Positions 1 through 45,936 of a DNA stretch of 45,936 nt are shown piece by piece. Below the pieces are notes generated by a model. The model worked only from the letters and a program-made list of their open reading frames with translations, did not search any database and had not been told where the DNA came from. Positions within the stretch are counted from its first letter, which is position 1, and each line of letters opens with the position of its first letter. The translations under genes and the position numbers were made by a program. The stretch comes from an uncultured Desulfobacteraceae bacterium (lineage in GTDB: Bacteria > Desulfobacterota > Desulfobacteria > Desulfobacterales > UBA5852), in the NCBI GenBank assembly GCA_913060875.1, contig CAJXSL010000024.1:1-45936 (forward strand). Reading direction: 5' to 3'.

Positions 1-131
1 AGACCCAGTGGGTCAAGAACAAAGCCGCCCAGCTGCTCAACCTCAACCGCACCACACTGGTGGAAAAAATCAAACGCTACCAATTGGAATCAGGGAATAA
101 ACCGGCAAGTTTAGGCGGCCGGAATGCCTGA
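1..131 (+). CDS. C-terminal end of a sigma-54 dependent (NtrC-type) regulator, partial
   Basis: Only the last 42 codons lie in the window, read from base 3 to the TGA at 129-131. The residues KAAQLLNLNRTTLVEKIKR match the Fis-type helix-turn-helix that ends NtrC-family enhancer-binding proteins (compare the form [17 protein letters not shown] in the activator at 22713). The family activates sigma-54 RNA polymerase from upstream DNA sites. Nothing can be said of its sensor or AAA+ parts. It is a second candidate, besides the 22713 gene, for the protein that drives the sigma-54 promoters in this window. Confidence 0.8.
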   Translation, partial: TQWVKNKAAQLLNLNRTTLVEKIKRYQLESGNKPASLGGRNA

Positions 132-148
132 AGCCCATCGCATTTGAA

Positions 149-177
149 TTGACAAAATAGGGCTTCTGGGAAATAGT
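149..177 (+). promoter_or_regulatory. Candidate sigma-70 promoter for the receiver gene at 311
   Basis: A perfect -35 box TTGACA (149-154) is followed after 17 bp by AATAGT (172-177), which matches the -10 consensus at 4 of 6 positions. It lies about 135 bp before the proposed ATG at 311, in the gap after the preceding activator gene. An AAGCCC/GGGCTT inverted pair brackets the -35 box. This is a sequence match only. Confidence 0.4.
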
Positions 178-310
178 GGATACGATACGGAGGTTGGTGG
201 ACCCTGGTAAAAATGATGTCAGCCGGCTTGGGTTCCTCCTCAGCGTATAAATCCTGTTTTCTAAATTTGCGCTTCCAGTTTCTGCTGGAATACCTGTGGA
301 GATCGTTTCG

Positions 311-994
311 ATGGATGTCAGAATACTGGTTGCCGACGATGAAGAAAGCATTCTTGATCTTCTTTCCCGTTTTCTTGAAAAAATTGGATACATCGCTGAT
401 ATCGCCACGGATGTTGCCAGCGCCATCCGTTTGATGCAAACCCATCAGTACGACGTTATCCTGACCGACAAAAACATGCCTGATGTCGACGGCCGGATGG
501 AAGGGGGCATGACGCTCGTCAAGTATGTCAAGGAGCACATGCCATCGGCCGAAGTTATTATGATTACAGGCTATGCAACAATAGAAACAGCGGTCGAAGC
601 CATGCGTATGGGGGCTTTCGATTACATCATGAAGCCCATTCCGCTGAATGAGTTGAAATCCAAAATCGAACGCATCCTGGACTATCGCAAATTCATCAAT
701 TCAGGGGACACCCTGCAAATATACCGGGCATTGCACAATCAGGCATTGACCCTGCTGGAAAACCGTGATGACCTGCCTGAAGAACAGCTTGGGAAAATCC
801 TGCGAACCCTGGGAGGCAAAATCGACCATCTTTTTGGTTTGCAGAAGGAATATGAAACCATTATCCAGACCCAATCCGAAGCGCTGGAACGGATCGAAAC
901 GTTTGCCCAACATTTGAAGGAAGCCCTGCCCGCGGACAGCCCTTACGTATCAGCCGTTGAACAAATCGAAGAAGAATCCCGCAAACGCATTTAA
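311..994 (+). CDS. Response regulator: receiver domain with helical C-terminal extension, no DNA-binding domain
   Basis: The first ~125 residues form a receiver domain: the acidic pair in VADDEE, phospho-acceptor Asp53 in LTDKNMPD, the switch threonine in MITGYA and the lysine in MKPI. The loop after the acceptor is a few residues longer than usual (DGRMEGG). Residues ~130-227 are predicted helical and charged and match no output domain I recognise. I chose ATG 311 because GGAG (298-301) sits 9 bp before it; an in-frame GTG at 296 would overlap that site. It follows a sigma-54 activator gene and probably relays or buffers phosphoryl groups rather than binding DNA. No partner kinase is visible next to it. 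Confidence 0.85.
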   Translation: MDVRILVADDEESILDLLSRFLEKIGYIADIATDVASAIRLMQTHQYDVILTDKNMPDVDGRMEGGMTLVKYVKEHMPSAEVIMITGYATIETAVEAMRMGAFDYIMKPIPLNELKSKIERILDYRKFINSGDTLQIYRALHNQALTLLENRDDLPEEQLGKILRTLGGKIDHLFGLQKEYETIIQTQSEALERIETFAQHLKEALPADSPYVSAVEQIEEESRKRI

Positions 995-995
995 T

Positions 996-1056
996 GCGCG
1001 GACAATCCAGGCCAAAGGCTGGCAAGTCCGGTCTTTGGCCTGGATTGTCCGGCGCG
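996..1056 (+). repeat. Perfect 18-bp inverted repeat (hairpin) between two genes
   Basis: GGACAATCCAGGCCAAAG (1000-1017) is repeated as its exact reverse complement at 1033-1050 with a 15-nt loop. Flanking GCGC and GGCGC extend the stem with one bulged base. There is no T-tract after it, so it is not a classical intrinsic terminator. It begins 5 bp after the stop of the receiver gene and ends ~20 bp before the next ATG, so it could be a transcript-stabilising or attenuating hairpin. Confidence 0.75.
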
Positions 1057-1072
1057 AAAAGAAAGAGAACCC

Positions 1073-1432
1073 ATGACAGATCAAACCATGACGGACCAAA
1101 TTGATTTCAATTTGGATACACAGAATCTTTACCGCGAAGAGTCCTATACGGACCTCAAAGCCGGTGCCATCCGCAGGCTGATTCCGGTAAAAACCGACGG
1201 CACAGACGATAGTGCGAAGGCGGAGATTTTTGTCGGCACGACCCAGCTGTTGACCCCGGAGGGGCCCTTACCCGTGCAGGCCCGTTTGATGGCCAACAAT
1301 TTCCAGGAGGCGCTGCAGGTATTTCCGGGGGCGATGCGGCAAGCCACGCATGAAATGATCGCCCAGCTGGAAGAGATGCAAAAGAAGTACAAGCAGAAGG
1401 AAGACTCCCGCATCATTGTTCCCGGTCAATAA
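1073..1432 (+). CDS. Conserved hypothetical protein (119 aa, soluble)
   Basis: I do not recognise a named family. It is a small soluble protein with no signal peptide or membrane segment. The first ~25 residues are acidic and start with a short repeated MTDQ. The middle (about residues 25-80) looks like a compact alpha/beta domain. The last ~35 residues are a charged amphipathic helix rich in Glu, Gln and Lys (EEMQKKYKQKE). It lies 78 bp after the receiver gene, separated by a strong hairpin, and is followed by a good terminator, so it may be the last gene of that unit. Coding is supported by a clean ORF with no competing frame and by the flanking signals. Confidence 0.7.
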   Translation: MTDQTMTDQIDFNLDTQNLYREESYTDLKAGAIRRLIPVKTDGTDDSAKAEIFVGTTQLLTPEGPLPVQARLMANNFQEALQVFPGAMRQATHEMIAQLEEMQKKYKQKEDSRIIVPGQ

Positions 1433-1477
1433 CCCGGCGGGCGAAATGGTTTGTCGCCTGAACGGATGATCATCGAG

Positions 1478-1514
1478 AAGGGCGGATCAACGCGTCCGGT
1501 TGCCGCCCTTTTTT
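1478..1514 (+). terminator. Intrinsic terminator
   Basis: AAGGGCGG (1478-1485) pairs with CCGCCCTT (1503-1510). An inner CAAC/GTTG pair extends the stem, and six T residues follow (1509-1514). It ends the rightward unit that finishes at 1432, just before the convergent aspartate kinase gene. Confidence 0.85.
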
Positions 1515-1560
1515 CCCACCGACAGCATAGGTTATAGCCTTCTCCCACAAATTTGATGGC

Positions 1561-2949
1561 TCAACTGCGGCTGCAGCGGGGTGTGCTGAAAAATGTGCTG
1601 TGGATGGCATTGACCCCACTCTCCAGATCTTTTCGCTTGACCAGAAAATACAGCGCGGCCCGGGAGGGCCCGAAGGATATCATTTCCACGTTGACGCGGC
1701 AGTCGGCCACAGCGGAAAAACATCGGGCGGCGATGCCATCACGACTATGGATACCGTCGCCGACGATGCCGATGAGGGCCACATCCTCCAGGCGATCGAG
1801 CTTGCGAAAGGGGCGTGGACGAATGCCCAGCAGGGCCTGCCGGGCCGGTTCCATGTCCTGACGCGTCAACAGCAGGCTAATGCATGTCTGGGAGGTTACC
1901 ACGGATTTGATGTTGATTCCGCTGCCGGCGATGCAGGTGGCCACCTCGCCCAGGATACCCGGCCGGGCGCCGACACCCGAGGCATGCACTTTCAGAATAC
2001 CGATGTCCGTATCATACGCCACACTTTTGATGATACTTTTCGGACGGGGGCTGCGCGAGGTAATCAGGCTGCCGTCGGCATCCGGAGCCAGGGTGTTTTT
2101 AATCGCGATTTTCATGTTGCGGCGACGGGCCGGTTCCACGGTGCGCGGATGCAAAATCTTAGCCCCGAAATAGGCAAGTTCGGCAGCTTCCTCATAGGAC
2201 AATACCGGTATCAGCTGCGCTTCCGGCACCAGGCGCGGATCAGCGCTCATGAAGCCCTCCGTATCTTTCCAGATATCGAGCCGCTGGGCATCCAGGGCAA
2301 CGGCCACCACTGCAGCGGCATAATCGCTTCCGCCCCGTCCGAAGGTTGTGATTTCACCTTCTTCGCTGGTACCGAAAAAGCCGGGCAGAAAGAGGATTTT
2401 CTTCTTTCCCAGAAGCGGGGGCAGATGGGATTGGAAATTGCGGCTGGTTTTGGCTAGATCGGCAGTGGCATCGCCATATTTGCCGTCGGTAATGAGACCG
2501 ATTTTATGCGGCATACGGCAGGTTGCACGGATACCACGGTCGCGGAGAATGGCCGCCAGAAGTTGGGCGGACAGGCGTTCGCCGTAACTGCTGATCACAT
2601 CGGTCAGGCGGGGCGTGATGGCACGGGTAAAATTCAGGCCGTAGTAGAGGCGCTCCAGTTTGCCGAGGCTTTTTCCCAACTCCCGGGTGTAAGATTTGAG
2701 ATCCTGTTTGGTCGCTATTAAGTTCCGGGCGATCAGCATATGGCGGGCCTTCAGTCTCGCCATGATGCCGGCAATGTTGGCTTCGTCGGCCAGGGCGGCT
2801 TCCAGACTTTCCAGGAGCAGATCCGTTATCCCGTGCAATGCCGACACGACGAAAACATTTCCCTGGCCGTGGCTGACCATCAGGTCGACGATGTCCCTGA
2901 TTGTTTTCCTTCCGTGTAAACAACCCCCGCCGACTTTTATCACGCGCAT
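1561..2949 (-). CDS. lysC: Aspartate kinase with C-terminal ACT domains
   Basis: It phosphorylates L-aspartate, the first step towards lysine, threonine and methionine. The 462-aa product has an amino-acid-kinase fold followed by a tandem ACT regulatory region (from about residue 310; GVGARPGILGEVA and INIKSVVTSQ). Family landmarks include SYGERLSAQLL, GRGGSDYAAA, KDTEGFMSADPR and AYFGAKILHPRT. The N-terminal phosphate loop is VIKVGGGCL, where most aspartokinases have KFGGTSV. The start is at 2949 because AGGAG lies 7 bp upstream; a longer reading frame to 3057 has no such site. The ACT pair implies feedback control by an end-product amino acid. It is convergent with the gene ending at 1432. 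Confidence 0.88.
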   Translation of the reverse strand: MRVIKVGGGCLHGRKTIRDIVDLMVSHGQGNVFVVSALHGITDLLLESLEAALADEANIAGIMARLKARHMLIARNLIATKQDLKSYTRELGKSLGKLERLYYGLNFTRAITPRLTDVISSYGERLSAQLLAAILRDRGIRATCRMPHKIGLITDGKYGDATADLAKTSRNFQSHLPPLLGKKKILFLPGFFGTSEEGEITTFGRGGSDYAAAVVAVALDAQRLDIWKDTEGFMSADPRLVPEAQLIPVLSYEEAAELAYFGAKILHPRTVEPARRRNMKIAIKNTLAPDADGSLITSRSPRPKSIIKSVAYDTDIGILKVHASGVGARPGILGEVATCIAGSGINIKSVVTSQTCISLLLTRQDMEPARQALLGIRPRPFRKLDRLEDVALIGIVGDGIHSRDGIAARCFSAVADCRVNVEMISFGPSRAALYFLVKRKDLESGVNAIHSTFFSTPRCSRS

Positions 2950-3042
2950 GGGACCACTCCTTAAGATGATGAGCAACGGTTTTCGGTTGCCGGGTATCGC
3001 TTTCCTTATCGGGATGTTGACGCGTGGTTTGTTACCGCAGAT

Positions 3043-3060
3043 CCCTTGAGATCTCAAGGG
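3043..3060. repeat. Perfect 18-bp palindrome upstream of the aspartate kinase gene
   Basis: CCCTTGAGATCTCAAGGG is its own reverse complement with no spacer. It lies ~95 bp before the aspartate kinase start, in the gap 2950-3243. It could be an operator for a dimeric regulator or a fortuitous palindrome. I see no gene in the rest of this gap. Confidence 0.5.
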
Positions 3061-3243
3061 GGGAATGGAATCATGGCTCCGGGTGTATCAAGGATCAGCT
3101 TAGAAATGGCATCGGTCGGAAAGCATGAATGGACCGGGATGGGGGAAAGTCATCCAGGCTTCAGTTAGACTCACAAGAAATACGTTTGACCGTGGGGGCT
3201 CTGAACGATTCGATAACGGCAGGGGGGGTATTTTCGATTTGGT

Positions 3244-3477
3244 TCAGGCCTCGGACCGGCCTTTCTCCGACGCACGAAAAAACTGAGCACCACACTCCGT
3301 GCACTGCCAGGCCGCCTGGTCATGGCCTTCTTTGAGGCTGCCGATGGCGATACCACCATCATCCAGTGCATTTTCCAATTCGGGCAGAAATACCGGCATG
3401 CCATTCAAGAGCATGGCAATTTTACCGGAACCGCACCATGGACAGTTGAGAGGCTTTTCGGTGGTTCGTATTTTCAT
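3244..3477 (-). CDS. Small zinc-ribbon protein
   Basis: A 77-aa protein with two CxxC knuckles, CPWCGSGK near the start and CTECGAQF near the end, typical of a treble-clef or zinc-ribbon fold. The ~40 residues between them contain MPVFLPELENAL and look like a small alpha/beta insert. The ATG at 3477 places the first knuckle 11 residues in, as is usual for such proteins. A GTG at 3537 with a GGAG 13 bp upstream would add 20 residues. The function is unknown. It lies ~295 bp upstream of, and on the same strand as, aspartate kinase. Confidence 0.6.
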   Translation of the reverse strand: MKIRTTEKPLNCPWCGSGKIAMLLNGMPVFLPELENALDDGGIAIGSLKEGHDQAAWQCTECGAQFFRASEKGRSEA

Positions 3478-3850
3478 TGTCGGGTCGATAGTGATGCAAG
3501 ATGAATGGGCTGTCGCATAATGGCTGCTGGTTTCCACTTTTGAGTCGCCGCTCCTTTTCGGATGTGTTTTTGGGCCGATGGGGGCTGTCTATGTTGACTC
3601 CCGGGGCATTTATAAGCAGGTTGCGTGCCAGATTGGTATACATGTGGGGGAAGTGAGCTTGGTGATTTGGAAAAGTATTTGAAATTTAATCCTATTTGGA
3701 GCGGGATGCCGCCATGGCCTCTGGGCCCGTGACGCTCAATTGGAAGATAAGCGCCAATTGAGTAGTCACTCGCATCGGTTGGTTGTCCATGGGGTTTACA
3801 ACTGAAAGGGTAACCTGGCGGTTCAACATGCCTTTCCCCGGCAGTTTGAC
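3478..3850. other. Intergenic stretch with one small hairpin
   Basis: No convincing gene is seen. A 9-bp perfect inverted repeat, CTCAATTGG (3735-3743) and CCAATTGAG (3754-3762), has a 10-nt loop and lies ~90 bp past the stop of the thioesterase gene. It may be a transcript-end hairpin, though no T-tract is present on either strand. Confidence 0.45.
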
Positions 3851-4318
3851 TCATGCGATCACATAGGCGCCCGTGCCGACAGCAATCAGTTGCTGGGTTT
3901 CATTTTTCAGTTCGATGCGTGTCACGGCAACTTTGTTGCCGGTGCGCAGCACATAACCTGTCGCTTCAAAAGACGTTCCAATCCCCGGACGCAGATAATC
4001 GATACGCAGATCAATTGTTCCGAGTTTGCGGAATTTATCCAATTTGAGCGCCATCGGTTCGCCGGACAGTTTTTTCTGAAGTCCCATGAAGGCTGCAAGA
4101 CCGCCCGTTACATCAATGACGGATGAGATGACACCGCCGTGCAGGGACCCCTTGATGTAGTTGCCGACCAGTGCCTTGCGCATATCGAAGCGAATTTTGG
4201 GACGATCCATGTCCAGCGAATGCACCTTCAGACCCAGTACTTGATTAAAAGGGATTTTGCGGTCAAAGATTTCCCGTATGCCTTCAAACCACGCATTCTC
4301 GGCATTGCGTCCCGGCAT
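3851..4318 (-). CDS. Hotdog-fold thioesterase (PaaI/YigI-like)
   Basis: A 155-aa hotdog protein expected to hydrolyse acyl-CoA thioesters. The signature is the segment LHGGVISSVIDVTGG at about residues 58-72, which holds the active-site loop and central helix of the PaaI-type 4HBT family. KLGTIDLRIDYLRP and the closing beta strands (ATGYVLRTGNKVAVTRIEL) follow in the usual order. The start is supported by GGGAG 10 bp upstream. The gene lies 112 bp downstream of the SHMT-like gene on the same strand, so they may be co-transcribed. The substrate cannot be deduced. Confidence 0.85.
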   Translation of the reverse strand: MPGRNAENAWFEGIREIFDRKIPFNQVLGLKVHSLDMDRPKIRFDMRKALVGNYIKGSLHGGVISSVIDVTGGLAAFMGLQKKLSGEPMALKLDKFRKLGTIDLRIDYLRPGIGTSFEATGYVLRTGNKVAVTRIELKNETQQLIAVGTGAYVIA

Positions 4319-4430
4319 GATTTATTTTCTCCCTTCGTCATCGGTAGGTTTAGGAAAAAGGACCGTGTTTCAGAGCCTTGCGCCGTCGGTTAAACTGCCC
4401 TTACCGCTCTCTTGCGCTGTTGGGCCGCCG

Positions 4431-5672
4431 TTATGGAACCATGGGGTGTGGAAAATGGCGGCAGAGCTCGGCAATTGCGTCCCTAATCTTGGGAATAATT
4501 TTGGGGTCGTTTGGATCCTTAAGGATGGCGTCGATCCAATCCACGATGCGTTTGACCTCGGTTTCTTGCATGCCCCGTACCGTGATGGCGGGTGTGCCTA
4601 ATCTCAGCCCCCCGGCGGTTTGGGGGTCATACCGGTCATTGGGGATGGGGTTGCGATTAACGATCAGGCCGACGGCTTCCAGTCTTTTTTCAGCCTCGTC
4701 ACCGGTCAGCCCCATGGGGCGCAGGTCTATGAGAACCAAATGGTTATCGGTTCCGCCGCTGACAATGCGATACCCCCGGCCGGCAAATTCTTCCGCCATA
4801 CAGCGGGCATTGGCCAGGGTCTGGTGTTGAATGGCACGAAAGGCGGCATTTGCCGCCAAATGGAAACAAACGGCTTTGGCGGCGATCATGTTTATGGCCG
4901 GTGTACCCTGGCAGCCGGGAAACACGGATCGATCGATAGGCGCAGCATAAGGCTTTTTGCACAAAATGACGCCGCCGCGTCCCCCCATAAGGGTCTTGTA
5001 GGTGGTGAACGTTACAAAATCGGCATGGGGGACAGGGCTGGGTATGGCGCCGGCAGCCACCAAGCCGGCGAGATGGGCCATATCGACCATGAAGTAAGCT
5101 GAGACGCCGGCCGCGATATCGGCCAGCCGCTGGTAGTCAATCAAACGCGGGTAAGAACTGGCTCCGGCGACGATCATCTTTGGACGCCATTCTTCGGCCA
5201 GGGCGGCTACCCCACTATAGTCGATGCGCTCCGTGTCCGGGGCTACACCATAGTGGCGAAATTGAAAACAGCGGCTGGTCATTGAGGCCGATGCGCCGTG
5301 GGATAGGTGCCCGCCATGGGATAGCTTCATGGATAAAACGCGATCGCCGATATCAAGCATCGCAAAATAAACGGAAAGATTTGCGGCCACACCGCTGTGG
5401 GGCTGCACGTTGGCATGGTCGGCCCCAAAGAGGTGCCGGCAGCGGGCAACCGCAAGTTGTTCCAAGGAATCGGTGTGGATGCACCCCGCGTGAAAACGAT
5501 GCCCTGGATAGCCTTCCGCCGCCTTTAAAGCATAAACCGATCCCTGGGCCTCAAGAATGCTGGACGGACATTGGTTCTCAGCGGCAATCAAATTGATCGT
5601 TTCCTGCAGGCGGGTTTTTTCCCGGTCTACAAGGGCACCGACTTCGGGATCATCGACCATCAATGGCAGCAT
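4431..5672 (-). CDS. Serine hydroxymethyltransferase family PLP enzyme with altered active site
   Basis: A 413-aa fold-type I PLP enzyme, full length for the SHMT family. Conserved features include NLIAAENQ, AEGYPG, LSHGGHLSHGA, VDMAHLAGL, PLP lysine Lys226 in TTYKTLMGGRGG, and the substrate-carboxylate arginine in GGLRLGTPAIT. Several positions important in Escherichia coli GlyA differ: Tyr55 is Ala51, Tyr65 is His61, and the histidine before the PLP lysine is Tyr225. It may therefore be a SHMT paralogue acting on another amino acid (aldolase or alpha-methylserine type) rather than the folate-linked housekeeping enzyme. The start at 5672 has AGGAG 5 bp upstream. A true glyA would be expected elsewhere in the genome. 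Confidence 0.8.
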   Translation of the reverse strand: MLPLMVDDPEVGALVDREKTRLQETINLIAAENQCPSSILEAQGSVYALKAAEGYPGHRFHAGCIHTDSLEQLAVARCRHLFGADHANVQPHSGVAANLSVYFAMLDIGDRVLSMKLSHGGHLSHGASASMTSRCFQFRHYGVAPDTERIDYSGVAALAEEWRPKMIVAGASSYPRLIDYQRLADIAAGVSAYFMVDMAHLAGLVAAGAIPSPVPHADFVTFTTYKTLMGGRGGVILCKKPYAAPIDRSVFPGCQGTPAINMIAAKAVCFHLAANAAFRAIQHQTLANARCMAEEFAGRGYRIVSGGTDNHLVLIDLRPMGLTGDEAEKRLEAVGLIVNRNPIPNDRYDPQTAGGLRLGTPAITVRGMQETEVKRIVDWIDAILKDPNDPKIIPKIRDAIAELCRHFPHPMVP

Positions 5673-5906
5673 CTGGACTCCTTCCCCGCGGCCGACCGCG
5701 ACCGATCGTTGCGAAACATGAGGTGCTTGACTTGCTGTTCATCTCCATTGTACTAAACCCGCATCAACAATCAAGCGCTGGTGGTCTTCGCCGATGATTT
5801 GTTTTGGCCGGCATGGCGATGATTGACCGTAAGCGGTTGACATCATCCGACAACTCCAGTGCCCTGGTGGGCGCATTGGAATTTGACCTGGGGGTAATGA
5901 GGACCA

Positions 5907-6497
5907 ATGGCGGAACGCAAGGCGGAAGTGGAACGCAATACAAAGGAAACCCGCATCAAGCTTCGGCTGAATCTTGATGGCCGGGGAAATACGGATATCG
6001 CCACCGGCATACCCTTCCTTGATCATATGTTGACATTGATGGCCGCCCATGGATTCATGGATATGAACATCGTCGCGCGTGGCGATATCGAAGTGGATTA
6101 CCATCATACGGTCGAAGACCTGGGGCTCGTTCTGGGTGAAGCACTGGATCGGGCTTTGGGGGATCGCGGGGGGATTCGCCGCTTTGGGCATGCCGTGACG
6201 CCAATGGACGATGCCTTGGCGGATGTGGCCATTGATCTTTCCAAACGGCCCTACCTTGTTTGCCGACTGCCCGAAGGGATGCCGCCGGCCGGGCAGTTTG
6301 CCCCTCACTTCGTCCGGGAATTCTGCCGCGCGCTGGCAACACGTGGCGGCATGAATCTGCACATCAACGTTCGTTATGGCGACGATCCCCATCATATCAT
6401 CGAGTCTGTCTTTAAATCCATCGGTCGGGCCCTGGCACAGGCGACCGGAGTGGATGCCAGAATCAGCGGGGTTCGCTCCACCAAGGGCGCTATCTGA
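5907..6497 (+). CDS. hisB: Imidazoleglycerol-phosphate dehydratase
   Basis: It catalyses the sixth step of histidine synthesis, dehydrating imidazoleglycerol phosphate. At 196 aa it is the monofunctional IGPD form, without the phosphatase domain of enteric HisB. The metal-binding signatures are present: FLDHML near residue 37, DYHHTVEDLG near residue 68, and the second half HFVREFC and DDPHHIIES. A purine-rich stretch (AATGAGG) precedes the ATG. It heads a short operon with a lipoprotein gene and hisA. The other his genes are not in the window. Confidence 0.95.
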   Translation: MAERKAEVERNTKETRIKLRLNLDGRGNTDIATGIPFLDHMLTLMAAHGFMDMNIVARGDIEVDYHHTVEDLGLVLGEALDRALGDRGGIRRFGHAVTPMDDALADVAIDLSKRPYLVCRLPEGMPPAGQFAPHFVREFCRALATRGGMNLHINVRYGDDPHHIIESVFKSIGRALAQATGVDARISGVRSTKGAI

Positions 6498-6602
6498 GCC
6501 GTCCGGATATCAATCTCTACTCGCCAGCCGTCCCGCAAGGTTGTTTTGAACCCGGTTTGGCGGTCGCAGAAAAAACGACAACCAAAAGCAAAAGAGAACG
6601 CC

Positions 6603-7283
6603 ATGACGCCACGACCTTCTAAGTTCGGATGGGCAGTGATAATGGTATGCTGTCTGGCCCTTTGGAGTTGTAAGTCCAGCACCCCGGTTACCCAGGTGAT
6701 GGGGACGTTTACCGGCAAAGAGAAAGTCCTGGTAATGCCTTTTCAGAATATGGCATGGCTTCATGGTGCCGATGTGAATGTCCGCAGCCCCCTGACCGGC
6801 AAAGTGTTTATGACCGGTCCCGTCGGTGAGGGCAGTGATCGCCTGCTGACGGAACTGCTTGTCGATGCACTGGGGCAGCAAACGGAATTTAAGACCGTTT
6901 CATCCCGGGAGGCCTATGCGGTCCTGGACGCACTTAAAGCCGCCGGCGATAACCGGCGATCCCCGTTGAGAATGCTGGCGCAAACCGGGCGCCAGTTGAA
7001 AGCGGATCTGGTGGCCCAGGGATATCTTTACCGCTATAAGGATCGGGTCGGTCGCAACTACTCGGCGGAATCGGCGGCTTCGGTCGCATTTGATGTTTAT
7101 TTGATTGATTGTGCCGGGCAGAAGATTGTCTGGTCCGGCTATTTCGATGAAACCCAGCAGGCACTGTCGGATGATCTGCGCTACATCGGGACGTTTTTCC
7201 GGCGCCAGGGGCGCTGGATCACGGCCGAGCAGATGGCGCGTACGGCGATAGACGACATGTTCAAGGAATTTAGACAACCATGA
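6603..7283 (+). CDS. Putative lipoprotein between hisB and hisA
   Basis: A 226-aa protein beginning with a basic n-region, a hydrophobic stretch (WAVIMVCCLAL) and a lipobox-like LWSC, so it is probably lipid-anchored at about residue 22. The mature part, with VLVMPFQNM early, then a helix and LVAQGYLYRY, VAFDVYLIDCAGQKIVWSGYFDE, resembles the alpha/beta layout of CsgG/LpoB-like envelope lipoproteins. That family link is tentative. The ATG at 6603 was chosen because it directly precedes the signal peptide; an upstream TTG frame is unlikely. The stop overlaps the hisA start (ATGA), so translation is probably coupled. Confidence 0.7.
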   Translation: MTPRPSKFGWAVIMVCCLALWSCKSSTPVTQVMGTFTGKEKVLVMPFQNMAWLHGADVNVRSPLTGKVFMTGPVGEGSDRLLTELLVDALGQQTEFKTVSSREAYAVLDALKAAGDNRRSPLRMLAQTGRQLKADLVAQGYLYRYKDRVGRNYSAESAASVAFDVYLIDCAGQKIVWSGYFDETQQALSDDLRYIGTFFRRQGRWITAEQMARTAIDDMFKEFRQP

Positions 7284-8011
7284 TGATTATACCGGCAGTT
7301 GATATCAAGGATGGACGTTGCGTGCGCCTCCTTCAAGGCATGATGGACCGTGAAACCGTTTTTTCCAACGATCCGGTGGCCATGGCGCAGCGCTGGGAGG
7401 GGTTGGGTGCGAAACTGATCCACCTGGTCGATTTGAATGGTGCTGTGGATAAAAAGCCGCGCAATCTCGAGGCCATCGGCAATATTCTGGCCGGCGTCGG
7501 TACGGATGTGCAACTGGGCGGCGGCATCCGCGATATGGGCGCTGTCGAAAGATACATCGAAATGGGCATCACCCGCATTGTTCTGGGAACGGAAGCCATC
7601 CGCAACCCGGATTTTGTCACCCAGGCCGCCCGATCCTATCCGGGCCGCATTGTCGTGGGGATCGATGCCCGCAACGGCTACGTCGCCATCGAAGGGTGGA
7701 CGGAGACCACCGGGACATCGGCCATTGAACTGGCCCGGCGTTTTGAGGATGTCGGAATCGCGGCCATCAATTTTACCGATATTCACAGGGACGGCATGCA
7801 AACCGGACCGAACCTCGATGAAACACGCCAACTGGCCGAGGCCGTATCTATCCCCGTGGTGGCTTCGGGCGGTGTCTCAACGATTAAGGATATACGCAAT
7901 CTCCTGCCGCTGGAACCCATCGGGGTGCAGGGTGTGATCACCGGAAAGGCCCTTTACAGTGGGACTTTGGATTTGGAAGAGGCCATCGCGGTGGCGCGAT
8001 CCCAACGATGA
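7280..8011 (+). CDS. hisA: ProFAR isomerase (HisA)
   Basis: 1-(5-phosphoribosyl)-5-[(5-phosphoribosylamino)methylideneamino]imidazole-4-carboxamide isomerase, the fourth step of histidine synthesis. The 243-aa (beta/alpha)8 barrel shows the catalytic aspartates in IIPAVDIKDG (Asp8 region) and FTDIHRDGMQTG, plus the phosphate-binding repeats QLGGGIRD and ASGGVST, diagnostic for HisA rather than HisF. The first ATG overlaps the stop of the lipoprotein gene by 4 bp; a second ATG follows immediately. Confidence 0.95.
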   Translation: MMIIPAVDIKDGRCVRLLQGMMDRETVFSNDPVAMAQRWEGLGAKLIHLVDLNGAVDKKPRNLEAIGNILAGVGTDVQLGGGIRDMGAVERYIEMGITRIVLGTEAIRNPDFVTQAARSYPGRIVVGIDARNGYVAIEGWTETTGTSAIELARRFEDVGIAAINFTDIHRDGMQTGPNLDETRQLAEAVSIPVVASGGVSTIKDIRNLLPLEPIGVQGVITGKALYSGTLDLEEAIAVARSQR

Positions 8012-8132
8012 TGCGGTCTGGTTTCCTGAGGAGTGTCTTCTGTCGGCCCATGCGGAACGGCCCACGAGGACGTCTAATTGGGTTGCCATCATACCGGCCC
8101 TACACCGGATAGACGGTTCCCGCCTTTTTGAG

Positions 8133-8159
8133 TTGACAATTGTTTATTTTTGATCTAAT
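8133..8159 (+). promoter_or_regulatory. Candidate promoter for dnaG-rpoD
   Basis: In the 294-bp gap before dnaG, TTGACA (8133-8138) is followed by an AT-rich run containing TCTAAT (8154-8159; spacing 15) and a further TATAAC (spacing 21). The -35 is perfect, but the best -10 is off the ideal spacing. It lies ~145 bp before the TTG start. The rest of the gap shows nothing else. Confidence 0.35.
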
Positions 8160-8305
8160 TATAACCGTTTAATGGAATTTTTATGACACTATGGGGGCAT
8201 TGTGACCCGAGTGATTGATATCAAACGGCCGGTAAAGCTTCATCCTATCTAAAAATCCCCTCCATCCGTTTAACCATTCGTCTCATCACCGGGAGGAATC
8301 GCTGG

Positions 8306-10132
8306 TTGGCTTCTTTTATACCGGAAGAAAAAATTGTAGAAATCAGGGAAGCTTGCAATATCGTGGAGGTGGTGGGCGAAACGGTTGTATTAAAAAAAGC
8401 CGGGAAAAATTATCTCGGGCTGTGCCCGTTTCATGCGGAAAAAACGCCGTCCTTCACCGTCAGTCCGGACAAACAAATGTTCTATTGTTTTGGCTGTGGC
8501 GAAGGGGGCAATGTGTTCACATTCCTGATGAAACAGCAGGCCATGACATTCCCGGAAGCTGTTAAATACCTGGCGGATCGCACGGGTATCGCGTTGCCGG
8601 AACGACGCCAGACCCCGGAGCAAAAGCGGCGCCTGAGCGAGAAGGAGGCGATTCTAGAACTCAATGAACTGACCATGGGACTTTATCAGAAGACACTCCG
8701 TCAAGATCCCAAGGGGCAGCCCGCACGCGACTATCTGGCGAAACGGAGGTTCCAGAAGGACATCATCGATCATTTTTATATCGGCTTTGCACCGGCCGGA
8801 TGGGACAACCTGACGCGTTATTTCCAACGGCGGGGCGTGCCGCTTGAACTTGCCGAAAGGGCAGGACTGGTGACCCGGCGAAAACAGGGGCAAGGCTATT
8901 ATGACCGGTTTCGCGAGCGAATCATTTTTCCCATTCGCGATAATCGCGGCCGGGTGATTGCTTTCGGCGGTCGGGTGCTTGACGATGCGCTTCCCAAGTA
9001 TCTGAATTCACCCGAAACCGATGTCTATCGTAAAAGCCGGTCCCTTTATGGGCTGGATAAAGCACAAGCGCGTTGCAGAGCAACAGAACTGGTTTATATT
9101 GTTGAAGGATACTTCGATGTTATGGCCTTGCACCAGAATGGTATCCATAATGCCGTCGGTACCTTGGGAACGGCCCTGACGACAGATCACGCACGTTTGC
9201 TGCGTGGCTATATCGGACAATCCGGACAGGCGATCCTGGTATTCGATTCGGACGAGGCCGGTATCAAGGCCGCCCATCGCAGCATCGATATTTTCGCGCA
9301 GGAATTTGTCGAAGCCCGGATACTGGTGTTGCCAACGGGCCATGATCCGGACACCTATATGATGACCTATGGTCCTGAGGCGTTTCAGGAAAAAGCCAGG
9401 GATGCCAAAGGTATCATGCCCTTTCTGATCGATGCTGCCATTGAACGTCATGGGGACAGCATGGAGGGCCGTATCAAGGTCCTGGGGGATGTGGCCGAAT
9501 CCATGGCTGCCTTTCAGGATCCGGTGGCGCGGTCGGTTTATATCAAGTATTTAGCAGAAAAGGTCGATATCGATGAAACGGCTATTCTGGATCGAATTCG
9601 TCAGGTATCGGCCAAAGCGAGGCCTAATACGGGAGGGCGTTCGACTTTTTCGGCCCCCCAGACGTCATCGCCAGGAAAGCGATCGGGTGGCAGCAAGATC
9701 GAGCGGCAGTTGATTGCCATGATGTTGCAGTTCCCGGATATTTTACCCGAAGTGCGCAAGGAGAATATCGTTGGGTTGATTGATGACCCTCATTTAAAGG
9801 CTATTGGTCAGGATATCATTAACGGTGGAGAATCCTTGACCGCCTCAGGAGCCAGGCCAGAGGGGCATGAACGAGAGGCTATCCGGCGGTTGCGAGCCCA
9901 GTTGAGCCTTATAGAAGAAGCTTGGAATTATAAAGGTTGTCACAGCCTGATCCATCAATTTGTATTAACCAAAAAGCGCCGGGAGGCAGTGCCGCTGGAA
10001 GAACAGATTCGAGAGGCCGAAAGAAGCCATGACGAGAAACGCTGGCTGCAGCTATTAGAAGAAAAACAGCGGCGGGTTAAACGTGATCGGGAACATCGGT
10101 GCAAAACAGGATTTCCCAATGAGGTGGACTGA
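8306..10132 (+). CDS. dnaG: DNA primase
   Basis: Makes the RNA primers for chromosomal replication. The 608-aa product has the three expected parts: an N-terminal CHC2 zinc-binding domain (CPFHAEKTPSF then FYCFGCGEGGNVF), a catalytic RNA-polymerase core with a TOPRIM fold (VEGYFDVMALHQNG and FDSDEAGIKAA supply the metal-binding acidic residues), and a helical C-terminal domain (from ~residue 440) that should bind the DnaB helicase. Translation appears to begin at TTG 8306, because GGGAGGAAT lies 9 bp upstream. It is followed 85 bp later by rpoD, the usual dnaG-rpoD order of the macromolecular-synthesis operon; rpsU is not present upstream. Confidence 0.95.
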   Translation: MASFIPEEKIVEIREACNIVEVVGETVVLKKAGKNYLGLCPFHAEKTPSFTVSPDKQMFYCFGCGEGGNVFTFLMKQQAMTFPEAVKYLADRTGIALPERRQTPEQKRRLSEKEAILELNELTMGLYQKTLRQDPKGQPARDYLAKRRFQKDIIDHFYIGFAPAGWDNLTRYFQRRGVPLELAERAGLVTRRKQGQGYYDRFRERIIFPIRDNRGRVIAFGGRVLDDALPKYLNSPETDVYRKSRSLYGLDKAQARCRATELVYIVEGYFDVMALHQNGIHNAVGTLGTALTTDHARLLRGYIGQSGQAILVFDSDEAGIKAAHRSIDIFAQEFVEARILVLPTGHDPDTYMMTYGPEAFQEKARDAKGIMPFLIDAAIERHGDSMEGRIKVLGDVAESMAAFQDPVARSVYIKYLAEKVDIDETAILDRIRQVSAKARPNTGGRSTFSAPQTSSPGKRSGGSKIERQLIAMMLQFPDILPEVRKENIVGLIDDPHLKAIGQDIINGGESLTASGARPEGHEREAIRRLRAQLSLIEEAWNYKGCHSLIHQFVLTKKRREAVPLEEQIREAERSHDEKRWLQLLEEKQRRVKRDREHRCKTGFPNEVD

Positions 10133-10217
10133 ACCGGAAGCGTGTATTCGGAGCAGATCAAACCTCTTTGTCAACGAGTTAGTGTATCAATTATAGGCAT
10201 GCGGGAGGCAAGTTTTT

Positions 10218-12446
10218 ATGGCAAAGAAAGCCGCGGCAAAAACCGAAAAATCCGCCAAACAGGAAAAAAAGACGGACTCCAAGGCTAAAAAGGCGACGGC
10301 AAAAGCGTCAAAGACGACGAAGAAGGCCAAGACGACAAAACAGAAAAAGGCGACGGAGGCCAAACCGCGCACAGTCAAATCCCCCAAAAAGGACGCTGCG
10401 AAGAAAGAAACCAGAAAAACAACCGCTAAAACAGTACCTTCCAAAAGCAACGGCAAAAAGGCGAAAAAAAAGAGTGCCGCCGACAGCCAAAAAGCCATAA
10501 AGACTAAGAAGGCGGTGGTCAAAAAAACCGATACCAAAAAGAAAGCAACGCCCAAGAAGAAGGACGCCAAAAAAAACAAGGCTGTTGCCAAGAAAACGGC
10601 TTCCAAACCAGCGGCCAAGCCCAAGAAGGCCGTTTCCAAAAAAGAGACCAAAGCTCCGGCCCAAAAGCCTGTTTCGGCAAAGGATGCCCCGAAAAAAGCT
10701 AAAGTTGAGAACGGTAAGGAGGCTGTTATCCAGGCTCTGGAAGCCCTGGTGGCTAAAGGCAAGGCCCAGGGGTTTCTGACCTATAATGAAATCAATCAAG
10801 TGCTCCCGGATGAATTAATGTCTCCGGACCAGATTGACGACACACTCATGATGTTCGATGAGTACGACATCGAAGTGTTGGACGAAGAAAAACAAAGCCT
10901 GACAGCCAAAACCAAGCAGGTCAAAACCACCACAAGCCGGGCGGAGGATTCCAGCCTTGCGGATTTCGGCAGTGTTACGGATCCCGTCAAGATGTATTTG
11001 CGGGAGATGGGAAATGTCACCCTCTTAAGCCGCGAGGGAGAGGTCGAGATTGCCAAGAAGATAGAGGCCGGTGAGCAGGAAGTTTTGCGGGCCTTGTTGG
11101 ATACCACCACTGCGGTCGATTGTATTCTGGAATTGGGCGACCATATCCTGAATGGTGCCTTGCGCCCTAAACAGGTCCTGCGAGATATTGATGAAGGTGA
11201 CACTTTCATTGATGAAACGGAGCATACCGAAAAATTCATGCAAACCATCCAGGCCATCCGTGACATCAATGAAGAAAACCGCGCTTTTCGGGAGAAGCTT
11301 TTTCGATCCGATGCGAAAGCGGATGAGCAGCGGCGGATTCGTCGGGCCATATCCCGTCGCACGCATAAAGTTTTCGAACTCTTAAAAGAGTGGCGATTGG
11401 AAAGCGGGATCATTGATAAGATCGAGAGCCTTATCCGCAATCAGATCGAGTGGTTCGAATCACGCAACAAAACAATTGTCATCTTTGCGGAGGTGTTGGA
11501 TTCGTCTTTAAACGAGTTGCGCGCCAATTTGACTTCCGAAACCCGGTTTGTCAAATGGGCCAAACCGCGTACGGATCTGATGCAGAAGGAACTGGGCCGG
11601 ATTTACAAAGAATTGCAAACCGTGGTGGCCGAACTGGAGTCAAAAGAACGTCTCCTCAATGCCAATAACCGCATCCTGAAGCGAATCATTACCAGTGTCG
11701 ACGACGGGCGTTTTCGGGCCAAACTCGCCAAAAGCGAATTGACCAAAGCCAATTTGCGCCTTGTTGTCAGCATCGCCAAGAAATATACGAACCGCGGATT
11801 GCAGTTTCTCGATCTGATCCAAGAGGGCAATATCGGCTTGATGAAGGCGGTCGATAAATTCGAATACCGCCGAGGGTACAAGTTCAGTACCTATGCCACC
11901 TGGTGGATACGCCAAGCCATCACACGCGCAATTGCAGATCAGGCGCGCACCATCCGAATTCCCGTCCATATGATTGAAACCATTAACAAGCTGATCCGAA
12001 CATCCCGCTATCTGGTGCAGGAACAGGGGCGCGAACCATCTCCGGAAGAAATTGCCGAGAAAATGGAAATACCACTGGAAAAGGTTCGCAAGGTGCTGAA
12101 AATTGCCCGCGAACCTATTTCGCTGGAAACCCCGATTGGTGAAGAGGAAGACAGCCATTTGGGCGATTTTATCGAAGATAAAAAGTTCATGCTGCCCTCC
12201 GATGCCGCTGTCAGTTTGAATCTGGCCGAACAGACCCGCAAGGTATTGGCGACCCTGACACCAAGGGAAGAAAAAGTTTTGCGCATGCGGTTTGGGATTG
12301 GTGAAAAAGCCGATCATACATTGGAAGAAGTTGGGCAGGATTTTGCCGTTACACGGGAACGAATTCGCCAAATTGAAGCCAAAGCACTGCGTAAACTCCG
12401 TCATCCAACACGGAGTCGCAAACTGAAACATTTTATCGAGAGTTGA
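10218..12446 (+). CDS. rpoD: Primary sigma factor RpoD with Lys/Ala-rich N-terminal tail
   Basis: The housekeeping sigma factor (742 aa). Residues ~170-235 look like region 1.1, region 1.2 starts at [11 protein letters not shown], and regions 2-4 are highly conserved ([40 protein letters not shown], and the region 4 helix-turn-helix [17 protein letters not shown]). A non-conserved segment separates 1.2 and 2. Unusual is the first ~165 residues: a low-complexity tail of Lys, Ala and Thr ([15 protein letters not shown]) resembling histone H1-like C-terminal tails. The reading frame is continuous from the ATG and GGGAGG is upstream, so the tail is part of the protein. It follows dnaG by 85 bp. 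Confidence 0.95.
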
Positions 12447-12495
12447 TTGACGCGTTGTGCTTGTGGCCCTTTCGACTGCATGCGGCACCGCTCGC

Positions 12496-12524
12496 TTGAC
12501 AAAACAAACGTAGGCGGATAGTAC
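12496..12524 (+). promoter_or_regulatory. Candidate promoter of the tRNA gene
   Basis: TTGACA (12496-12501), a 17-bp spacer, and TAGTAC (12519-12524). The predicted start of transcription would be ~20 bp before the tRNA 5' end at 12552. The -35 is perfect and the -10 moderate. Confidence 0.5.
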
Positions 12525-12551
12525 AGGTGACGCTCTTTAAGAAGGGATTGC

Positions 12552-12624
12552 GGGCCCATAGCTCAGCTGGCAGAGCCACCGGCTCATAACCGGTAGGTCC
12601 CTGGTTCGATCCCAGGTGGGCCCA
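12552..12624 (+). tRNA. tRNA with CAU anticodon (elongator Met, or Ile2)
   Basis: A complete 73-nt cloverleaf: 7-bp acceptor GGGCCCA/TGGGCCC, D arm GCTC/GAGC, anticodon stem ACCGG/CCGGT with loop CTCATAA (anticodon CAU at the loop centre), 5-nt variable loop, T arm CCTGG/CCAGG with TTCGATC, and discriminator A. It is not the initiator: position 1 pairs with 72, and the three G-C pairs of initiator anticodon stems are missing. Elongator methionine and lysidine-modified isoleucine tRNA cannot be told apart with certainty. CCA is not encoded. It sits 105 bp after rpoD. Confidence 0.9.
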
Positions 12625-12722
12625 TACATCCACACCATGCCGGTTGGCATGTATAATAATTGATGGCAGCAAATGAGACCGATAACGATGGGTATGGATG
12701 AGGTTAAATGTACTATTTTCAA

Positions 12723-12743
12723 GGGGGCAATGGCCTTGCCCCC
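12723..12743 (+). repeat. Short GC-rich hairpin upstream of the terminator
   Basis: GGGGGCAA (12723-12730) and TTGCCCCC (12736-12743) form a perfect 8-bp stem with a 5-nt loop. It lies 15 bp before the intrinsic terminator at 12758, possibly part of a tandem 3'-end structure of the tRNA transcript. Confidence 0.55.
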
Positions 12744-12757
12744 AGACGGTGACCTCA

Positions 12758-12798
12758 AAGGGCGTGGTTCATTCAGGAACCACGCCCTTCTTGTTTTT
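12758..12798 (+). terminator. Strong intrinsic terminator
   Basis: A perfect 13-bp stem, AAGGGCGTGGTTC (12758-12770) and GAACCACGCCCTT (12777-12789), has a 6-nt loop and is followed by a T-rich tract. It ends the dnaG-rpoD-tRNA unit ~20 bp before the next gene. Confidence 0.9.
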
Positions 12799-12816
12799 TA
12801 AGAATCGGAGCATCCA

Positions 12817-13626
12817 ATGGCGAGGACGGCGACAGTTGGCGACATTCTGAACGTATTGGAAATCATTGCGCCGACAGAACTGGCTGAGGAGTGGGACAAC
12901 GTCGGCCTGCAGGTTGGCAGCCGTCAATGGCCGGTCACACGACTCTTCACAGCCCTGGATCCCACGACGGATGTCCTTCAGGAAGTGGTGCGCCGCAAAG
13001 GCAATGCCCTGGTGACACATCATCCGCTTATATTTCGCCCGCTTCACGTGCTGGATTTGGACAGCGCGCTGGGGGGGATGCTGCAGGGTTTTATCTGTCA
13101 GCAAATTGCCGTGCTAGCGGCGCATACGAACCTGGACAGCGCGCATGGCGGGGTCAACGATATCCTGGCCTCTGTTTTGGATATCGATCGCCCTGCCGTT
13201 TTATTGCCTGCCGCCGGACATGACAACTGCGGGTTAGGGCGGGTGGCGGATTTATCGTCAGCCACCACGTTGGGTGATTTGGCGGTTGCGGTCAAATCGC
13301 GAATGGCCCTTCCCCATGTTCGATTTGTCGGGGACCCGCAAATGCCCGTTAATCGGGTGGCTATTTGTTCCGGCAGCGGGGCCAGCCTGTTGGAGCCGTT
13401 TTTCGCTAGCGGTGCTCAGGTCTTTATCACCGGAGACGTGCGCTATCATGAGGCGCGTGAAGTCGAGTCCCGGGGCCTGGGTGTGATCGATATCGGCCAT
13501 TATGAGTCGGAGCATATCGTTATTGAAACCTTGGCCCGGCAGCTGGCCGACCAGTTCGAATCGCGCGGTTTTGATATTGTCGTTGAGACATGTAAGACTG
13601 AACAGACCCCTTTTAAACCGATCTGA
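12817..13626 (+). CDS. Nif3-like dinuclear metal centre protein (YbgI/GCH1 type 2 family)
   Basis: A 269-aa member of the Nif3/YbgI/DUF34 family, toroidal hexamers with a dinuclear metal site. Visible motifs are EEWDNVGLQVG at ~residue 24, the metal ligands in VTHHPLIF (~residue 66), HTNLDSAHGGVND (~107), the late GDVRYHEA and GHYESEH (~221). The start has GGAG 6 bp upstream. It is often annotated as GTP cyclohydrolase 1 type 2, but its cellular role is not settled. It precedes the coiled-coil zinc-ribbon gene and rnpB; this neighbourhood recurs in many bacteria. Confidence 0.9.
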   Translation: MARTATVGDILNVLEIIAPTELAEEWDNVGLQVGSRQWPVTRLFTALDPTTDVLQEVVRRKGNALVTHHPLIFRPLHVLDLDSALGGMLQGFICQQIAVLAAHTNLDSAHGGVNDILASVLDIDRPAVLLPAAGHDNCGLGRVADLSSATTLGDLAVAVKSRMALPHVRFVGDPQMPVNRVAICSGSGASLLEPFFASGAQVFITGDVRYHEAREVESRGLGVIDIGHYESEHIVIETLARQLADQFESRGFDIVVETCKTEQTPFKPI

Positions 13627-13700
13627 TTCCGCCCATGGATCACCCTGCAAGCAGACGTGAGCATCCGAATGGAATCGAAAGAAAACCTTTGACCCGCGGG

Positions 13701-13729
13701 GGCAACAGCACCAGGCGGTGATTGTTGCC
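13701..13729 (+). repeat. Hairpin between the Nif3 and zinc-ribbon genes
   Basis: GGCAACA (13701-13707) pairs with TGTTGCC (13723-13729), and an inner CACC/GGTG pair extends the stem around an AGGC loop. There is no T-tract. It probably modulates the transcript between two co-directional genes. Confidence 0.5.
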
Positions 13730-13774
13730 GATTGACAGCCCGACGGATAACCTTTGAGGAGTAGCTTCGACATT

Positions 13775-14497
13775 ATGACAGCAATTACACGTGCGCAGAT
13801 GGAAACCCTCATGAATTTGCAACAGATTGAAATACAGAGAATGGAGATCCAGAAAACGCTCGATAAAGTGGCGGAGAAAATTGCGGGCTTTGATAAAGAA
13901 TTGCATGATTTTGCCAAATCGATCAGTAAAGAAAAAACGCTACTTGATGACTCAAAGGCACGCTACCGTGATCTCGAAGAGCAAGTCCATGTGAATACAG
14001 CGCTGATTGCAAAAATTGAGGAAAAGCGGCGATCGGTAAAAACCAATAAAGAGTACCAATCGCTTATCAAGGAAGAAGAACAACTGCGCACGCGCAAAAC
14101 CCAAATTGAGGATGAAATGCTGGAATGCATGTCCGAAATGGAAGGCCTTTCTGAGAAAATTAAATCTCAGGAAGAGGAATTTCGGCAGGTGGATGACCAG
14201 GTGACATCCGATAAAGAGGCCGTCGCCAAAGAAGCCTCCGAGAGTGAATCGCGCATCAATGACTTGTCCCGTGAGGTGGCATCGGTGGAAGCCGAGCTCA
14301 CACCGGAACTGCTGCAGGCCTTTGCAAGAGTAAAAAAAATGAGCAACGACGGGAAGGCCCTGGCGCCTGTCCGCAATTCAATCTGCCTGGGCTGCCATAT
14401 GAACATCCCCCCTCAGATGTACAACGAACTGCAACGTTTCGACAGCTTGAAATTGTGCCCCTTCTGTAATAGAATTCTTTACTGGGATAATTCCTGA
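13775..14497 (+). CDS. Coiled-coil protein with C4 zinc ribbon (DUF164/CdsZ type)
   Basis: A 240-aa protein that is almost entirely a heptad-rich coiled coil (about residues 5-185, rich in Glu, Lys and Gln). It ends in a four-cysteine zinc ribbon: CLGCHMN and, ~22 residues later, CPFCNRILYW. This is the architecture of the C4-type zinc-ribbon (DUF164) family found next to Nif3-like genes. The ATG at 13775 follows GAGGAG at a long spacing of 13 bp; an in-frame TTG at 13754 overlaps that site and is unlikely. The function is not established here; nucleic-acid binding is a possibility for the ribbon. Confidence 0.85.
   Translation: MTAITRAQMETLMNLQQIEIQRMEIQKTLDKVAEKIAGFDKELHDFAKSISKEKTLLDDSKARYRDLEEQVHVNTALIAKIEEKRRSVKTNKEYQSLIKEEEQLRTRKTQIEDEMLECMSEMEGLSEKIKSQEEEFRQVDDQVTSDKEAVAKEASESESRINDLSREVASVEAELTPELLQAFARVKKMSNDGKALAPVRNSICLGCHMNIPPQMYNELQRFDSLKLCPFCNRILYWDNS
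14447..14475 (+). promoter_or_regulatory. Candidate rnpB promoter inside the end of the zinc-ribbon gene
   Basis: TTGAAA (14447-14452), a 17-bp spacer, and TAGAAT (14470-14475) match the sigma-70 consensus at 5/6 and 5/6 positions. The predicted start (~14482) is ~50 bp before the mature RNase P RNA 5' end, so a processed leader would be needed. Confidence 0.5.
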
Positions 14498-14532
14498 AAA
14501 ATTTAAATCGCTACAGATGCTGCGTTTGCGGC

Positions 14533-14916
<384 letters not shown>

Positions 14917-14922
14917 TTTTTT
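14917..14922 (+). terminator. rnpB terminator (P1 3' strand plus T-run)
   Basis: Six T residues directly follow the GGCCGG end of the P1 helix of RNase P RNA, so the closing helix itself may act as the terminator stem. Confidence 0.6.
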
Positions 14923-15004
14923 CCCAAACGCACGCGGATATCGACAGAATTATCCCTGGTTTTTTGCATTTATGGATACACATTAACTCTAACGCGTAGG
15001 CCCT

Positions 15005-16312
15005 ATGAAAAATTCGCAGGAAAAGGTGATATCATACTTGGATAAAGTCCGTATATTCTCCCATGATTATCTGCGGTGTTGCACATACATTATCGAATCC
15101 GGTGGCAATCGACAGTTTTTTACCAAGAAGCTTTATTCCAAACTCATCGGTACGACCCAGTTGATGGAAGACTTTCTGGACTTCCATGGCGCCAAGAACA
15201 ATAAAGATTGGTATTTCTATCGTGAATTGACGGCGACAGTGCGCCACCTGAGCCTCGGTGCTTATTCACAAAAACATATTGCCAATCGGCTTGTATATTA
15301 TGATTTGCCGGACTCTGAGAAATTTGCATCCCAAGGGGAGCATACGCTCGACTTCCTCAACGCCTGCCTGTGTAAGCTGGCGCCGGTCATCATTGCGGAA
15401 GCGCGACGACTGACAATTCCAACACCGACCAAAGGCTTCGACCCTGCCAAGTTTCCGACCATCGTTTCCAACAATCTACTGGATTATGATATTGATGATG
15501 AGAGCAAAGACGTCCAGAAAAAACATATTGTCAAAATTGCCAGTGAATTTTTGAATATATGTCAGAAATTCGACCAGTTGGGATTTTACGAACCCTATCC
15601 CCTCGATAAGATCCCGACCATTGTTCCTGACAAGGTCAATGAGGTGGAGATCCGCCGTTTCGAAATGCTGGTGCACAACCTGCAGTCGGCTTTCGACTCT
15701 TACGTCATCCATGGTGGTTATCGCTTTGGCAATCGCAAGCTCAAACAACTGCGCAGCCATTTTTCAGTTGTTTTTCATCTTCTGCAGCTTATCGGGCGGT
15801 TGCTTCACTTCTATGAGCGACACCAGCACAAAACAAGCTTTAAGAATATCTATCAGCAAGTCCAGGAACGCCTGTCGGCGCTGGTTAACCCGGAACAGCT
15901 TTTGGATTGTACGATCAATTTTGGTTTGTTCTACGCCTGTCACTTCCTGAACACGGGGAAGCAGTTGGCCCAGGAAATCCTCAATGAAAATATCGAACGT
16001 GGCCGCATAACCGTAGGCATCCCGGTGAAGCTGGGGTTTCACAGTCGTCCCAGTCTCCTGGTCGCGAAAATTGTCCAACACTTTGGCGGTCAGGTGGAGT
16101 TATGCATCGGAAAAGACCGCTTTGATGCCAGCAGTGTACTGGATATCCAGTGGGCCGGTGGTAAAATAAACAAAGAAAACATCAAAGAAGTGGTCTTTGA
16201 GGGCGATGTGCGGGCACTCCAGGACATTGAGATTCTGGCCGGTGTAAATTACGGTGAAGATACCATGGGGAAGGGGGTGCCCTTGCCCAAAGAACTACTC
16301 TATTTGCGGTGA
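15005..16312 (+). CDS. Large protein with C-terminal HPr-like phosphocarrier domain
   Basis: A 435-aa soluble protein. Residues ~333-420 match HPr: an opening beta strand (ITVGIPVKL) leads to GFHSRPS, where His346 and Arg348 occupy the positions of HPr His15 and Arg17. A helix (LVAKIVQHFGG) and ASSVLDIQWAGG follow, aligning with the Ser46 region. The remaining ~330 residues are mostly helical and match nothing I recognise; they contain several Tyr/Phe/His-rich helices. HPr passes phosphoryl groups from enzyme I in the phosphotransferase system, so this protein is probably regulatory rather than a sugar carrier. No enzyme I or EII gene is in the window. It is followed ~100 bp later by ispD. 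Confidence 0.75.
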   Translation: MKNSQEKVISYLDKVRIFSHDYLRCCTYIIESGGNRQFFTKKLYSKLIGTTQLMEDFLDFHGAKNNKDWYFYRELTATVRHLSLGAYSQKHIANRLVYYDLPDSEKFASQGEHTLDFLNACLCKLAPVIIAEARRLTIPTPTKGFDPAKFPTIVSNNLLDYDIDDESKDVQKKHIVKIASEFLNICQKFDQLGFYEPYPLDKIPTIVPDKVNEVEIRRFEMLVHNLQSAFDSYVIHGGYRFGNRKLKQLRSHFSVVFHLLQLIGRLLHFYERHQHKTSFKNIYQQVQERLSALVNPEQLLDCTINFGLFYACHFLNTGKQLAQEILNENIERGRITVGIPVKLGFHSRPSLLVAKIVQHFGGQVELCIGKDRFDASSVLDIQWAGGKINKENIKEVVFEGDVRALQDIEILAGVNYGEDTMGKGVPLPKELLYLR

Positions 16313-16414
16313 TATCGTTTTCCCGCGTGATGGCCCGGTTCGTCAGCAGGCTGCCTGGGGATAACCGCTTGTTGCATAACGACATCCATCCCATACGCAT
16401 AAACAAACATTAAA

Positions 16415-17125
16415 ATGAATGCCGCCATTATTGTTGCCGCCGGTCGGGGACTTCGCATGGGCGGGGAGGTCAGGAAACAGTATCTGCCACTGGCCGGCCA
16501 GCCGATTTTGACCCGAACGCTGAATGTTTTCTCTGCGAGCGGTTTTTTCGAAGAAATCATCCTCGTTGTCGACGGATCCGAAATCGCCTACTGCCGTCGT
16601 GAGGTGATCGAAAAGTGGGGCTTAGGATTACCCTGCCGCCTTGTTGCCGGTGGCAGTGAGCGTCAGGAGAGTGTTTATAACGGGCTGTCCGTTTGTTCGG
16701 TAAAGGACGACGATCCCGTGCTGATCCATGACGGTGTCCGGCCTTTCGTATCGAAGGAATGTCTGCAACAATGCCTGCAAGCGGTCGAAAAACACGGTGC
16801 CTGTATCGCGGGGGTACCCTCATGCGACACCCTTAAAAAAGTAAACAAACAGGGGGGGATTCGGCATACCCTTCCACGGGACGCGGTCTGGATGGCGCAG
16901 ACGCCCCAGGGCTTCCGATTGGGGCTCATCCGGGCAGCCCATGAAAAGGCCCGCGAAGACGGCTTTGTCGGCACGGATGACGCCCAGCTTCTGGAGCGAT
17001 TGGGGCATGCGGTCGCCATTGTCCCGGGAAGCCGTGCCAACATAAAGATAACGACCCCGGATGATCTGCGGTTCGCGGAAACCATTTGGCAATCCGGCCT
17101 CTACGGTGATGGGAAAACATCTTAA
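16415..17125 (+). CDS. ispD: 2-C-methyl-D-erythritol 4-phosphate cytidylyltransferase
   Basis: The third step of the MEP isoprenoid pathway, joining CTP and MEP. The 236-aa Rossmann-like nucleotidyltransferase shows the CTP-binding loop AAIIVAAGRGLRMG and KQYLPLAGQPIL, then GGSERQESVYNGL, IHDGVRPFV, the TPQGF motif and GTDDAQLLE near the end. The length is normal for monofunctional IspD; no fused IspF follows. The ribosome-binding site is weak (no clear GGAG before the ATG at 16415). It is preceded by the HPr-like gene on the same strand. Confidence 0.93.
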   Translation: MNAAIIVAAGRGLRMGGEVRKQYLPLAGQPILTRTLNVFSASGFFEEIILVVDGSEIAYCRREVIEKWGLGLPCRLVAGGSERQESVYNGLSVCSVKDDDPVLIHDGVRPFVSKECLQQCLQAVEKHGACIAGVPSCDTLKKVNKQGGIRHTLPRDAVWMAQTPQGFRLGLIRAAHEKAREDGFVGTDDAQLLERLGHAVAIVPGSRANIKITTPDDLRFAETIWQSGLYGDGKTS

Positions 17126-17284
17126 TTCGCAGTAGCTGTAACGTTTCCTCTGTTTTCGGATCTTATACTCCTGACAAGCGGCTGCACCAGCGGTTGCTCG
17201 TCGCATCTCGATAAAAAACTTGTTCCGACCGGAATAGACCCATAGATTATTGCGATCGAACACGTGCTCACAAGGAGGTGGACC

Positions 17285-18916
17285 ATGATGGAAATGGCAG
17301 GTATGGAAGCCAATTCGGCCCCGGGTCGTGCTGACGGCGAAGCCTTTCTCAACCAACTCAGGACGACGTTTGCCCGGATGAAAAACGATATCCCGCTGCT
17401 GTTGTTTACCGAAAAGGCGCGGGATGATGTCTTCGCTCAGGCCAACCGCCAGGTTATTCGTGCCTTTAGGGAATTGACGGACAAGATTACCTTGCGGGAA
17501 TATGAACTTGGACATGAATTGGCCCGGAAACTGAATGTCACGGTATCGCCGACATTGATCATTGCCCCCGATCAGTACAATATCCGCTGGATCGGGGCCC
17601 CCATGGGCGAGGAAGCGCGCACCTTTCTGGAGCTGCTGCTGCTGGTGGGGTCGGGCAACAGCAATGCCAGTGAACAGTCCCTGAAAGTCCTCGAGCGAAT
17701 CGACAGCCCGCGCCAGGTCAAGGTTTTCATTAGCCCTTCATGCCCCTATTGCCCGCAACAGGCGGTCAACGGTGCCAAGGCTGCGGTGGCCCGGCCGGAT
17801 CTGATCTCCCTTGAGCTGATCGATATTCAGTGCCGTCCCGATATCGCCCAACAGTATGCCGCCCACAGTGTGCCGGTGGCCTATGCCAACGAGACCCTGA
17901 TTGGGCAAGGCGCCCAGGCCGAAGAAGTTTTCATGAGTTCGCTGCAAAAGCTTGAACCCCAGACCATTTTCATCCCGGATGTGGATGCCGAGGTCGTGGA
18001 AACCGATCTAACCATCGTGGGGGGCGGGCCGGCTGGTTTGACCGCCGCCATCTATGCTGTGCGCAGCGGCCTGAAAACTGCGCTTGTGGAGGCCGATGCC
18101 CTTGGCGGACAGGTCGCCACGACCCCGATTGTCGAAAATTATCCTGGCTTCACTCAGGTGGGCGGCAAGACGTTGGTGGACATTATGGTGAATCATGCCC
18201 TGGAGTATGTTCAGATTTTTCAGGGTGAAAAAGTGGTCGATATCAAACCGGGAAATCCCCACGAAGTTCAGACCACGCGTCGTAAATTCATGACCAAAGC
18301 CATCCTGCTGGCGACCGGGGCCAGTCATAGAACCTTGGGGGTGCCGGGTGAAAGCCGACTGAGCGGCCGGGGGGTCAGTTATTGCGCCACCTGCGACGGG
18401 CCTTTGTTCAACGGAAAAAAGGTCATTATGGTGGGGGGCGGCAACAGTGCTGTTACCGAAGCCCTTCACCTCCACCATATGGGGGTGGAGGTGACCCTTG
18501 TCCACCGGCGCGACAAACTGCGAGCCCAGGAGTTTCTCGTCAAGAATCTCATGGAATCCGGTGTTGACGTTCTCTGGAATACGGAAGTCAAGGATATTTT
18601 AGGTACCGAGCGCGTTACGGAAGTCGAATTGTTCAACAACCAGACCAATGAAACGACCGTCATCCCCGCCGATGGTGTTTTTATGTCCATCGGCTACACG
18701 CCGGCAGTGGAACTGGCGAAAAATATAGGGGTGGCGTTGACCGAAGAGGGCTATATCGCCCGGGATGCCAAACATCGTACCAACATTCCCGGTATTTATG
18801 CCGCCGGCGATGTGGAGGGCGGCTACAAGCAGATTGTCACCGCCACCGGCATGGGGGCCGAAGCCGCTATGACCATATTTGAGGATATCATCAACCCCTA
18901 CTGGCAACCGAAATGA
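17285..18916 (+). CDS. Thioredoxin-reductase-like flavoprotein with N-terminal double thioredoxin fold
   Basis: A 543-aa NAD(P)H:disulfide oxidoreductase. Residues ~1-225 are two tandem thioredoxin folds as in AhpF/protein disulfide oxidoreductases. The first has no CxxC; the second carries CPYC (Cys153, Cys156). The rest is a low-molecular-weight thioredoxin reductase: FAD motif GGGPAGLTAAIYA, redox pair CATC (Cys367, Cys370), NAD(P)-binding GGGNSAVTEALHL and the C-terminal GIYAAGDVEGG. Electrons should flow NAD(P)H to FAD to CATC to CPYC. The start is set by AAGGAGGT upstream of ATG 17285. No peroxiredoxin lies beside it, so its partner is unknown. The layout resembles AhpF, but AhpF names should be used with care. 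Confidence 0.88.
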   Translation: MMEMAGMEANSAPGRADGEAFLNQLRTTFARMKNDIPLLLFTEKARDDVFAQANRQVIRAFRELTDKITLREYELGHELARKLNVTVSPTLIIAPDQYNIRWIGAPMGEEARTFLELLLLVGSGNSNASEQSLKVLERIDSPRQVKVFISPSCPYCPQQAVNGAKAAVARPDLISLELIDIQCRPDIAQQYAAHSVPVAYANETLIGQGAQAEEVFMSSLQKLEPQTIFIPDVDAEVVETDLTIVGGGPAGLTAAIYAVRSGLKTALVEADALGGQVATTPIVENYPGFTQVGGKTLVDIMVNHALEYVQIFQGEKVVDIKPGNPHEVQTTRRKFMTKAILLATGASHRTLGVPGESRLSGRGVSYCATCDGPLFNGKKVIMVGGGNSAVTEALHLHHMGVEVTLVHRRDKLRAQEFLVKNLMESGVDVLWNTEVKDILGTERVTEVELFNNQTNETTVIPADGVFMSIGYTPAVELAKNIGVALTEEGYIARDAKHRTNIPGIYAAGDVEGGYKQIVTATGMGAEAAMTIFEDIINPYWQPK

Positions 18917-18949
18917 TGGTGGGCTGCCGCTATTCTGCAAGTGTCGGAA

Positions 18950-18989
18950 AGGCCAGTCATGCTTAGTCCCGGATGGGCATGGCTGGCCT
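18950..18989 (+). repeat. Hairpin after the flavoprotein gene
   Basis: AGGCCAGTCATGC (18950-18962) and GCATGGCTGGCCT (18977-18989) pair at 12 of 13 positions with a 14-nt loop. There is no T-tract. It lies 33 bp past the stop at 18916 and may mark a 3' end. Confidence 0.55.
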
Positions 18990-19080
18990 GCTGAATGGGG
19001 TACCGCTTGCCGATCAGAGTGCGTGAATCCCGATATGAAATCGGATGGTCATGGACACTAGGCTGCAAGGAGGATCGAGA

Positions 19081-20904
19081 GTGCGGCGAGGTTTGGGCTG
19101 GCATGTGCTGTGGTTTGGGGTAATTGTTGTTTCGCTGATGTTTCCGGTAAGTGCCATCGGGGGGGGGCATCCTCCCACGCACGACACCGTTGCATTCCCA
19201 AGAGACCTCGGCAGCTATGACGACGATCAAGACACCGACCTGTGGATGATTATTAAAAACCGGATCCACGCGGAACCCTTCAATCTGGTGGCCACCCTTA
19301 TTTTTTTCGTAGCGATTCTGCACACTTTTTTAACCAGCCGTTTCATGGCCATTGCCCACCACTGGTCCCGCATCCACCAGGAGCGCATTGCCACGGGCCG
19401 ATCCGATCGGCACTCCGTCCATATCGGGGCGGAACTGTTTCATTTCCTGGGGGAAATTGAAGTGGTGTTCGGCCTATGGGCGGCGGTTTTAACCTGGGCC
19501 ATCTTCTTTTTCTACGACTGGACCACCCTGCATACCTACATTACCCAGCGGGTCAATTTCACCGAACCCATGTTCGTTGTGGTGATCATGACCCTGGCAG
19601 CCACCCGGCCCATTTTAAAGCTGGCAGAAACGACAATGTCGCTTCTGGCGCGGCTGATGGGTGGAACACTGAAAGCCTGGTGGCTTACATTGCTGACCCT
19701 TGGACCGCTTCTGGGTTCTCTGATTACCGAACCGGCGGCCATGACCATCTGCGCCCTTCTGCTGGCGCGCAAATTCTACGCTCTGGAGCCCTCCCCCCCC
19801 TTTAAATATGCCACCCTGGGCCTGCTTTTTGTTAACATTTCAGTGGGGGGAACGCTTTCGCATTTTGCGGCGCCGCCGGTTCTCATGGTGGCCGGTCCCT
19901 GGCAGTGGGACATGGTCTATATGATCACCCATTTCGGCTGGAAAGCCATTTTGGGCATTCTGCTTTCCAATGGGGTGTATTATCTGGTGTTTCGAAAGGA
20001 GCTGGCCTCACTGGAAAAGGCTTTTGCCATGGTGAGCCTGAAGGAGGCGATTCAGCAAACCTATATTCAGCGTGGTGAAATCGAGCCTGAATTCGACCGC
20101 ATGGGAAAATCTCTTGGCGAGGAGCTTGGTTTGTGCGAAGCCGTCCAAAGCCGCTATTCAGACCTGAAACAGCACATCATGGACAAATTGCGGAGAAAAT
20201 ACCAGGACGATGTCCGGGCGCGCCGAATCGATCCCCAGCTGGCTCAAGCGGCTTTTGACATGCGTTTCGAAGAAATCAAACGCCAGAACATGCGGCGTAA
20301 TTTTCCCGGCCTGCTGCCGGAGGATCAGCAACCCCAATACCGCGACCCGGAATGGGACAACCGGGATGATCCGGTGCCGGTCTGGGTGATTGCCATTCAC
20401 GTTGTTTTTATGGCCTGGACCATCGTCAACGCCCATGATCCGGCTATATTTGTACCGGGCGTGTTGTTTTTCCTCGGGTTTTCCCAGGTGAGCGCCCCCT
20501 TTCAGAACCGGATCGATCTGAAACCACCGCTGCTGGTGGGTTTTTTTCTGGGAGGCTTGGTTATCCACGGTGGTGTGCAGGGGTGGTGGATCGCCCCTCT
20601 TCTGGGTGCTTTGTCGGATATCCCCCTCATGTTGAGCGCCACTGTTTTGACCGCTTTCAACGATAATGCGGCCATCACCTTTTTAAGCACCCTCGTTCCG
20701 GACCTGACCGACAACCTCAAATACGCTGTCGTTGTCGGCGCCGTTTCCGGTGGCGGCCTGACCATTATCGCCAATGCCCCCAATCCGGCCGGCCAGAGTA
20801 TCTTGAAAAAATATTTCAAAAACGGCATCTCGCCCGTTTTCCTCCTCATCGCCGCTTTACTGCCCACCTTCATCATGCTGGGTTGTTTTATCGCCCTGCG
20901 ATGA
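19081..20904 (+). CDS. Putative Na+/H+ antiporter (PF07399-like)
   Basis: A 607-aa membrane protein of the ArsB/NhaD-like ion-transporter superfamily, resembling the group annotated as putative Na+/H+ antiporters. It begins with a signal-like helix (VLWFGVIVVSLMFPVSA), then a short periplasmic segment and ~10 membrane helices. The segments LGSLITEPAAMTICALLL and ATVLTAFNDNAAITFLSTLVPDL look like paired re-entrant hairpin motifs. A hydrophilic charged segment (about residues 310-420) splits the two halves. The start is GTG 19081: AAGGAGGA lies 7 bp upstream, and the in-frame ATG at 19045 would overlap that site. Ion specificity cannot be read from sequence alone. Confidence 0.8.
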   Translation: MRRGLGWHVLWFGVIVVSLMFPVSAIGGGHPPTHDTVAFPRDLGSYDDDQDTDLWMIIKNRIHAEPFNLVATLIFFVAILHTFLTSRFMAIAHHWSRIHQERIATGRSDRHSVHIGAELFHFLGEIEVVFGLWAAVLTWAIFFFYDWTTLHTYITQRVNFTEPMFVVVIMTLAATRPILKLAETTMSLLARLMGGTLKAWWLTLLTLGPLLGSLITEPAAMTICALLLARKFYALEPSPPFKYATLGLLFVNISVGGTLSHFAAPPVLMVAGPWQWDMVYMITHFGWKAILGILLSNGVYYLVFRKELASLEKAFAMVSLKEAIQQTYIQRGEIEPEFDRMGKSLGEELGLCEAVQSRYSDLKQHIMDKLRRKYQDDVRARRIDPQLAQAAFDMRFEEIKRQNMRRNFPGLLPEDQQPQYRDPEWDNRDDPVPVWVIAIHVVFMAWTIVNAHDPAIFVPGVLFFLGFSQVSAPFQNRIDLKPPLLVGFFLGGLVIHGGVQGWWIAPLLGALSDIPLMLSATVLTAFNDNAAITFLSTLVPDLTDNLKYAVVVGAVSGGGLTIIANAPNPAGQSILKKYFKNGISPVFLLIAALLPTFIMLGCFIALR

Positions 20905-20933
20905 TTCCCTGCTCAAGGAATTCGTTTGCCAAC

Positions 20934-20950
20934 TGTAAAAAAATCTGACA
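20934..20950 (+). promoter_or_regulatory. Upstream activator element, copy 1
   Basis: TGTAAAAAAATCTGACA is an imperfect dyad (TGT...ACA). It lies 99 bp upstream of the sigma-54 promoter at 21050, the usual range for an enhancer-binding protein. The same element, with 1 and 3 mismatches, sits at matching positions at 24317 and 32930. Confidence 0.7.
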
Positions 20951-21049
20951 CTTTGGAGCGGTTGTCAGAAATCCAATTTTCCTGCCGTAAAGACGCGGCA
21001 GGCCTTGACCGGATTGATTTGAGCAACGATCTTGATTGAAGCGTATTTC

Positions 21050-21065
21050 TGGCACGTGGTTTGCT
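21050..21065 (+). promoter_or_regulatory. Sigma-54 promoter of the module A kinase-activator operon
   Basis: TGGCACGTGGTTTGCT fits the -24/-12 consensus TGGCACG-N4-TTGCW with no mismatch, including GG and GC at the required 10-bp spacing. Transcription should start near 21076, ~150 bp before the kinase ATG at 21227. Confidence 0.85.
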
Positions 21066-21226
21066 GGAATCTGTTTTGGCTATTTTAAACCGATGGGAAA
21101 ATCGCGGGGAGACCAACAAATAGATCCCTAACGCCATTGCCCTCAAACGAGCACGGCATACCTTGGCAAAGGGTTGTCGCTATACGGCATGCCGATGAAT
21201 CAAAAACCACAACCGCTGGCCTGACA

Positions 21227-22708
21227 ATGCCTTTCAACCTGCCCATTTGGAACCAGATCGTCCTGCGTAAACGCATTTATATCGTGCTGGCGTCGCTGGT
21301 ATTGATTACTTTCATGGGGGGGGTGGTCATGATCTGGTATACCTACCGGATCGACGAGCATATATCCGCCGTAGCCGATGAAAATGTAGTGGCCTTGGAA
21401 GCCGCCGAAGATTTGCAGATCGCTTTGGCCAACCAGAAAGGCTTTGTTTCCTATTATTTCCTGGACCGCAACCCGGACTGGCTGAGGCAACTGGGAGAAT
21501 ACCAAAAGCGCTTCGACCGCAAGCTCAATGAAGCCCAATCCCTCGTTCAAATGCCGGAGCAGAAAGAAACCATCGATCGGATCGCGGCGGAGTACCGGCA
21601 TTATGTTACGGCCAGGAAAAGGGTTATTGAACTCTACAAATCCGGTAAATCAGAAGCTGGCGCGATTTTGCACGAGGAAGTGCGCGATCGATTTTTTACG
21701 ATTCTCGATCTCTGCGATAAATTCAAAACCATCCATGCCCACAACATCATCACGGCCCGCCAGGAAAGCCGCGAGGAGGCACTGAAGTTACGCAGTATTG
21801 CCGTGTTTGCGATCCTGATGAATTTCATTCTGGCGGTTATGCTGGCCATGATTGTCGTCAAAGAAATTCTGGGGCCGATTCGCCGGTTGATTCGAGCCGT
21901 GACCCATGAGGAGGTGGTGACCAAAAAAGAGAATGTCATCAAGGTTCTCAGCCACCGGGTATATGATTTGATCGACAGTATGGACAGCACGCAGTCGGAA
22001 TTGGAGCGCAGCCGGGAAACCCTGCTGCAGGCCAAAAAACTGGCGGTTGTCGGCAAGCTGGCGGCCGGGATGGCCCACAGTATCCGTAACCCCTTTACAT
22101 CGGTTAAGATGCGGCTGTTTTCCCTCGAACGAGCGCTCGAATTGACGACCACCCAGCAGGAAGACTTTGACGTTATATCCGAAGAGATTCGCCACATCGA
22201 CACCATCGTTCAAAACTTTCTCGAATTTTCCCGCCCCCCGAAGCTGACCATGCAGCCCATCAGCCCCTCTTCGGTGATCGATACGGTGCTGCAGTTGCTG
22301 TCCCATCGTTTGAAATCCTACGATGTCCGGGTGGAGATTGCCCGGAATGATTTTCTTCCCACGGTCAATGCCGATCCGGATCAGCTCAAAGAAGTTTTTG
22401 TGAACCTGGTGATCAATGCCTGCGAGGCCATGGAAAAAGGCGGTGCGATCAGGATTGAAGAATTGGTGTCCACAGGCCCCTCGGGGAATCGTGAGGCCGT
22501 TATCCGGGTGTGCGACAATGGCCCTGGTATCCCCGCATCGTTGCGGGAAAAGGTGTTTGACCCTTTTTTTACCACCAAGGAAGAGGGGACCGGACTGGGG
22601 ATGAGTATCGCCAAACGCATTCTTTCGGAACACCATGGGTGGATTGACATCGCCGCTACCGAAGGGGGCGGCGCCACGGTCATTGTGACGTTGCCGGTAA
22701 AGGAATGA
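21227..22708 (+). CDS. NtrB-type sensor histidine kinase
   Basis: A 493-aa membrane kinase. One membrane helix (residues ~14-36), an extracytoplasmic helical sensor of ~150 residues with four-helix-bundle character, a second helix (ILMNFILAVMLAMIVV), a HAMP-like linker, then HisKA with phospho-acceptor His284 in GMAHSIRNP and a HATPase domain (N box NLVINACEAM; G boxes DNGPGIP and GTGLGMS). The ATG at 21227 is preferred over a TTG frame 90 bp upstream; neither has a clear Shine-Dalgarno site. It is 4 bp upstream of its probable partner regulator and transcribed from a sigma-54 promoter. The signal is unknown. Confidence 0.85.
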   Translation: MPFNLPIWNQIVLRKRIYIVLASLVLITFMGGVVMIWYTYRIDEHISAVADENVVALEAAEDLQIALANQKGFVSYYFLDRNPDWLRQLGEYQKRFDRKLNEAQSLVQMPEQKETIDRIAAEYRHYVTARKRVIELYKSGKSEAGAILHEEVRDRFFTILDLCDKFKTIHAHNIITARQESREEALKLRSIAVFAILMNFILAVMLAMIVVKEILGPIRRLIRAVTHEEVVTKKENVIKVLSHRVYDLIDSMDSTQSELERSRETLLQAKKLAVVGKLAAGMAHSIRNPFTSVKMRLFSLERALELTTTQQEDFDVISEEIRHIDTIVQNFLEFSRPPKLTMQPISPSSVIDTVLQLLSHRLKSYDVRVEIARNDFLPTVNADPDQLKEVFVNLVINACEAMEKGGAIRIEELVSTGPSGNREAVIRVCDNGPGIPASLREKVFDPFFTTKEEGTGLGMSIAKRILSEHHGWIDIAATEGGGATVIVTLPVKE

Positions 22709-22712
22709 CGGT

Positions 22713-24149
22713 ATGAGCACAATTCTTATTGTCGATGATGACGATCAACTGCGCAAAAGTTTTACCAAACTTTTAACGGAGGAAGGCTATCGGGTGAGAA
22801 ATGCCGCTTCCGGGGAAGAAGGCCTGGAAAAGGTGCGTGCGGCCTTGCCCGATGTGGTGGTCCTGGATGTGCGGCTTCCGGGAATGAATGGGTTGGAAAC
22901 GTTTCAGGCCATCCATGCCTTCGAGCCAAAACTCCCGGTGATCTTCATGACGGCTTTCAGTACGACGGAAACCGCCATCGAAGCCACCAAGATGGGTGCC
23001 TTTGATTATGTCCTCAAACCCTTCGATATTCCGGACATGCTCAAGACCATCAACCAGGCCCTGGAGACCGGCCGGTTTATGCGATCCCCTGTGGATATGG
23101 GGGATACCGCCGAGAAAATGGATCGGGATACCATCATTGGGCGCAGCGAGGGCATGCAACAGGTGTTTAAAATGATCGGCCGGGTGGCCTCGACGGATGC
23201 CACGGTTTTGATCCGCGGCGAAACCGGGACCGGAAAAGAACTGGTGGCCCGCGCCATTTACCAGCACAGCCAGCGGGCGGATAAACCTTTTCTCGTCATT
23301 AACTGCGTAGCGTTGCCCGAAACCCTGCTGGAAAGCGAGTTGTTCGGCTATGAAAAGGGGGCCTTCACCGGAGCGGCCCACCGCCGGATCGGGAAAATTG
23401 AACAGGCCGGTGGCGGCACCGTATTTCTTGATGAAATCGGTGATATGCCCGTTAACCTGCAAACCAAGATCCTGCGGTTGCTTCAGGAGAAAAAAATCGA
23501 ACGGCTTGGGGGAAGGGAGACCATTCCGGTGGATGTCCGTATTATTGCAGCCACCAATCGTGATCTGGAGAAGATGATTTCCCAGGCCCAATTTCGGGAA
23601 GACCTTTATTATCGCCTCAAAGTTATCACCATCGGCCTGCCGCCGCTGCGTGAGCGCGTTACGGATATACCGCTTTTGACAGAGTATTTTATCGATCGCT
23701 TTGCAACGGAGCTCGGCCTTGAAAATCCGGGGATCACCCGAGATGCGCTGGCCATGCTGGCGGAGAACAGTTGGCCCGGCAATATTCGTGAATTGGCCAA
23801 TACGTTGCAGAAAACCCTTATCTTCAACCGCGGTGCGCCCATCGGGCCGGATGATCTTAGTGCCGCCCTGGCGGGAAAGGATAGCCTCCCGCGGGTGGAA
23901 ACCGGCAGCCTAGAAAGCGAGGTCCGCCAATGGTTTCGGGATGCGGCCCAAGCGAAGCAAACCGATGACCTCTATGATTCCTGTATGGATTTTTTTGCCC
24001 GCATTCTCATTCAGGAAGCCTTGAGTTATACCAGTGGGAATCGGTCCCGCGCCGCCAAGCTTTTAGGGGTATCCCGGCCCACACTGCATGCCAAGATCGA
24101 TAAATATCATTTGAAAATTGAAACATCCGTCTCTCAAGGCGGTTCTTGA
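22713..24149 (+). CDS. NtrC-family sigma-54 dependent response regulator
   Basis: A 478-aa enhancer-binding protein in three parts: receiver (residues 1-120, acceptor Asp52 in VLDVRLPG), AAA+ ATPase (Walker A GETGTGKE at 169-176; the sigma-54 contact loop GAFTGA at 216-221; Walker [10 protein letters not shown]), and a C-terminal Fis-type helix-turn-helix ([19 protein letters not shown]). All residues needed for phosphorylation-dependent open-complex formation by sigma-54 polymerase are present. It lies 4 bp after its kinase and is the likely binder of the shared TGTAAAAAAA elements in front of modules A, B and C, including its own promoter. That link is inferred from position and promoter class. 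Confidence 0.93.
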
Positions 24150-24316
24150 GAAGCTCTATCCGGGTAAAACTTTTCCATAAGCCATTTCAACTCGATGACC
24201 ATTCCCTGGGAATTGCCGCTCTCGGCAGCCCCCCATCTGGGCAACGCTCTTAAAAACGACCACGACTTTTCCCAACCGGCAACGGGATTGGCAATATGTC
24301 ACGATGCTTGCCGACG

Positions 24317-24333
24317 TGTAAAAAAACCTGACA
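24317..24333 (+). promoter_or_regulatory. Upstream activator element, copy 2
   Basis: TGTAAAAAAACCTGACA differs from copy 1 (20934) by one base and is located 92 bp before the sigma-54 promoter at 24426. Confidence 0.7.
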
Positions 24334-24425
24334 CACCTGTTTTCACACCGAACCCACCAACGCACCATGTTGTAAAAAATCCATGTTAAATAAGGGGGTT
24401 GAAATATATCTGCGGACCAGGCGGA

Positions 24426-24441
24426 TGGCATGGTTGTTGCT
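24426..24441 (+). promoter_or_regulatory. Sigma-54 promoter of the module B kinase operon
   Basis: TGGCATGGTTGTTGCT keeps GG and GC at -24/-12 with the required 10-bp spacing and matches the consensus except for the common C-to-T at position 6. It is ~45 bp before the kinase ATG. Confidence 0.8.
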
Positions 24442-24485
24442 CAAAGGATGGGTGCGACCACCTTCATACAAGGAACGGCGATACG

Positions 24486-26213
24486 ATGCTGAGAAAAGAA
24501 CTACTTCAATTGCCCTACTACCGCTCGCTGGCATTGAACATGATGGCGACCATTATCGTCGTGTCTTTTATTCCGGTAATTCTGGTGGGCAGCACCATCT
24601 ATTTTAACCTCTACGCCTCTTATCGCGAAAAGGTCTATGCCCACCTTGAGGAACTGGTGGAAAAACACCGGCAGAAAATCGATGATTTTCTGGGAGACAA
24701 ACTTGCCGATATCCGCTTTCTGGCGAAAAATTTAGGCTATGCGAACCTGAGCGACGAAACGTTTCTACAGGACACCCTGGCCTCTTTGCAGCGCAACTAC
24801 CACTACGCATTCGTCGACCTTGGGGTGGTTAACGGCAGCGGACAGCAAGTCGCCTATGCGGGGCCCTTTAAACTTGCCGAGGCGGATTACGCTGACACGG
24901 ATTGGTTTCAGCAGGCCATGCAAAAGGCCTACGTGATCAGTGATGTCTTTCTCGGCCTGCGGCGTATGCCCCACTTTATTGTGGCCGTCAAAGGCCGCGT
25001 CAACGGAAAACCATGGATTTTACGCGCCACCATCGATTTCGCGATTTTTAACGATCTGGTGGAAAATATCCGGGTGGGGGAAACCGGATTTGCCTACATC
25101 CTGAACCGCAACGGTGAATTCCAGACCCACCCTCTGATCGATTTCATCCCGAGCAAGGGGTGCTACGGACAGCTTTTTGATTGCGACCGGGGAATGGACG
25201 ATCGGGTTTCCATTAGGGAATGGGAGGGGGATGACGGCAAGAAGAGCATCTATTTCACTGCATTGCTTAAAGATAAGGAATGGCTTCTGGTCTACCGCCA
25301 AGAACGCGCGGATGCATTCTCGGAGCTGCGGCGCGCCCAGGGGATTGCGGTGGTCATTTTTATCATCGGCGGCATCAGCATCATCATCATGGCATTTACG
25401 CTCTCCATCCGCCAGGTGGACCGTATCAAAGAGGCGGATCGGGGCAAAGAGATGATGAACCAGCAGATGATCGAGACGGGTAAATTGGCCAGTATCGGCG
25501 AACTGGCGGCCGGAATCGCGCACGAAATCAATAATCCGGTGGCGATCATGGTCGAGGAGGCCGGATGGATCCAGGATCTGCTTGAAGAAGAGGATTTTGA
25601 ACAAAGCAGCAACCTGGAGGAGCTCGAGCGGGCCCTCAAACAGATCAATACCCAAGGCAAGCGCTGCAAGGAAATTACGCACAAACTATTGAGTTTCGCC
25701 CGGAAAACAGATGCCCGCCTGCAGTCTTTTTCCATCAACGATCTCATCGAAGAAGTCATCGATTTGTCCGAGCAGCGCGCCAAATACGCCAAGGTGACCT
25801 TGACCACGCGACTGGATGAAGACTTGCCGGCCATCCAGGCCTCCCCGTCTGAAATGCAACAGGTGTTTCTTAACCTGATCAATAATGCCGTGGACGCTTT
25901 GGAGAAAAAGGGAGGGGCAATTACCGTCACTTCGCTCCGTAGGGATACGCAGGCCGTAATCGAGGTGCAAGACAACGGACCGGGGATTCCGCCCGCCAAT
26001 CTGGACCGGATATTCGATCCTTTTTATACCACCAAACCGGTGGGCAAAGGCACCGGCCTGGGATTGTCCATCTGCTACGGCATCATCAAAAAAATGGGCG
26101 GCGAAATCAGTGTGCAAAGTGACATGGATGAAGGGACCACCTTTACGATTGCGCTGCCGTTCCACAAAGAGGGGGAGGAGGAGAGACCAGCCGGTGGCTA
26201 TTCCTGTCGATAA
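24486..26213 (+). CDS. Cache-domain sensor histidine kinase (module B)
   Basis: A 575-aa membrane kinase. An N-terminal membrane helix (residues ~18-40) and a second one (~300-320) bracket an extracytoplasmic double-Cache sensor, recognised by FVDLGVVNGSGQQVAYAGPF, DWFQQAM, SDVFLGLRRMPHF and the later FAYILNRNGEFQTH. The kinase core follows: phospho-acceptor His346 in GIAHEINNP, N box NLINNAVDAL, DNGPGIP and GTGLGLS. Cache domains usually bind small organic acids or amino acids. The ATG at 24486 has AGGA 11 bp upstream. It is one of three paralogues in the window (33152, 41337) and is followed by three receiver genes. Confidence 0.9.
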   Translation: MLRKELLQLPYYRSLALNMMATIIVVSFIPVILVGSTIYFNLYASYREKVYAHLEELVEKHRQKIDDFLGDKLADIRFLAKNLGYANLSDETFLQDTLASLQRNYHYAFVDLGVVNGSGQQVAYAGPFKLAEADYADTDWFQQAMQKAYVISDVFLGLRRMPHFIVAVKGRVNGKPWILRATIDFAIFNDLVENIRVGETGFAYILNRNGEFQTHPLIDFIPSKGCYGQLFDCDRGMDDRVSIREWEGDDGKKSIYFTALLKDKEWLLVYRQERADAFSELRRAQGIAVVIFIIGGISIIIMAFTLSIRQVDRIKEADRGKEMMNQQMIETGKLASIGELAAGIAHEINNPVAIMVEEAGWIQDLLEEEDFEQSSNLEELERALKQINTQGKRCKEITHKLLSFARKTDARLQSFSINDLIEEVIDLSEQRAKYAKVTLTTRLDEDLPAIQASPSEMQQVFLNLINNAVDALEKKGGAITVTSLRRDTQAVIEVQDNGPGIPPANLDRIFDPFYTTKPVGKGTGLGLSICYGIIKKMGGEISVQSDMDEGTTFTIALPFHKEGEEERPAGGYSCR

Positions 26214-26246
26214 AAACCATTCGCAAACCGCTTAAGGAGAACCATC

Positions 26247-26696
26247 ATGAACGATCCGACTGTAATGAACGAACCAACCGTTTTGCTGGTGGATGATGAA
26301 GAGCCGTTTGTCGATACCATGACCAAACGGTTGAGCAAGCGCCATCTCGCTGTTTTGAAAGCCTACAGCGGTGAAGAGGCACTACTTGCCCTGAAAGAAG
26401 ACCACCACATCGATGTGGTCATCCTGGATGTAAAGATGCCGGGGATGGACGGCATCGAGACACTGAAAGCGATTCGCAAAGATTTTCCTCTGGTTGAAGT
26501 GATCATGCTGACTGGCCACGCAACAGTGGAAACCAGCATTGAGGGGATGCGCTTGGGGGCATTCGACTATTTGATGAAACCCAGCGATATGGACGTGCTG
26601 ATGGACAAGGTCAACGCTGCGACCCGTAAAAAACGTGAGCACGAAGACAAGATCCGCGAAGCACGGGTAAACGTTATCCTCAAGGCACGGCCCTGA
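26247..26696 (+). CDS. REC-only response regulator (module B, first)
   Basis: A 149-aa receiver with acceptor Asp61 in VILDVKMPGMDG, acidic pair Asp16-Asp17, MLTGHA and LMKPSD. It has no output domain; the last ~20 residues form a charged tail (EDKIREARVN). The first helix carries TKRLSKRH, also seen as KRLxKR in the receivers at 26869, 27245 and 43022. AAGGAG precedes the ATG. It lies 33 bp after the module B kinase and is its most likely phosphate acceptor. The N-terminus has a short internal repeat (NDPTVMNEPTV), so ATG 26265 is an alternative start. Confidence 0.9.
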   Translation: MNDPTVMNEPTVLLVDDEEPFVDTMTKRLSKRHLAVLKAYSGEEALLALKEDHHIDVVILDVKMPGMDGIETLKAIRKDFPLVEVIMLTGHATVETSIEGMRLGAFDYLMKPSDMDVLMDKVNAATRKKREHEDKIREARVNVILKARP

Positions 26697-26868
26697 TACG
26701 GCATGACTGGACAGGGACATGAATGCGGCATGCTCGAGGAGACGTGGGAAACGGAATGAACGGTCGCTGGCGATGGGGATGCGGCTATGGGCATGTACGG
26801 TGCCGGGTTGCCTTGATGCCGGGAGGTTTGGTGGATGAGGACGGGTAATCCGCGATGGAGGAGGCAAT

Positions 26869-27243
26869 ATGCCGAATGCCATTAAACTCTTGCTAGTGGA
26901 CGATGAAGTGGGGTTCGTCGACGTACTCAGCAAACGGCTGGCGAAACGCAACATGGCCGTGACGCCGGTCTACAGCGGAACCCAGGCGATTCAAACTTTG
27001 CGCAAACAGGATTTCGATGTGGCGGTTCTTGATTTGAAGCTGGAAGATATGGACGGTATCGAAATTCTCCGTATCTTCAAAAAGTTGGTACCGTCCATGC
27101 CGGTGATCATGCTGACCGGACACGGCTCGGAGCAGGCGGCGCGGGAAGGCATGGCCTGTGGTGCCTTCGACTACCTGACCAAACCCAGCGATCTTCAGGA
27201 TCTGGTTGCAAAGATCCAACAGGCTGTGCGCCAGGAGGCATAA
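26869..27243 (+). CDS. REC-only response regulator (module B, second)
   Basis: A minimal 124-aa receiver with acceptor Asp55 in VLDLKLEDMDG, Asp11-Asp12, MLTGHG and LTKPSD. Unlike its neighbours it ends right after the last helix, without the charged KIRxAR tail. The sequence around the acceptor (LKLEDMDG) departs from the KMPGMDG form. GGAGGAGGCAAT lies before the ATG. A 172-bp gap separates it from the previous receiver; I see no gene there. It may act as a phosphate sink or adaptor. Confidence 0.88.
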   Translation: MPNAIKLLLVDDEVGFVDVLSKRLAKRNMAVTPVYSGTQAIQTLRKQDFDVAVLDLKLEDMDGIEILRIFKKLVPSMPVIMLTGHGSEQAAREGMACGAFDYLTKPSDLQDLVAKIQQAVRQEA

Positions 27244-27244
27244 C

Positions 27245-27673
27245 ATGACCCAGATGCCCACCGTTCTTTTTGTCGATGATGAAGAGGATTATTTGAACAC
27301 CCTCATTAAACGGATGCGCAAACGGCAGGTGAATGCTTTCGGCGTTGGAAGTGGCGAAAAAGCGCTTGAACATTTGGCGTCCCATGCAACCGACGTCGTG
27401 GTGCTGGATGTGCGCATGCCGGGAATGGACGGCATCGAAACCCTGCGCAGGATCAAAGAGGTCGCGCCGCTTACGGAGGTGATCATGCTGACCGGTCACG
27501 CGAGCCTCGAGGTGGCCCGTGAAGGCATGGAACTCGGGGCCTTCGATTATTTGATGAAGCCGGTGGATATCGATGAGCTGTTATACAAAATGGAAGATGC
27601 CGCTCAAAAGAAAAATATTCAGGAGGAGAAGATCAAAACACTTGATGATTTGTTGACGAGCGATATCGCTTGA
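27245..27673 (+). CDS. REC-only response regulator (module B, third)
   Basis: A 142-aa receiver with acceptor Asp55 in VLDVRMPGMDG, Asp11-Asp12, MLTGHA and LMKPVD. It ends with a charged helix and EEKIKTLDDLL. The ATG at 27245 is separated by one base from the stop of the preceding receiver, and AGGAGG lies in the end of that gene, so the two are translationally coupled. It is the last gene before the palindromic element at 27709. Three receivers behind one kinase suggests branched phosphotransfer. Confidence 0.9.
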   Translation: MTQMPTVLFVDDEEDYLNTLIKRMRKRQVNAFGVGSGEKALEHLASHATDVVVLDVRMPGMDGIETLRRIKEVAPLTEVIMLTGHASLEVAREGMELGAFDYLMKPVDIDELLYKMEDAAQKKNIQEEKIKTLDDLLTSDIA

Positions 27674-27708
27674 ACTGGATAAGAAGAAAATGCGGGGATG
27701 GGATGAAT

Positions 27709-27852
27709 AGTGCCCATCCATAAATGGCATCTTTCGGCCCCTGGCGGCGTTCTCGCTCGTTTTCAATCCTCGAAATAGCGGGCTATTCCTCCGGTTGAAA
27801 ACGCGCTCGGGCCTTGCCAGGAACCAAAATCTACTATTTATGGACGGACACT
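27709..27852. mobile_element. MITE-like palindromic element (144 bp)
   Basis: Terminal inverted repeats AGTGCCCATCCATAAAT (27709-27725) and its complement at 27836-27852 match at 15 of 17 positions. Inner arms also pair: CCTGGC (27740) with GCCAGG (27816), CGTTTTCAA (27758) with TTGAAAACG (27795), and AATAGC (27774) with GCTATT (27782) around a 2-base tip. The whole element can fold as one long imperfect hairpin. TA flanks both ends (27708-27709 and 27852-27853), as for Tc1/IS630-derived MITEs. No transposase is encoded. It separates the receiver genes from the TauE gene. Confidence 0.75.
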
Positions 27853-27882
27853 AAATAACAATCAGGGGAGGAGAAAAGCACA

Positions 27883-29175
27883 ATGAACTTTTTCCGACAA
27901 TGGGGCCGGTTCATGATGGCGGGAACACGTGCCTTTGCCGAATGGGAATGCCGCAACGCGGAAACGATTCTAAACGATCGCAAAAGACTGCTGTTGATAG
28001 GGCTTTTGCTATTGCCGGTTCTTCTGGGCGGGGTCGTTTTTGCTGATCAGATCGGCAGTGCCTTGCCGGATCTTCTGGGGGGGAAAAAGGCCTACAGCCC
28101 GGCCTTTTACAGTACCGGTATTTTTATCGTGTCAATTCTCATCGGATTGGGCGCCGGGCTGATTACCGGATGCATTGGGGCCGGAGGGGGCTTTATCATT
28201 GCCCCTGCTCTGATGAGTGCCGGAATCAAGGGCATCCTGGCGGTCGGCACGGACTTGTTCCACATTTTTGCCAAGGCCATCATGGGGAGTGTCATCCATC
28301 GCAAATTGGGAAATGTCTCCGTACCATTGGCTGCCGTATTTCTACTCGGGGCCATCATCGGGGCAACGGTTGGGGGCGTGATCAACCGGGTTTTGTATGA
28401 GATCAATCCTGTGTTGAGCGACGCCTTCATTACCACTGTCTACGCGGGTATGCTCGGATTTTTGGGGATATACGCCATGATCGACTATCTCAACGCCCGC
28501 AAAGGAAGCTCCGCCGACGCGGGTGCTCACGGCGCCAAGGATGAGGGCGCCGAGATGGGCAGTCTGCCTAAAAAAATTCAGGGGTTGAAGATCCCGCCGG
28601 TGATCCGTTTCGACCACGATCTGGTTCCCGGAGGGCGCGGCATTTCCTGGGTGTTTCTCGTTCTCAGCGGCGCCCTGGTCGGTCTTGCCGCCGGTATTAT
28701 GGGGGTTGGCGGTGGATTCCTGACGTTTCCCATCTTCGTCTATGTGCTGGGGGTTTCCTCCATGACCACGGTGGGTACCGATATTTTCCAGATCGTGTTT
28801 ACCGCCGGATATGCCGCCATCAGCCAGTATGCGATATATGGCTTTATTTTCTACACCCTGGCAATGGGTATGCTCCTGGGGTCTCTGCTGGGTATCCAGG
28901 TGGGAGCGATGGTGACAAAAGTCGTCAAGGGCATCACCATCCGCGGGTTTTATGCCATGGCCGTACTGGCGGGCTTCGTCAACCGGATTTTCGCTCTTCC
29001 AGCCAAACTGGGTGAGATGGGGGTGCTGCCTATATCCCCCGGATTGGGTAAAACCCTGGATACCATCGGTGTCTGGGCCTTTTTTATCGTCATATCCGGT
29101 TTCGGAATATGGGTGATTGGGACCTTTCTGACCAATATCAACAGGTTGAAAGGAGAAGAGGAGGCGCATTCATGA
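27883..29175 (+). CDS. TauE/SafE family sulfite/anion permease
   Basis: A 430-aa polytopic membrane protein of the TauE/SafE (DUF81) family, which exports sulfite and small organosulfur anions. The two homologous halves each carry the family glycine-rich motif: LITGCIGAGGGFIIAPAL (~residues 93-110) and AAGIMGVGGGFLTFPIFV (~268-285). An amphipathic ~35-residue N-terminus precedes the first helix, and a soluble loop (~residues 205-245) separates the halves. GGGGAGGAG precedes the ATG. Its TGA overlaps the ATG of the next gene. The true substrate is unknown; in a sulfur-metabolising organism sulfite or a sulfonate is plausible. Confidence 0.85.
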   Translation: MNFFRQWGRFMMAGTRAFAEWECRNAETILNDRKRLLLIGLLLLPVLLGGVVFADQIGSALPDLLGGKKAYSPAFYSTGIFIVSILIGLGAGLITGCIGAGGGFIIAPALMSAGIKGILAVGTDLFHIFAKAIMGSVIHRKLGNVSVPLAAVFLLGAIIGATVGGVINRVLYEINPVLSDAFITTVYAGMLGFLGIYAMIDYLNARKGSSADAGAHGAKDEGAEMGSLPKKIQGLKIPPVIRFDHDLVPGGRGISWVFLVLSGALVGLAAGIMGVGGGFLTFPIFVYVLGVSSMTTVGTDIFQIVFTAGYAAISQYAIYGFIFYTLAMGMLLGSLLGIQVGAMVTKVVKGITIRGFYAMAVLAGFVNRIFALPAKLGEMGVLPISPGLGKTLDTIGVWAFFIVISGFGIWVIGTFLTNINRLKGEEEAHS

Positions 29176-29858
29176 TTGCAAAAAAAGGTGAATTCTACAG
29201 CGGCGCCGGCATGATGGGGGTTTTTGTGGTAGTCTTGGTCGTGATTTTTATGCCGATTTTCAATGGGCATAATGGTCTCAATTATCTCGATGCGCTTTAT
29301 AATTCCATTTCCAAAGGCTCCGCCTACTATATACCCCACATGCAGGAGGAGGCCCAACCTTTCGCTGGGACCGCATTTAAGGTTGATCTTGTTATGGCGG
29401 ATGAAACCCAGGCACGACAAAGCTCGCTTCTATTTCAGAAGGGGGGTGCCCTTGTAAACGTAAATGGACCGAATCTTGCCGTTGATGGCGATCTGGGAAA
29501 AATACTAGCTGTTTGTCTTGCCGATGCCGACCTCATGTATCACAACAACGGCAGCGATGTGGCCGCCAAGTACGGCTACGGCGAGCGGCAGGTGCTATAC
29601 AACTGGTGGGCCGCCAATAACGCCATGGAAAATGATTTGAAGCGTCAGAAACAGTTCAAAGCGGCCAAGATTGTGGCCACGGTCAATAAAAAGGCGGTGG
29701 AAACAGCATACAACTACTACCAGATCGAGGCTCAAAAAATATCGGAGCGGTATGGCATTGTCACTTTCTCTCTGATTTTCTACGTGGTCTATACGCTCTG
29801 GTACGGATTTGCCATCATGTTTCTTTTTGAAGGATGGGGTTTGCGCCTCGAGCATTGA
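29172..29858 (+). CDS. Conserved membrane protein of unknown function, coupled to the TauE gene
   Basis: A 228-aa protein I do not recognise by name. One membrane helix lies near the N-terminus (MMGVFVVVLVVIFMPIF) and a second near the C-terminus (FSLIFYVVYTLWYGFAIMFLF); the ~150 residues between are soluble and probably extracytoplasmic, with aromatic and charged helices (YGERQVLYNWWAANNAM). The start overlaps the stop of the TauE gene by 4 bp, so it is likely an accessory subunit or partner of that permease. GGAGAAGAGGAG lies before the ATG. The terminator at 29939 ends this unit. Confidence 0.75.
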   Translation: MIAKKGEFYSGAGMMGVFVVVLVVIFMPIFNGHNGLNYLDALYNSISKGSAYYIPHMQEEAQPFAGTAFKVDLVMADETQARQSSLLFQKGGALVNVNGPNLAVDGDLGKILAVCLADADLMYHNNGSDVAAKYGYGERQVLYNWWAANNAMENDLKRQKQFKAAKIVATVNKKAVETAYNYYQIEAQKISERYGIVTFSLIFYVVYTLWYGFAIMFLFEGWGLRLEH

Positions 29859-29938
29859 CGCCAATGCATCAAGTGGCAGGGGGGCGGCCGAGACGTCATG
29901 CGGAGGGGTGCCTTAATGTCGAACCCCTGTCAACCAAG

Positions 29939-29981
29939 AAGGCCGGCGGCAGAGGGCATTGTTCTCTTCCCCGGCCTTTTT
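29939..29981 (+). terminator. Intrinsic terminator after the TauE unit
   Basis: AAGGCCGG (29939-29946) pairs with CCGGCCTT (29971-29978), with an inner AGAG/CTCT pair and a short T-run to 29981. It ends the TauE-membrane protein unit, 200 bp before the PEP-utilising protein gene. The remainder of the gap 29859-30183 shows nothing else. Confidence 0.8.
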
Positions 29982-30183
29982 AAGTTTCAAGGGAGAAAAC
30001 CCAGGTTTAACCGCCGGGACCATTACATTGCCGGGCGCCCAACGGAAATGCTAGCCTTAAACCATATCAACCTGGCGCCCGGTGGCCATTGATGCACAGG
30101 CCAGGAAGGGCAACCATGGCGGCGGGGAAGACTCGGAGCGGACCAGGGTATCACGATGATCAGCTGCAAGGCCGGCCATTGCC

Positions 30184-32808
30184 ATGATTTTTATTAAACG
30201 GATTGCCGATAAAATATTGAAAACCACGGCGGATAGGGAAAGCCCTGATGTGGATCACCTCCGGCTGGTTTTTCGGGAGCGTTACGCCCATTTCAAGCAA
30301 TTGATCCGTGCCAACAACAAGGCACTTGAAGTCATGGGAGAAATCGAGTCCGTTCTTCAAGGGGATCGGCCTTTTGGCATGGCCTTTGTGCGCGCCTGCG
30401 CCACAACCGCCTCGGTGAGCGTCATGCATATGGTGGAGAACCTGCAACGGCTCGCACCCGGTAAATATCTTTCGCTTTCCGAACGTCTCAATGCCATCAG
30501 CCGCCAGATCGATGCGACGCTTCACTCGGGAAGAGAGCATCGGGATCGCCGACTTGTGATCGTCTTGAAAGACATCGATATAGACATGGTCGATCTTGTG
30601 GGCAGCAAGATGGCCAACCTCGGTGAAATCAAAAACAAACTGGGATTGGCCGTGCCAGACGGCTTTGTGGTTACGGCCAGCGCCTATGAGCACTTTATCG
30701 ACCACAATGATCTCAAGATCGAAATCAACCGTTTGATGCAGTCGGCGGATTTGAACGACATGGAGAACCTCTATCGCCTGCATGCCCGGCTGAACAACCT
30801 GATTGTCCAGGCCGATATCCCCCCGGAGCTTGCGACTGCGATTCGCGAAGCCTGGCATGGCATGGCCGTCAGCGGCGGCCGGGACATGACCGCCGCCATG
30901 CGCAGCAGTGCCCTTGGCGAGGATGAGAAGGGCAGTTCTTTTGCGGGATTGCACCACTCCGAGCTGAATGTAAGTGGGGATCATCTTCTCGATGCCTACA
31001 AGCAAATCCTGGCCAGCAAGTACAGTCTCCCGGCCATAACCTATCGACTCAACAAAGGGTTCCGGGATGACGACATTGCCATGTGCGTGGGGTGCCTGAC
31101 CATGCTGGATCCCATGGCCGGAGGGGTGATGTATTCGCGTAACCCGTTTGATCGCCAGGACGCCAGCGTTGTGATCAATGCGGCCTGGGGACTTCCCAAG
31201 GCGGTGGTGGACGGCTCGGTGGACGGGGATTTTTTTACGGTCGATCGCGAAGCGCCCATGACAATTCAAACACGGGAAATACGCGTGAAGTCCCGTAAAT
31301 ATGCGTGCTATCCGGAAGAAGGCGTCTGCCGTCTGGATATCACCGATGACGGCCTGCAGCGACAGGCCTCCCTCACCGATGCCCAGGTGCTGGCGCTTTC
31401 GGCCATGGCGATCCAGCTGGAAGATCACTACGGCGCCCCCCTGGATATCGAATGGGCTATCGATCAGCAGGGTGCCATTGTTATCCTTCAATGCCGGCCC
31501 CTGCAACAAATGGACCCGGCCAGGCAAACGACACTATCGTATGCCAGGCCGGCATCCAACGACTGCATTCTCGCCGAAGGCGGGACCACCGCCTGCCCGG
31601 GGATCGGCGTCGGCCTTGTGCATCGCGTGGACAGTGGCCTGGACATGCTGTCATTTCCCCAAGGCGCAATTCTGCTGACCCGTGAAGCCCATCCACGATG
31701 GGCCCCGCTGCTGACCCGTGCCGCCGGCATTGTCACCGGACACGGCAGTTTCACGGGACACTTGGCCAATGTGGCCCGGGAGTTCGCCCGACCCGCCCTT
31801 TTTGGTCTTTCGGGGGCGCTTGACAAACTGCGCCCAGGCACGCTCATCACCCTGGACGCAGGCGGTCGGGTTGTCTACAAGGGTCGGATAGAGGCGCTGC
31901 TTGCGTCGGACAAACCCAAGACTAGCTTAATGACCGGAAGCCCCATCCATGGAACCTTAACAGCCGTCAGTCGTTTGATTGTGCCTTTGAATTTACTGGA
32001 TCCGGATGGCCCCGGGTTCACCCCGTCCCATTGTCGGACGCTGCATGATATTACCCGCTTCGTTCATGAAAAATCGGTTCACGAGATGTTTCACTTTGGC
32101 CGGGATCATCATTTCAACGAACGGTCAAGCAAGCAGCTTTACTATCATGCCCCCATGCAATGGTGGATTCTGAATTTGGATGATGGTTTCATCGATGAAG
32201 TGAAGGGCAAGTACATTCGACTCGACAATATCGCCTCAATACCCATGCGGGCGTTCTGGGACGGTTTTGCCGCCATCCCCTGGGATGGCCCGCCCGCCCT
32301 TGACGGAAAGGGGCTGATGGCCGTCATGTTTCAATCCACCGCCAACCCGGCCCTGGCACCCGGGGTACGCTCCCGCTATGCGGAGCGCAACTATTTTATG
32401 ATTTCTAAAAACTACTGCAATCTCAACTCCCGTCTGGGCTACCATTTTTCGACGCTTGAAGCGCTGGTCAGCGAGCGCACTTCTGAAAATTACATCGGGT
32501 TCCAATTCAAAGGCGGTGCGGCCGATGACCGCCGACGTCGGAAACGCATCCACTTTATCGCGGACTTGTTGGAAACGCACAATTTCCGGGTGCAGGTAAA
32601 GGAGGACAACCTGATGGCCCGGATCGAAGGGTTTGAAATCGGTTACATGCTGGACCGGTTGAAGATCCTGGGTTATCTGACCCTGCATACCCGCCAGTTG
32701 GACATGATCATGACGAATCCTGCCGCGGTCGAGCATTACCGTCAAAAAATTCAAAAAGATCTCCGAAACATGCTTGGTAAGGCGGGGGATGACGCTGCTC
32801 CCCTCTAA
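30184..32808 (+). CDS. PEP/pyruvate-binding phosphotransfer protein with non-canonical C-terminus
   Basis: An 874-aa protein related to PEP synthase and pyruvate phosphate dikinase. Residues 1-120 are a helical extension. Residues ~125-440 form the nucleotide/pyruvate-binding domain (DLVGSKMANLGE, AMRSSALGEDEKGSSFAGLH, AGGVMYSRNPFD, LDIEWAID). Residues ~490-580 are the swivelling phosphohistidine domain, with His526 in GSFTGHLANVAREFARP at the catalytic position. The expected PEP-binding TIM barrel is absent. Instead residues ~590-874 are an unrelated alpha/beta region (HFGRDHHF, NYFMISKNYCNL, YIGFQFKGGAADDRRRRKR). It may phosphorylate something other than pyruvate. The start at 30184 has no clear Shine-Dalgarno site. 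Confidence 0.8.
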   Translation: MIFIKRIADKILKTTADRESPDVDHLRLVFRERYAHFKQLIRANNKALEVMGEIESVLQGDRPFGMAFVRACATTASVSVMHMVENLQRLAPGKYLSLSERLNAISRQIDATLHSGREHRDRRLVIVLKDIDIDMVDLVGSKMANLGEIKNKLGLAVPDGFVVTASAYEHFIDHNDLKIEINRLMQSADLNDMENLYRLHARLNNLIVQADIPPELATAIREAWHGMAVSGGRDMTAAMRSSALGEDEKGSSFAGLHHSELNVSGDHLLDAYKQILASKYSLPAITYRLNKGFRDDDIAMCVGCLTMLDPMAGGVMYSRNPFDRQDASVVINAAWGLPKAVVDGSVDGDFFTVDREAPMTIQTREIRVKSRKYACYPEEGVCRLDITDDGLQRQASLTDAQVLALSAMAIQLEDHYGAPLDIEWAIDQQGAIVILQCRPLQQMDPARQTTLSYARPASNDCILAEGGTTACPGIGVGLVHRVDSGLDMLSFPQGAILLTREAHPRWAPLLTRAAGIVTGHGSFTGHLANVAREFARPALFGLSGALDKLRPGTLITLDAGGRVVYKGRIEALLASDKPKTSLMTGSPIHGTLTAVSRLIVPLNLLDPDGPGFTPSHCRTLHDITRFVHEKSVHEMFHFGRDHHFNERSSKQLYYHAPMQWWILNLDDGFIDEVKGKYIRLDNIASIPMRAFWDGFAAIPWDGPPALDGKGLMAVMFQSTANPALAPGVRSRYAERNYFMISKNYCNLNSRLGYHFSTLEALVSERTSENYIGFQFKGGAADDRRRRKRIHFIADLLETHNFRVQVKEDNLMARIEGFEIGYMLDRLKILGYLTLHTRQLDMIMTNPAAVEHYRQKIQKDLRNMLGKAGDDAAPL

Positions 32809-32929
32809 TTCGCCAAGCAGTGCCGCCCCTTCAGCGCATATTGCCGTCACTCCCGACGCATTTTACCTTTCCGAATAGGCAGCTCTGAGGGATCCCGCCT
32901 TTCTCTTCCCGCAAAAAGAATTTTCGCAA

Positions 32930-32946
32930 TGTAAAAAAAAACGACA
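32930..32946 (+). promoter_or_regulatory. Upstream activator element, copy 3
   Basis: TGTAAAAAAAAACGACA keeps the TGTAAAAAAA and GACA ends of copies 1 and 2 and differs in the three bases between. It lies 94 bp before the sigma-54 promoter at 33041. Confidence 0.6.
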
Positions 32947-33040
32947 GAATTCCTGATTTTCTCAAGCCGACCTAACTTGCAAGATTGCAAATATGGTTGA
33001 ATATCGAACGGTTAAGCGGTGAAAGAAAGACGGAGAGTGG

Positions 33041-33056
33041 TGGCATATATATTGCT
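33041..33056 (+). promoter_or_regulatory. Sigma-54 promoter of the module C kinase operon
   Basis: TGGCATATATATTGCT matches the -24/-12 consensus with GG-N10-GC spacing. Transcription should start near 33067, ~85 bp before the GTG start of the kinase. The gap 32809-33151 holds only this promoter and its upstream element. Confidence 0.8.
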
Positions 33057-33151
33057 AAAAAAGATTTCAACGCTACCCTAAGCTTTTCTTCTTCAGACCC
33101 GGAAGAGATTATGGCGCCCAGGCATTCATCGTCAAGGAAGAGGTACCGCGG

Positions 33152-34849
33152 GTGAATCAGAATCGCCACAATTCCATTCGCAGAACCATTTTGACGTGCA
33201 TGATCCTTGTGCCGGTGGTTCCCTTCTTATTGATCTTGGTCGTGGGTTTCTATCATTTCAAAGTTTCGCTTGAATCCCGAACCGTAAAAAATATGCAGCG
33301 GATCGCGATGGACCACCGGGAGATCATCGATGCGTTTCTTGAAGAGCGGGTCAATGATCTGGAATTCATTCACGCATCCTACACGTTTGATGCCTTGCGT
33401 CGCCACCAGACGCTGCAGAAAGTATTCTCATGGCTGCAATTGGCGTCCAATGCCTACACCGACCTGGGCATATTTGATGCCCAGGGAATGCATGTGGCCT
33501 ATCGCGGTCCCTATCCGTTGACCGGTAAAATATATAAGGACGCGCCCTGGTTTAAGGAAGTCATCAAACATGGCGTCTATATAAGCGATGTCTTTCTGGG
33601 GTTTCGACAGACACCGCACTTTGTGGTGGCGGTCGCCCGGGACAGTGACCAGGGACGCTGGGTCCTGCGTGCCACGATTGACAGCCAGAAATTCAATACC
33701 CTGGTGGGTGGTGTGCAAATCGGACAGACCGGTGAAGCCTATATCCTCAATGCGAATGGTGTGCTGCAGACAACAAGGCGATCCGGCGGTCGTCCGATGG
33801 AAGCCCCCGAGGACGCCATCCACCTGGGACACCGGCAGCATGCGGTTGATGTGGCCCACCAGACGTTTTTTTCCCAAGGCAAATATCTTTATGCGGTCGT
33901 TCCCCTCAAAGGCGGGGCGTGGATATTGTTCGTGCGACAGGACAAGGCCGATGCTTTCCGGGCTCTCCGGGTGACGATCTATGCCACCGCCTTGATTTGT
34001 CTTCTCGGGGGTTCCCTGATCGTTTTTGCTGCTGTTTACCTGACGAATCGAATCGTGAACCGCATGGAAAAAATGGATGCGGAAAAAGCCCAGTTGGGCC
34101 AACAACTCATCAGCGCCAGTCGGCTTGCGGAATTGGGCGAGATGGCGGCGGGCTTTGCCCATGAAATCAACAATCCGCTTCAAATCATTAAAAGCGAACA
34201 TGCGTTGATCGAGGCGCTGCTGGAGGATTTGAAAGATGACAACGGCTTGATGGCCTCGCCAACCTTGGCGGAACTGGATGAATCCATGGGGCAGGTGAAT
34301 CTCCAAATTTCGCGCTGCGCCAGAATAACCCAGGCCATTTTAAAGTTCGGGCGTCAGAGCGAACCCACCGTCGAAACCATCGACCTGCGGAAATACATCC
34401 CCGAGGTCATTCAAATGGTGGCCAATAAAGCCAGCGTGCATGGCATTGCCGTGGTTCAGGATCTTGTCGCAGAGACGGCGCATGTAAAAGGGGATCCGGC
34501 CCAGCTTCAGCAGGTCCTCATCAATCTTTTCAATAATGCCATGGATGCCATTTTGACCCGACATGGGTCGTCCGGAGGTGAATTACGTGTCGCCATCCAG
34601 CCGGCGGGAAATGGAGCGGTTGAAATTAACGTTGCCGACAACGGTTGCGGTATCGATACCGGAAATCTTCCCAAAGTCTTTTCCCCATTTTTTACCACCA
34701 AGCCCGTTGGCGAGGGCACAGGTCTGGGGCTATCCGTATGCTACGGCATTATCGACGGCATGGGGGGGACGATGGAAGTGCAAAGCGAACAGGGCAGCGG
34801 TACGGTTTTTACGATTCATCTGCCGGTGGACACTCCCAATGGAGGGTGA
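33152..34849 (+). CDS. Cache-domain sensor histidine kinase (module C)
   Basis: A 565-aa paralogue of the kinases at 24486 and 41337. Membrane helices at residues ~14-35 and ~270-295 bracket a double-Cache sensor with the shared signature DLGIFDAQGMHVAYRGPY, PWFKEVIK, SDVFLGFRQTPHFVVAV and AYILNANG. The core has phospho-acceptor His337 in GFAHEINNP, N box NLFNNAMDAI, DNGCGID and GTGLGLS. The start is GTG 33152, with GAGG 8 bp upstream. It is transcribed from the sigma-54 promoter at 33041 and followed by a receiver gene and an SLC13 transporter, suggesting that the kinase senses the carried substrate or a related acid. Confidence 0.9.
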   Translation: MNQNRHNSIRRTILTCMILVPVVPFLLILVVGFYHFKVSLESRTVKNMQRIAMDHREIIDAFLEERVNDLEFIHASYTFDALRRHQTLQKVFSWLQLASNAYTDLGIFDAQGMHVAYRGPYPLTGKIYKDAPWFKEVIKHGVYISDVFLGFRQTPHFVVAVARDSDQGRWVLRATIDSQKFNTLVGGVQIGQTGEAYILNANGVLQTTRRSGGRPMEAPEDAIHLGHRQHAVDVAHQTFFSQGKYLYAVVPLKGGAWILFVRQDKADAFRALRVTIYATALICLLGGSLIVFAAVYLTNRIVNRMEKMDAEKAQLGQQLISASRLAELGEMAAGFAHEINNPLQIIKSEHALIEALLEDLKDDNGLMASPTLAELDESMGQVNLQISRCARITQAILKFGRQSEPTVETIDLRKYIPEVIQMVANKASVHGIAVVQDLVAETAHVKGDPAQLQQVLINLFNNAMDAILTRHGSSGGELRVAIQPAGNGAVEINVADNGCGIDTGNLPKVFSPFFTTKPVGEGTGLGLSVCYGIIDGMGGTMEVQSEQGSGTVFTIHLPVDTPNGG

Positions 34850-34944
34850 GGGCTTTTCAGGCATTTGGCCGACAATGTTTTTGGGGAACATCGATACGAA
34901 TTCGACACCAATCGCGACGGTGCAATGAGGGAAGGGAGAAGGGT

Positions 34945-35391
34945 ATGGAAACGATGCAACTTATGCTTGTGGACGACGAGGAACGATTTCTTTCGACGAC
35001 AAAGAAACTCCTTGAACGTGAGGGGTATAGCGTTCTGACCGCTACCGATGGTTCCCAGGCACTGGAAATGTTGCGTCGGAAAAGGGTTCATGTCGTCATC
35101 TTGGATGTCAAAATGCCCGGAATGGATGGCAATGAAATACTTGTCCAGATCAAGCGCCAGTATCCCATGACAGAAGTCATCATGCTGACGGGTCATGCCA
35201 CTGTCGCGTCGGCCGTGGACGGGCTGAAGTCCGGGGCCAGCGATTATTTGATGAAACCCATTGATGTCCATGATCTCATTGCCAAGGCCGAAGAAGCCTT
35301 TTCCCGGCGGCAAGGGCTGGAGACGAAAATACGGGTGGCGCGCATGCGCCATTTGATGAAGTCACCGCGTGAGATCATTCAGGAAAACTAA
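34945..35391 (+). CDS. REC-only response regulator (module C)
   Basis: A 148-aa receiver with acceptor Asp54 in VILDVKMPGMDG, Asp10-Asp11, MLTGHA and LMKPID, then a charged tail (TKIRVARMRHLMKSP) like those at 26247 and 43022. Its first helix reads TTKKLLERE, a variant shared with the REC-CBS protein at 38150. GGGAGAAGGGT precedes the ATG. It lies 95 bp after the module C kinase and 54 bp before the SLC13 gene. Without an output domain it probably works by protein contact or as an intermediate in a relay. Confidence 0.9.
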   Translation: METMQLMLVDDEERFLSTTKKLLEREGYSVLTATDGSQALEMLRRKRVHVVILDVKMPGMDGNEILVQIKRQYPMTEVIMLTGHATVASAVDGLKSGASDYLMKPIDVHDLIAKAEEAFSRRQGLETKIRVARMRHLMKSPREIIQEN

Positions 35392-35444
35392 GCGACAACG
35401 CATACGGCACATTATTTTCATCTTCGAATAGAGGGGTTCGCGCA

Positions 35445-37298
35445 ATGGTGAAGGAATCCAAAACCAAACCTACCGGTTACGATAAATATGTGAACTGGAA
35501 ACTGTTTGCTATCCCTGTGGTCCTGTTCTTCCTGCTTTTGTTGTTGCCGACATCCGAAGGCATGAAAGATGTGGGGGCGGAATATAAGGTCGGGCCCAAG
35601 GTCGTGGTGGCGCACATAACCCAGGAATTGTTCAAGACCAAAAGCACGGATGCCGAGCAGTGGCAAGTTCTGACGGCCAGGATCATGGAGCAGAACATGC
35701 AGATGGGGGCTCTCAACCGGTCCCGGTTTTTCAAGCGGGATCTCAAGTGGTGCCGCAAGTATCACATCGAAAGCGATGCCGACAACCTGGCCAAATCACA
35801 AGCCTATGTCGCGGAAGAAATCAGCGACGATGCGTTTAAGGCCTTGATGATCGACGCGCTTGCCTTGAGAAAGGAACGGCTGCGATTTGAAGATCTGACC
35901 GGAACCGACAAGGCCGCAGCTGAAAAAGGGGCATGGCACATCAAAGTCGCCATCGCGATGGTGGTTTTCGTGGTGTTCTGTTTCCTGACCGAGTGCATCC
36001 CCCTGCCCGGCGTCGCTTTTTGCATCGGCCTGATTCTGGTGTTCACCGGCGTTGTTACCCGTCAGAAAGTCGCCATGCTCTATTGGAGCGACGCCTGCTG
36101 GTTCATCATGGGCAGCCTGATGTTTGCGGCCGCCTTCGTCAAGACCGGTGTGGACAAACGGGTATGTTTGATGATGTTTCGAAAACTGGCCGTCCCGAAT
36201 GTGAAATGGATAACGTTGGTCTTCTTCATCATCATCGCACCGCTGGCGTCGTTTATTTCCGATCATGCTCTGGCCGCCATGTTTTTGCCCATCGGCATGC
36301 TGTTGTATCAGAACAGCCTGACCAAAGAAGTGCCTTCGGATCCGGAACTCGGCAAAATGCTGATGATTGCCATTGCCATGGCCTGCAATGTCGGGGGATT
36401 CGGAGCGCCTTCGGGGGGTGCCCGTAACGTGATTATGATGACGTATCTGGAAGATATGTTCGGATTGGATATCGGGTACTTCCAATGGGTAAGCTATGCC
36501 ATGCCCTTTGTCTTCGCCATGATCCCCGTCACCTGGATTGTCGTCAACTGGCGTTTCAAACCGCAAATCACTTCCCTGGCACCCGCCATGGAGCACCTGA
36601 AGAGCGAGATTGGTAAAATGGGGGGCTGGGACCGTAAGCAGGTGATTGCCCTGGTCATTTTTATCGTCATGTTGTGGGGATGGTTTACGGAGAAAATCTT
36701 TTTCAATATGGGCATCTATCCCGTGCGGCTCGGCATCGGGGTCATTGCCATTGCCGGCGCCGTGGCTTATCTCCTGGCCGGCGTGGTCAACTGGCGCGAC
36801 TATCAGGATAAAGTCGACTGGGGTGTTATTTGGCTCTACGCGGGCGCCATTATTTTCGGCAAAACGCTGGACGAAACCGGTGCGGCCTATTGGCTGGCCC
36901 GGTCCTGCCTTGAAGTTCTGGCCCCGCTGGGCATGGATGCCGGCATTCCCTTGATGCTGGTGAACAATGGGTTGACATCCATTTTAACCAATTTGATGGC
37001 GGACGGACCTGCCGCGGCAGCGGTCGGGCCGATTTCCCTGAACATGGCGGCCATGGTGCATCCCGGAACGACCTACCTGCCGTTTATGGCCATGGCCACG
37101 GCGGCGGCATCTTCTTTCGCCTATTGTCTTATCATTGGCACGCCCCCCAATGCCATTGTCTACGCCAGCGGCTACCTGGAGCCGAAAGACTATGTCCGGG
37201 TCGGTGCCGTTATGTGGGTTGTCGCCAATGTCGTCCTTGTCCTGCTCACAACGGTCTACTGGGTTTTCCGAGGGTTTGGCGGATTACCTAACTTCTAA
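35445..37298 (+). CDS. SLC13/DASS family anion:Na+ symporter (first)
   Basis: A 617-aa transporter of the divalent-anion:sodium symporter family (dicarboxylates, sulfate and related anions). After the first membrane helix (LFAIPVVLFFLLLLLP) there is an unusual ~130-residue hydrophilic, probably extracytoplasmic segment, then the canonical helices. Ion/substrate-site regions are seen in the N-terminal half (GGFGAPSGGARNVIM) and the C-terminal half (NGLTSILTNLMADGPAAAA and IGTPPNAIVYASGY). The ATG at 35445 follows GAGGGGTTCGCGCA. It is in the kinase-receiver-transporter module C. The substrate is not determined. Confidence 0.87.
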   Translation: MVKESKTKPTGYDKYVNWKLFAIPVVLFFLLLLLPTSEGMKDVGAEYKVGPKVVVAHITQELFKTKSTDAEQWQVLTARIMEQNMQMGALNRSRFFKRDLKWCRKYHIESDADNLAKSQAYVAEEISDDAFKALMIDALALRKERLRFEDLTGTDKAAAEKGAWHIKVAIAMVVFVVFCFLTECIPLPGVAFCIGLILVFTGVVTRQKVAMLYWSDACWFIMGSLMFAAAFVKTGVDKRVCLMMFRKLAVPNVKWITLVFFIIIAPLASFISDHALAAMFLPIGMLLYQNSLTKEVPSDPELGKMLMIAIAMACNVGGFGAPSGGARNVIMMTYLEDMFGLDIGYFQWVSYAMPFVFAMIPVTWIVVNWRFKPQITSLAPAMEHLKSEIGKMGGWDRKQVIALVIFIVMLWGWFTEKIFFNMGIYPVRLGIGVIAIAGAVAYLLAGVVNWRDYQDKVDWGVIWLYAGAIIFGKTLDETGAAYWLARSCLEVLAPLGMDAGIPLMLVNNGLTSILTNLMADGPAAAAVGPISLNMAAMVHPGTTYLPFMAMATAAASSFAYCLIIGTPPNAIVYASGYLEPKDYVRVGAVMWVVANVVLVLLTTVYWVFRGFGGLPNF

Positions 37299-37345
37299 AC
37301 AAAAGAGGCTTTCCATACGAAAATTTCCCAAGGGGGTTGGAACAC

Positions 37346-37510
37346 ATGGCGCCGCACGACCACAACGATGGAAACAAGCCCTCAAAACCATGGGTATTTG
37401 CTGATGGGAAGCTGTATTTCAGCCGGCAAATGGAGCGCCGCATATTCTTCGTATTGACGATGGTCATGCTCATCGTCGGCCTTTGCACCAAATGCGGTTT
37501 TATCTCGTGA
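37346..37510 (+). CDS. Small single-pass membrane protein (54 aa)
   Basis: A 54-aa ORF, starting MAPHDHNDGN with a hydrophilic N-terminus (~30 residues, including PWVFADGKLYFSRQ) and one membrane helix (IFFVLTMVMLIVGLC), ending CTKCGFIS. A G-rich AAGGGGGTTGG sits ~6 bp before the ATG at 37346. It lies 47 bp after the SLC13 gene and 28 bp before the Yip1-like gene, all on one strand. The composition and position support a real gene. It may be an accessory peptide of the transporter. Confidence 0.7.
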   Translation: MAPHDHNDGNKPSKPWVFADGKLYFSRQMERRIFFVLTMVMLIVGLCTKCGFIS

Positions 37511-37538
37511 GAAACCGAGCGCAATCAATGGGTATTTT

Positions 37539-38036
37539 ATGATCCGGTATTATCTGCACATGGTCATTCAGGTCCTGAAAGGACCCCGCCTGTTTTTCGA
37601 CACCCATGCCGTCGAGCTCAGGATGACGCGTCCCATTGGCGCTCTGGCCATATCCAGTGCGGTATTTGTCGCGGCCAGCCTTTTGCGCCAACTGCCGGCG
37701 GACCCGCTGACCTGCGGCGGCGTGCTTTTCATCAATGCCATGGGCATGGTGTTGATAACATCATTGGCAGGATATGCCGTCATGCGAATCATGATGGGAA
37801 ATTGTGTCCCCTTTCCATCCTTCTTCAGCATCTATGCGTTATCGAGCAGTGCGGTTCTTTTGATTGCCTGGATACCCTTGGGGGCCTGGCTCACGGAACC
37901 CTATAAATGGTGGCTGATTGGTACTGGAATGACCCGCTCGCTGGGCTTCAGCAAGGGCAATGCGTTTCTGGTTATCCTGGCCTCCATTTTCGGGGTGGCG
38001 GCGTTCTTCAACCTTGTGCTGCATTCCTGTCTATGA
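37539..38036 (+). CDS. Yip1-like membrane protein
   Basis: A 165-aa protein with about five membrane helices and an N-terminal amphipathic segment (VLKGPRLFFDTH) typical of bacterial Yip1-domain (DUF1282-like) proteins, whose role is unknown. No catalytic motif is visible. The ATG at 37539 has no strong Shine-Dalgarno site but directly follows the small membrane protein gene. It probably belongs to the same transcript as the SLC13 gene and may be a membrane partner. The family assignment is moderate. Confidence 0.65.
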   Translation: MIRYYLHMVIQVLKGPRLFFDTHAVELRMTRPIGALAISSAVFVAASLLRQLPADPLTCGGVLFINAMGMVLITSLAGYAVMRIMMGNCVPFPSFFSIYALSSSAVLLIAWIPLGAWLTEPYKWWLIGTGMTRSLGFSKGNAFLVILASIFGVAAFFNLVLHSCL

Positions 38037-38149
38037 ATGCGGGACGCGGCATGTGTGGCGCAGAACACGGGCGGCTGTTTGGTCCGGCCCCCAAAAAAAA
38101 CGTCCGTCTGCGAACGATCAAAGCGTAAACCTACAGGGAGATGCCTTCA

Positions 38150-39052
38150 ATGCGTGAAACCATAAAAGTGCTCATGGTCGACGACGAGAAACAATTTCGT
38201 ACGACCACCGAAAAATTGCTCAACCGCAAAGGGTTTCAAACCATCCTGGCGGCCAGCGGAGAAGAAGCCACCGCGAAGCTTTCCGAACAACCCGATGTCG
38301 TTGTCCTGGACATAAAAATGGGAGGCATGGACGGTCACCAGACCCTGAGGGAAATAAAAGCCCAATTTCCCGATATGCCGGTCATCATGCTCACCGGACA
38401 TGGGGCCCTGCGGTCGGCCAAAGAGGCTCTTGGCGAAGGGGCCTATGACTATCTCACAAAGCCTTGCGATATTGATCTTCTGGCGTCGAAAATCAGGGAC
38501 GCCTATCATCAGCGCCACCTTGACGACAGCTTCGAGGAGCGGCGGGTCATGGGTGCCATGGTGCCCCTCCAAGAGTACACCACCATGAACGGCGACACCA
38601 CCATTCGTGAAGCCGTCGCCACCCTCAAGGAGTCTTTCGCCCTGAAGACCGCCACCAGCCGTATTATGGAGACCGGTCATCGTTCCATTCTGGTGATGGA
38701 TAACCAGGAAGATTTGGAAGGCATCTTAACCATTTGCGATTTGCTCGAAATGGCGATGCCGTCCTATCTGAAGGCTCCTAAACCCTCTACCGCCGACAGC
38801 ATTCAATACTCGCCGATGTTTTGGAAAAACATGTTCAGCCAGGGGATTTTGGCCAATGCCGAGACAAAAATTCGGGATGTCATGTCGCCACCGCCGCCGG
38901 TCATTGACGGTACGGCAAGCATCATGGAAGCCGCTTACACGATGGTTAACGGCAACGCCCGCCGTTTGGTGGTGGCGTTGTCCGGACGGATTGCGGGGGT
39001 GATCCGGGAACAGGATTTATTTTTCGTGATCGAAAGGATCCTGCGTGCCTGA
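38150..39052 (+). CDS. Receiver-CBS pair response regulator
   Basis: A 300-aa protein with a receiver (residues 1-120, acceptor Asp54 in VLDIKMGGMDG, Asp11-Asp12, MLTGHG, LTKPCD) followed by two CBS domains (about residues 140-205 and 240-298; TTIREAVATLKESF, GHRSILVMDNQ, IRDVMSPPPPVIDG, ARRLVVAL). CBS pairs bind adenosyl nucleotides, so output may depend on both phosphorylation and energy charge. ATG 38150 is chosen because AGGGAG lies 9 bp upstream; ATG 38141 touches that site. It is the third receiver of module C, between the Yip1-like gene and a degenerate receiver. Confidence 0.85.
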   Translation: MRETIKVLMVDDEKQFRTTTEKLLNRKGFQTILAASGEEATAKLSEQPDVVVLDIKMGGMDGHQTLREIKAQFPDMPVIMLTGHGALRSAKEALGEGAYDYLTKPCDIDLLASKIRDAYHQRHLDDSFEERRVMGAMVPLQEYTTMNGDTTIREAVATLKESFALKTATSRIMETGHRSILVMDNQEDLEGILTICDLLEMAMPSYLKAPKPSTADSIQYSPMFWKNMFSQGILANAETKIRDVMSPPPPVIDGTASIMEAAYTMVNGNARRLVVALSGRIAGVIREQDLFFVIERILRA

Positions 39053-39082
39053 GGTGATGGCCCCTCGACGACGGGAGGAAAG

Positions 39083-39502
39083 ATGAGCGCGCCTTTCACT
39101 ATATTGATTGCGGACCGTAATTCGCATGTGCGCATGTTTTTAATGCGTGAATTGATGGCCGAAGGCTATCGGGTAAAACTGGCGGCCACGGGTGCCAACG
39201 TCCTGACGATGGTCTATGCGCGCGAGGAGATTGATCTGCTGATTCTGGACCCGGACCTGCCGGGCTGTGAAATGGATGCCATGCTCAAGGTGCTGGGGGA
39301 TAGGATCCCGCCGTTGCCCGTGGTTCTTCACACCCATCGGCGCTCAGAAGAGGCCCGTTGCCCAGAGCATGACGGGTGGCTTGTCGTCATCGAAAAGACC
39401 GGAGACAGCGTGGAGCGTATCAAAGAAACCGTCGGCCGAATGCTCCAGTATTCTTGTGCCTCGGCGGCTGCCGCCCACCAAGCCGAGGATTGGGATCCAT
39501 AA
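39083..39502 (+). CDS. Degenerate receiver-domain protein
   Basis: A 139-aa receiver-like fold with a degraded active site. Asp56 (LILDPDLPG) is in the acceptor position, but the usual acidic pair is reduced to IADRN, the switch region reads VVLHTHRRS and no KP motif is present. It may not be phosphorylated and could instead act as a constitutive protein-binding module. It ends in an Ala-rich tail. GGAGG precedes the ATG by 5 bp, and it lies 30 bp after the REC-CBS gene. The gap to the next SLC13 gene (39605) shows nothing else. Confidence 0.75.
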   Translation: MSAPFTILIADRNSHVRMFLMRELMAEGYRVKLAATGANVLTMVYAREEIDLLILDPDLPGCEMDAMLKVLGDRIPPLPVVLHTHRRSEEARCPEHDGWLVVIEKTGDSVERIKETVGRMLQYSCASAAAAHQAEDWDP

Positions 39503-39604
39503 GAGAAAGATACCGTCACGGTACGATCTTCAGCGGGTTTTACCGGCGGTATTCGCATAGACGATCGCCAATATTTAACGGGAGAAATATTTCGAGGAGG
39601 GTGC

Positions 39605-41296
39605 ATGTCACATCAAATGTCGATGGAGGAGAACGTGACCCCGCATATGTCGGCTGCCAAGTCGACAGCCCAGGGATGGTCATGGAAGAGCCGGCCGGGA
39701 TATAAGCCGCTATTACTTCTCGGTGCTGCATTGGTTTTTGTGGCAATTGTCATTTTGCCGCCGCCGCAAAGCATGCTTGACATGGTCAGCCAGGCGGATC
39801 CCCCTGGATATAAACTGGCCCGGGGCTGCGATACCATCACCGACTCGGTGAACAAGAAACTGCGTCCCAAAGCCTTCCAAGCGGCCAATGAAGAGACACC
39901 ATCAACCAGTGATTTTCATCATGAACCTTTGCTGACCTCACGGGAGGTGGCGCAGCTGGCCAAAATAATGGTCGGCATCCTTTTTTTAGCGGCATTTTTA
40001 TGGGGAACCGAATCCTTACCGCTGGGGGCCACGGATATTCTGGTGGGGGTGATGCTGTACCTGTTTTCAATCCTGCCCATCAACGAGATTTCCCAGGCCT
40101 ATATGAAAGATGCCGTTTTTTTCATTTTCGGCATTTTGGCGGTGGCTGTGGGGGTAGCCAAAACGGGCCTTGATAAGCGGATCGGTCTCATCCTGTTAAG
40201 TCGAATCAGCAGTGCCAAAGCCTTTGCCTTCTGCTTCCTGCCCATGCTGGCGATGTCGGCGGGGTTTTTATCCGAGCACGCCCTGGTGGCTTTGTTGATC
40301 CCCGTATTGATGGGAATCTACAAGGTGACCTGTAAAATGCACGGTGTTCAAAAAGACCGGGCACTGGCCATTTTCCTTTTGCTGGGGGTTTGCTTTGCCG
40401 CCAACCACGGGGGGCCGGGTTCACCGGCGGCCGGGGGGCGGAATGCCATTATGGTCGGTTATTTGATGGAGTACGGTTTCCCGATTTCGTTTCTCGACTG
40501 GATGAAGATCGGTATGCCGTTCGTCCCGCTCATGGCCGTCGTGATCGGAGCCTATATGTATATCCGGTGCAAACCCAAATTCGTCGTCCAGGGCGTCAAC
40601 CCCAGTGAAGTGGTCAAGGCCGAGGTGGCCCGGATGCCAAAGTTCGGCGGCAAGGAAGCGATGATGGCCGTTATTCTGGTTGCACTGGTCGTCGCCTGGA
40701 TCGTCCTTGGCGAGCATGCCGGTTTAGGGGGGCCGACACTCTATGCCGTGATGGCCATGTTCATCTGCCGCATTATTACCTGGGAGGACGTACAGGAAGG
40801 TGTGGCCTTTGACGTCGTCGGACTGTACGCCGCGGCCTGCGCCATGGGCGTCGGCCTGAAGTTTACGGGCGGCGCTTTGTGGTTGGCGGATTCTTTCGTC
40901 AACCTGCTGCCCGATGTGCTGACCCAGGGGGACGGCCTCGTCGTCGGTGTCAGTTTGCTCACCGGCACCATGACCAATTTTATGAGTGATGGCGCCACGG
41001 TGGCCGCACTGGGGCCCATTGTGCTTCCCATGGCGACCCTGGCCAATGTCAGCGTTTGGAAGGTTGGGTTGATTACTTCTTTTTCCTCTTCATTTGCCAA
41101 TTTTCTGGTGGTGGGTACCCCCAACAATGCCATCTGTTTCGGCATGGGGCGCGATCCGGAAACCGGCGAGCGACTGTTGGATGTGATGGATTTCGTCAAA
41201 TACGGGGTTCCGGTGACGCTCCTGGCGTGGGTCGTTCTCTGGCTCTGGGGTGTGTTCGGATACTGGCGGCTATTGGTGTGGCCGGTGGGGGGATGA
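39605..41296 (+). CDS. SLC13/DASS family anion:Na+ symporter (second)
   Basis: A 563-aa divalent-anion:sodium symporter family member. It has a ~35-residue hydrophilic N-terminus and, as in the transporter at 35445, a ~70-residue extracytoplasmic segment after the first helix (LLLLGAALVFVAIVIL). Substrate/ion-site regions are NHGGPGSPAAGGRNAIM, LTGTMTNFMSDGATVAALG and VGTPNNAICFGMG. GGAGG lies 5 bp before the ATG. It follows the receiver genes of module C and precedes the module D kinase by 40 bp, so it may be paired with either. The substrate is not determined. Confidence 0.86.
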   Translation: MSHQMSMEENVTPHMSAAKSTAQGWSWKSRPGYKPLLLLGAALVFVAIVILPPPQSMLDMVSQADPPGYKLARGCDTITDSVNKKLRPKAFQAANEETPSTSDFHHEPLLTSREVAQLAKIMVGILFLAAFLWGTESLPLGATDILVGVMLYLFSILPINEISQAYMKDAVFFIFGILAVAVGVAKTGLDKRIGLILLSRISSAKAFAFCFLPMLAMSAGFLSEHALVALLIPVLMGIYKVTCKMHGVQKDRALAIFLLLGVCFAANHGGPGSPAAGGRNAIMVGYLMEYGFPISFLDWMKIGMPFVPLMAVVIGAYMYIRCKPKFVVQGVNPSEVVKAEVARMPKFGGKEAMMAVILVALVVAWIVLGEHAGLGGPTLYAVMAMFICRIITWEDVQEGVAFDVVGLYAAACAMGVGLKFTGGALWLADSFVNLLPDVLTQGDGLVVGVSLLTGTMTNFMSDGATVAALGPIVLPMATLANVSVWKVGLITSFSSSFANFLVVGTPNNAICFGMGRDPETGERLLDVMDFVKYGVPVTLLAWVVLWLWGVFGYWRLLVWPVGG

Positions 41297-41336
41297 TGTC
41301 TTTCCGCAGCAAGAATTCATTGGAACGGAGCACCTT

Positions 41337-42998
41337 ATGAAGGAGCGGCTGTATCGCAGTCTCCAGCAGAAAAGCATCGCCCTGACCCTGGTGGTGTCGC
41401 TGGCCCCGTTGCTGATCCTGGGGGCGACCCTATATCACCAGTTTGAAAATACCTGTCGTGAGAAAACCAGGGAGCAAATCAGTTATCGGGCCCAGGCCCA
41501 GGCCGAAGCGATCGACCTTTTTTTGAAGGAGCGTACCGCCATCCTGAATGCCATGGCCGATACCCATACCTTTCAGCACATGATCGACACCCAAAACCTG
41601 ACGCGTATTTTCGAAGTGATGAATGCGCGGGCCGGCGCTTTTGTCGATTTGGGCATCATCGACAATACCGGCACCCACAGAGCCTATGTGGGCCCCTACG
41701 ATCTCCGTGGCCGCAATTACATCGATCAACCCTGGTTCAATGAAGTCATGATCAAGGGGCACTACAAGAGCGATGTCTATATGGGGTTTCGCCAGCAGCC
41801 CCATTTCATCATTGCGGTCAGACGACATGAAAACCAGCAGGCCTGGATCCTGCGGGCGACCATCGATCCCAATCGCTTGGAGGAAATTATACGATCGGCC
41901 CGGATCGGTCGCACCGGAGATGCCTACCTGGTCAACCGGCAGGGGGTTTTCCAGACCCGATCGCGTTTTGAAGGAGCCGTCCTCAGCAAGGCCAACCTCG
42001 ACACACGGCAGTTCGGTGGGCGTATTACCGTCATCGAAATGAAGGATCACACCGGAGAGGACTGCCTTTATGCCGGCAGCTGGCTAAATGACAACAAGTG
42101 GCTGCTCGTGATCAATCAACAGCCCTTGGAACTCCTTTCGCGCTTGTTTGCCTTGCGCCAGATGGAAATGGTCATCATTACCCTGGGCGTTTTGGGGATC
42201 GTGGCCACGACCATTTTCACGACGCGCCTGGTTATCAATCGTCTGAAAAGGACGGATCTGGAAATGATCGAGCTCAACGCCCAACTGGTCCAGTCGGACA
42301 AACTCGCGGCATTGGGGAAAATGGCGGCCGGCGTGGCTCATGAGATCAACAATCCATTGGCGGTCATTCTTCAGAAAACAGGCTGGATGGAGGACCTCCT
42401 GGAAGAGGAGGATTTTCAGAACTGTGAAAACCTGGACGAATTCCAGAAGTCTATCGCCAAAATCGAAGAACACGTTGAACGGGCGCGTAAAGTGGTCCAT
42501 AATATGCTTGGATATGCCCGGAGAATGGAACCGCGGCAGGAAGATGTGGATGTGAATGATACCATTCAACAGACCATCACACTTTTGGAAAACCATGCCC
42601 GGATCAACAATATCGATATCCAGATCGACCTGGCCGATTCGATTCCGATCATCGCCAGCGATCAGGCGCAACTGCAGCAGGTTTTTCTGAATTTGCTCAA
42701 CAATGCCATCGATGCCATCGGCAGCAACGGTTCCATCGATGTGGTCAGCCTTCGCGAGGATGACCGTATCGTGGTCAGAATCAAGGATGACGGCCCCGGG
42801 CTCAGCGATGAGATGATCCGAAAAATATTCGATCCGTTTTATACGACCAAGGAGCCCGGCAAGGGGACCGGCCTGGGACTTTGGGTGAGCCACAGCATTA
42901 TGGCCAAAATGGGTGGCAACATCCACGTCAAAAACAATCCCGACAGGGGCGCCATTTTTACAGTGGAGATCCCGATCGTCATTCCGGAGAAGAAATAA
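41337..42998 (+). CDS. Cache-domain sensor histidine kinase (module D)
   Basis: A 553-aa paralogue of 24486 and 33152. Membrane helices near residues ~17-36 and ~275-300 bracket a double-Cache sensor with FVDLGIIDNTGTHRAYVGPY, PWFNEVM, SDVYMGFRQQPHFIIAV and AYLVNRQGVFQTR. The kinase core has phospho-acceptor His335 in GVAHEINNP, N box NLLNNAIDAI, DDGPGLS and GTGLGLW. ATG 41337 has GGAG 6 bp upstream. Unlike the other two Cache kinases it has no sigma-54 promoter or TGTAAAAAAA element in front, so it is probably transcribed with the upstream transporter. A receiver gene follows after 23 bp. Confidence 0.9.
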   Translation: MKERLYRSLQQKSIALTLVVSLAPLLILGATLYHQFENTCREKTREQISYRAQAQAEAIDLFLKERTAILNAMADTHTFQHMIDTQNLTRIFEVMNARAGAFVDLGIIDNTGTHRAYVGPYDLRGRNYIDQPWFNEVMIKGHYKSDVYMGFRQQPHFIIAVRRHENQQAWILRATIDPNRLEEIIRSARIGRTGDAYLVNRQGVFQTRSRFEGAVLSKANLDTRQFGGRITVIEMKDHTGEDCLYAGSWLNDNKWLLVINQQPLELLSRLFALRQMEMVIITLGVLGIVATTIFTTRLVINRLKRTDLEMIELNAQLVQSDKLAALGKMAAGVAHEINNPLAVILQKTGWMEDLLEEEDFQNCENLDEFQKSIAKIEEHVERARKVVHNMLGYARRMEPRQEDVDVNDTIQQTITLLENHARINNIDIQIDLADSIPIIASDQAQLQQVFLNLLNNAIDAIGSNGSIDVVSLREDDRIVVRIKDDGPGLSDEMIRKIFDPFYTTKEPGKGTGLGLWVSHSIMAKMGGNIHVKNNPDRGAIFTVEIPIVIPEKK

Positions 42999-43021
42999 AC
43001 GACCATCAAGGGGAGGACTCA

Positions 43022-43480
43022 ATGGATTATTTCAGCATCTTGGTTGTCGACGATGAAGTCGATTTTCTCGAAACGCTGGTCAAACGACTCCAAAAACGCA
43101 ATATCGATACCGTCGGCGTCACCAGTGGTGAGAAAGCACTGGAAACCATGGTCAACAAACGCTTCGACGTGGTCATCCTGGATATAAAGATGCCGGGAGG
43201 GATGGACGGCATCGAAACCCTGCGTGAAATCAAACGGCATCAGCCCTTGGCGGAAGTGATTCTGCTAACGGGGCACGGCTCGGTGGAAACCAGCATCGAA
43301 GGCATGAAAATGGGGGCTTTCGATTACCTCCTGAAGCCGATTAAATTGGAAGATCTGATGGTCAAGCTGGGTGAGGCCTTTGAAAAGAAAGATCTCCAGG
43401 AACAAAAAATCAGGAAGGCCCGCATCAAAGAGCTGATACGCTTTCCTGGACGTGTGTTTCAACAGGAAAAGGAAGAATAG
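43022..43480 (+). CDS. REC-only response regulator (module D)
   Basis: A 152-aa receiver with acceptor Asp54 in VILDIKMPGGMDG (one extra Gly), Asp10-Asp11, LLTGHG and LLKPIK. It has a charged tail EQKIRKARIKELIRFPGR of the same type as 26247 and 34945. The helix motif LVKRLQKRN links it to the module B receivers. GGGAGG lies 5 bp before the ATG. It is the last gene before the terminator at 43513 and most likely the partner of the module D kinase. Confidence 0.9.
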   Translation: MDYFSILVVDDEVDFLETLVKRLQKRNIDTVGVTSGEKALETMVNKRFDVVILDIKMPGGMDGIETLREIKRHQPLAEVILLTGHGSVETSIEGMKMGAFDYLLKPIKLEDLMVKLGEAFEKKDLQEQKIRKARIKELIRFPGRVFQQEKEE

Positions 43481-43512
43481 AACTCCCCTTCATTTGATCA
43501 ACGTGTCGTCAT

Positions 43513-43558
43513 AGCCGGTTGGATGCTGCTTCCCCCAGGCCTTCAGCCGGCTTTTTTT
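43513..43558 (+). terminator. Intrinsic terminator of module D
   Basis: AGCCGG (43513-43518) pairs with CCGGCT (43546-43551), the stem is extended by G-U pairs, and seven T residues follow (43552-43558). It separates the receiver gene from the lactate permease unit. Confidence 0.8.
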
Positions 43559-43593
43559 GTTCCAACAACCTGTCGCAAATCCTCTACTTTAAA

Positions 43594-43609
43594 TTCGAAG
43601 TTCTTCGAA
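43594..43609. promoter_or_regulatory. Candidate regulator site: TTCGAAG palindrome upstream of the lactate permease
   Basis: TTCGAAG (43594-43600) and CTTCGAA (43603-43609) form a perfect 7-bp dyad with a 2-bp spacer. It sits 83 bp upstream of a sigma-54-like promoter, a fitting distance for an enhancer-binding protein. It differs from the TGTAAAAAAA element of modules A-C. Confidence 0.45.
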
Positions 43610-43692
43610 AAATAGCCCTCTTTATCACACGCATTTTATCATCAGATCCATATCCATAAGGGATTAAAGGGAATTCAGGTCAGAGGTTCGGT

Positions 43693-43707
43693 GGGCATGC
43701 TTTTTGT
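43693..43707 (+). promoter_or_regulatory. Degenerate sigma-54-like promoter of the lactate permease gene
   Basis: GGGCATGCTTTTTGT aligns with the -24/-12 pattern (GG-N10-GC), with GT instead of GC at -12. Weaker than the promoters at 21050, 24426 and 33041. It lies ~120 bp before the permease ATG. The rest of the gap 43481-43829 contains only the terminator and the dyad listed above. Confidence 0.4.
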
Positions 43708-43829
43708 AAATGGAATCACAGGCGTTTGTGCCCAAGGACGGATAGCGAAGATGTTATGCCGCCGAATTGCGGTGGCGATCGGCAGTCGTTGAAACGTGAA
43801 ATAGAAACGTAAAAAAGGGAGGAAGTCTC

Positions 43830-45545
43830 ATGAGTCTCGGTCTGCAATCATTTCTGGCGGTCTTACCCATCCTGACCGCCGCGGTTTTGCTGGTAGGGTT
43901 CCGTTGGCCGGCGAAGAAAGCCATGCCCATCTGTTATGTGGTGGCGGTTGTGGTGGCCATCGCTTTCTGGAAGGTTGACACCGTTCGCGTCGTGGCCTCA
44001 ACCATCCAGGGGCTGTTTTTAACGGTCAATATTCTCTACATCATCTTTGGTGCGATTCTGTTGCTCAACACCCTCAAACATTCGGGGGCCATTACGGCGA
44101 TCCGTTCCGGTTTCGCCAATATCAGTCCGGACCGGCGGGTCCAGCTGGTGCTGATTGCCTGGCTGTTCGGCGCCTTCATCGAGGGGTCTTCCGGTTTCGG
44201 AACGCCGGCCGCCATCGCCGCGCCGCTCATGGTGGCCATTGGTTTTCCGGCCATGGCTGCCGTTATGATCGGCATGATGATCCAGAGCACACCGGTCACT
44301 TTCGGCGCGGTGGGCACACCGATCCTTATCGGCGTAAAGGGGGGGCTTGAAAGCCCGGAGCTGACCGCTCAACTGGCCCAGGTGGGTATGAACTTCGCCG
44401 ATTACCTGCAGCTGATCACGGCCGAAAGCGCCATCATCCACGCCATATGCGGATCCCTCATCCCAACCTTTATGGTGATTATGATGACGCGCTTTTTCGG
44501 AAAGAACAAATCCTGGACCGAAGGACTCTCGATTCTGCCCTTCACCCTTTTAGGCGGCTTTGCCTTTACCATCCCCTATTTGTTCACCGGCGTTTTTCTT
44601 GGTCCGGAATTCCCGTCTTTGATTGGTGCGCTTGTCGGTATGTCCATCATGTCGTTTTGCGCGGTCAAGGGTTTCCTGGTGCCCAAAGACACCTGGGATT
44701 TCCCCCCCCGTGCGGAATGGCAACCCGGCTGGATTTCCGACATGGAAATCAGCCTGGAATCCCTGACCGACAAAAAACCAATGAGCCTGGTACTGGCCTG
44801 GATTCCTTACGTTCTGGTCGCAGTGGTGCTGGTGTTGAGCCGTCTGCGTCAGCTGCCGCTGGGGGGATGGCTCAAGAGTGTGTCCATCAAGTGGGCCGAC
44901 ATCTTCGGCACGGGCATCACGGGTTCCAGCGCACCGCTTTATCTCCCCGGTGCCATGCTGATCTTCGTGGTCATCGTCACCTTTTTTCTGCACCGTATGT
45001 CAACCAAAGAACTCGGCGCCGCGGTCAAGGAATCCAGCAAAATCCTGCTGGGGGCCGGCTTCGTGCTGATTTTCACGATCCCCATGGTGCGGGTCTACAT
45101 CAACTCGGGCATCAACGCGGGCGGCTACGCCAGCATGCCCCTGGCCATGGCCCAGTGGGTGGCCTCCAACGTGGGGCATGTCTGGCCCTTCTTTGCGCCT
45201 TTCATCGGCGGTTTAGGCGCCTTTATCGCCGGCAGCAACACGGTCAGCAACCTCATGTTCAGCCTGTTCCAGCACGGGGTGGCCCAGAACCTGCTCGTCG
45301 CGGGCTCCCTGGTGGTTGCCCTGCAGGCGGTGGGGGCGGCGGCCGGCAACATGTTCTGCATCCACAACGTGGTGGCCGCCTCGGCCACAGTGGGGCTGCT
45401 GGGCCAGGAAGGCATAACCTTGCGTCGCACCGTTATCCCGACGCTGTACTACTGCACACTGACCGGGATTATCGGACTCGTCGTGATCTATGCCTTCGGG
45501 TATCAGGACCCCTTGAGCGTCTTTATGCTGGCGGCCAAGGGATAA
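43830..45545 (+). CDS. lldP: L-lactate permease (LctP family)
   Basis: A 571-aa lactate permease family protein with about 12-14 membrane helices, the usual length. Family segments are [36 protein letters not shown], a central extracytoplasmic loop ([11 protein letters not shown]), the later [19 protein letters not shown] and [28 protein letters not shown] precedes the ATG. It would import lactate by proton symport, the first step for lactate-fed sulfate reduction. A LutC-like gene follows on the same strand. A weak sigma-54-like promoter and a TTCGAAG dyad precede it. Confidence 0.95.
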
Positions 45546-45560
45546 ATTGAAATCCTATCC

Positions 45561-45592
45561 GGCGGTGGCCGTTGCCAATGGCGGCCACCGCC
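45561..45592 (+). repeat. Perfect 11-bp hairpin between lactate permease and the LUD gene
   Basis: GGCGGTGGCCG (45561-45571) pairs with CGGCCACCGCC (45582-45592) around a 10-nt loop, 15 bp after the permease stop. There is no T-tract, so it more likely stabilises or attenuates a shared transcript than ends it. Confidence 0.7.
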
Positions 45593-45670
45593 ATTCAGCC
45601 TGGAAGTGACCTTAATTTTTTAGACTGGGCAGCACGGCGGGCGCAGAAGAAATCAAAGGAGAAAGATGGC

Positions 45671-45936
45671 ATGAATCCAAACGTTAAGACAGTAGAGTTG
45701 TTTATCCAGAGGGCCGAAGCGGTTTCCGCCATCGTCACCCGGGTGGGCGATGCCGGGGAAGCCCTGGCCTATGCGGTAAGCTTGTGCGATCAAAAGAAGG
45801 CCTGCCAGCTGCTGGTATCGGGCTGCGAGGCCCCGCTGTCGACTCCGGCGGAAGATCTCTGCGACACCAAACAGACTAAAGTCATTGCCGCGCCCGGCCT
45901 GCCTGAAGACCAGAAAGCGGCCCTGGGCGACCTGTG
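45671..45936 (+). CDS. LUD-domain protein, lactate utilisation (LutC/LldG-like), partial
   Basis: The first 88 residues of a protein running off the window. The start MNPNVKTVELFIQRAEAVSA and the following alpha/beta layout (ACQLLVSGCEAPLS, KVIAAPGLPEDQKAALG) fit the N-terminus of LUD-domain proteins such as LutC, part of the iron-sulfur/LUD lactate dehydrogenase system. ATG 45671 has AGGAGAAAG upstream. Another ATG 5 bp earlier leads at once to a stop. Placement right after lactate permease supports a lactate-oxidation role. Its true length is unknown. Confidence 0.75.
   Translation, partial: MNPNVKTVELFIQRAEAVSAIVTRVGDAGEALAYAVSLCDQKKACQLLVSGCEAPLSTPAEDLCDTKQTKVIAAPGLPEDQKAALGDL

Follow-up and report, generated by a model that had tools for sequence, protein, structure and literature searches.

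What controls an array of anion transporters whose neighboring response regulators are mostly bare receivers? The question is raised by a contig from an uncultured Desulfobacteraceae bacterium (CAJXSL010000024.1), of which the whole stretch of 45,936 nucleotides analyzed is here called the window. A sequence-only reading had pointed, at 24486–43480, to three paralogous Cache kinases followed by receivers, seven in all, and linked to TauE/SafE, SLC13 or lactate permease genes, and had proposed that the array may adjust the traffic of organic or sulfur anions by post-translational means. Dissimilatory sulfate reduction begins with the uptake of sulfate, and sections of a 2018 review call for more molecular work on sulfate transporters (PMC5840216). 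In the same review, passages on HRM2_38300 conflict (section 16 versus section 24). A cluster of DASS sulfate transporter and two-component genes was described in 2025 in Desulfosarcina variabilis 3be13 and relatives, 26 species; parts of that paper propose sulfate sensing and a control scheme that "may operate" (PMC11887813). The array studied here is another example of the cluster kind described in those parts. New in it are shared DNA switches, sigma-54 promoter matches with a common element, that appear to turn the units on together. Taken whole, the best explanation of the region, which we consider fairly probable, is a control array for uptake of sulfate-type anions in a dissimilatory sulfate reducer.

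Results

Organization of the array

Pfam assignments confirm the set of kinases, receivers and transporters (Table 1). The domains dCache_1, HisKA and HATPase_c match all three kinases, and the transporters match TauE (27883), Na_sulph_symp (35445, 39605) and Lactate_perm (43830). The dCache_1 scores of the kinases at 24486, 33152 and 41337 (79.9, 48.7 and 61.4 bits) all exceed the curated cut-off of 45; HisKA of the 33152 kinase falls below its cut-off (22.2 versus 26.9 bits). The genes may be grouped into unit A (HK1, three receivers, TauE, protein X and the PPDK_N protein), unit B (HK2, REC2, DASS1, the Yip-like protein, the receiver-CBS protein and the pseudo-receiver) and unit C (DASS2, HK3 and REC3). 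The kinase/activator pair HK0-22713, upstream of these, would also count as part of the array.

Table 1. Genes and putative regulatory sites of the array and its borders (positions in the window)
Feature	Positions	Strand	Basis or remark
Enhancer-like element TGTAAAAAAATCTGACA, HK0/activator unit; 99 nt upstream of its sigma-54 site	20934..20950	+	
Sigma-54 (-24/-12) promoter-like site before HK0/activator	21050..21065	+	exact consensus match
HK0, histidine kinase with 4HB_MCP-type sensor, likely activator partner	21137..22708	+	Pfam
Sigma-54 activator (receiver, Sigma54_activat, HTH_8), candidate array regulator	22713..24149	+	Pfam
Enhancer-like element TGTAAAAAAACCTGACA, before HK1	24317..24333	+	exact copy
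Sigma-54 promoter-like site before HK1	24426..24441	+	exact consensus match
HK1, dCache_1 sensor kinase, unit A	24486..26213	+	Pfam, tree
REC1a, single receiver; one of 102 first receivers scanned	26247..26696	+	Pfam
REC1b, single receiver	26869..27243	+	Pfam
REC1c, single receiver	27245..27673	+	Pfam
TauE/SafE (TSUP) transporter	27883..29175	+	Pfam
Protein X, two-helix membrane protein	29172..29858	+	hydropathy
PPDK_N + PEP-utilizers mobile-domain protein	30184..32808	+	Pfam
Enhancer-like element TGTAAAAAAAAACGACA, before HK2	32930..32946	+	exact copy
Sigma-54 promoter-like site before HK2	33041..33056	+	exact consensus match
HK2, dCache_1 sensor kinase, unit B	33152..34849	+	Pfam, tree
REC2, single receiver	34945..35391	+	Pfam
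DASS1 (SLC13/Na_sulph_symp)	35445..37298	+	Pfam
Yip1-like membrane protein	37539..38036	+	Pfam match under curated cut-off
Receiver with two CBS domains	38141..39052	+	Pfam
Pseudo-receiver, acidic pair replaced, ADRN signature	39083..39502	+	Pfam, sequence
DASS2 (SLC13/Na_sulph_symp), unit C transporter	39605..41296	+	Pfam
HK3, dCache_1 sensor kinase, unit C	41337..42998	+	Pfam, tree, AlphaFold2 model of sensor
REC3, single receiver	43022..43480	+	Pfam
Terminator-like hairpin + T run, after REC3	43537..43553	+	consensus match only
L-lactate permease, probably outside array	43830..45545	+	Pfam

DASS1 is extended at its N terminus by a further helix and by a probably extracytoplasmic loop of some 133 residues. 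Protein X, which matches no Pfam family, has two hydropathy-predicted membrane helices flanking a loop of about 165 residues, and the PPDK_N protein shows no Pfam match to the PEP-binding barrel. Unit A occurs a second time in the genome, on contig C7, where the TauE homologue is 78% identical.

The transporter partner of HK3 is the second SLC13 protein, DASS2. In five other stretches, DASS2-like proteins (69–73% identical) are encoded upstream of HK3-type kinases on the same strand, at 29–246 bp in G331, G184, G033 and G273 and at 2.7 kb in G132; for six of eleven other HK3-type kinases, some at contig ends, no such upstream gene was detected. Two of these six, G387:C141 and G368:C198, do have an annotated DASS upstream, which overlaps the predicted kinase start. 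The lactate permease beside HK3 looks incidental, and is unlikely to be its partner: a terminator-like hairpin lies between the two (weak evidence, given 34 such hairpins in the whole stretch versus 23.6 expected), and no other LctP occurs in the survey stretches. Its paralogue (93%) at C22:70041 is in a place where none of the genome's seven family kinases lies. A Na+/H+ antiporter-like gene at 19045 was also considered as a member of the array and is unsupported, its series A match being confined to this window.

An old kinase family that keeps company with transporters

Although the module had been called triplicated, this is misleading. HK1, HK2 and HK3 are old paralogues, representing three subfamilies of one kinase family; in a quick tree they fall into separate supported groups, each with its own relatives in other genomes, which rules out recent tandem triplication. 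The shared sensor signature (DLG, AY.GP, WF, SDV..G.R..PHF) is borne out across 121 family sensors, with most positions conserved at 85–100% and the A of AY lower, and the AHEINNP box does not vary among this genome's seven family kinases. An AlphaFold2 model of the HK3 sensor has the dCache fold. No close relative of the sensor was found among solved structures, and the fold search gave no ligand-specific match, as purine, amino-acid, carboxylate and pyruvate sensors were all among the matches.

Of 395 genomes from the phylum, 114 contain strong members of the family, and dsrA is present in 107 of these 114. Genomes with dsrA were counted as 190; two of them, G235 and G335, are probably partial matches below the family cut-off, and their removal gives 188 and then 106/114. 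Of the seven kinase carriers that lack dsrA, only G043 and G297 exceed 80% completeness; the other five do not.

Linkage was surveyed with a profile-guided gene table. Series A comprises 80 stretches hand-picked among the best-scoring hits, which gives the nearest relatives too much weight; the contig search used a single DASS1 protein as query, so close relatives dominate. Homologous kinases are not mostly unlinked to transporters elsewhere, the finding that would have refuted the sequence-only reading: a DASS, TauE, SulP or CitMHS-type gene occurs no more than 5 kb away for 60 of the 75 kinases with full flanks, out of 121 (those with short flanks, including the window's HK3, were dropped). 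A receiver is found near 73 of the 75, protein X near 18 and a Yip1-like gene near seven, and a PPDK_N gene lies within 5 kb of 25. Viewed from the transporter, there were 63 DASS1 homologues with 3 kb or more of upstream sequence, and for 61 a family kinase lies within 5 kb. Within this genome, a transporter of these kinds lies about 5 kb or less from six family members out of seven, compared with 0/20 other kinase loci (the 22 next-best kinase matches minus two, in the array or beside the C4 member); sister family kinases adjoin SulP sulfate permeases. The transporter linkage that the sequence-only reading had drawn thus holds for TauE/SafE and SLC13 but is weak for lactate permease, as the sole LctP match in both surveys is the window's own. 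That single protein was also the source of the LctP profile, and the count of 0 in the 5-kb survey is due in part to the dropping of HK3.

Transporter type follows kinase clade beyond shuffles, with 16 changes versus 27.3 (quick tree; 53 of the 121 kinases, having no transporter label, are omitted). The pairing is not strict, since the 20 kinases of the HK1 group split between TauE (10) and DASS (7). Kinase and adjacent receiver tend to be co-inherited, in 1608 of 1994 mutually dependent comparisons versus about 805 expected. Nearly the same gene order is seen in L153, from a Desulfosarcina bin.

Receivers without output domains

Seven receivers are recognized by Pfam in the array, and the description of them as receiver-only suits the single receivers. 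It does not suit 38141, which has two CBS domains, and 39083 is a weak pseudo-receiver that scores 34.2 bits against a cut-off of 30.2 and lacks the acid pair. As had been noted, none of the receivers inside the interval has a Pfam DNA-binding domain; 38141 shows a FleQ match below cut-off, spanning its receiver domain. A full sigma-54 activator (22713–24149) lies directly upstream, yet outside the interval.

The same holds across the family. For 102 of the 121 kinases a receiver lies within 250 bp downstream, and this set underlies the output-domain and co-inheritance counts. All 102 match Response_reg, and none gives a match to any DNA-binding output domain, Trans_reg_C included; the active-site residues D16, D17, D61 and K111 are unchanged throughout. 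Among survey receivers, 183 of 191 are shorter than 210 residues, and a short C-terminal tail is kept. Contigs shared by series A and B, as recognized by their length, were retained in this length count, as in the motif count (126 versus 13) and the count of 22713 orthologues below. With no output domain among the 102, receiver-to-transporter contact remains conceivable, and direct receiver control of a transporter is possible. No receiver-transporter fusion was seen in the survey, which contains no DASS longer than 720 or TauE longer than 520 residues.

Sigma-54 promoter matches, a shared element and an adjacent activator

Exact sigma-54 consensus matches number three in the window, versus 0.12 expected, and all lie in the gaps before HK0, HK1 and HK2. 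When one mismatch is allowed there is no excess over chance (5 versus 4.35), nor are sigma-70 promoters in excess in the region (14 versus 15.8 expected). An element of the form TGT-A7-N3-GACA (TGT-N11-ACA) lies 92–99 nt upstream of each of the three matches. It has four exact copies in the 5.88-Mb genome, three of them in this array, and the reversed control gives 0 with one mismatch.

In survey loci, the element pattern with one mismatch occurs at 126 sites versus 13 for the reversed pattern. Once shared contigs are removed, 36 of 46 pairs of element and promoter are spaced 84–104 nt apart, versus 3.2 expected; the reversed-pattern sites in this spacing test are two, both with a sigma-54 match at 101 nt. 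A slightly relaxed composite of promoter and element was matched 33 times, in 25 genomes out of the 395, whereas the reversed control gave 0. All but two of these 25 genomes also carry the kinases strongly, 23 versus 7.2 expected from the 114 carriers. Of 30 composite loci fetched, 24 precede genes matching the array's family profiles. The other six comprise L228, L244, L245 and L246, with unrecognized genes, and L229 (DASS-like by eye) and L235 at the contig end. Of the 174 strong sigma-54 matches in survey loci, just 23 are accompanied by the element at 84–104 nt. Since the composite is found in 25 genomes compared with 114 kinase carriers, and at this minority of sites, many units must depend on different regulators or on sites that have diverged.

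The translation of activator 22713 contains GAFTGA, and its Pfam domains include a Fis-type helix-turn-helix. Orthologues of at least 59% identity occur in 21 other survey loci, nine of which have the element, as do four of 23 loci with distant activators. The adjacent 22713 is the likely regulator of the array and would act through the element, for which its position and the distribution of its orthologues are no more than suggestive. Because sigma-54 matches and the shared element precede the units, and a sigma-54 activator adjoins them, at least one layer of control is probably transcriptional.

Discussion

The link between kinase, receiver and transporter is real and old, as the sequence-only reading implied; its post-translational interpretation fares less well and is conjectural. 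The promoter matches, element and activator point to a probable transcriptional layer. Both the kinds of transporter present and the co-occurrence with dsrA are consistent with transport of sulfur or organic anions. TSUP and DASS families carry other anions as well as sulfate.

A working scheme can be outlined. With the HK0, HK1 and HK2 units each standing behind a sigma-54 match and an upstream TGT-N11-ACA, 22713 would bind the element and switch on all units together, its own included. Each dCache kinase, which tends to be inherited with its adjacent receiver, would sense an anion outside the cell, plausibly sulfate, and phosphorylate its receiver accordingly. Because the receivers have no output domain, they may work by touching other proteins, or by carrying or draining phosphate; candidate targets are the neighboring transporter, the CBS or pseudo-receiver proteins, or the HK0-22713 pathway. 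The receiver-CBS protein may, judging from layout, bring in adenine-nucleotide or energy input, as passages of PMC11887813 also propose. More broadly, and tentatively, a conserved Desulfobacterota sigma-54 regulon (TGT-A6/7-N-GACA about 95 nt before the promoter, with 22713 orthologues) may constitute one sulfate-uptake circuit. Its members would be dCache kinases, output-less receivers (one a pseudo-receiver), and DASS, TSUP, CBS, Usp and PPDK_N proteins; transcription would decide which kinase-transporter units exist, and the receiver-only proteins would then tune those units by contact.

Several other explanations deserve consideration. In the model of the sequence-only reading, transporter activity is adjusted by the binding of single receivers in their phosphorylated form, and transcription plays a small part in control. 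The uniform lack of output domains, the invariant active site and conserved tail, and the placement of receiver genes between kinase and transporter agree with this, but the units are preceded by sigma-54 matches and a shared enhancer-like element, and no fusion links receiver to transporter; we think it somewhat unlikely. Parts of PMC11887813 outline another scheme, in which sulfate outside the cell is detected by the kinases and transporter expression is set by DNA-binding regulators of WalR type that receive their signal. The cluster type, Cache kinases, DASS/SulP variants and CBS proteins are all alike, and our independent survey agrees on the linkage. Nevertheless, with 0/102 directly downstream receivers bearing a DNA-binding output, nearly all receivers under 210 residues, and a nearby DNA-binding regulator of sigma-54 type, this scheme is very improbable here.

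DctA acts as a transporter co-sensor for DcuS. By analogy, the kinase-linked transporters might present their additional N-terminal segments to the Cache sensor, such that receivers relay flux rather than concentration. An N-terminal helix and a loop of at least 40 residues are present in 35 of 49 kinase-linked DASS in series A and 91 of 100 in series B, and the clade-wise distribution of transporter types is in line with such contact. Against it, unlinked DASS in series A number just five, none with the loop, the loop is also present in 15 of 17 unlinked DASS of series B (some on short contigs), and its membrane side is deduced from charge and hydropathy only, so we regard a co-sensor role as unlikely. 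Finally, the ligands may be organic anions (carboxylates, sulfonates, lactate), with nothing specific to sulfate. Similar-fold dCache sensors bind carboxylates and pyruvate, TauE and DASS families transport varied anions, and a lactate permease adjoins. Yet dsrA accompanies nearly all strong carriers, sister kinases adjoin sulfate permeases, the survey stretches contain no LctP but the window's own, and published proteomics and expression work, in the sections concerned, regards DASS proteins from clusters of this type as importers of sulfate (PMC11887813, PMC5840216); a purely organic-anion role is doubtful. Our preferred explanation remains control of sulfate-type anion uptake. Weighing against it is a report, in part of PMC11887813, that DASS transporters are constitutively abundant across substrates.

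The window adds a concrete regulatory element to a published cluster type, namely three promoters, one enhancer sequence and one adjacent activator. This result speaks against the WalR-type assumption and moves the question to the role of the receiver-only proteins. The element also offers a sequence handle for locating the same circuit in other sulfate reducers.

Among known sensors, DctB and KinD share the dCache fold with the window's sensor (fold search; 14–16% identity). Both have a two-helix membrane topology, as do the window kinases. The latter differ in their own conserved pattern and their receiver-only partners.

The D. variabilis-type cluster, as presented in sections of PMC11887813, resembles the window in bringing together DASS genes and several two-component genes, in N-terminal Cache kinases with a common residue pattern, and in CBS proteins (here 38141–39052); it has a sister SulP cluster with the same kinases, much as SulP adjoins sister kinases here. 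Those sections call the regulators WalR type (receiver plus winged helix), whereas the window's receivers have no output domain. This is a misfit of the published description, not a ground to exclude the window from the cluster type. Similarly, the PhoR/PhoB analogy drawn there would place an OmpR/PhoB-type DNA-binding regulator next to the kinase, and 0/102 were found. In its main text sigma-54 concerns only catabolic modules and the word TauE is absent, whereas the window has both.

The putative hallmarks of a sigma-54 regulon in the window are -24/-12 sites, a shared upstream element at constrained distance, and an AAA+ GAFTGA activator nearby. In portions of the Desulfovibrio vulgaris sigma-54 regulome (PMC4641369), activators control operons of TSUP-family transporters, such as DVU0132-0133, with DVU0110/DVUA0057 included. 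TGT and ACA half-sites, common there to several sigma-54 activators, form three motif groups with spacings of 9, 11 or 12 bp; unlike in the window, those portions name no dCache kinase/receiver array or DASS genes. The PrsK/PrsR system of PEP-CTERM loci, in the relevant part of PMC1569441, likewise has a 17-nt activator site, ending in TTTACA, upstream of sigma-54 promoters, but its mean spacer is 62.8 nt, compared with about 95 here, and its targets are PEP-CTERM genes.

Results

By Pfam, the window holds three paralogous dCache_1 histidine kinases (HK1, HK2 and HK3) and, around them, seven receivers, a TauE/SafE protein, two SLC13/DASS proteins and a lactate permease, all at the positions where the sequence-only reading had put its Cache kinases, receivers and anion/carboxylate transporters. 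The kinases are also accompanied by a protein that joins PPDK_N to a mobile domain and by two small membrane proteins.

Positions of the main features of the array
Feature	Position	Strand	Remarks
dCache_1 histidine kinases HK1, HK2, HK3	starts 24486, 33152, 41337	+	Pfam
Receiver with two CBS domains	38141	+	Pfam; one of the seven receivers
Pseudo-receiver without acidic pair	39083-39502	+	small family, signature ADRN..VR.FL
4HB_MCP kinase HK0	21137	+	Pfam; directly upstream of the array, outside the interval of the sequence-only reading
Sigma-54 activator, complete	22713	+	receiver, Sigma54_activat and HTH_8 by Pfam, GAFTGA seen in translation; outside the same interval
Exact sigma-54 promoter matches	21050, 24426, 33041	+	gaps before HK0, HK1, HK2
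Element TGTAAAAAAANNNGACA	20934, 24317, 32930	+	99, 92, 94 nt upstream of the promoter matches

Seven full-length kinases of this family are encoded in the genome, three of them in the window. Contig C7 carries a second copy of the HK1 unit, with kinase, receivers, TauE (78% identical), the protein X and PPDK_N; two further family kinases, on C12 and C1, adjoin SulP sulfate permeases, and the one on C4 has a receiver and no transporter within 5 kb. DASS, TauE, SulP, LctP or CitMHS-type genes were found within about 5 kb of 0/20 further kinase loci in this genome, these being the next-best kinase matches (one stretch ended at a contig end) apart from HK0 and kinase C4:215739, which were left out as being part of family arrays or close to one.

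Beside the SulP clusters lie proteins of 216 (L034:10263-10913) and 220 residues (L035:8301-8963), with HisKA as sole match, below the curated cut-off, an H-box and no ATPase match; in this they resemble a phosphotransfer intermediate. A cytidylate-kinase-like domain fused to a receiver also adjoins these permeases (L034:13758-14984, L035:10851-12068). Next to the C4 kinase is a protein of 752 residues that has a histone-deacetylase-like domain (L033:476-2734), a relative of which is again beside a family kinase in L040.

Searching 395 genomes of the phylum with a profile built from the seven sensor domains of this genome gave matches (E 1e-10 or better) in 164 and strong matches (1e-50 or better, counted by hand) in 114. 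Eighty stretches from the top of the match list (series A) bring the set, with this genome, to 121 kinases in 56 genomes; 75 of these kinases have at least 5 kb on both sides and were used for linkage counts; HK3 was left out because its contig ends too soon. The sequence-only reading would be contradicted by homologues mostly unlinked to transporters; we find a DASS, TauE, SulP or CitMHS-type gene within 5 kb of 60/75 kinases (DASS 32, TauE 28, SulP 6, CitMHS-type 1, LctP 0; two in some). A single receiver is near 73/75, and a same-strand receiver follows within 200 bp in 100/121. In 7 of the 56 genomes no link was found within 8 kb. Viewed in reverse, 67 of 80 homologues of DASS1, the transporter of the HK2 unit, from named genomes (series B) have a family kinase within 5 kb; among the 63 with 3 kb or more upstream the figure is 61.

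PPDK_N-type proteins lie within 5 kb of 25/75 surveyed kinases. That of the window (30184-32808), which also has a PEP-utilizers mobile domain, gives no Pfam match to a PEP-binding barrel and might be a phosphotransferase for another partner. Kinase-receiver-DASS units also occur in loci whose bins are given as Candidatus Abyssobacteria (L184), Phycisphaerae (L186) and Acidobacteria (L190); provided these bins are clean, this points to transfer between phyla.

The kinase is strongly associated with dsrA, found at or near the family cut-off in 107 of the 114 strong carriers and without the kinase in 83 more genomes; these are raw counts that ignore kinship, both genes being present in 30 families. 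One genome given as 100% complete (G297) has the kinases, a composite element (defined below) before a pseudo-receiver-like gene and TauE, and a very weak dsrA match (E 4.9e-5).

The sequence-only reading called the module triplicated. It is not a local triplication: when the 121 kinases were placed in a quick tree, HK1, HK2 and HK3 fell into three separate supported groups, each with relatives elsewhere. Linked transporter type changes 16 times on the tree versus 27.3 times when shuffled (0/200 shuffles as low; 53/121 unlabelled kinases excluded). The pairing is not strict: HK1's group of 20 comprises TauE 10, DASS 7 and unlabelled 3. The best receiver match was the partner of the best kinase match in 1608 of 1994 between-genome comparisons, which are non-independent, versus about 805 by chance; kinase and adjacent receiver are inherited together.

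The order DASS-kinase-receiver-kinase-receiver-DASS-Yip-receiver.CBS occurs on G033:C56 and, with extra receivers, on G387:C141; in a Desulfosarcina bin (L153) the order, kinase-receiver-DASS-Yip-receiver.CBS-DASS-kinase-receiver, almost matches that of the window. Proteins like DASS2, the transporter before HK3, are 69-73% identical to it and lie 29-246 bp upstream of HK3-type kinases in four genomes (G033, G184, G331, G273) and 2.7 kb upstream in G132; a script found none upstream in six of eleven other HK3-type stretches. Because such proteins precede HK3-type kinases in other genomes, DASS2, HK3 and its receiver REC3 are the likelier unit, and nothing supports the neighbouring lactate permease as part of it. 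The permease (43830-45545) has a paralogue 93% identical at C22:70041.

All 102 first downstream receivers scanned (102 kinases) match Response_reg, and Pfam finds a winged-helix or other DNA-binding output domain in 0/102, as the sequence-only reading had said of the window's receivers. Weak extra matches were to PDE8A_N (12), OKR_DC_1_N (3) and one each to FleQ, BMFP, CoA_binding_2, PRO8NT and VpsR. Without exception they have the phosphorylation residues D16, D17, D61 and K111. Over both surveys, 183/191 such receivers have fewer than 210 residues; the eight that are longer include the window's REC2, whose predicted start is overlong. By strict pattern, ADRN..VR.FL pseudo-receivers make up 7/533 survey receivers.

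The sigma-54 promoter pattern TGGCAYNNNNNTTGCW has three exact matches in the window versus 0.12 expected from dinucleotide shuffles; with one mismatch allowed, there are five versus 4.35. The upstream element has just four exact copies in the 5.88-Mb genome, the fourth (C1:1190647; L218:1501-1517) upstream of a GAF-type sigma-54 activator, its domain judged by eye. Slightly relaxed, it gives 63 sites in the survey loci versus 2 for the reversed pattern, without double counting. Of the motif-promoter pairs within 300 nt, 36/46 are spaced 84-104 nt, versus 3.2 under a uniform spread; a promoter match likewise lies 101 nt from each of the two reversed-pattern sites. Only 23/174 strong sigma-54 matches of the survey loci have the element at 84-104 nt.

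A composite of element, 80-110 nt and promoter, searched without kinase information, gave 33 matches in 25/395 genomes (reversed pattern, 0), 23 of the 25 being strong kinase carriers versus 7.2 expected. Of the 30 loci fetched, two of them from this genome, 24 are followed within about 1.5 kb by genes that match system profiles (family kinases, receivers, TauE, Usp, CBS, PPDK_N or other kinases); the Usp match in L231 is weak, and L243 (HK0) and L249 match only the general kinase profile. No profile match follows in L228, L229, L235, L244, L245 and L246, of which L229 (DASS-like by eye) and L235 reach a contig end. Proteins similar to the window's pseudo-receiver stand just after the composite in L232, L233, L239, L247 and L256. 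G135 and G191 have the composite without matching the kinase strongly, and that of G191 stands before a pseudo-receiver and a PPDK_N gene.

Over both surveys, shared contigs kept, a site of 7/8 or better lies near the start of 40/234 family kinases versus 32/1240 unassigned genes. Usp (12/50) and CBS genes (4/16) are also site-rich, DASS (7/171) and lone receivers (24/421) less so. The reverse-strand control gave 0 versus 16/121 in series A and 1 versus 24/113 in series B.

Activator 22713 adjoins the element, which also stands in front of the operon it shares with HK0. Orthologues (at least 59% identity) occur in 21 other survey loci, with the SRPTL recognition region conserved; the element is present in 9/21 of these versus 4/23 loci with more distant activators. 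A copy with one mismatch precedes a different kinase-activator pair on C4 of this genome. This pattern is suggestive of 22713 acting on the element, and stays at that level because sites with TGT and ACA half-sites 9, 11 or 12 bp apart are described for several D. vulgaris activators (PMC4641369).

Discussion

Building on units, linkage, promoter and element patterns and receivers that lack an output domain, all features of the sequence itself, we propose that 22713 would switch the units on through sigma-54, that each kinase would phosphorylate its neighbouring receiver, and that the receivers may act by contact or as carriers. We regard this combined reading as moderately probable. The post-translational model of the sequence-only reading could still hold for the last step only, what the receivers do.

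An AlphaFold2 model of the HK3 sensor has a dCache fold (65 sequences, mean pLDDT 92, pTM 0.80). The 50 closest solved folds listed share 9-18% identity with it, and among them are receptors for uric acid, C4-dicarboxylates, pyruvate and amino acids; with such mixed ligands and low identity, no ligand can be read from the fold. Ligands of dCache sensors usually bind in the first Cache module. The conserved D104, Y117, W133, F134, S145, R152, H156, R173 and D177 all lie within residues 100-181, the first of the two modules as judged by sequence order. Sulfate is one idea for the signal; it draws on the co-occurrence with dsrA, the sister clusters with SulP and published work. The DASS proteins of such a cluster have been called sulfate importers, with sulfate suggested as common signal (PMC11887813), and D. 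autotrophicum HRM2_38230 and HRM2_38300 are described as highly expressed at low sulfate, one section stating the opposite for HRM2_38300 (PMC5840216).

In the openly accessible literature (main texts without supplements), we found no mention of sigma-54 control of DASS/dCache clusters: PMC11887813 names sigma-54 once, for catabolic modules, and the main text of a 2025 sigma-54 survey (PMC12316311) does not contain the word sulfate. For PEP-CTERM genes, a PrsR site ending in TTTACA is described some 63 nt upstream, a spacing unlike that of the array's element (PMC1569441). For TSUP-family transporters of a sulfate reducer, control by sigma-54 has been on record since 2015 (PMC4641369), and the array itself belongs to a cluster type reported in 2025 (PMC11887813).
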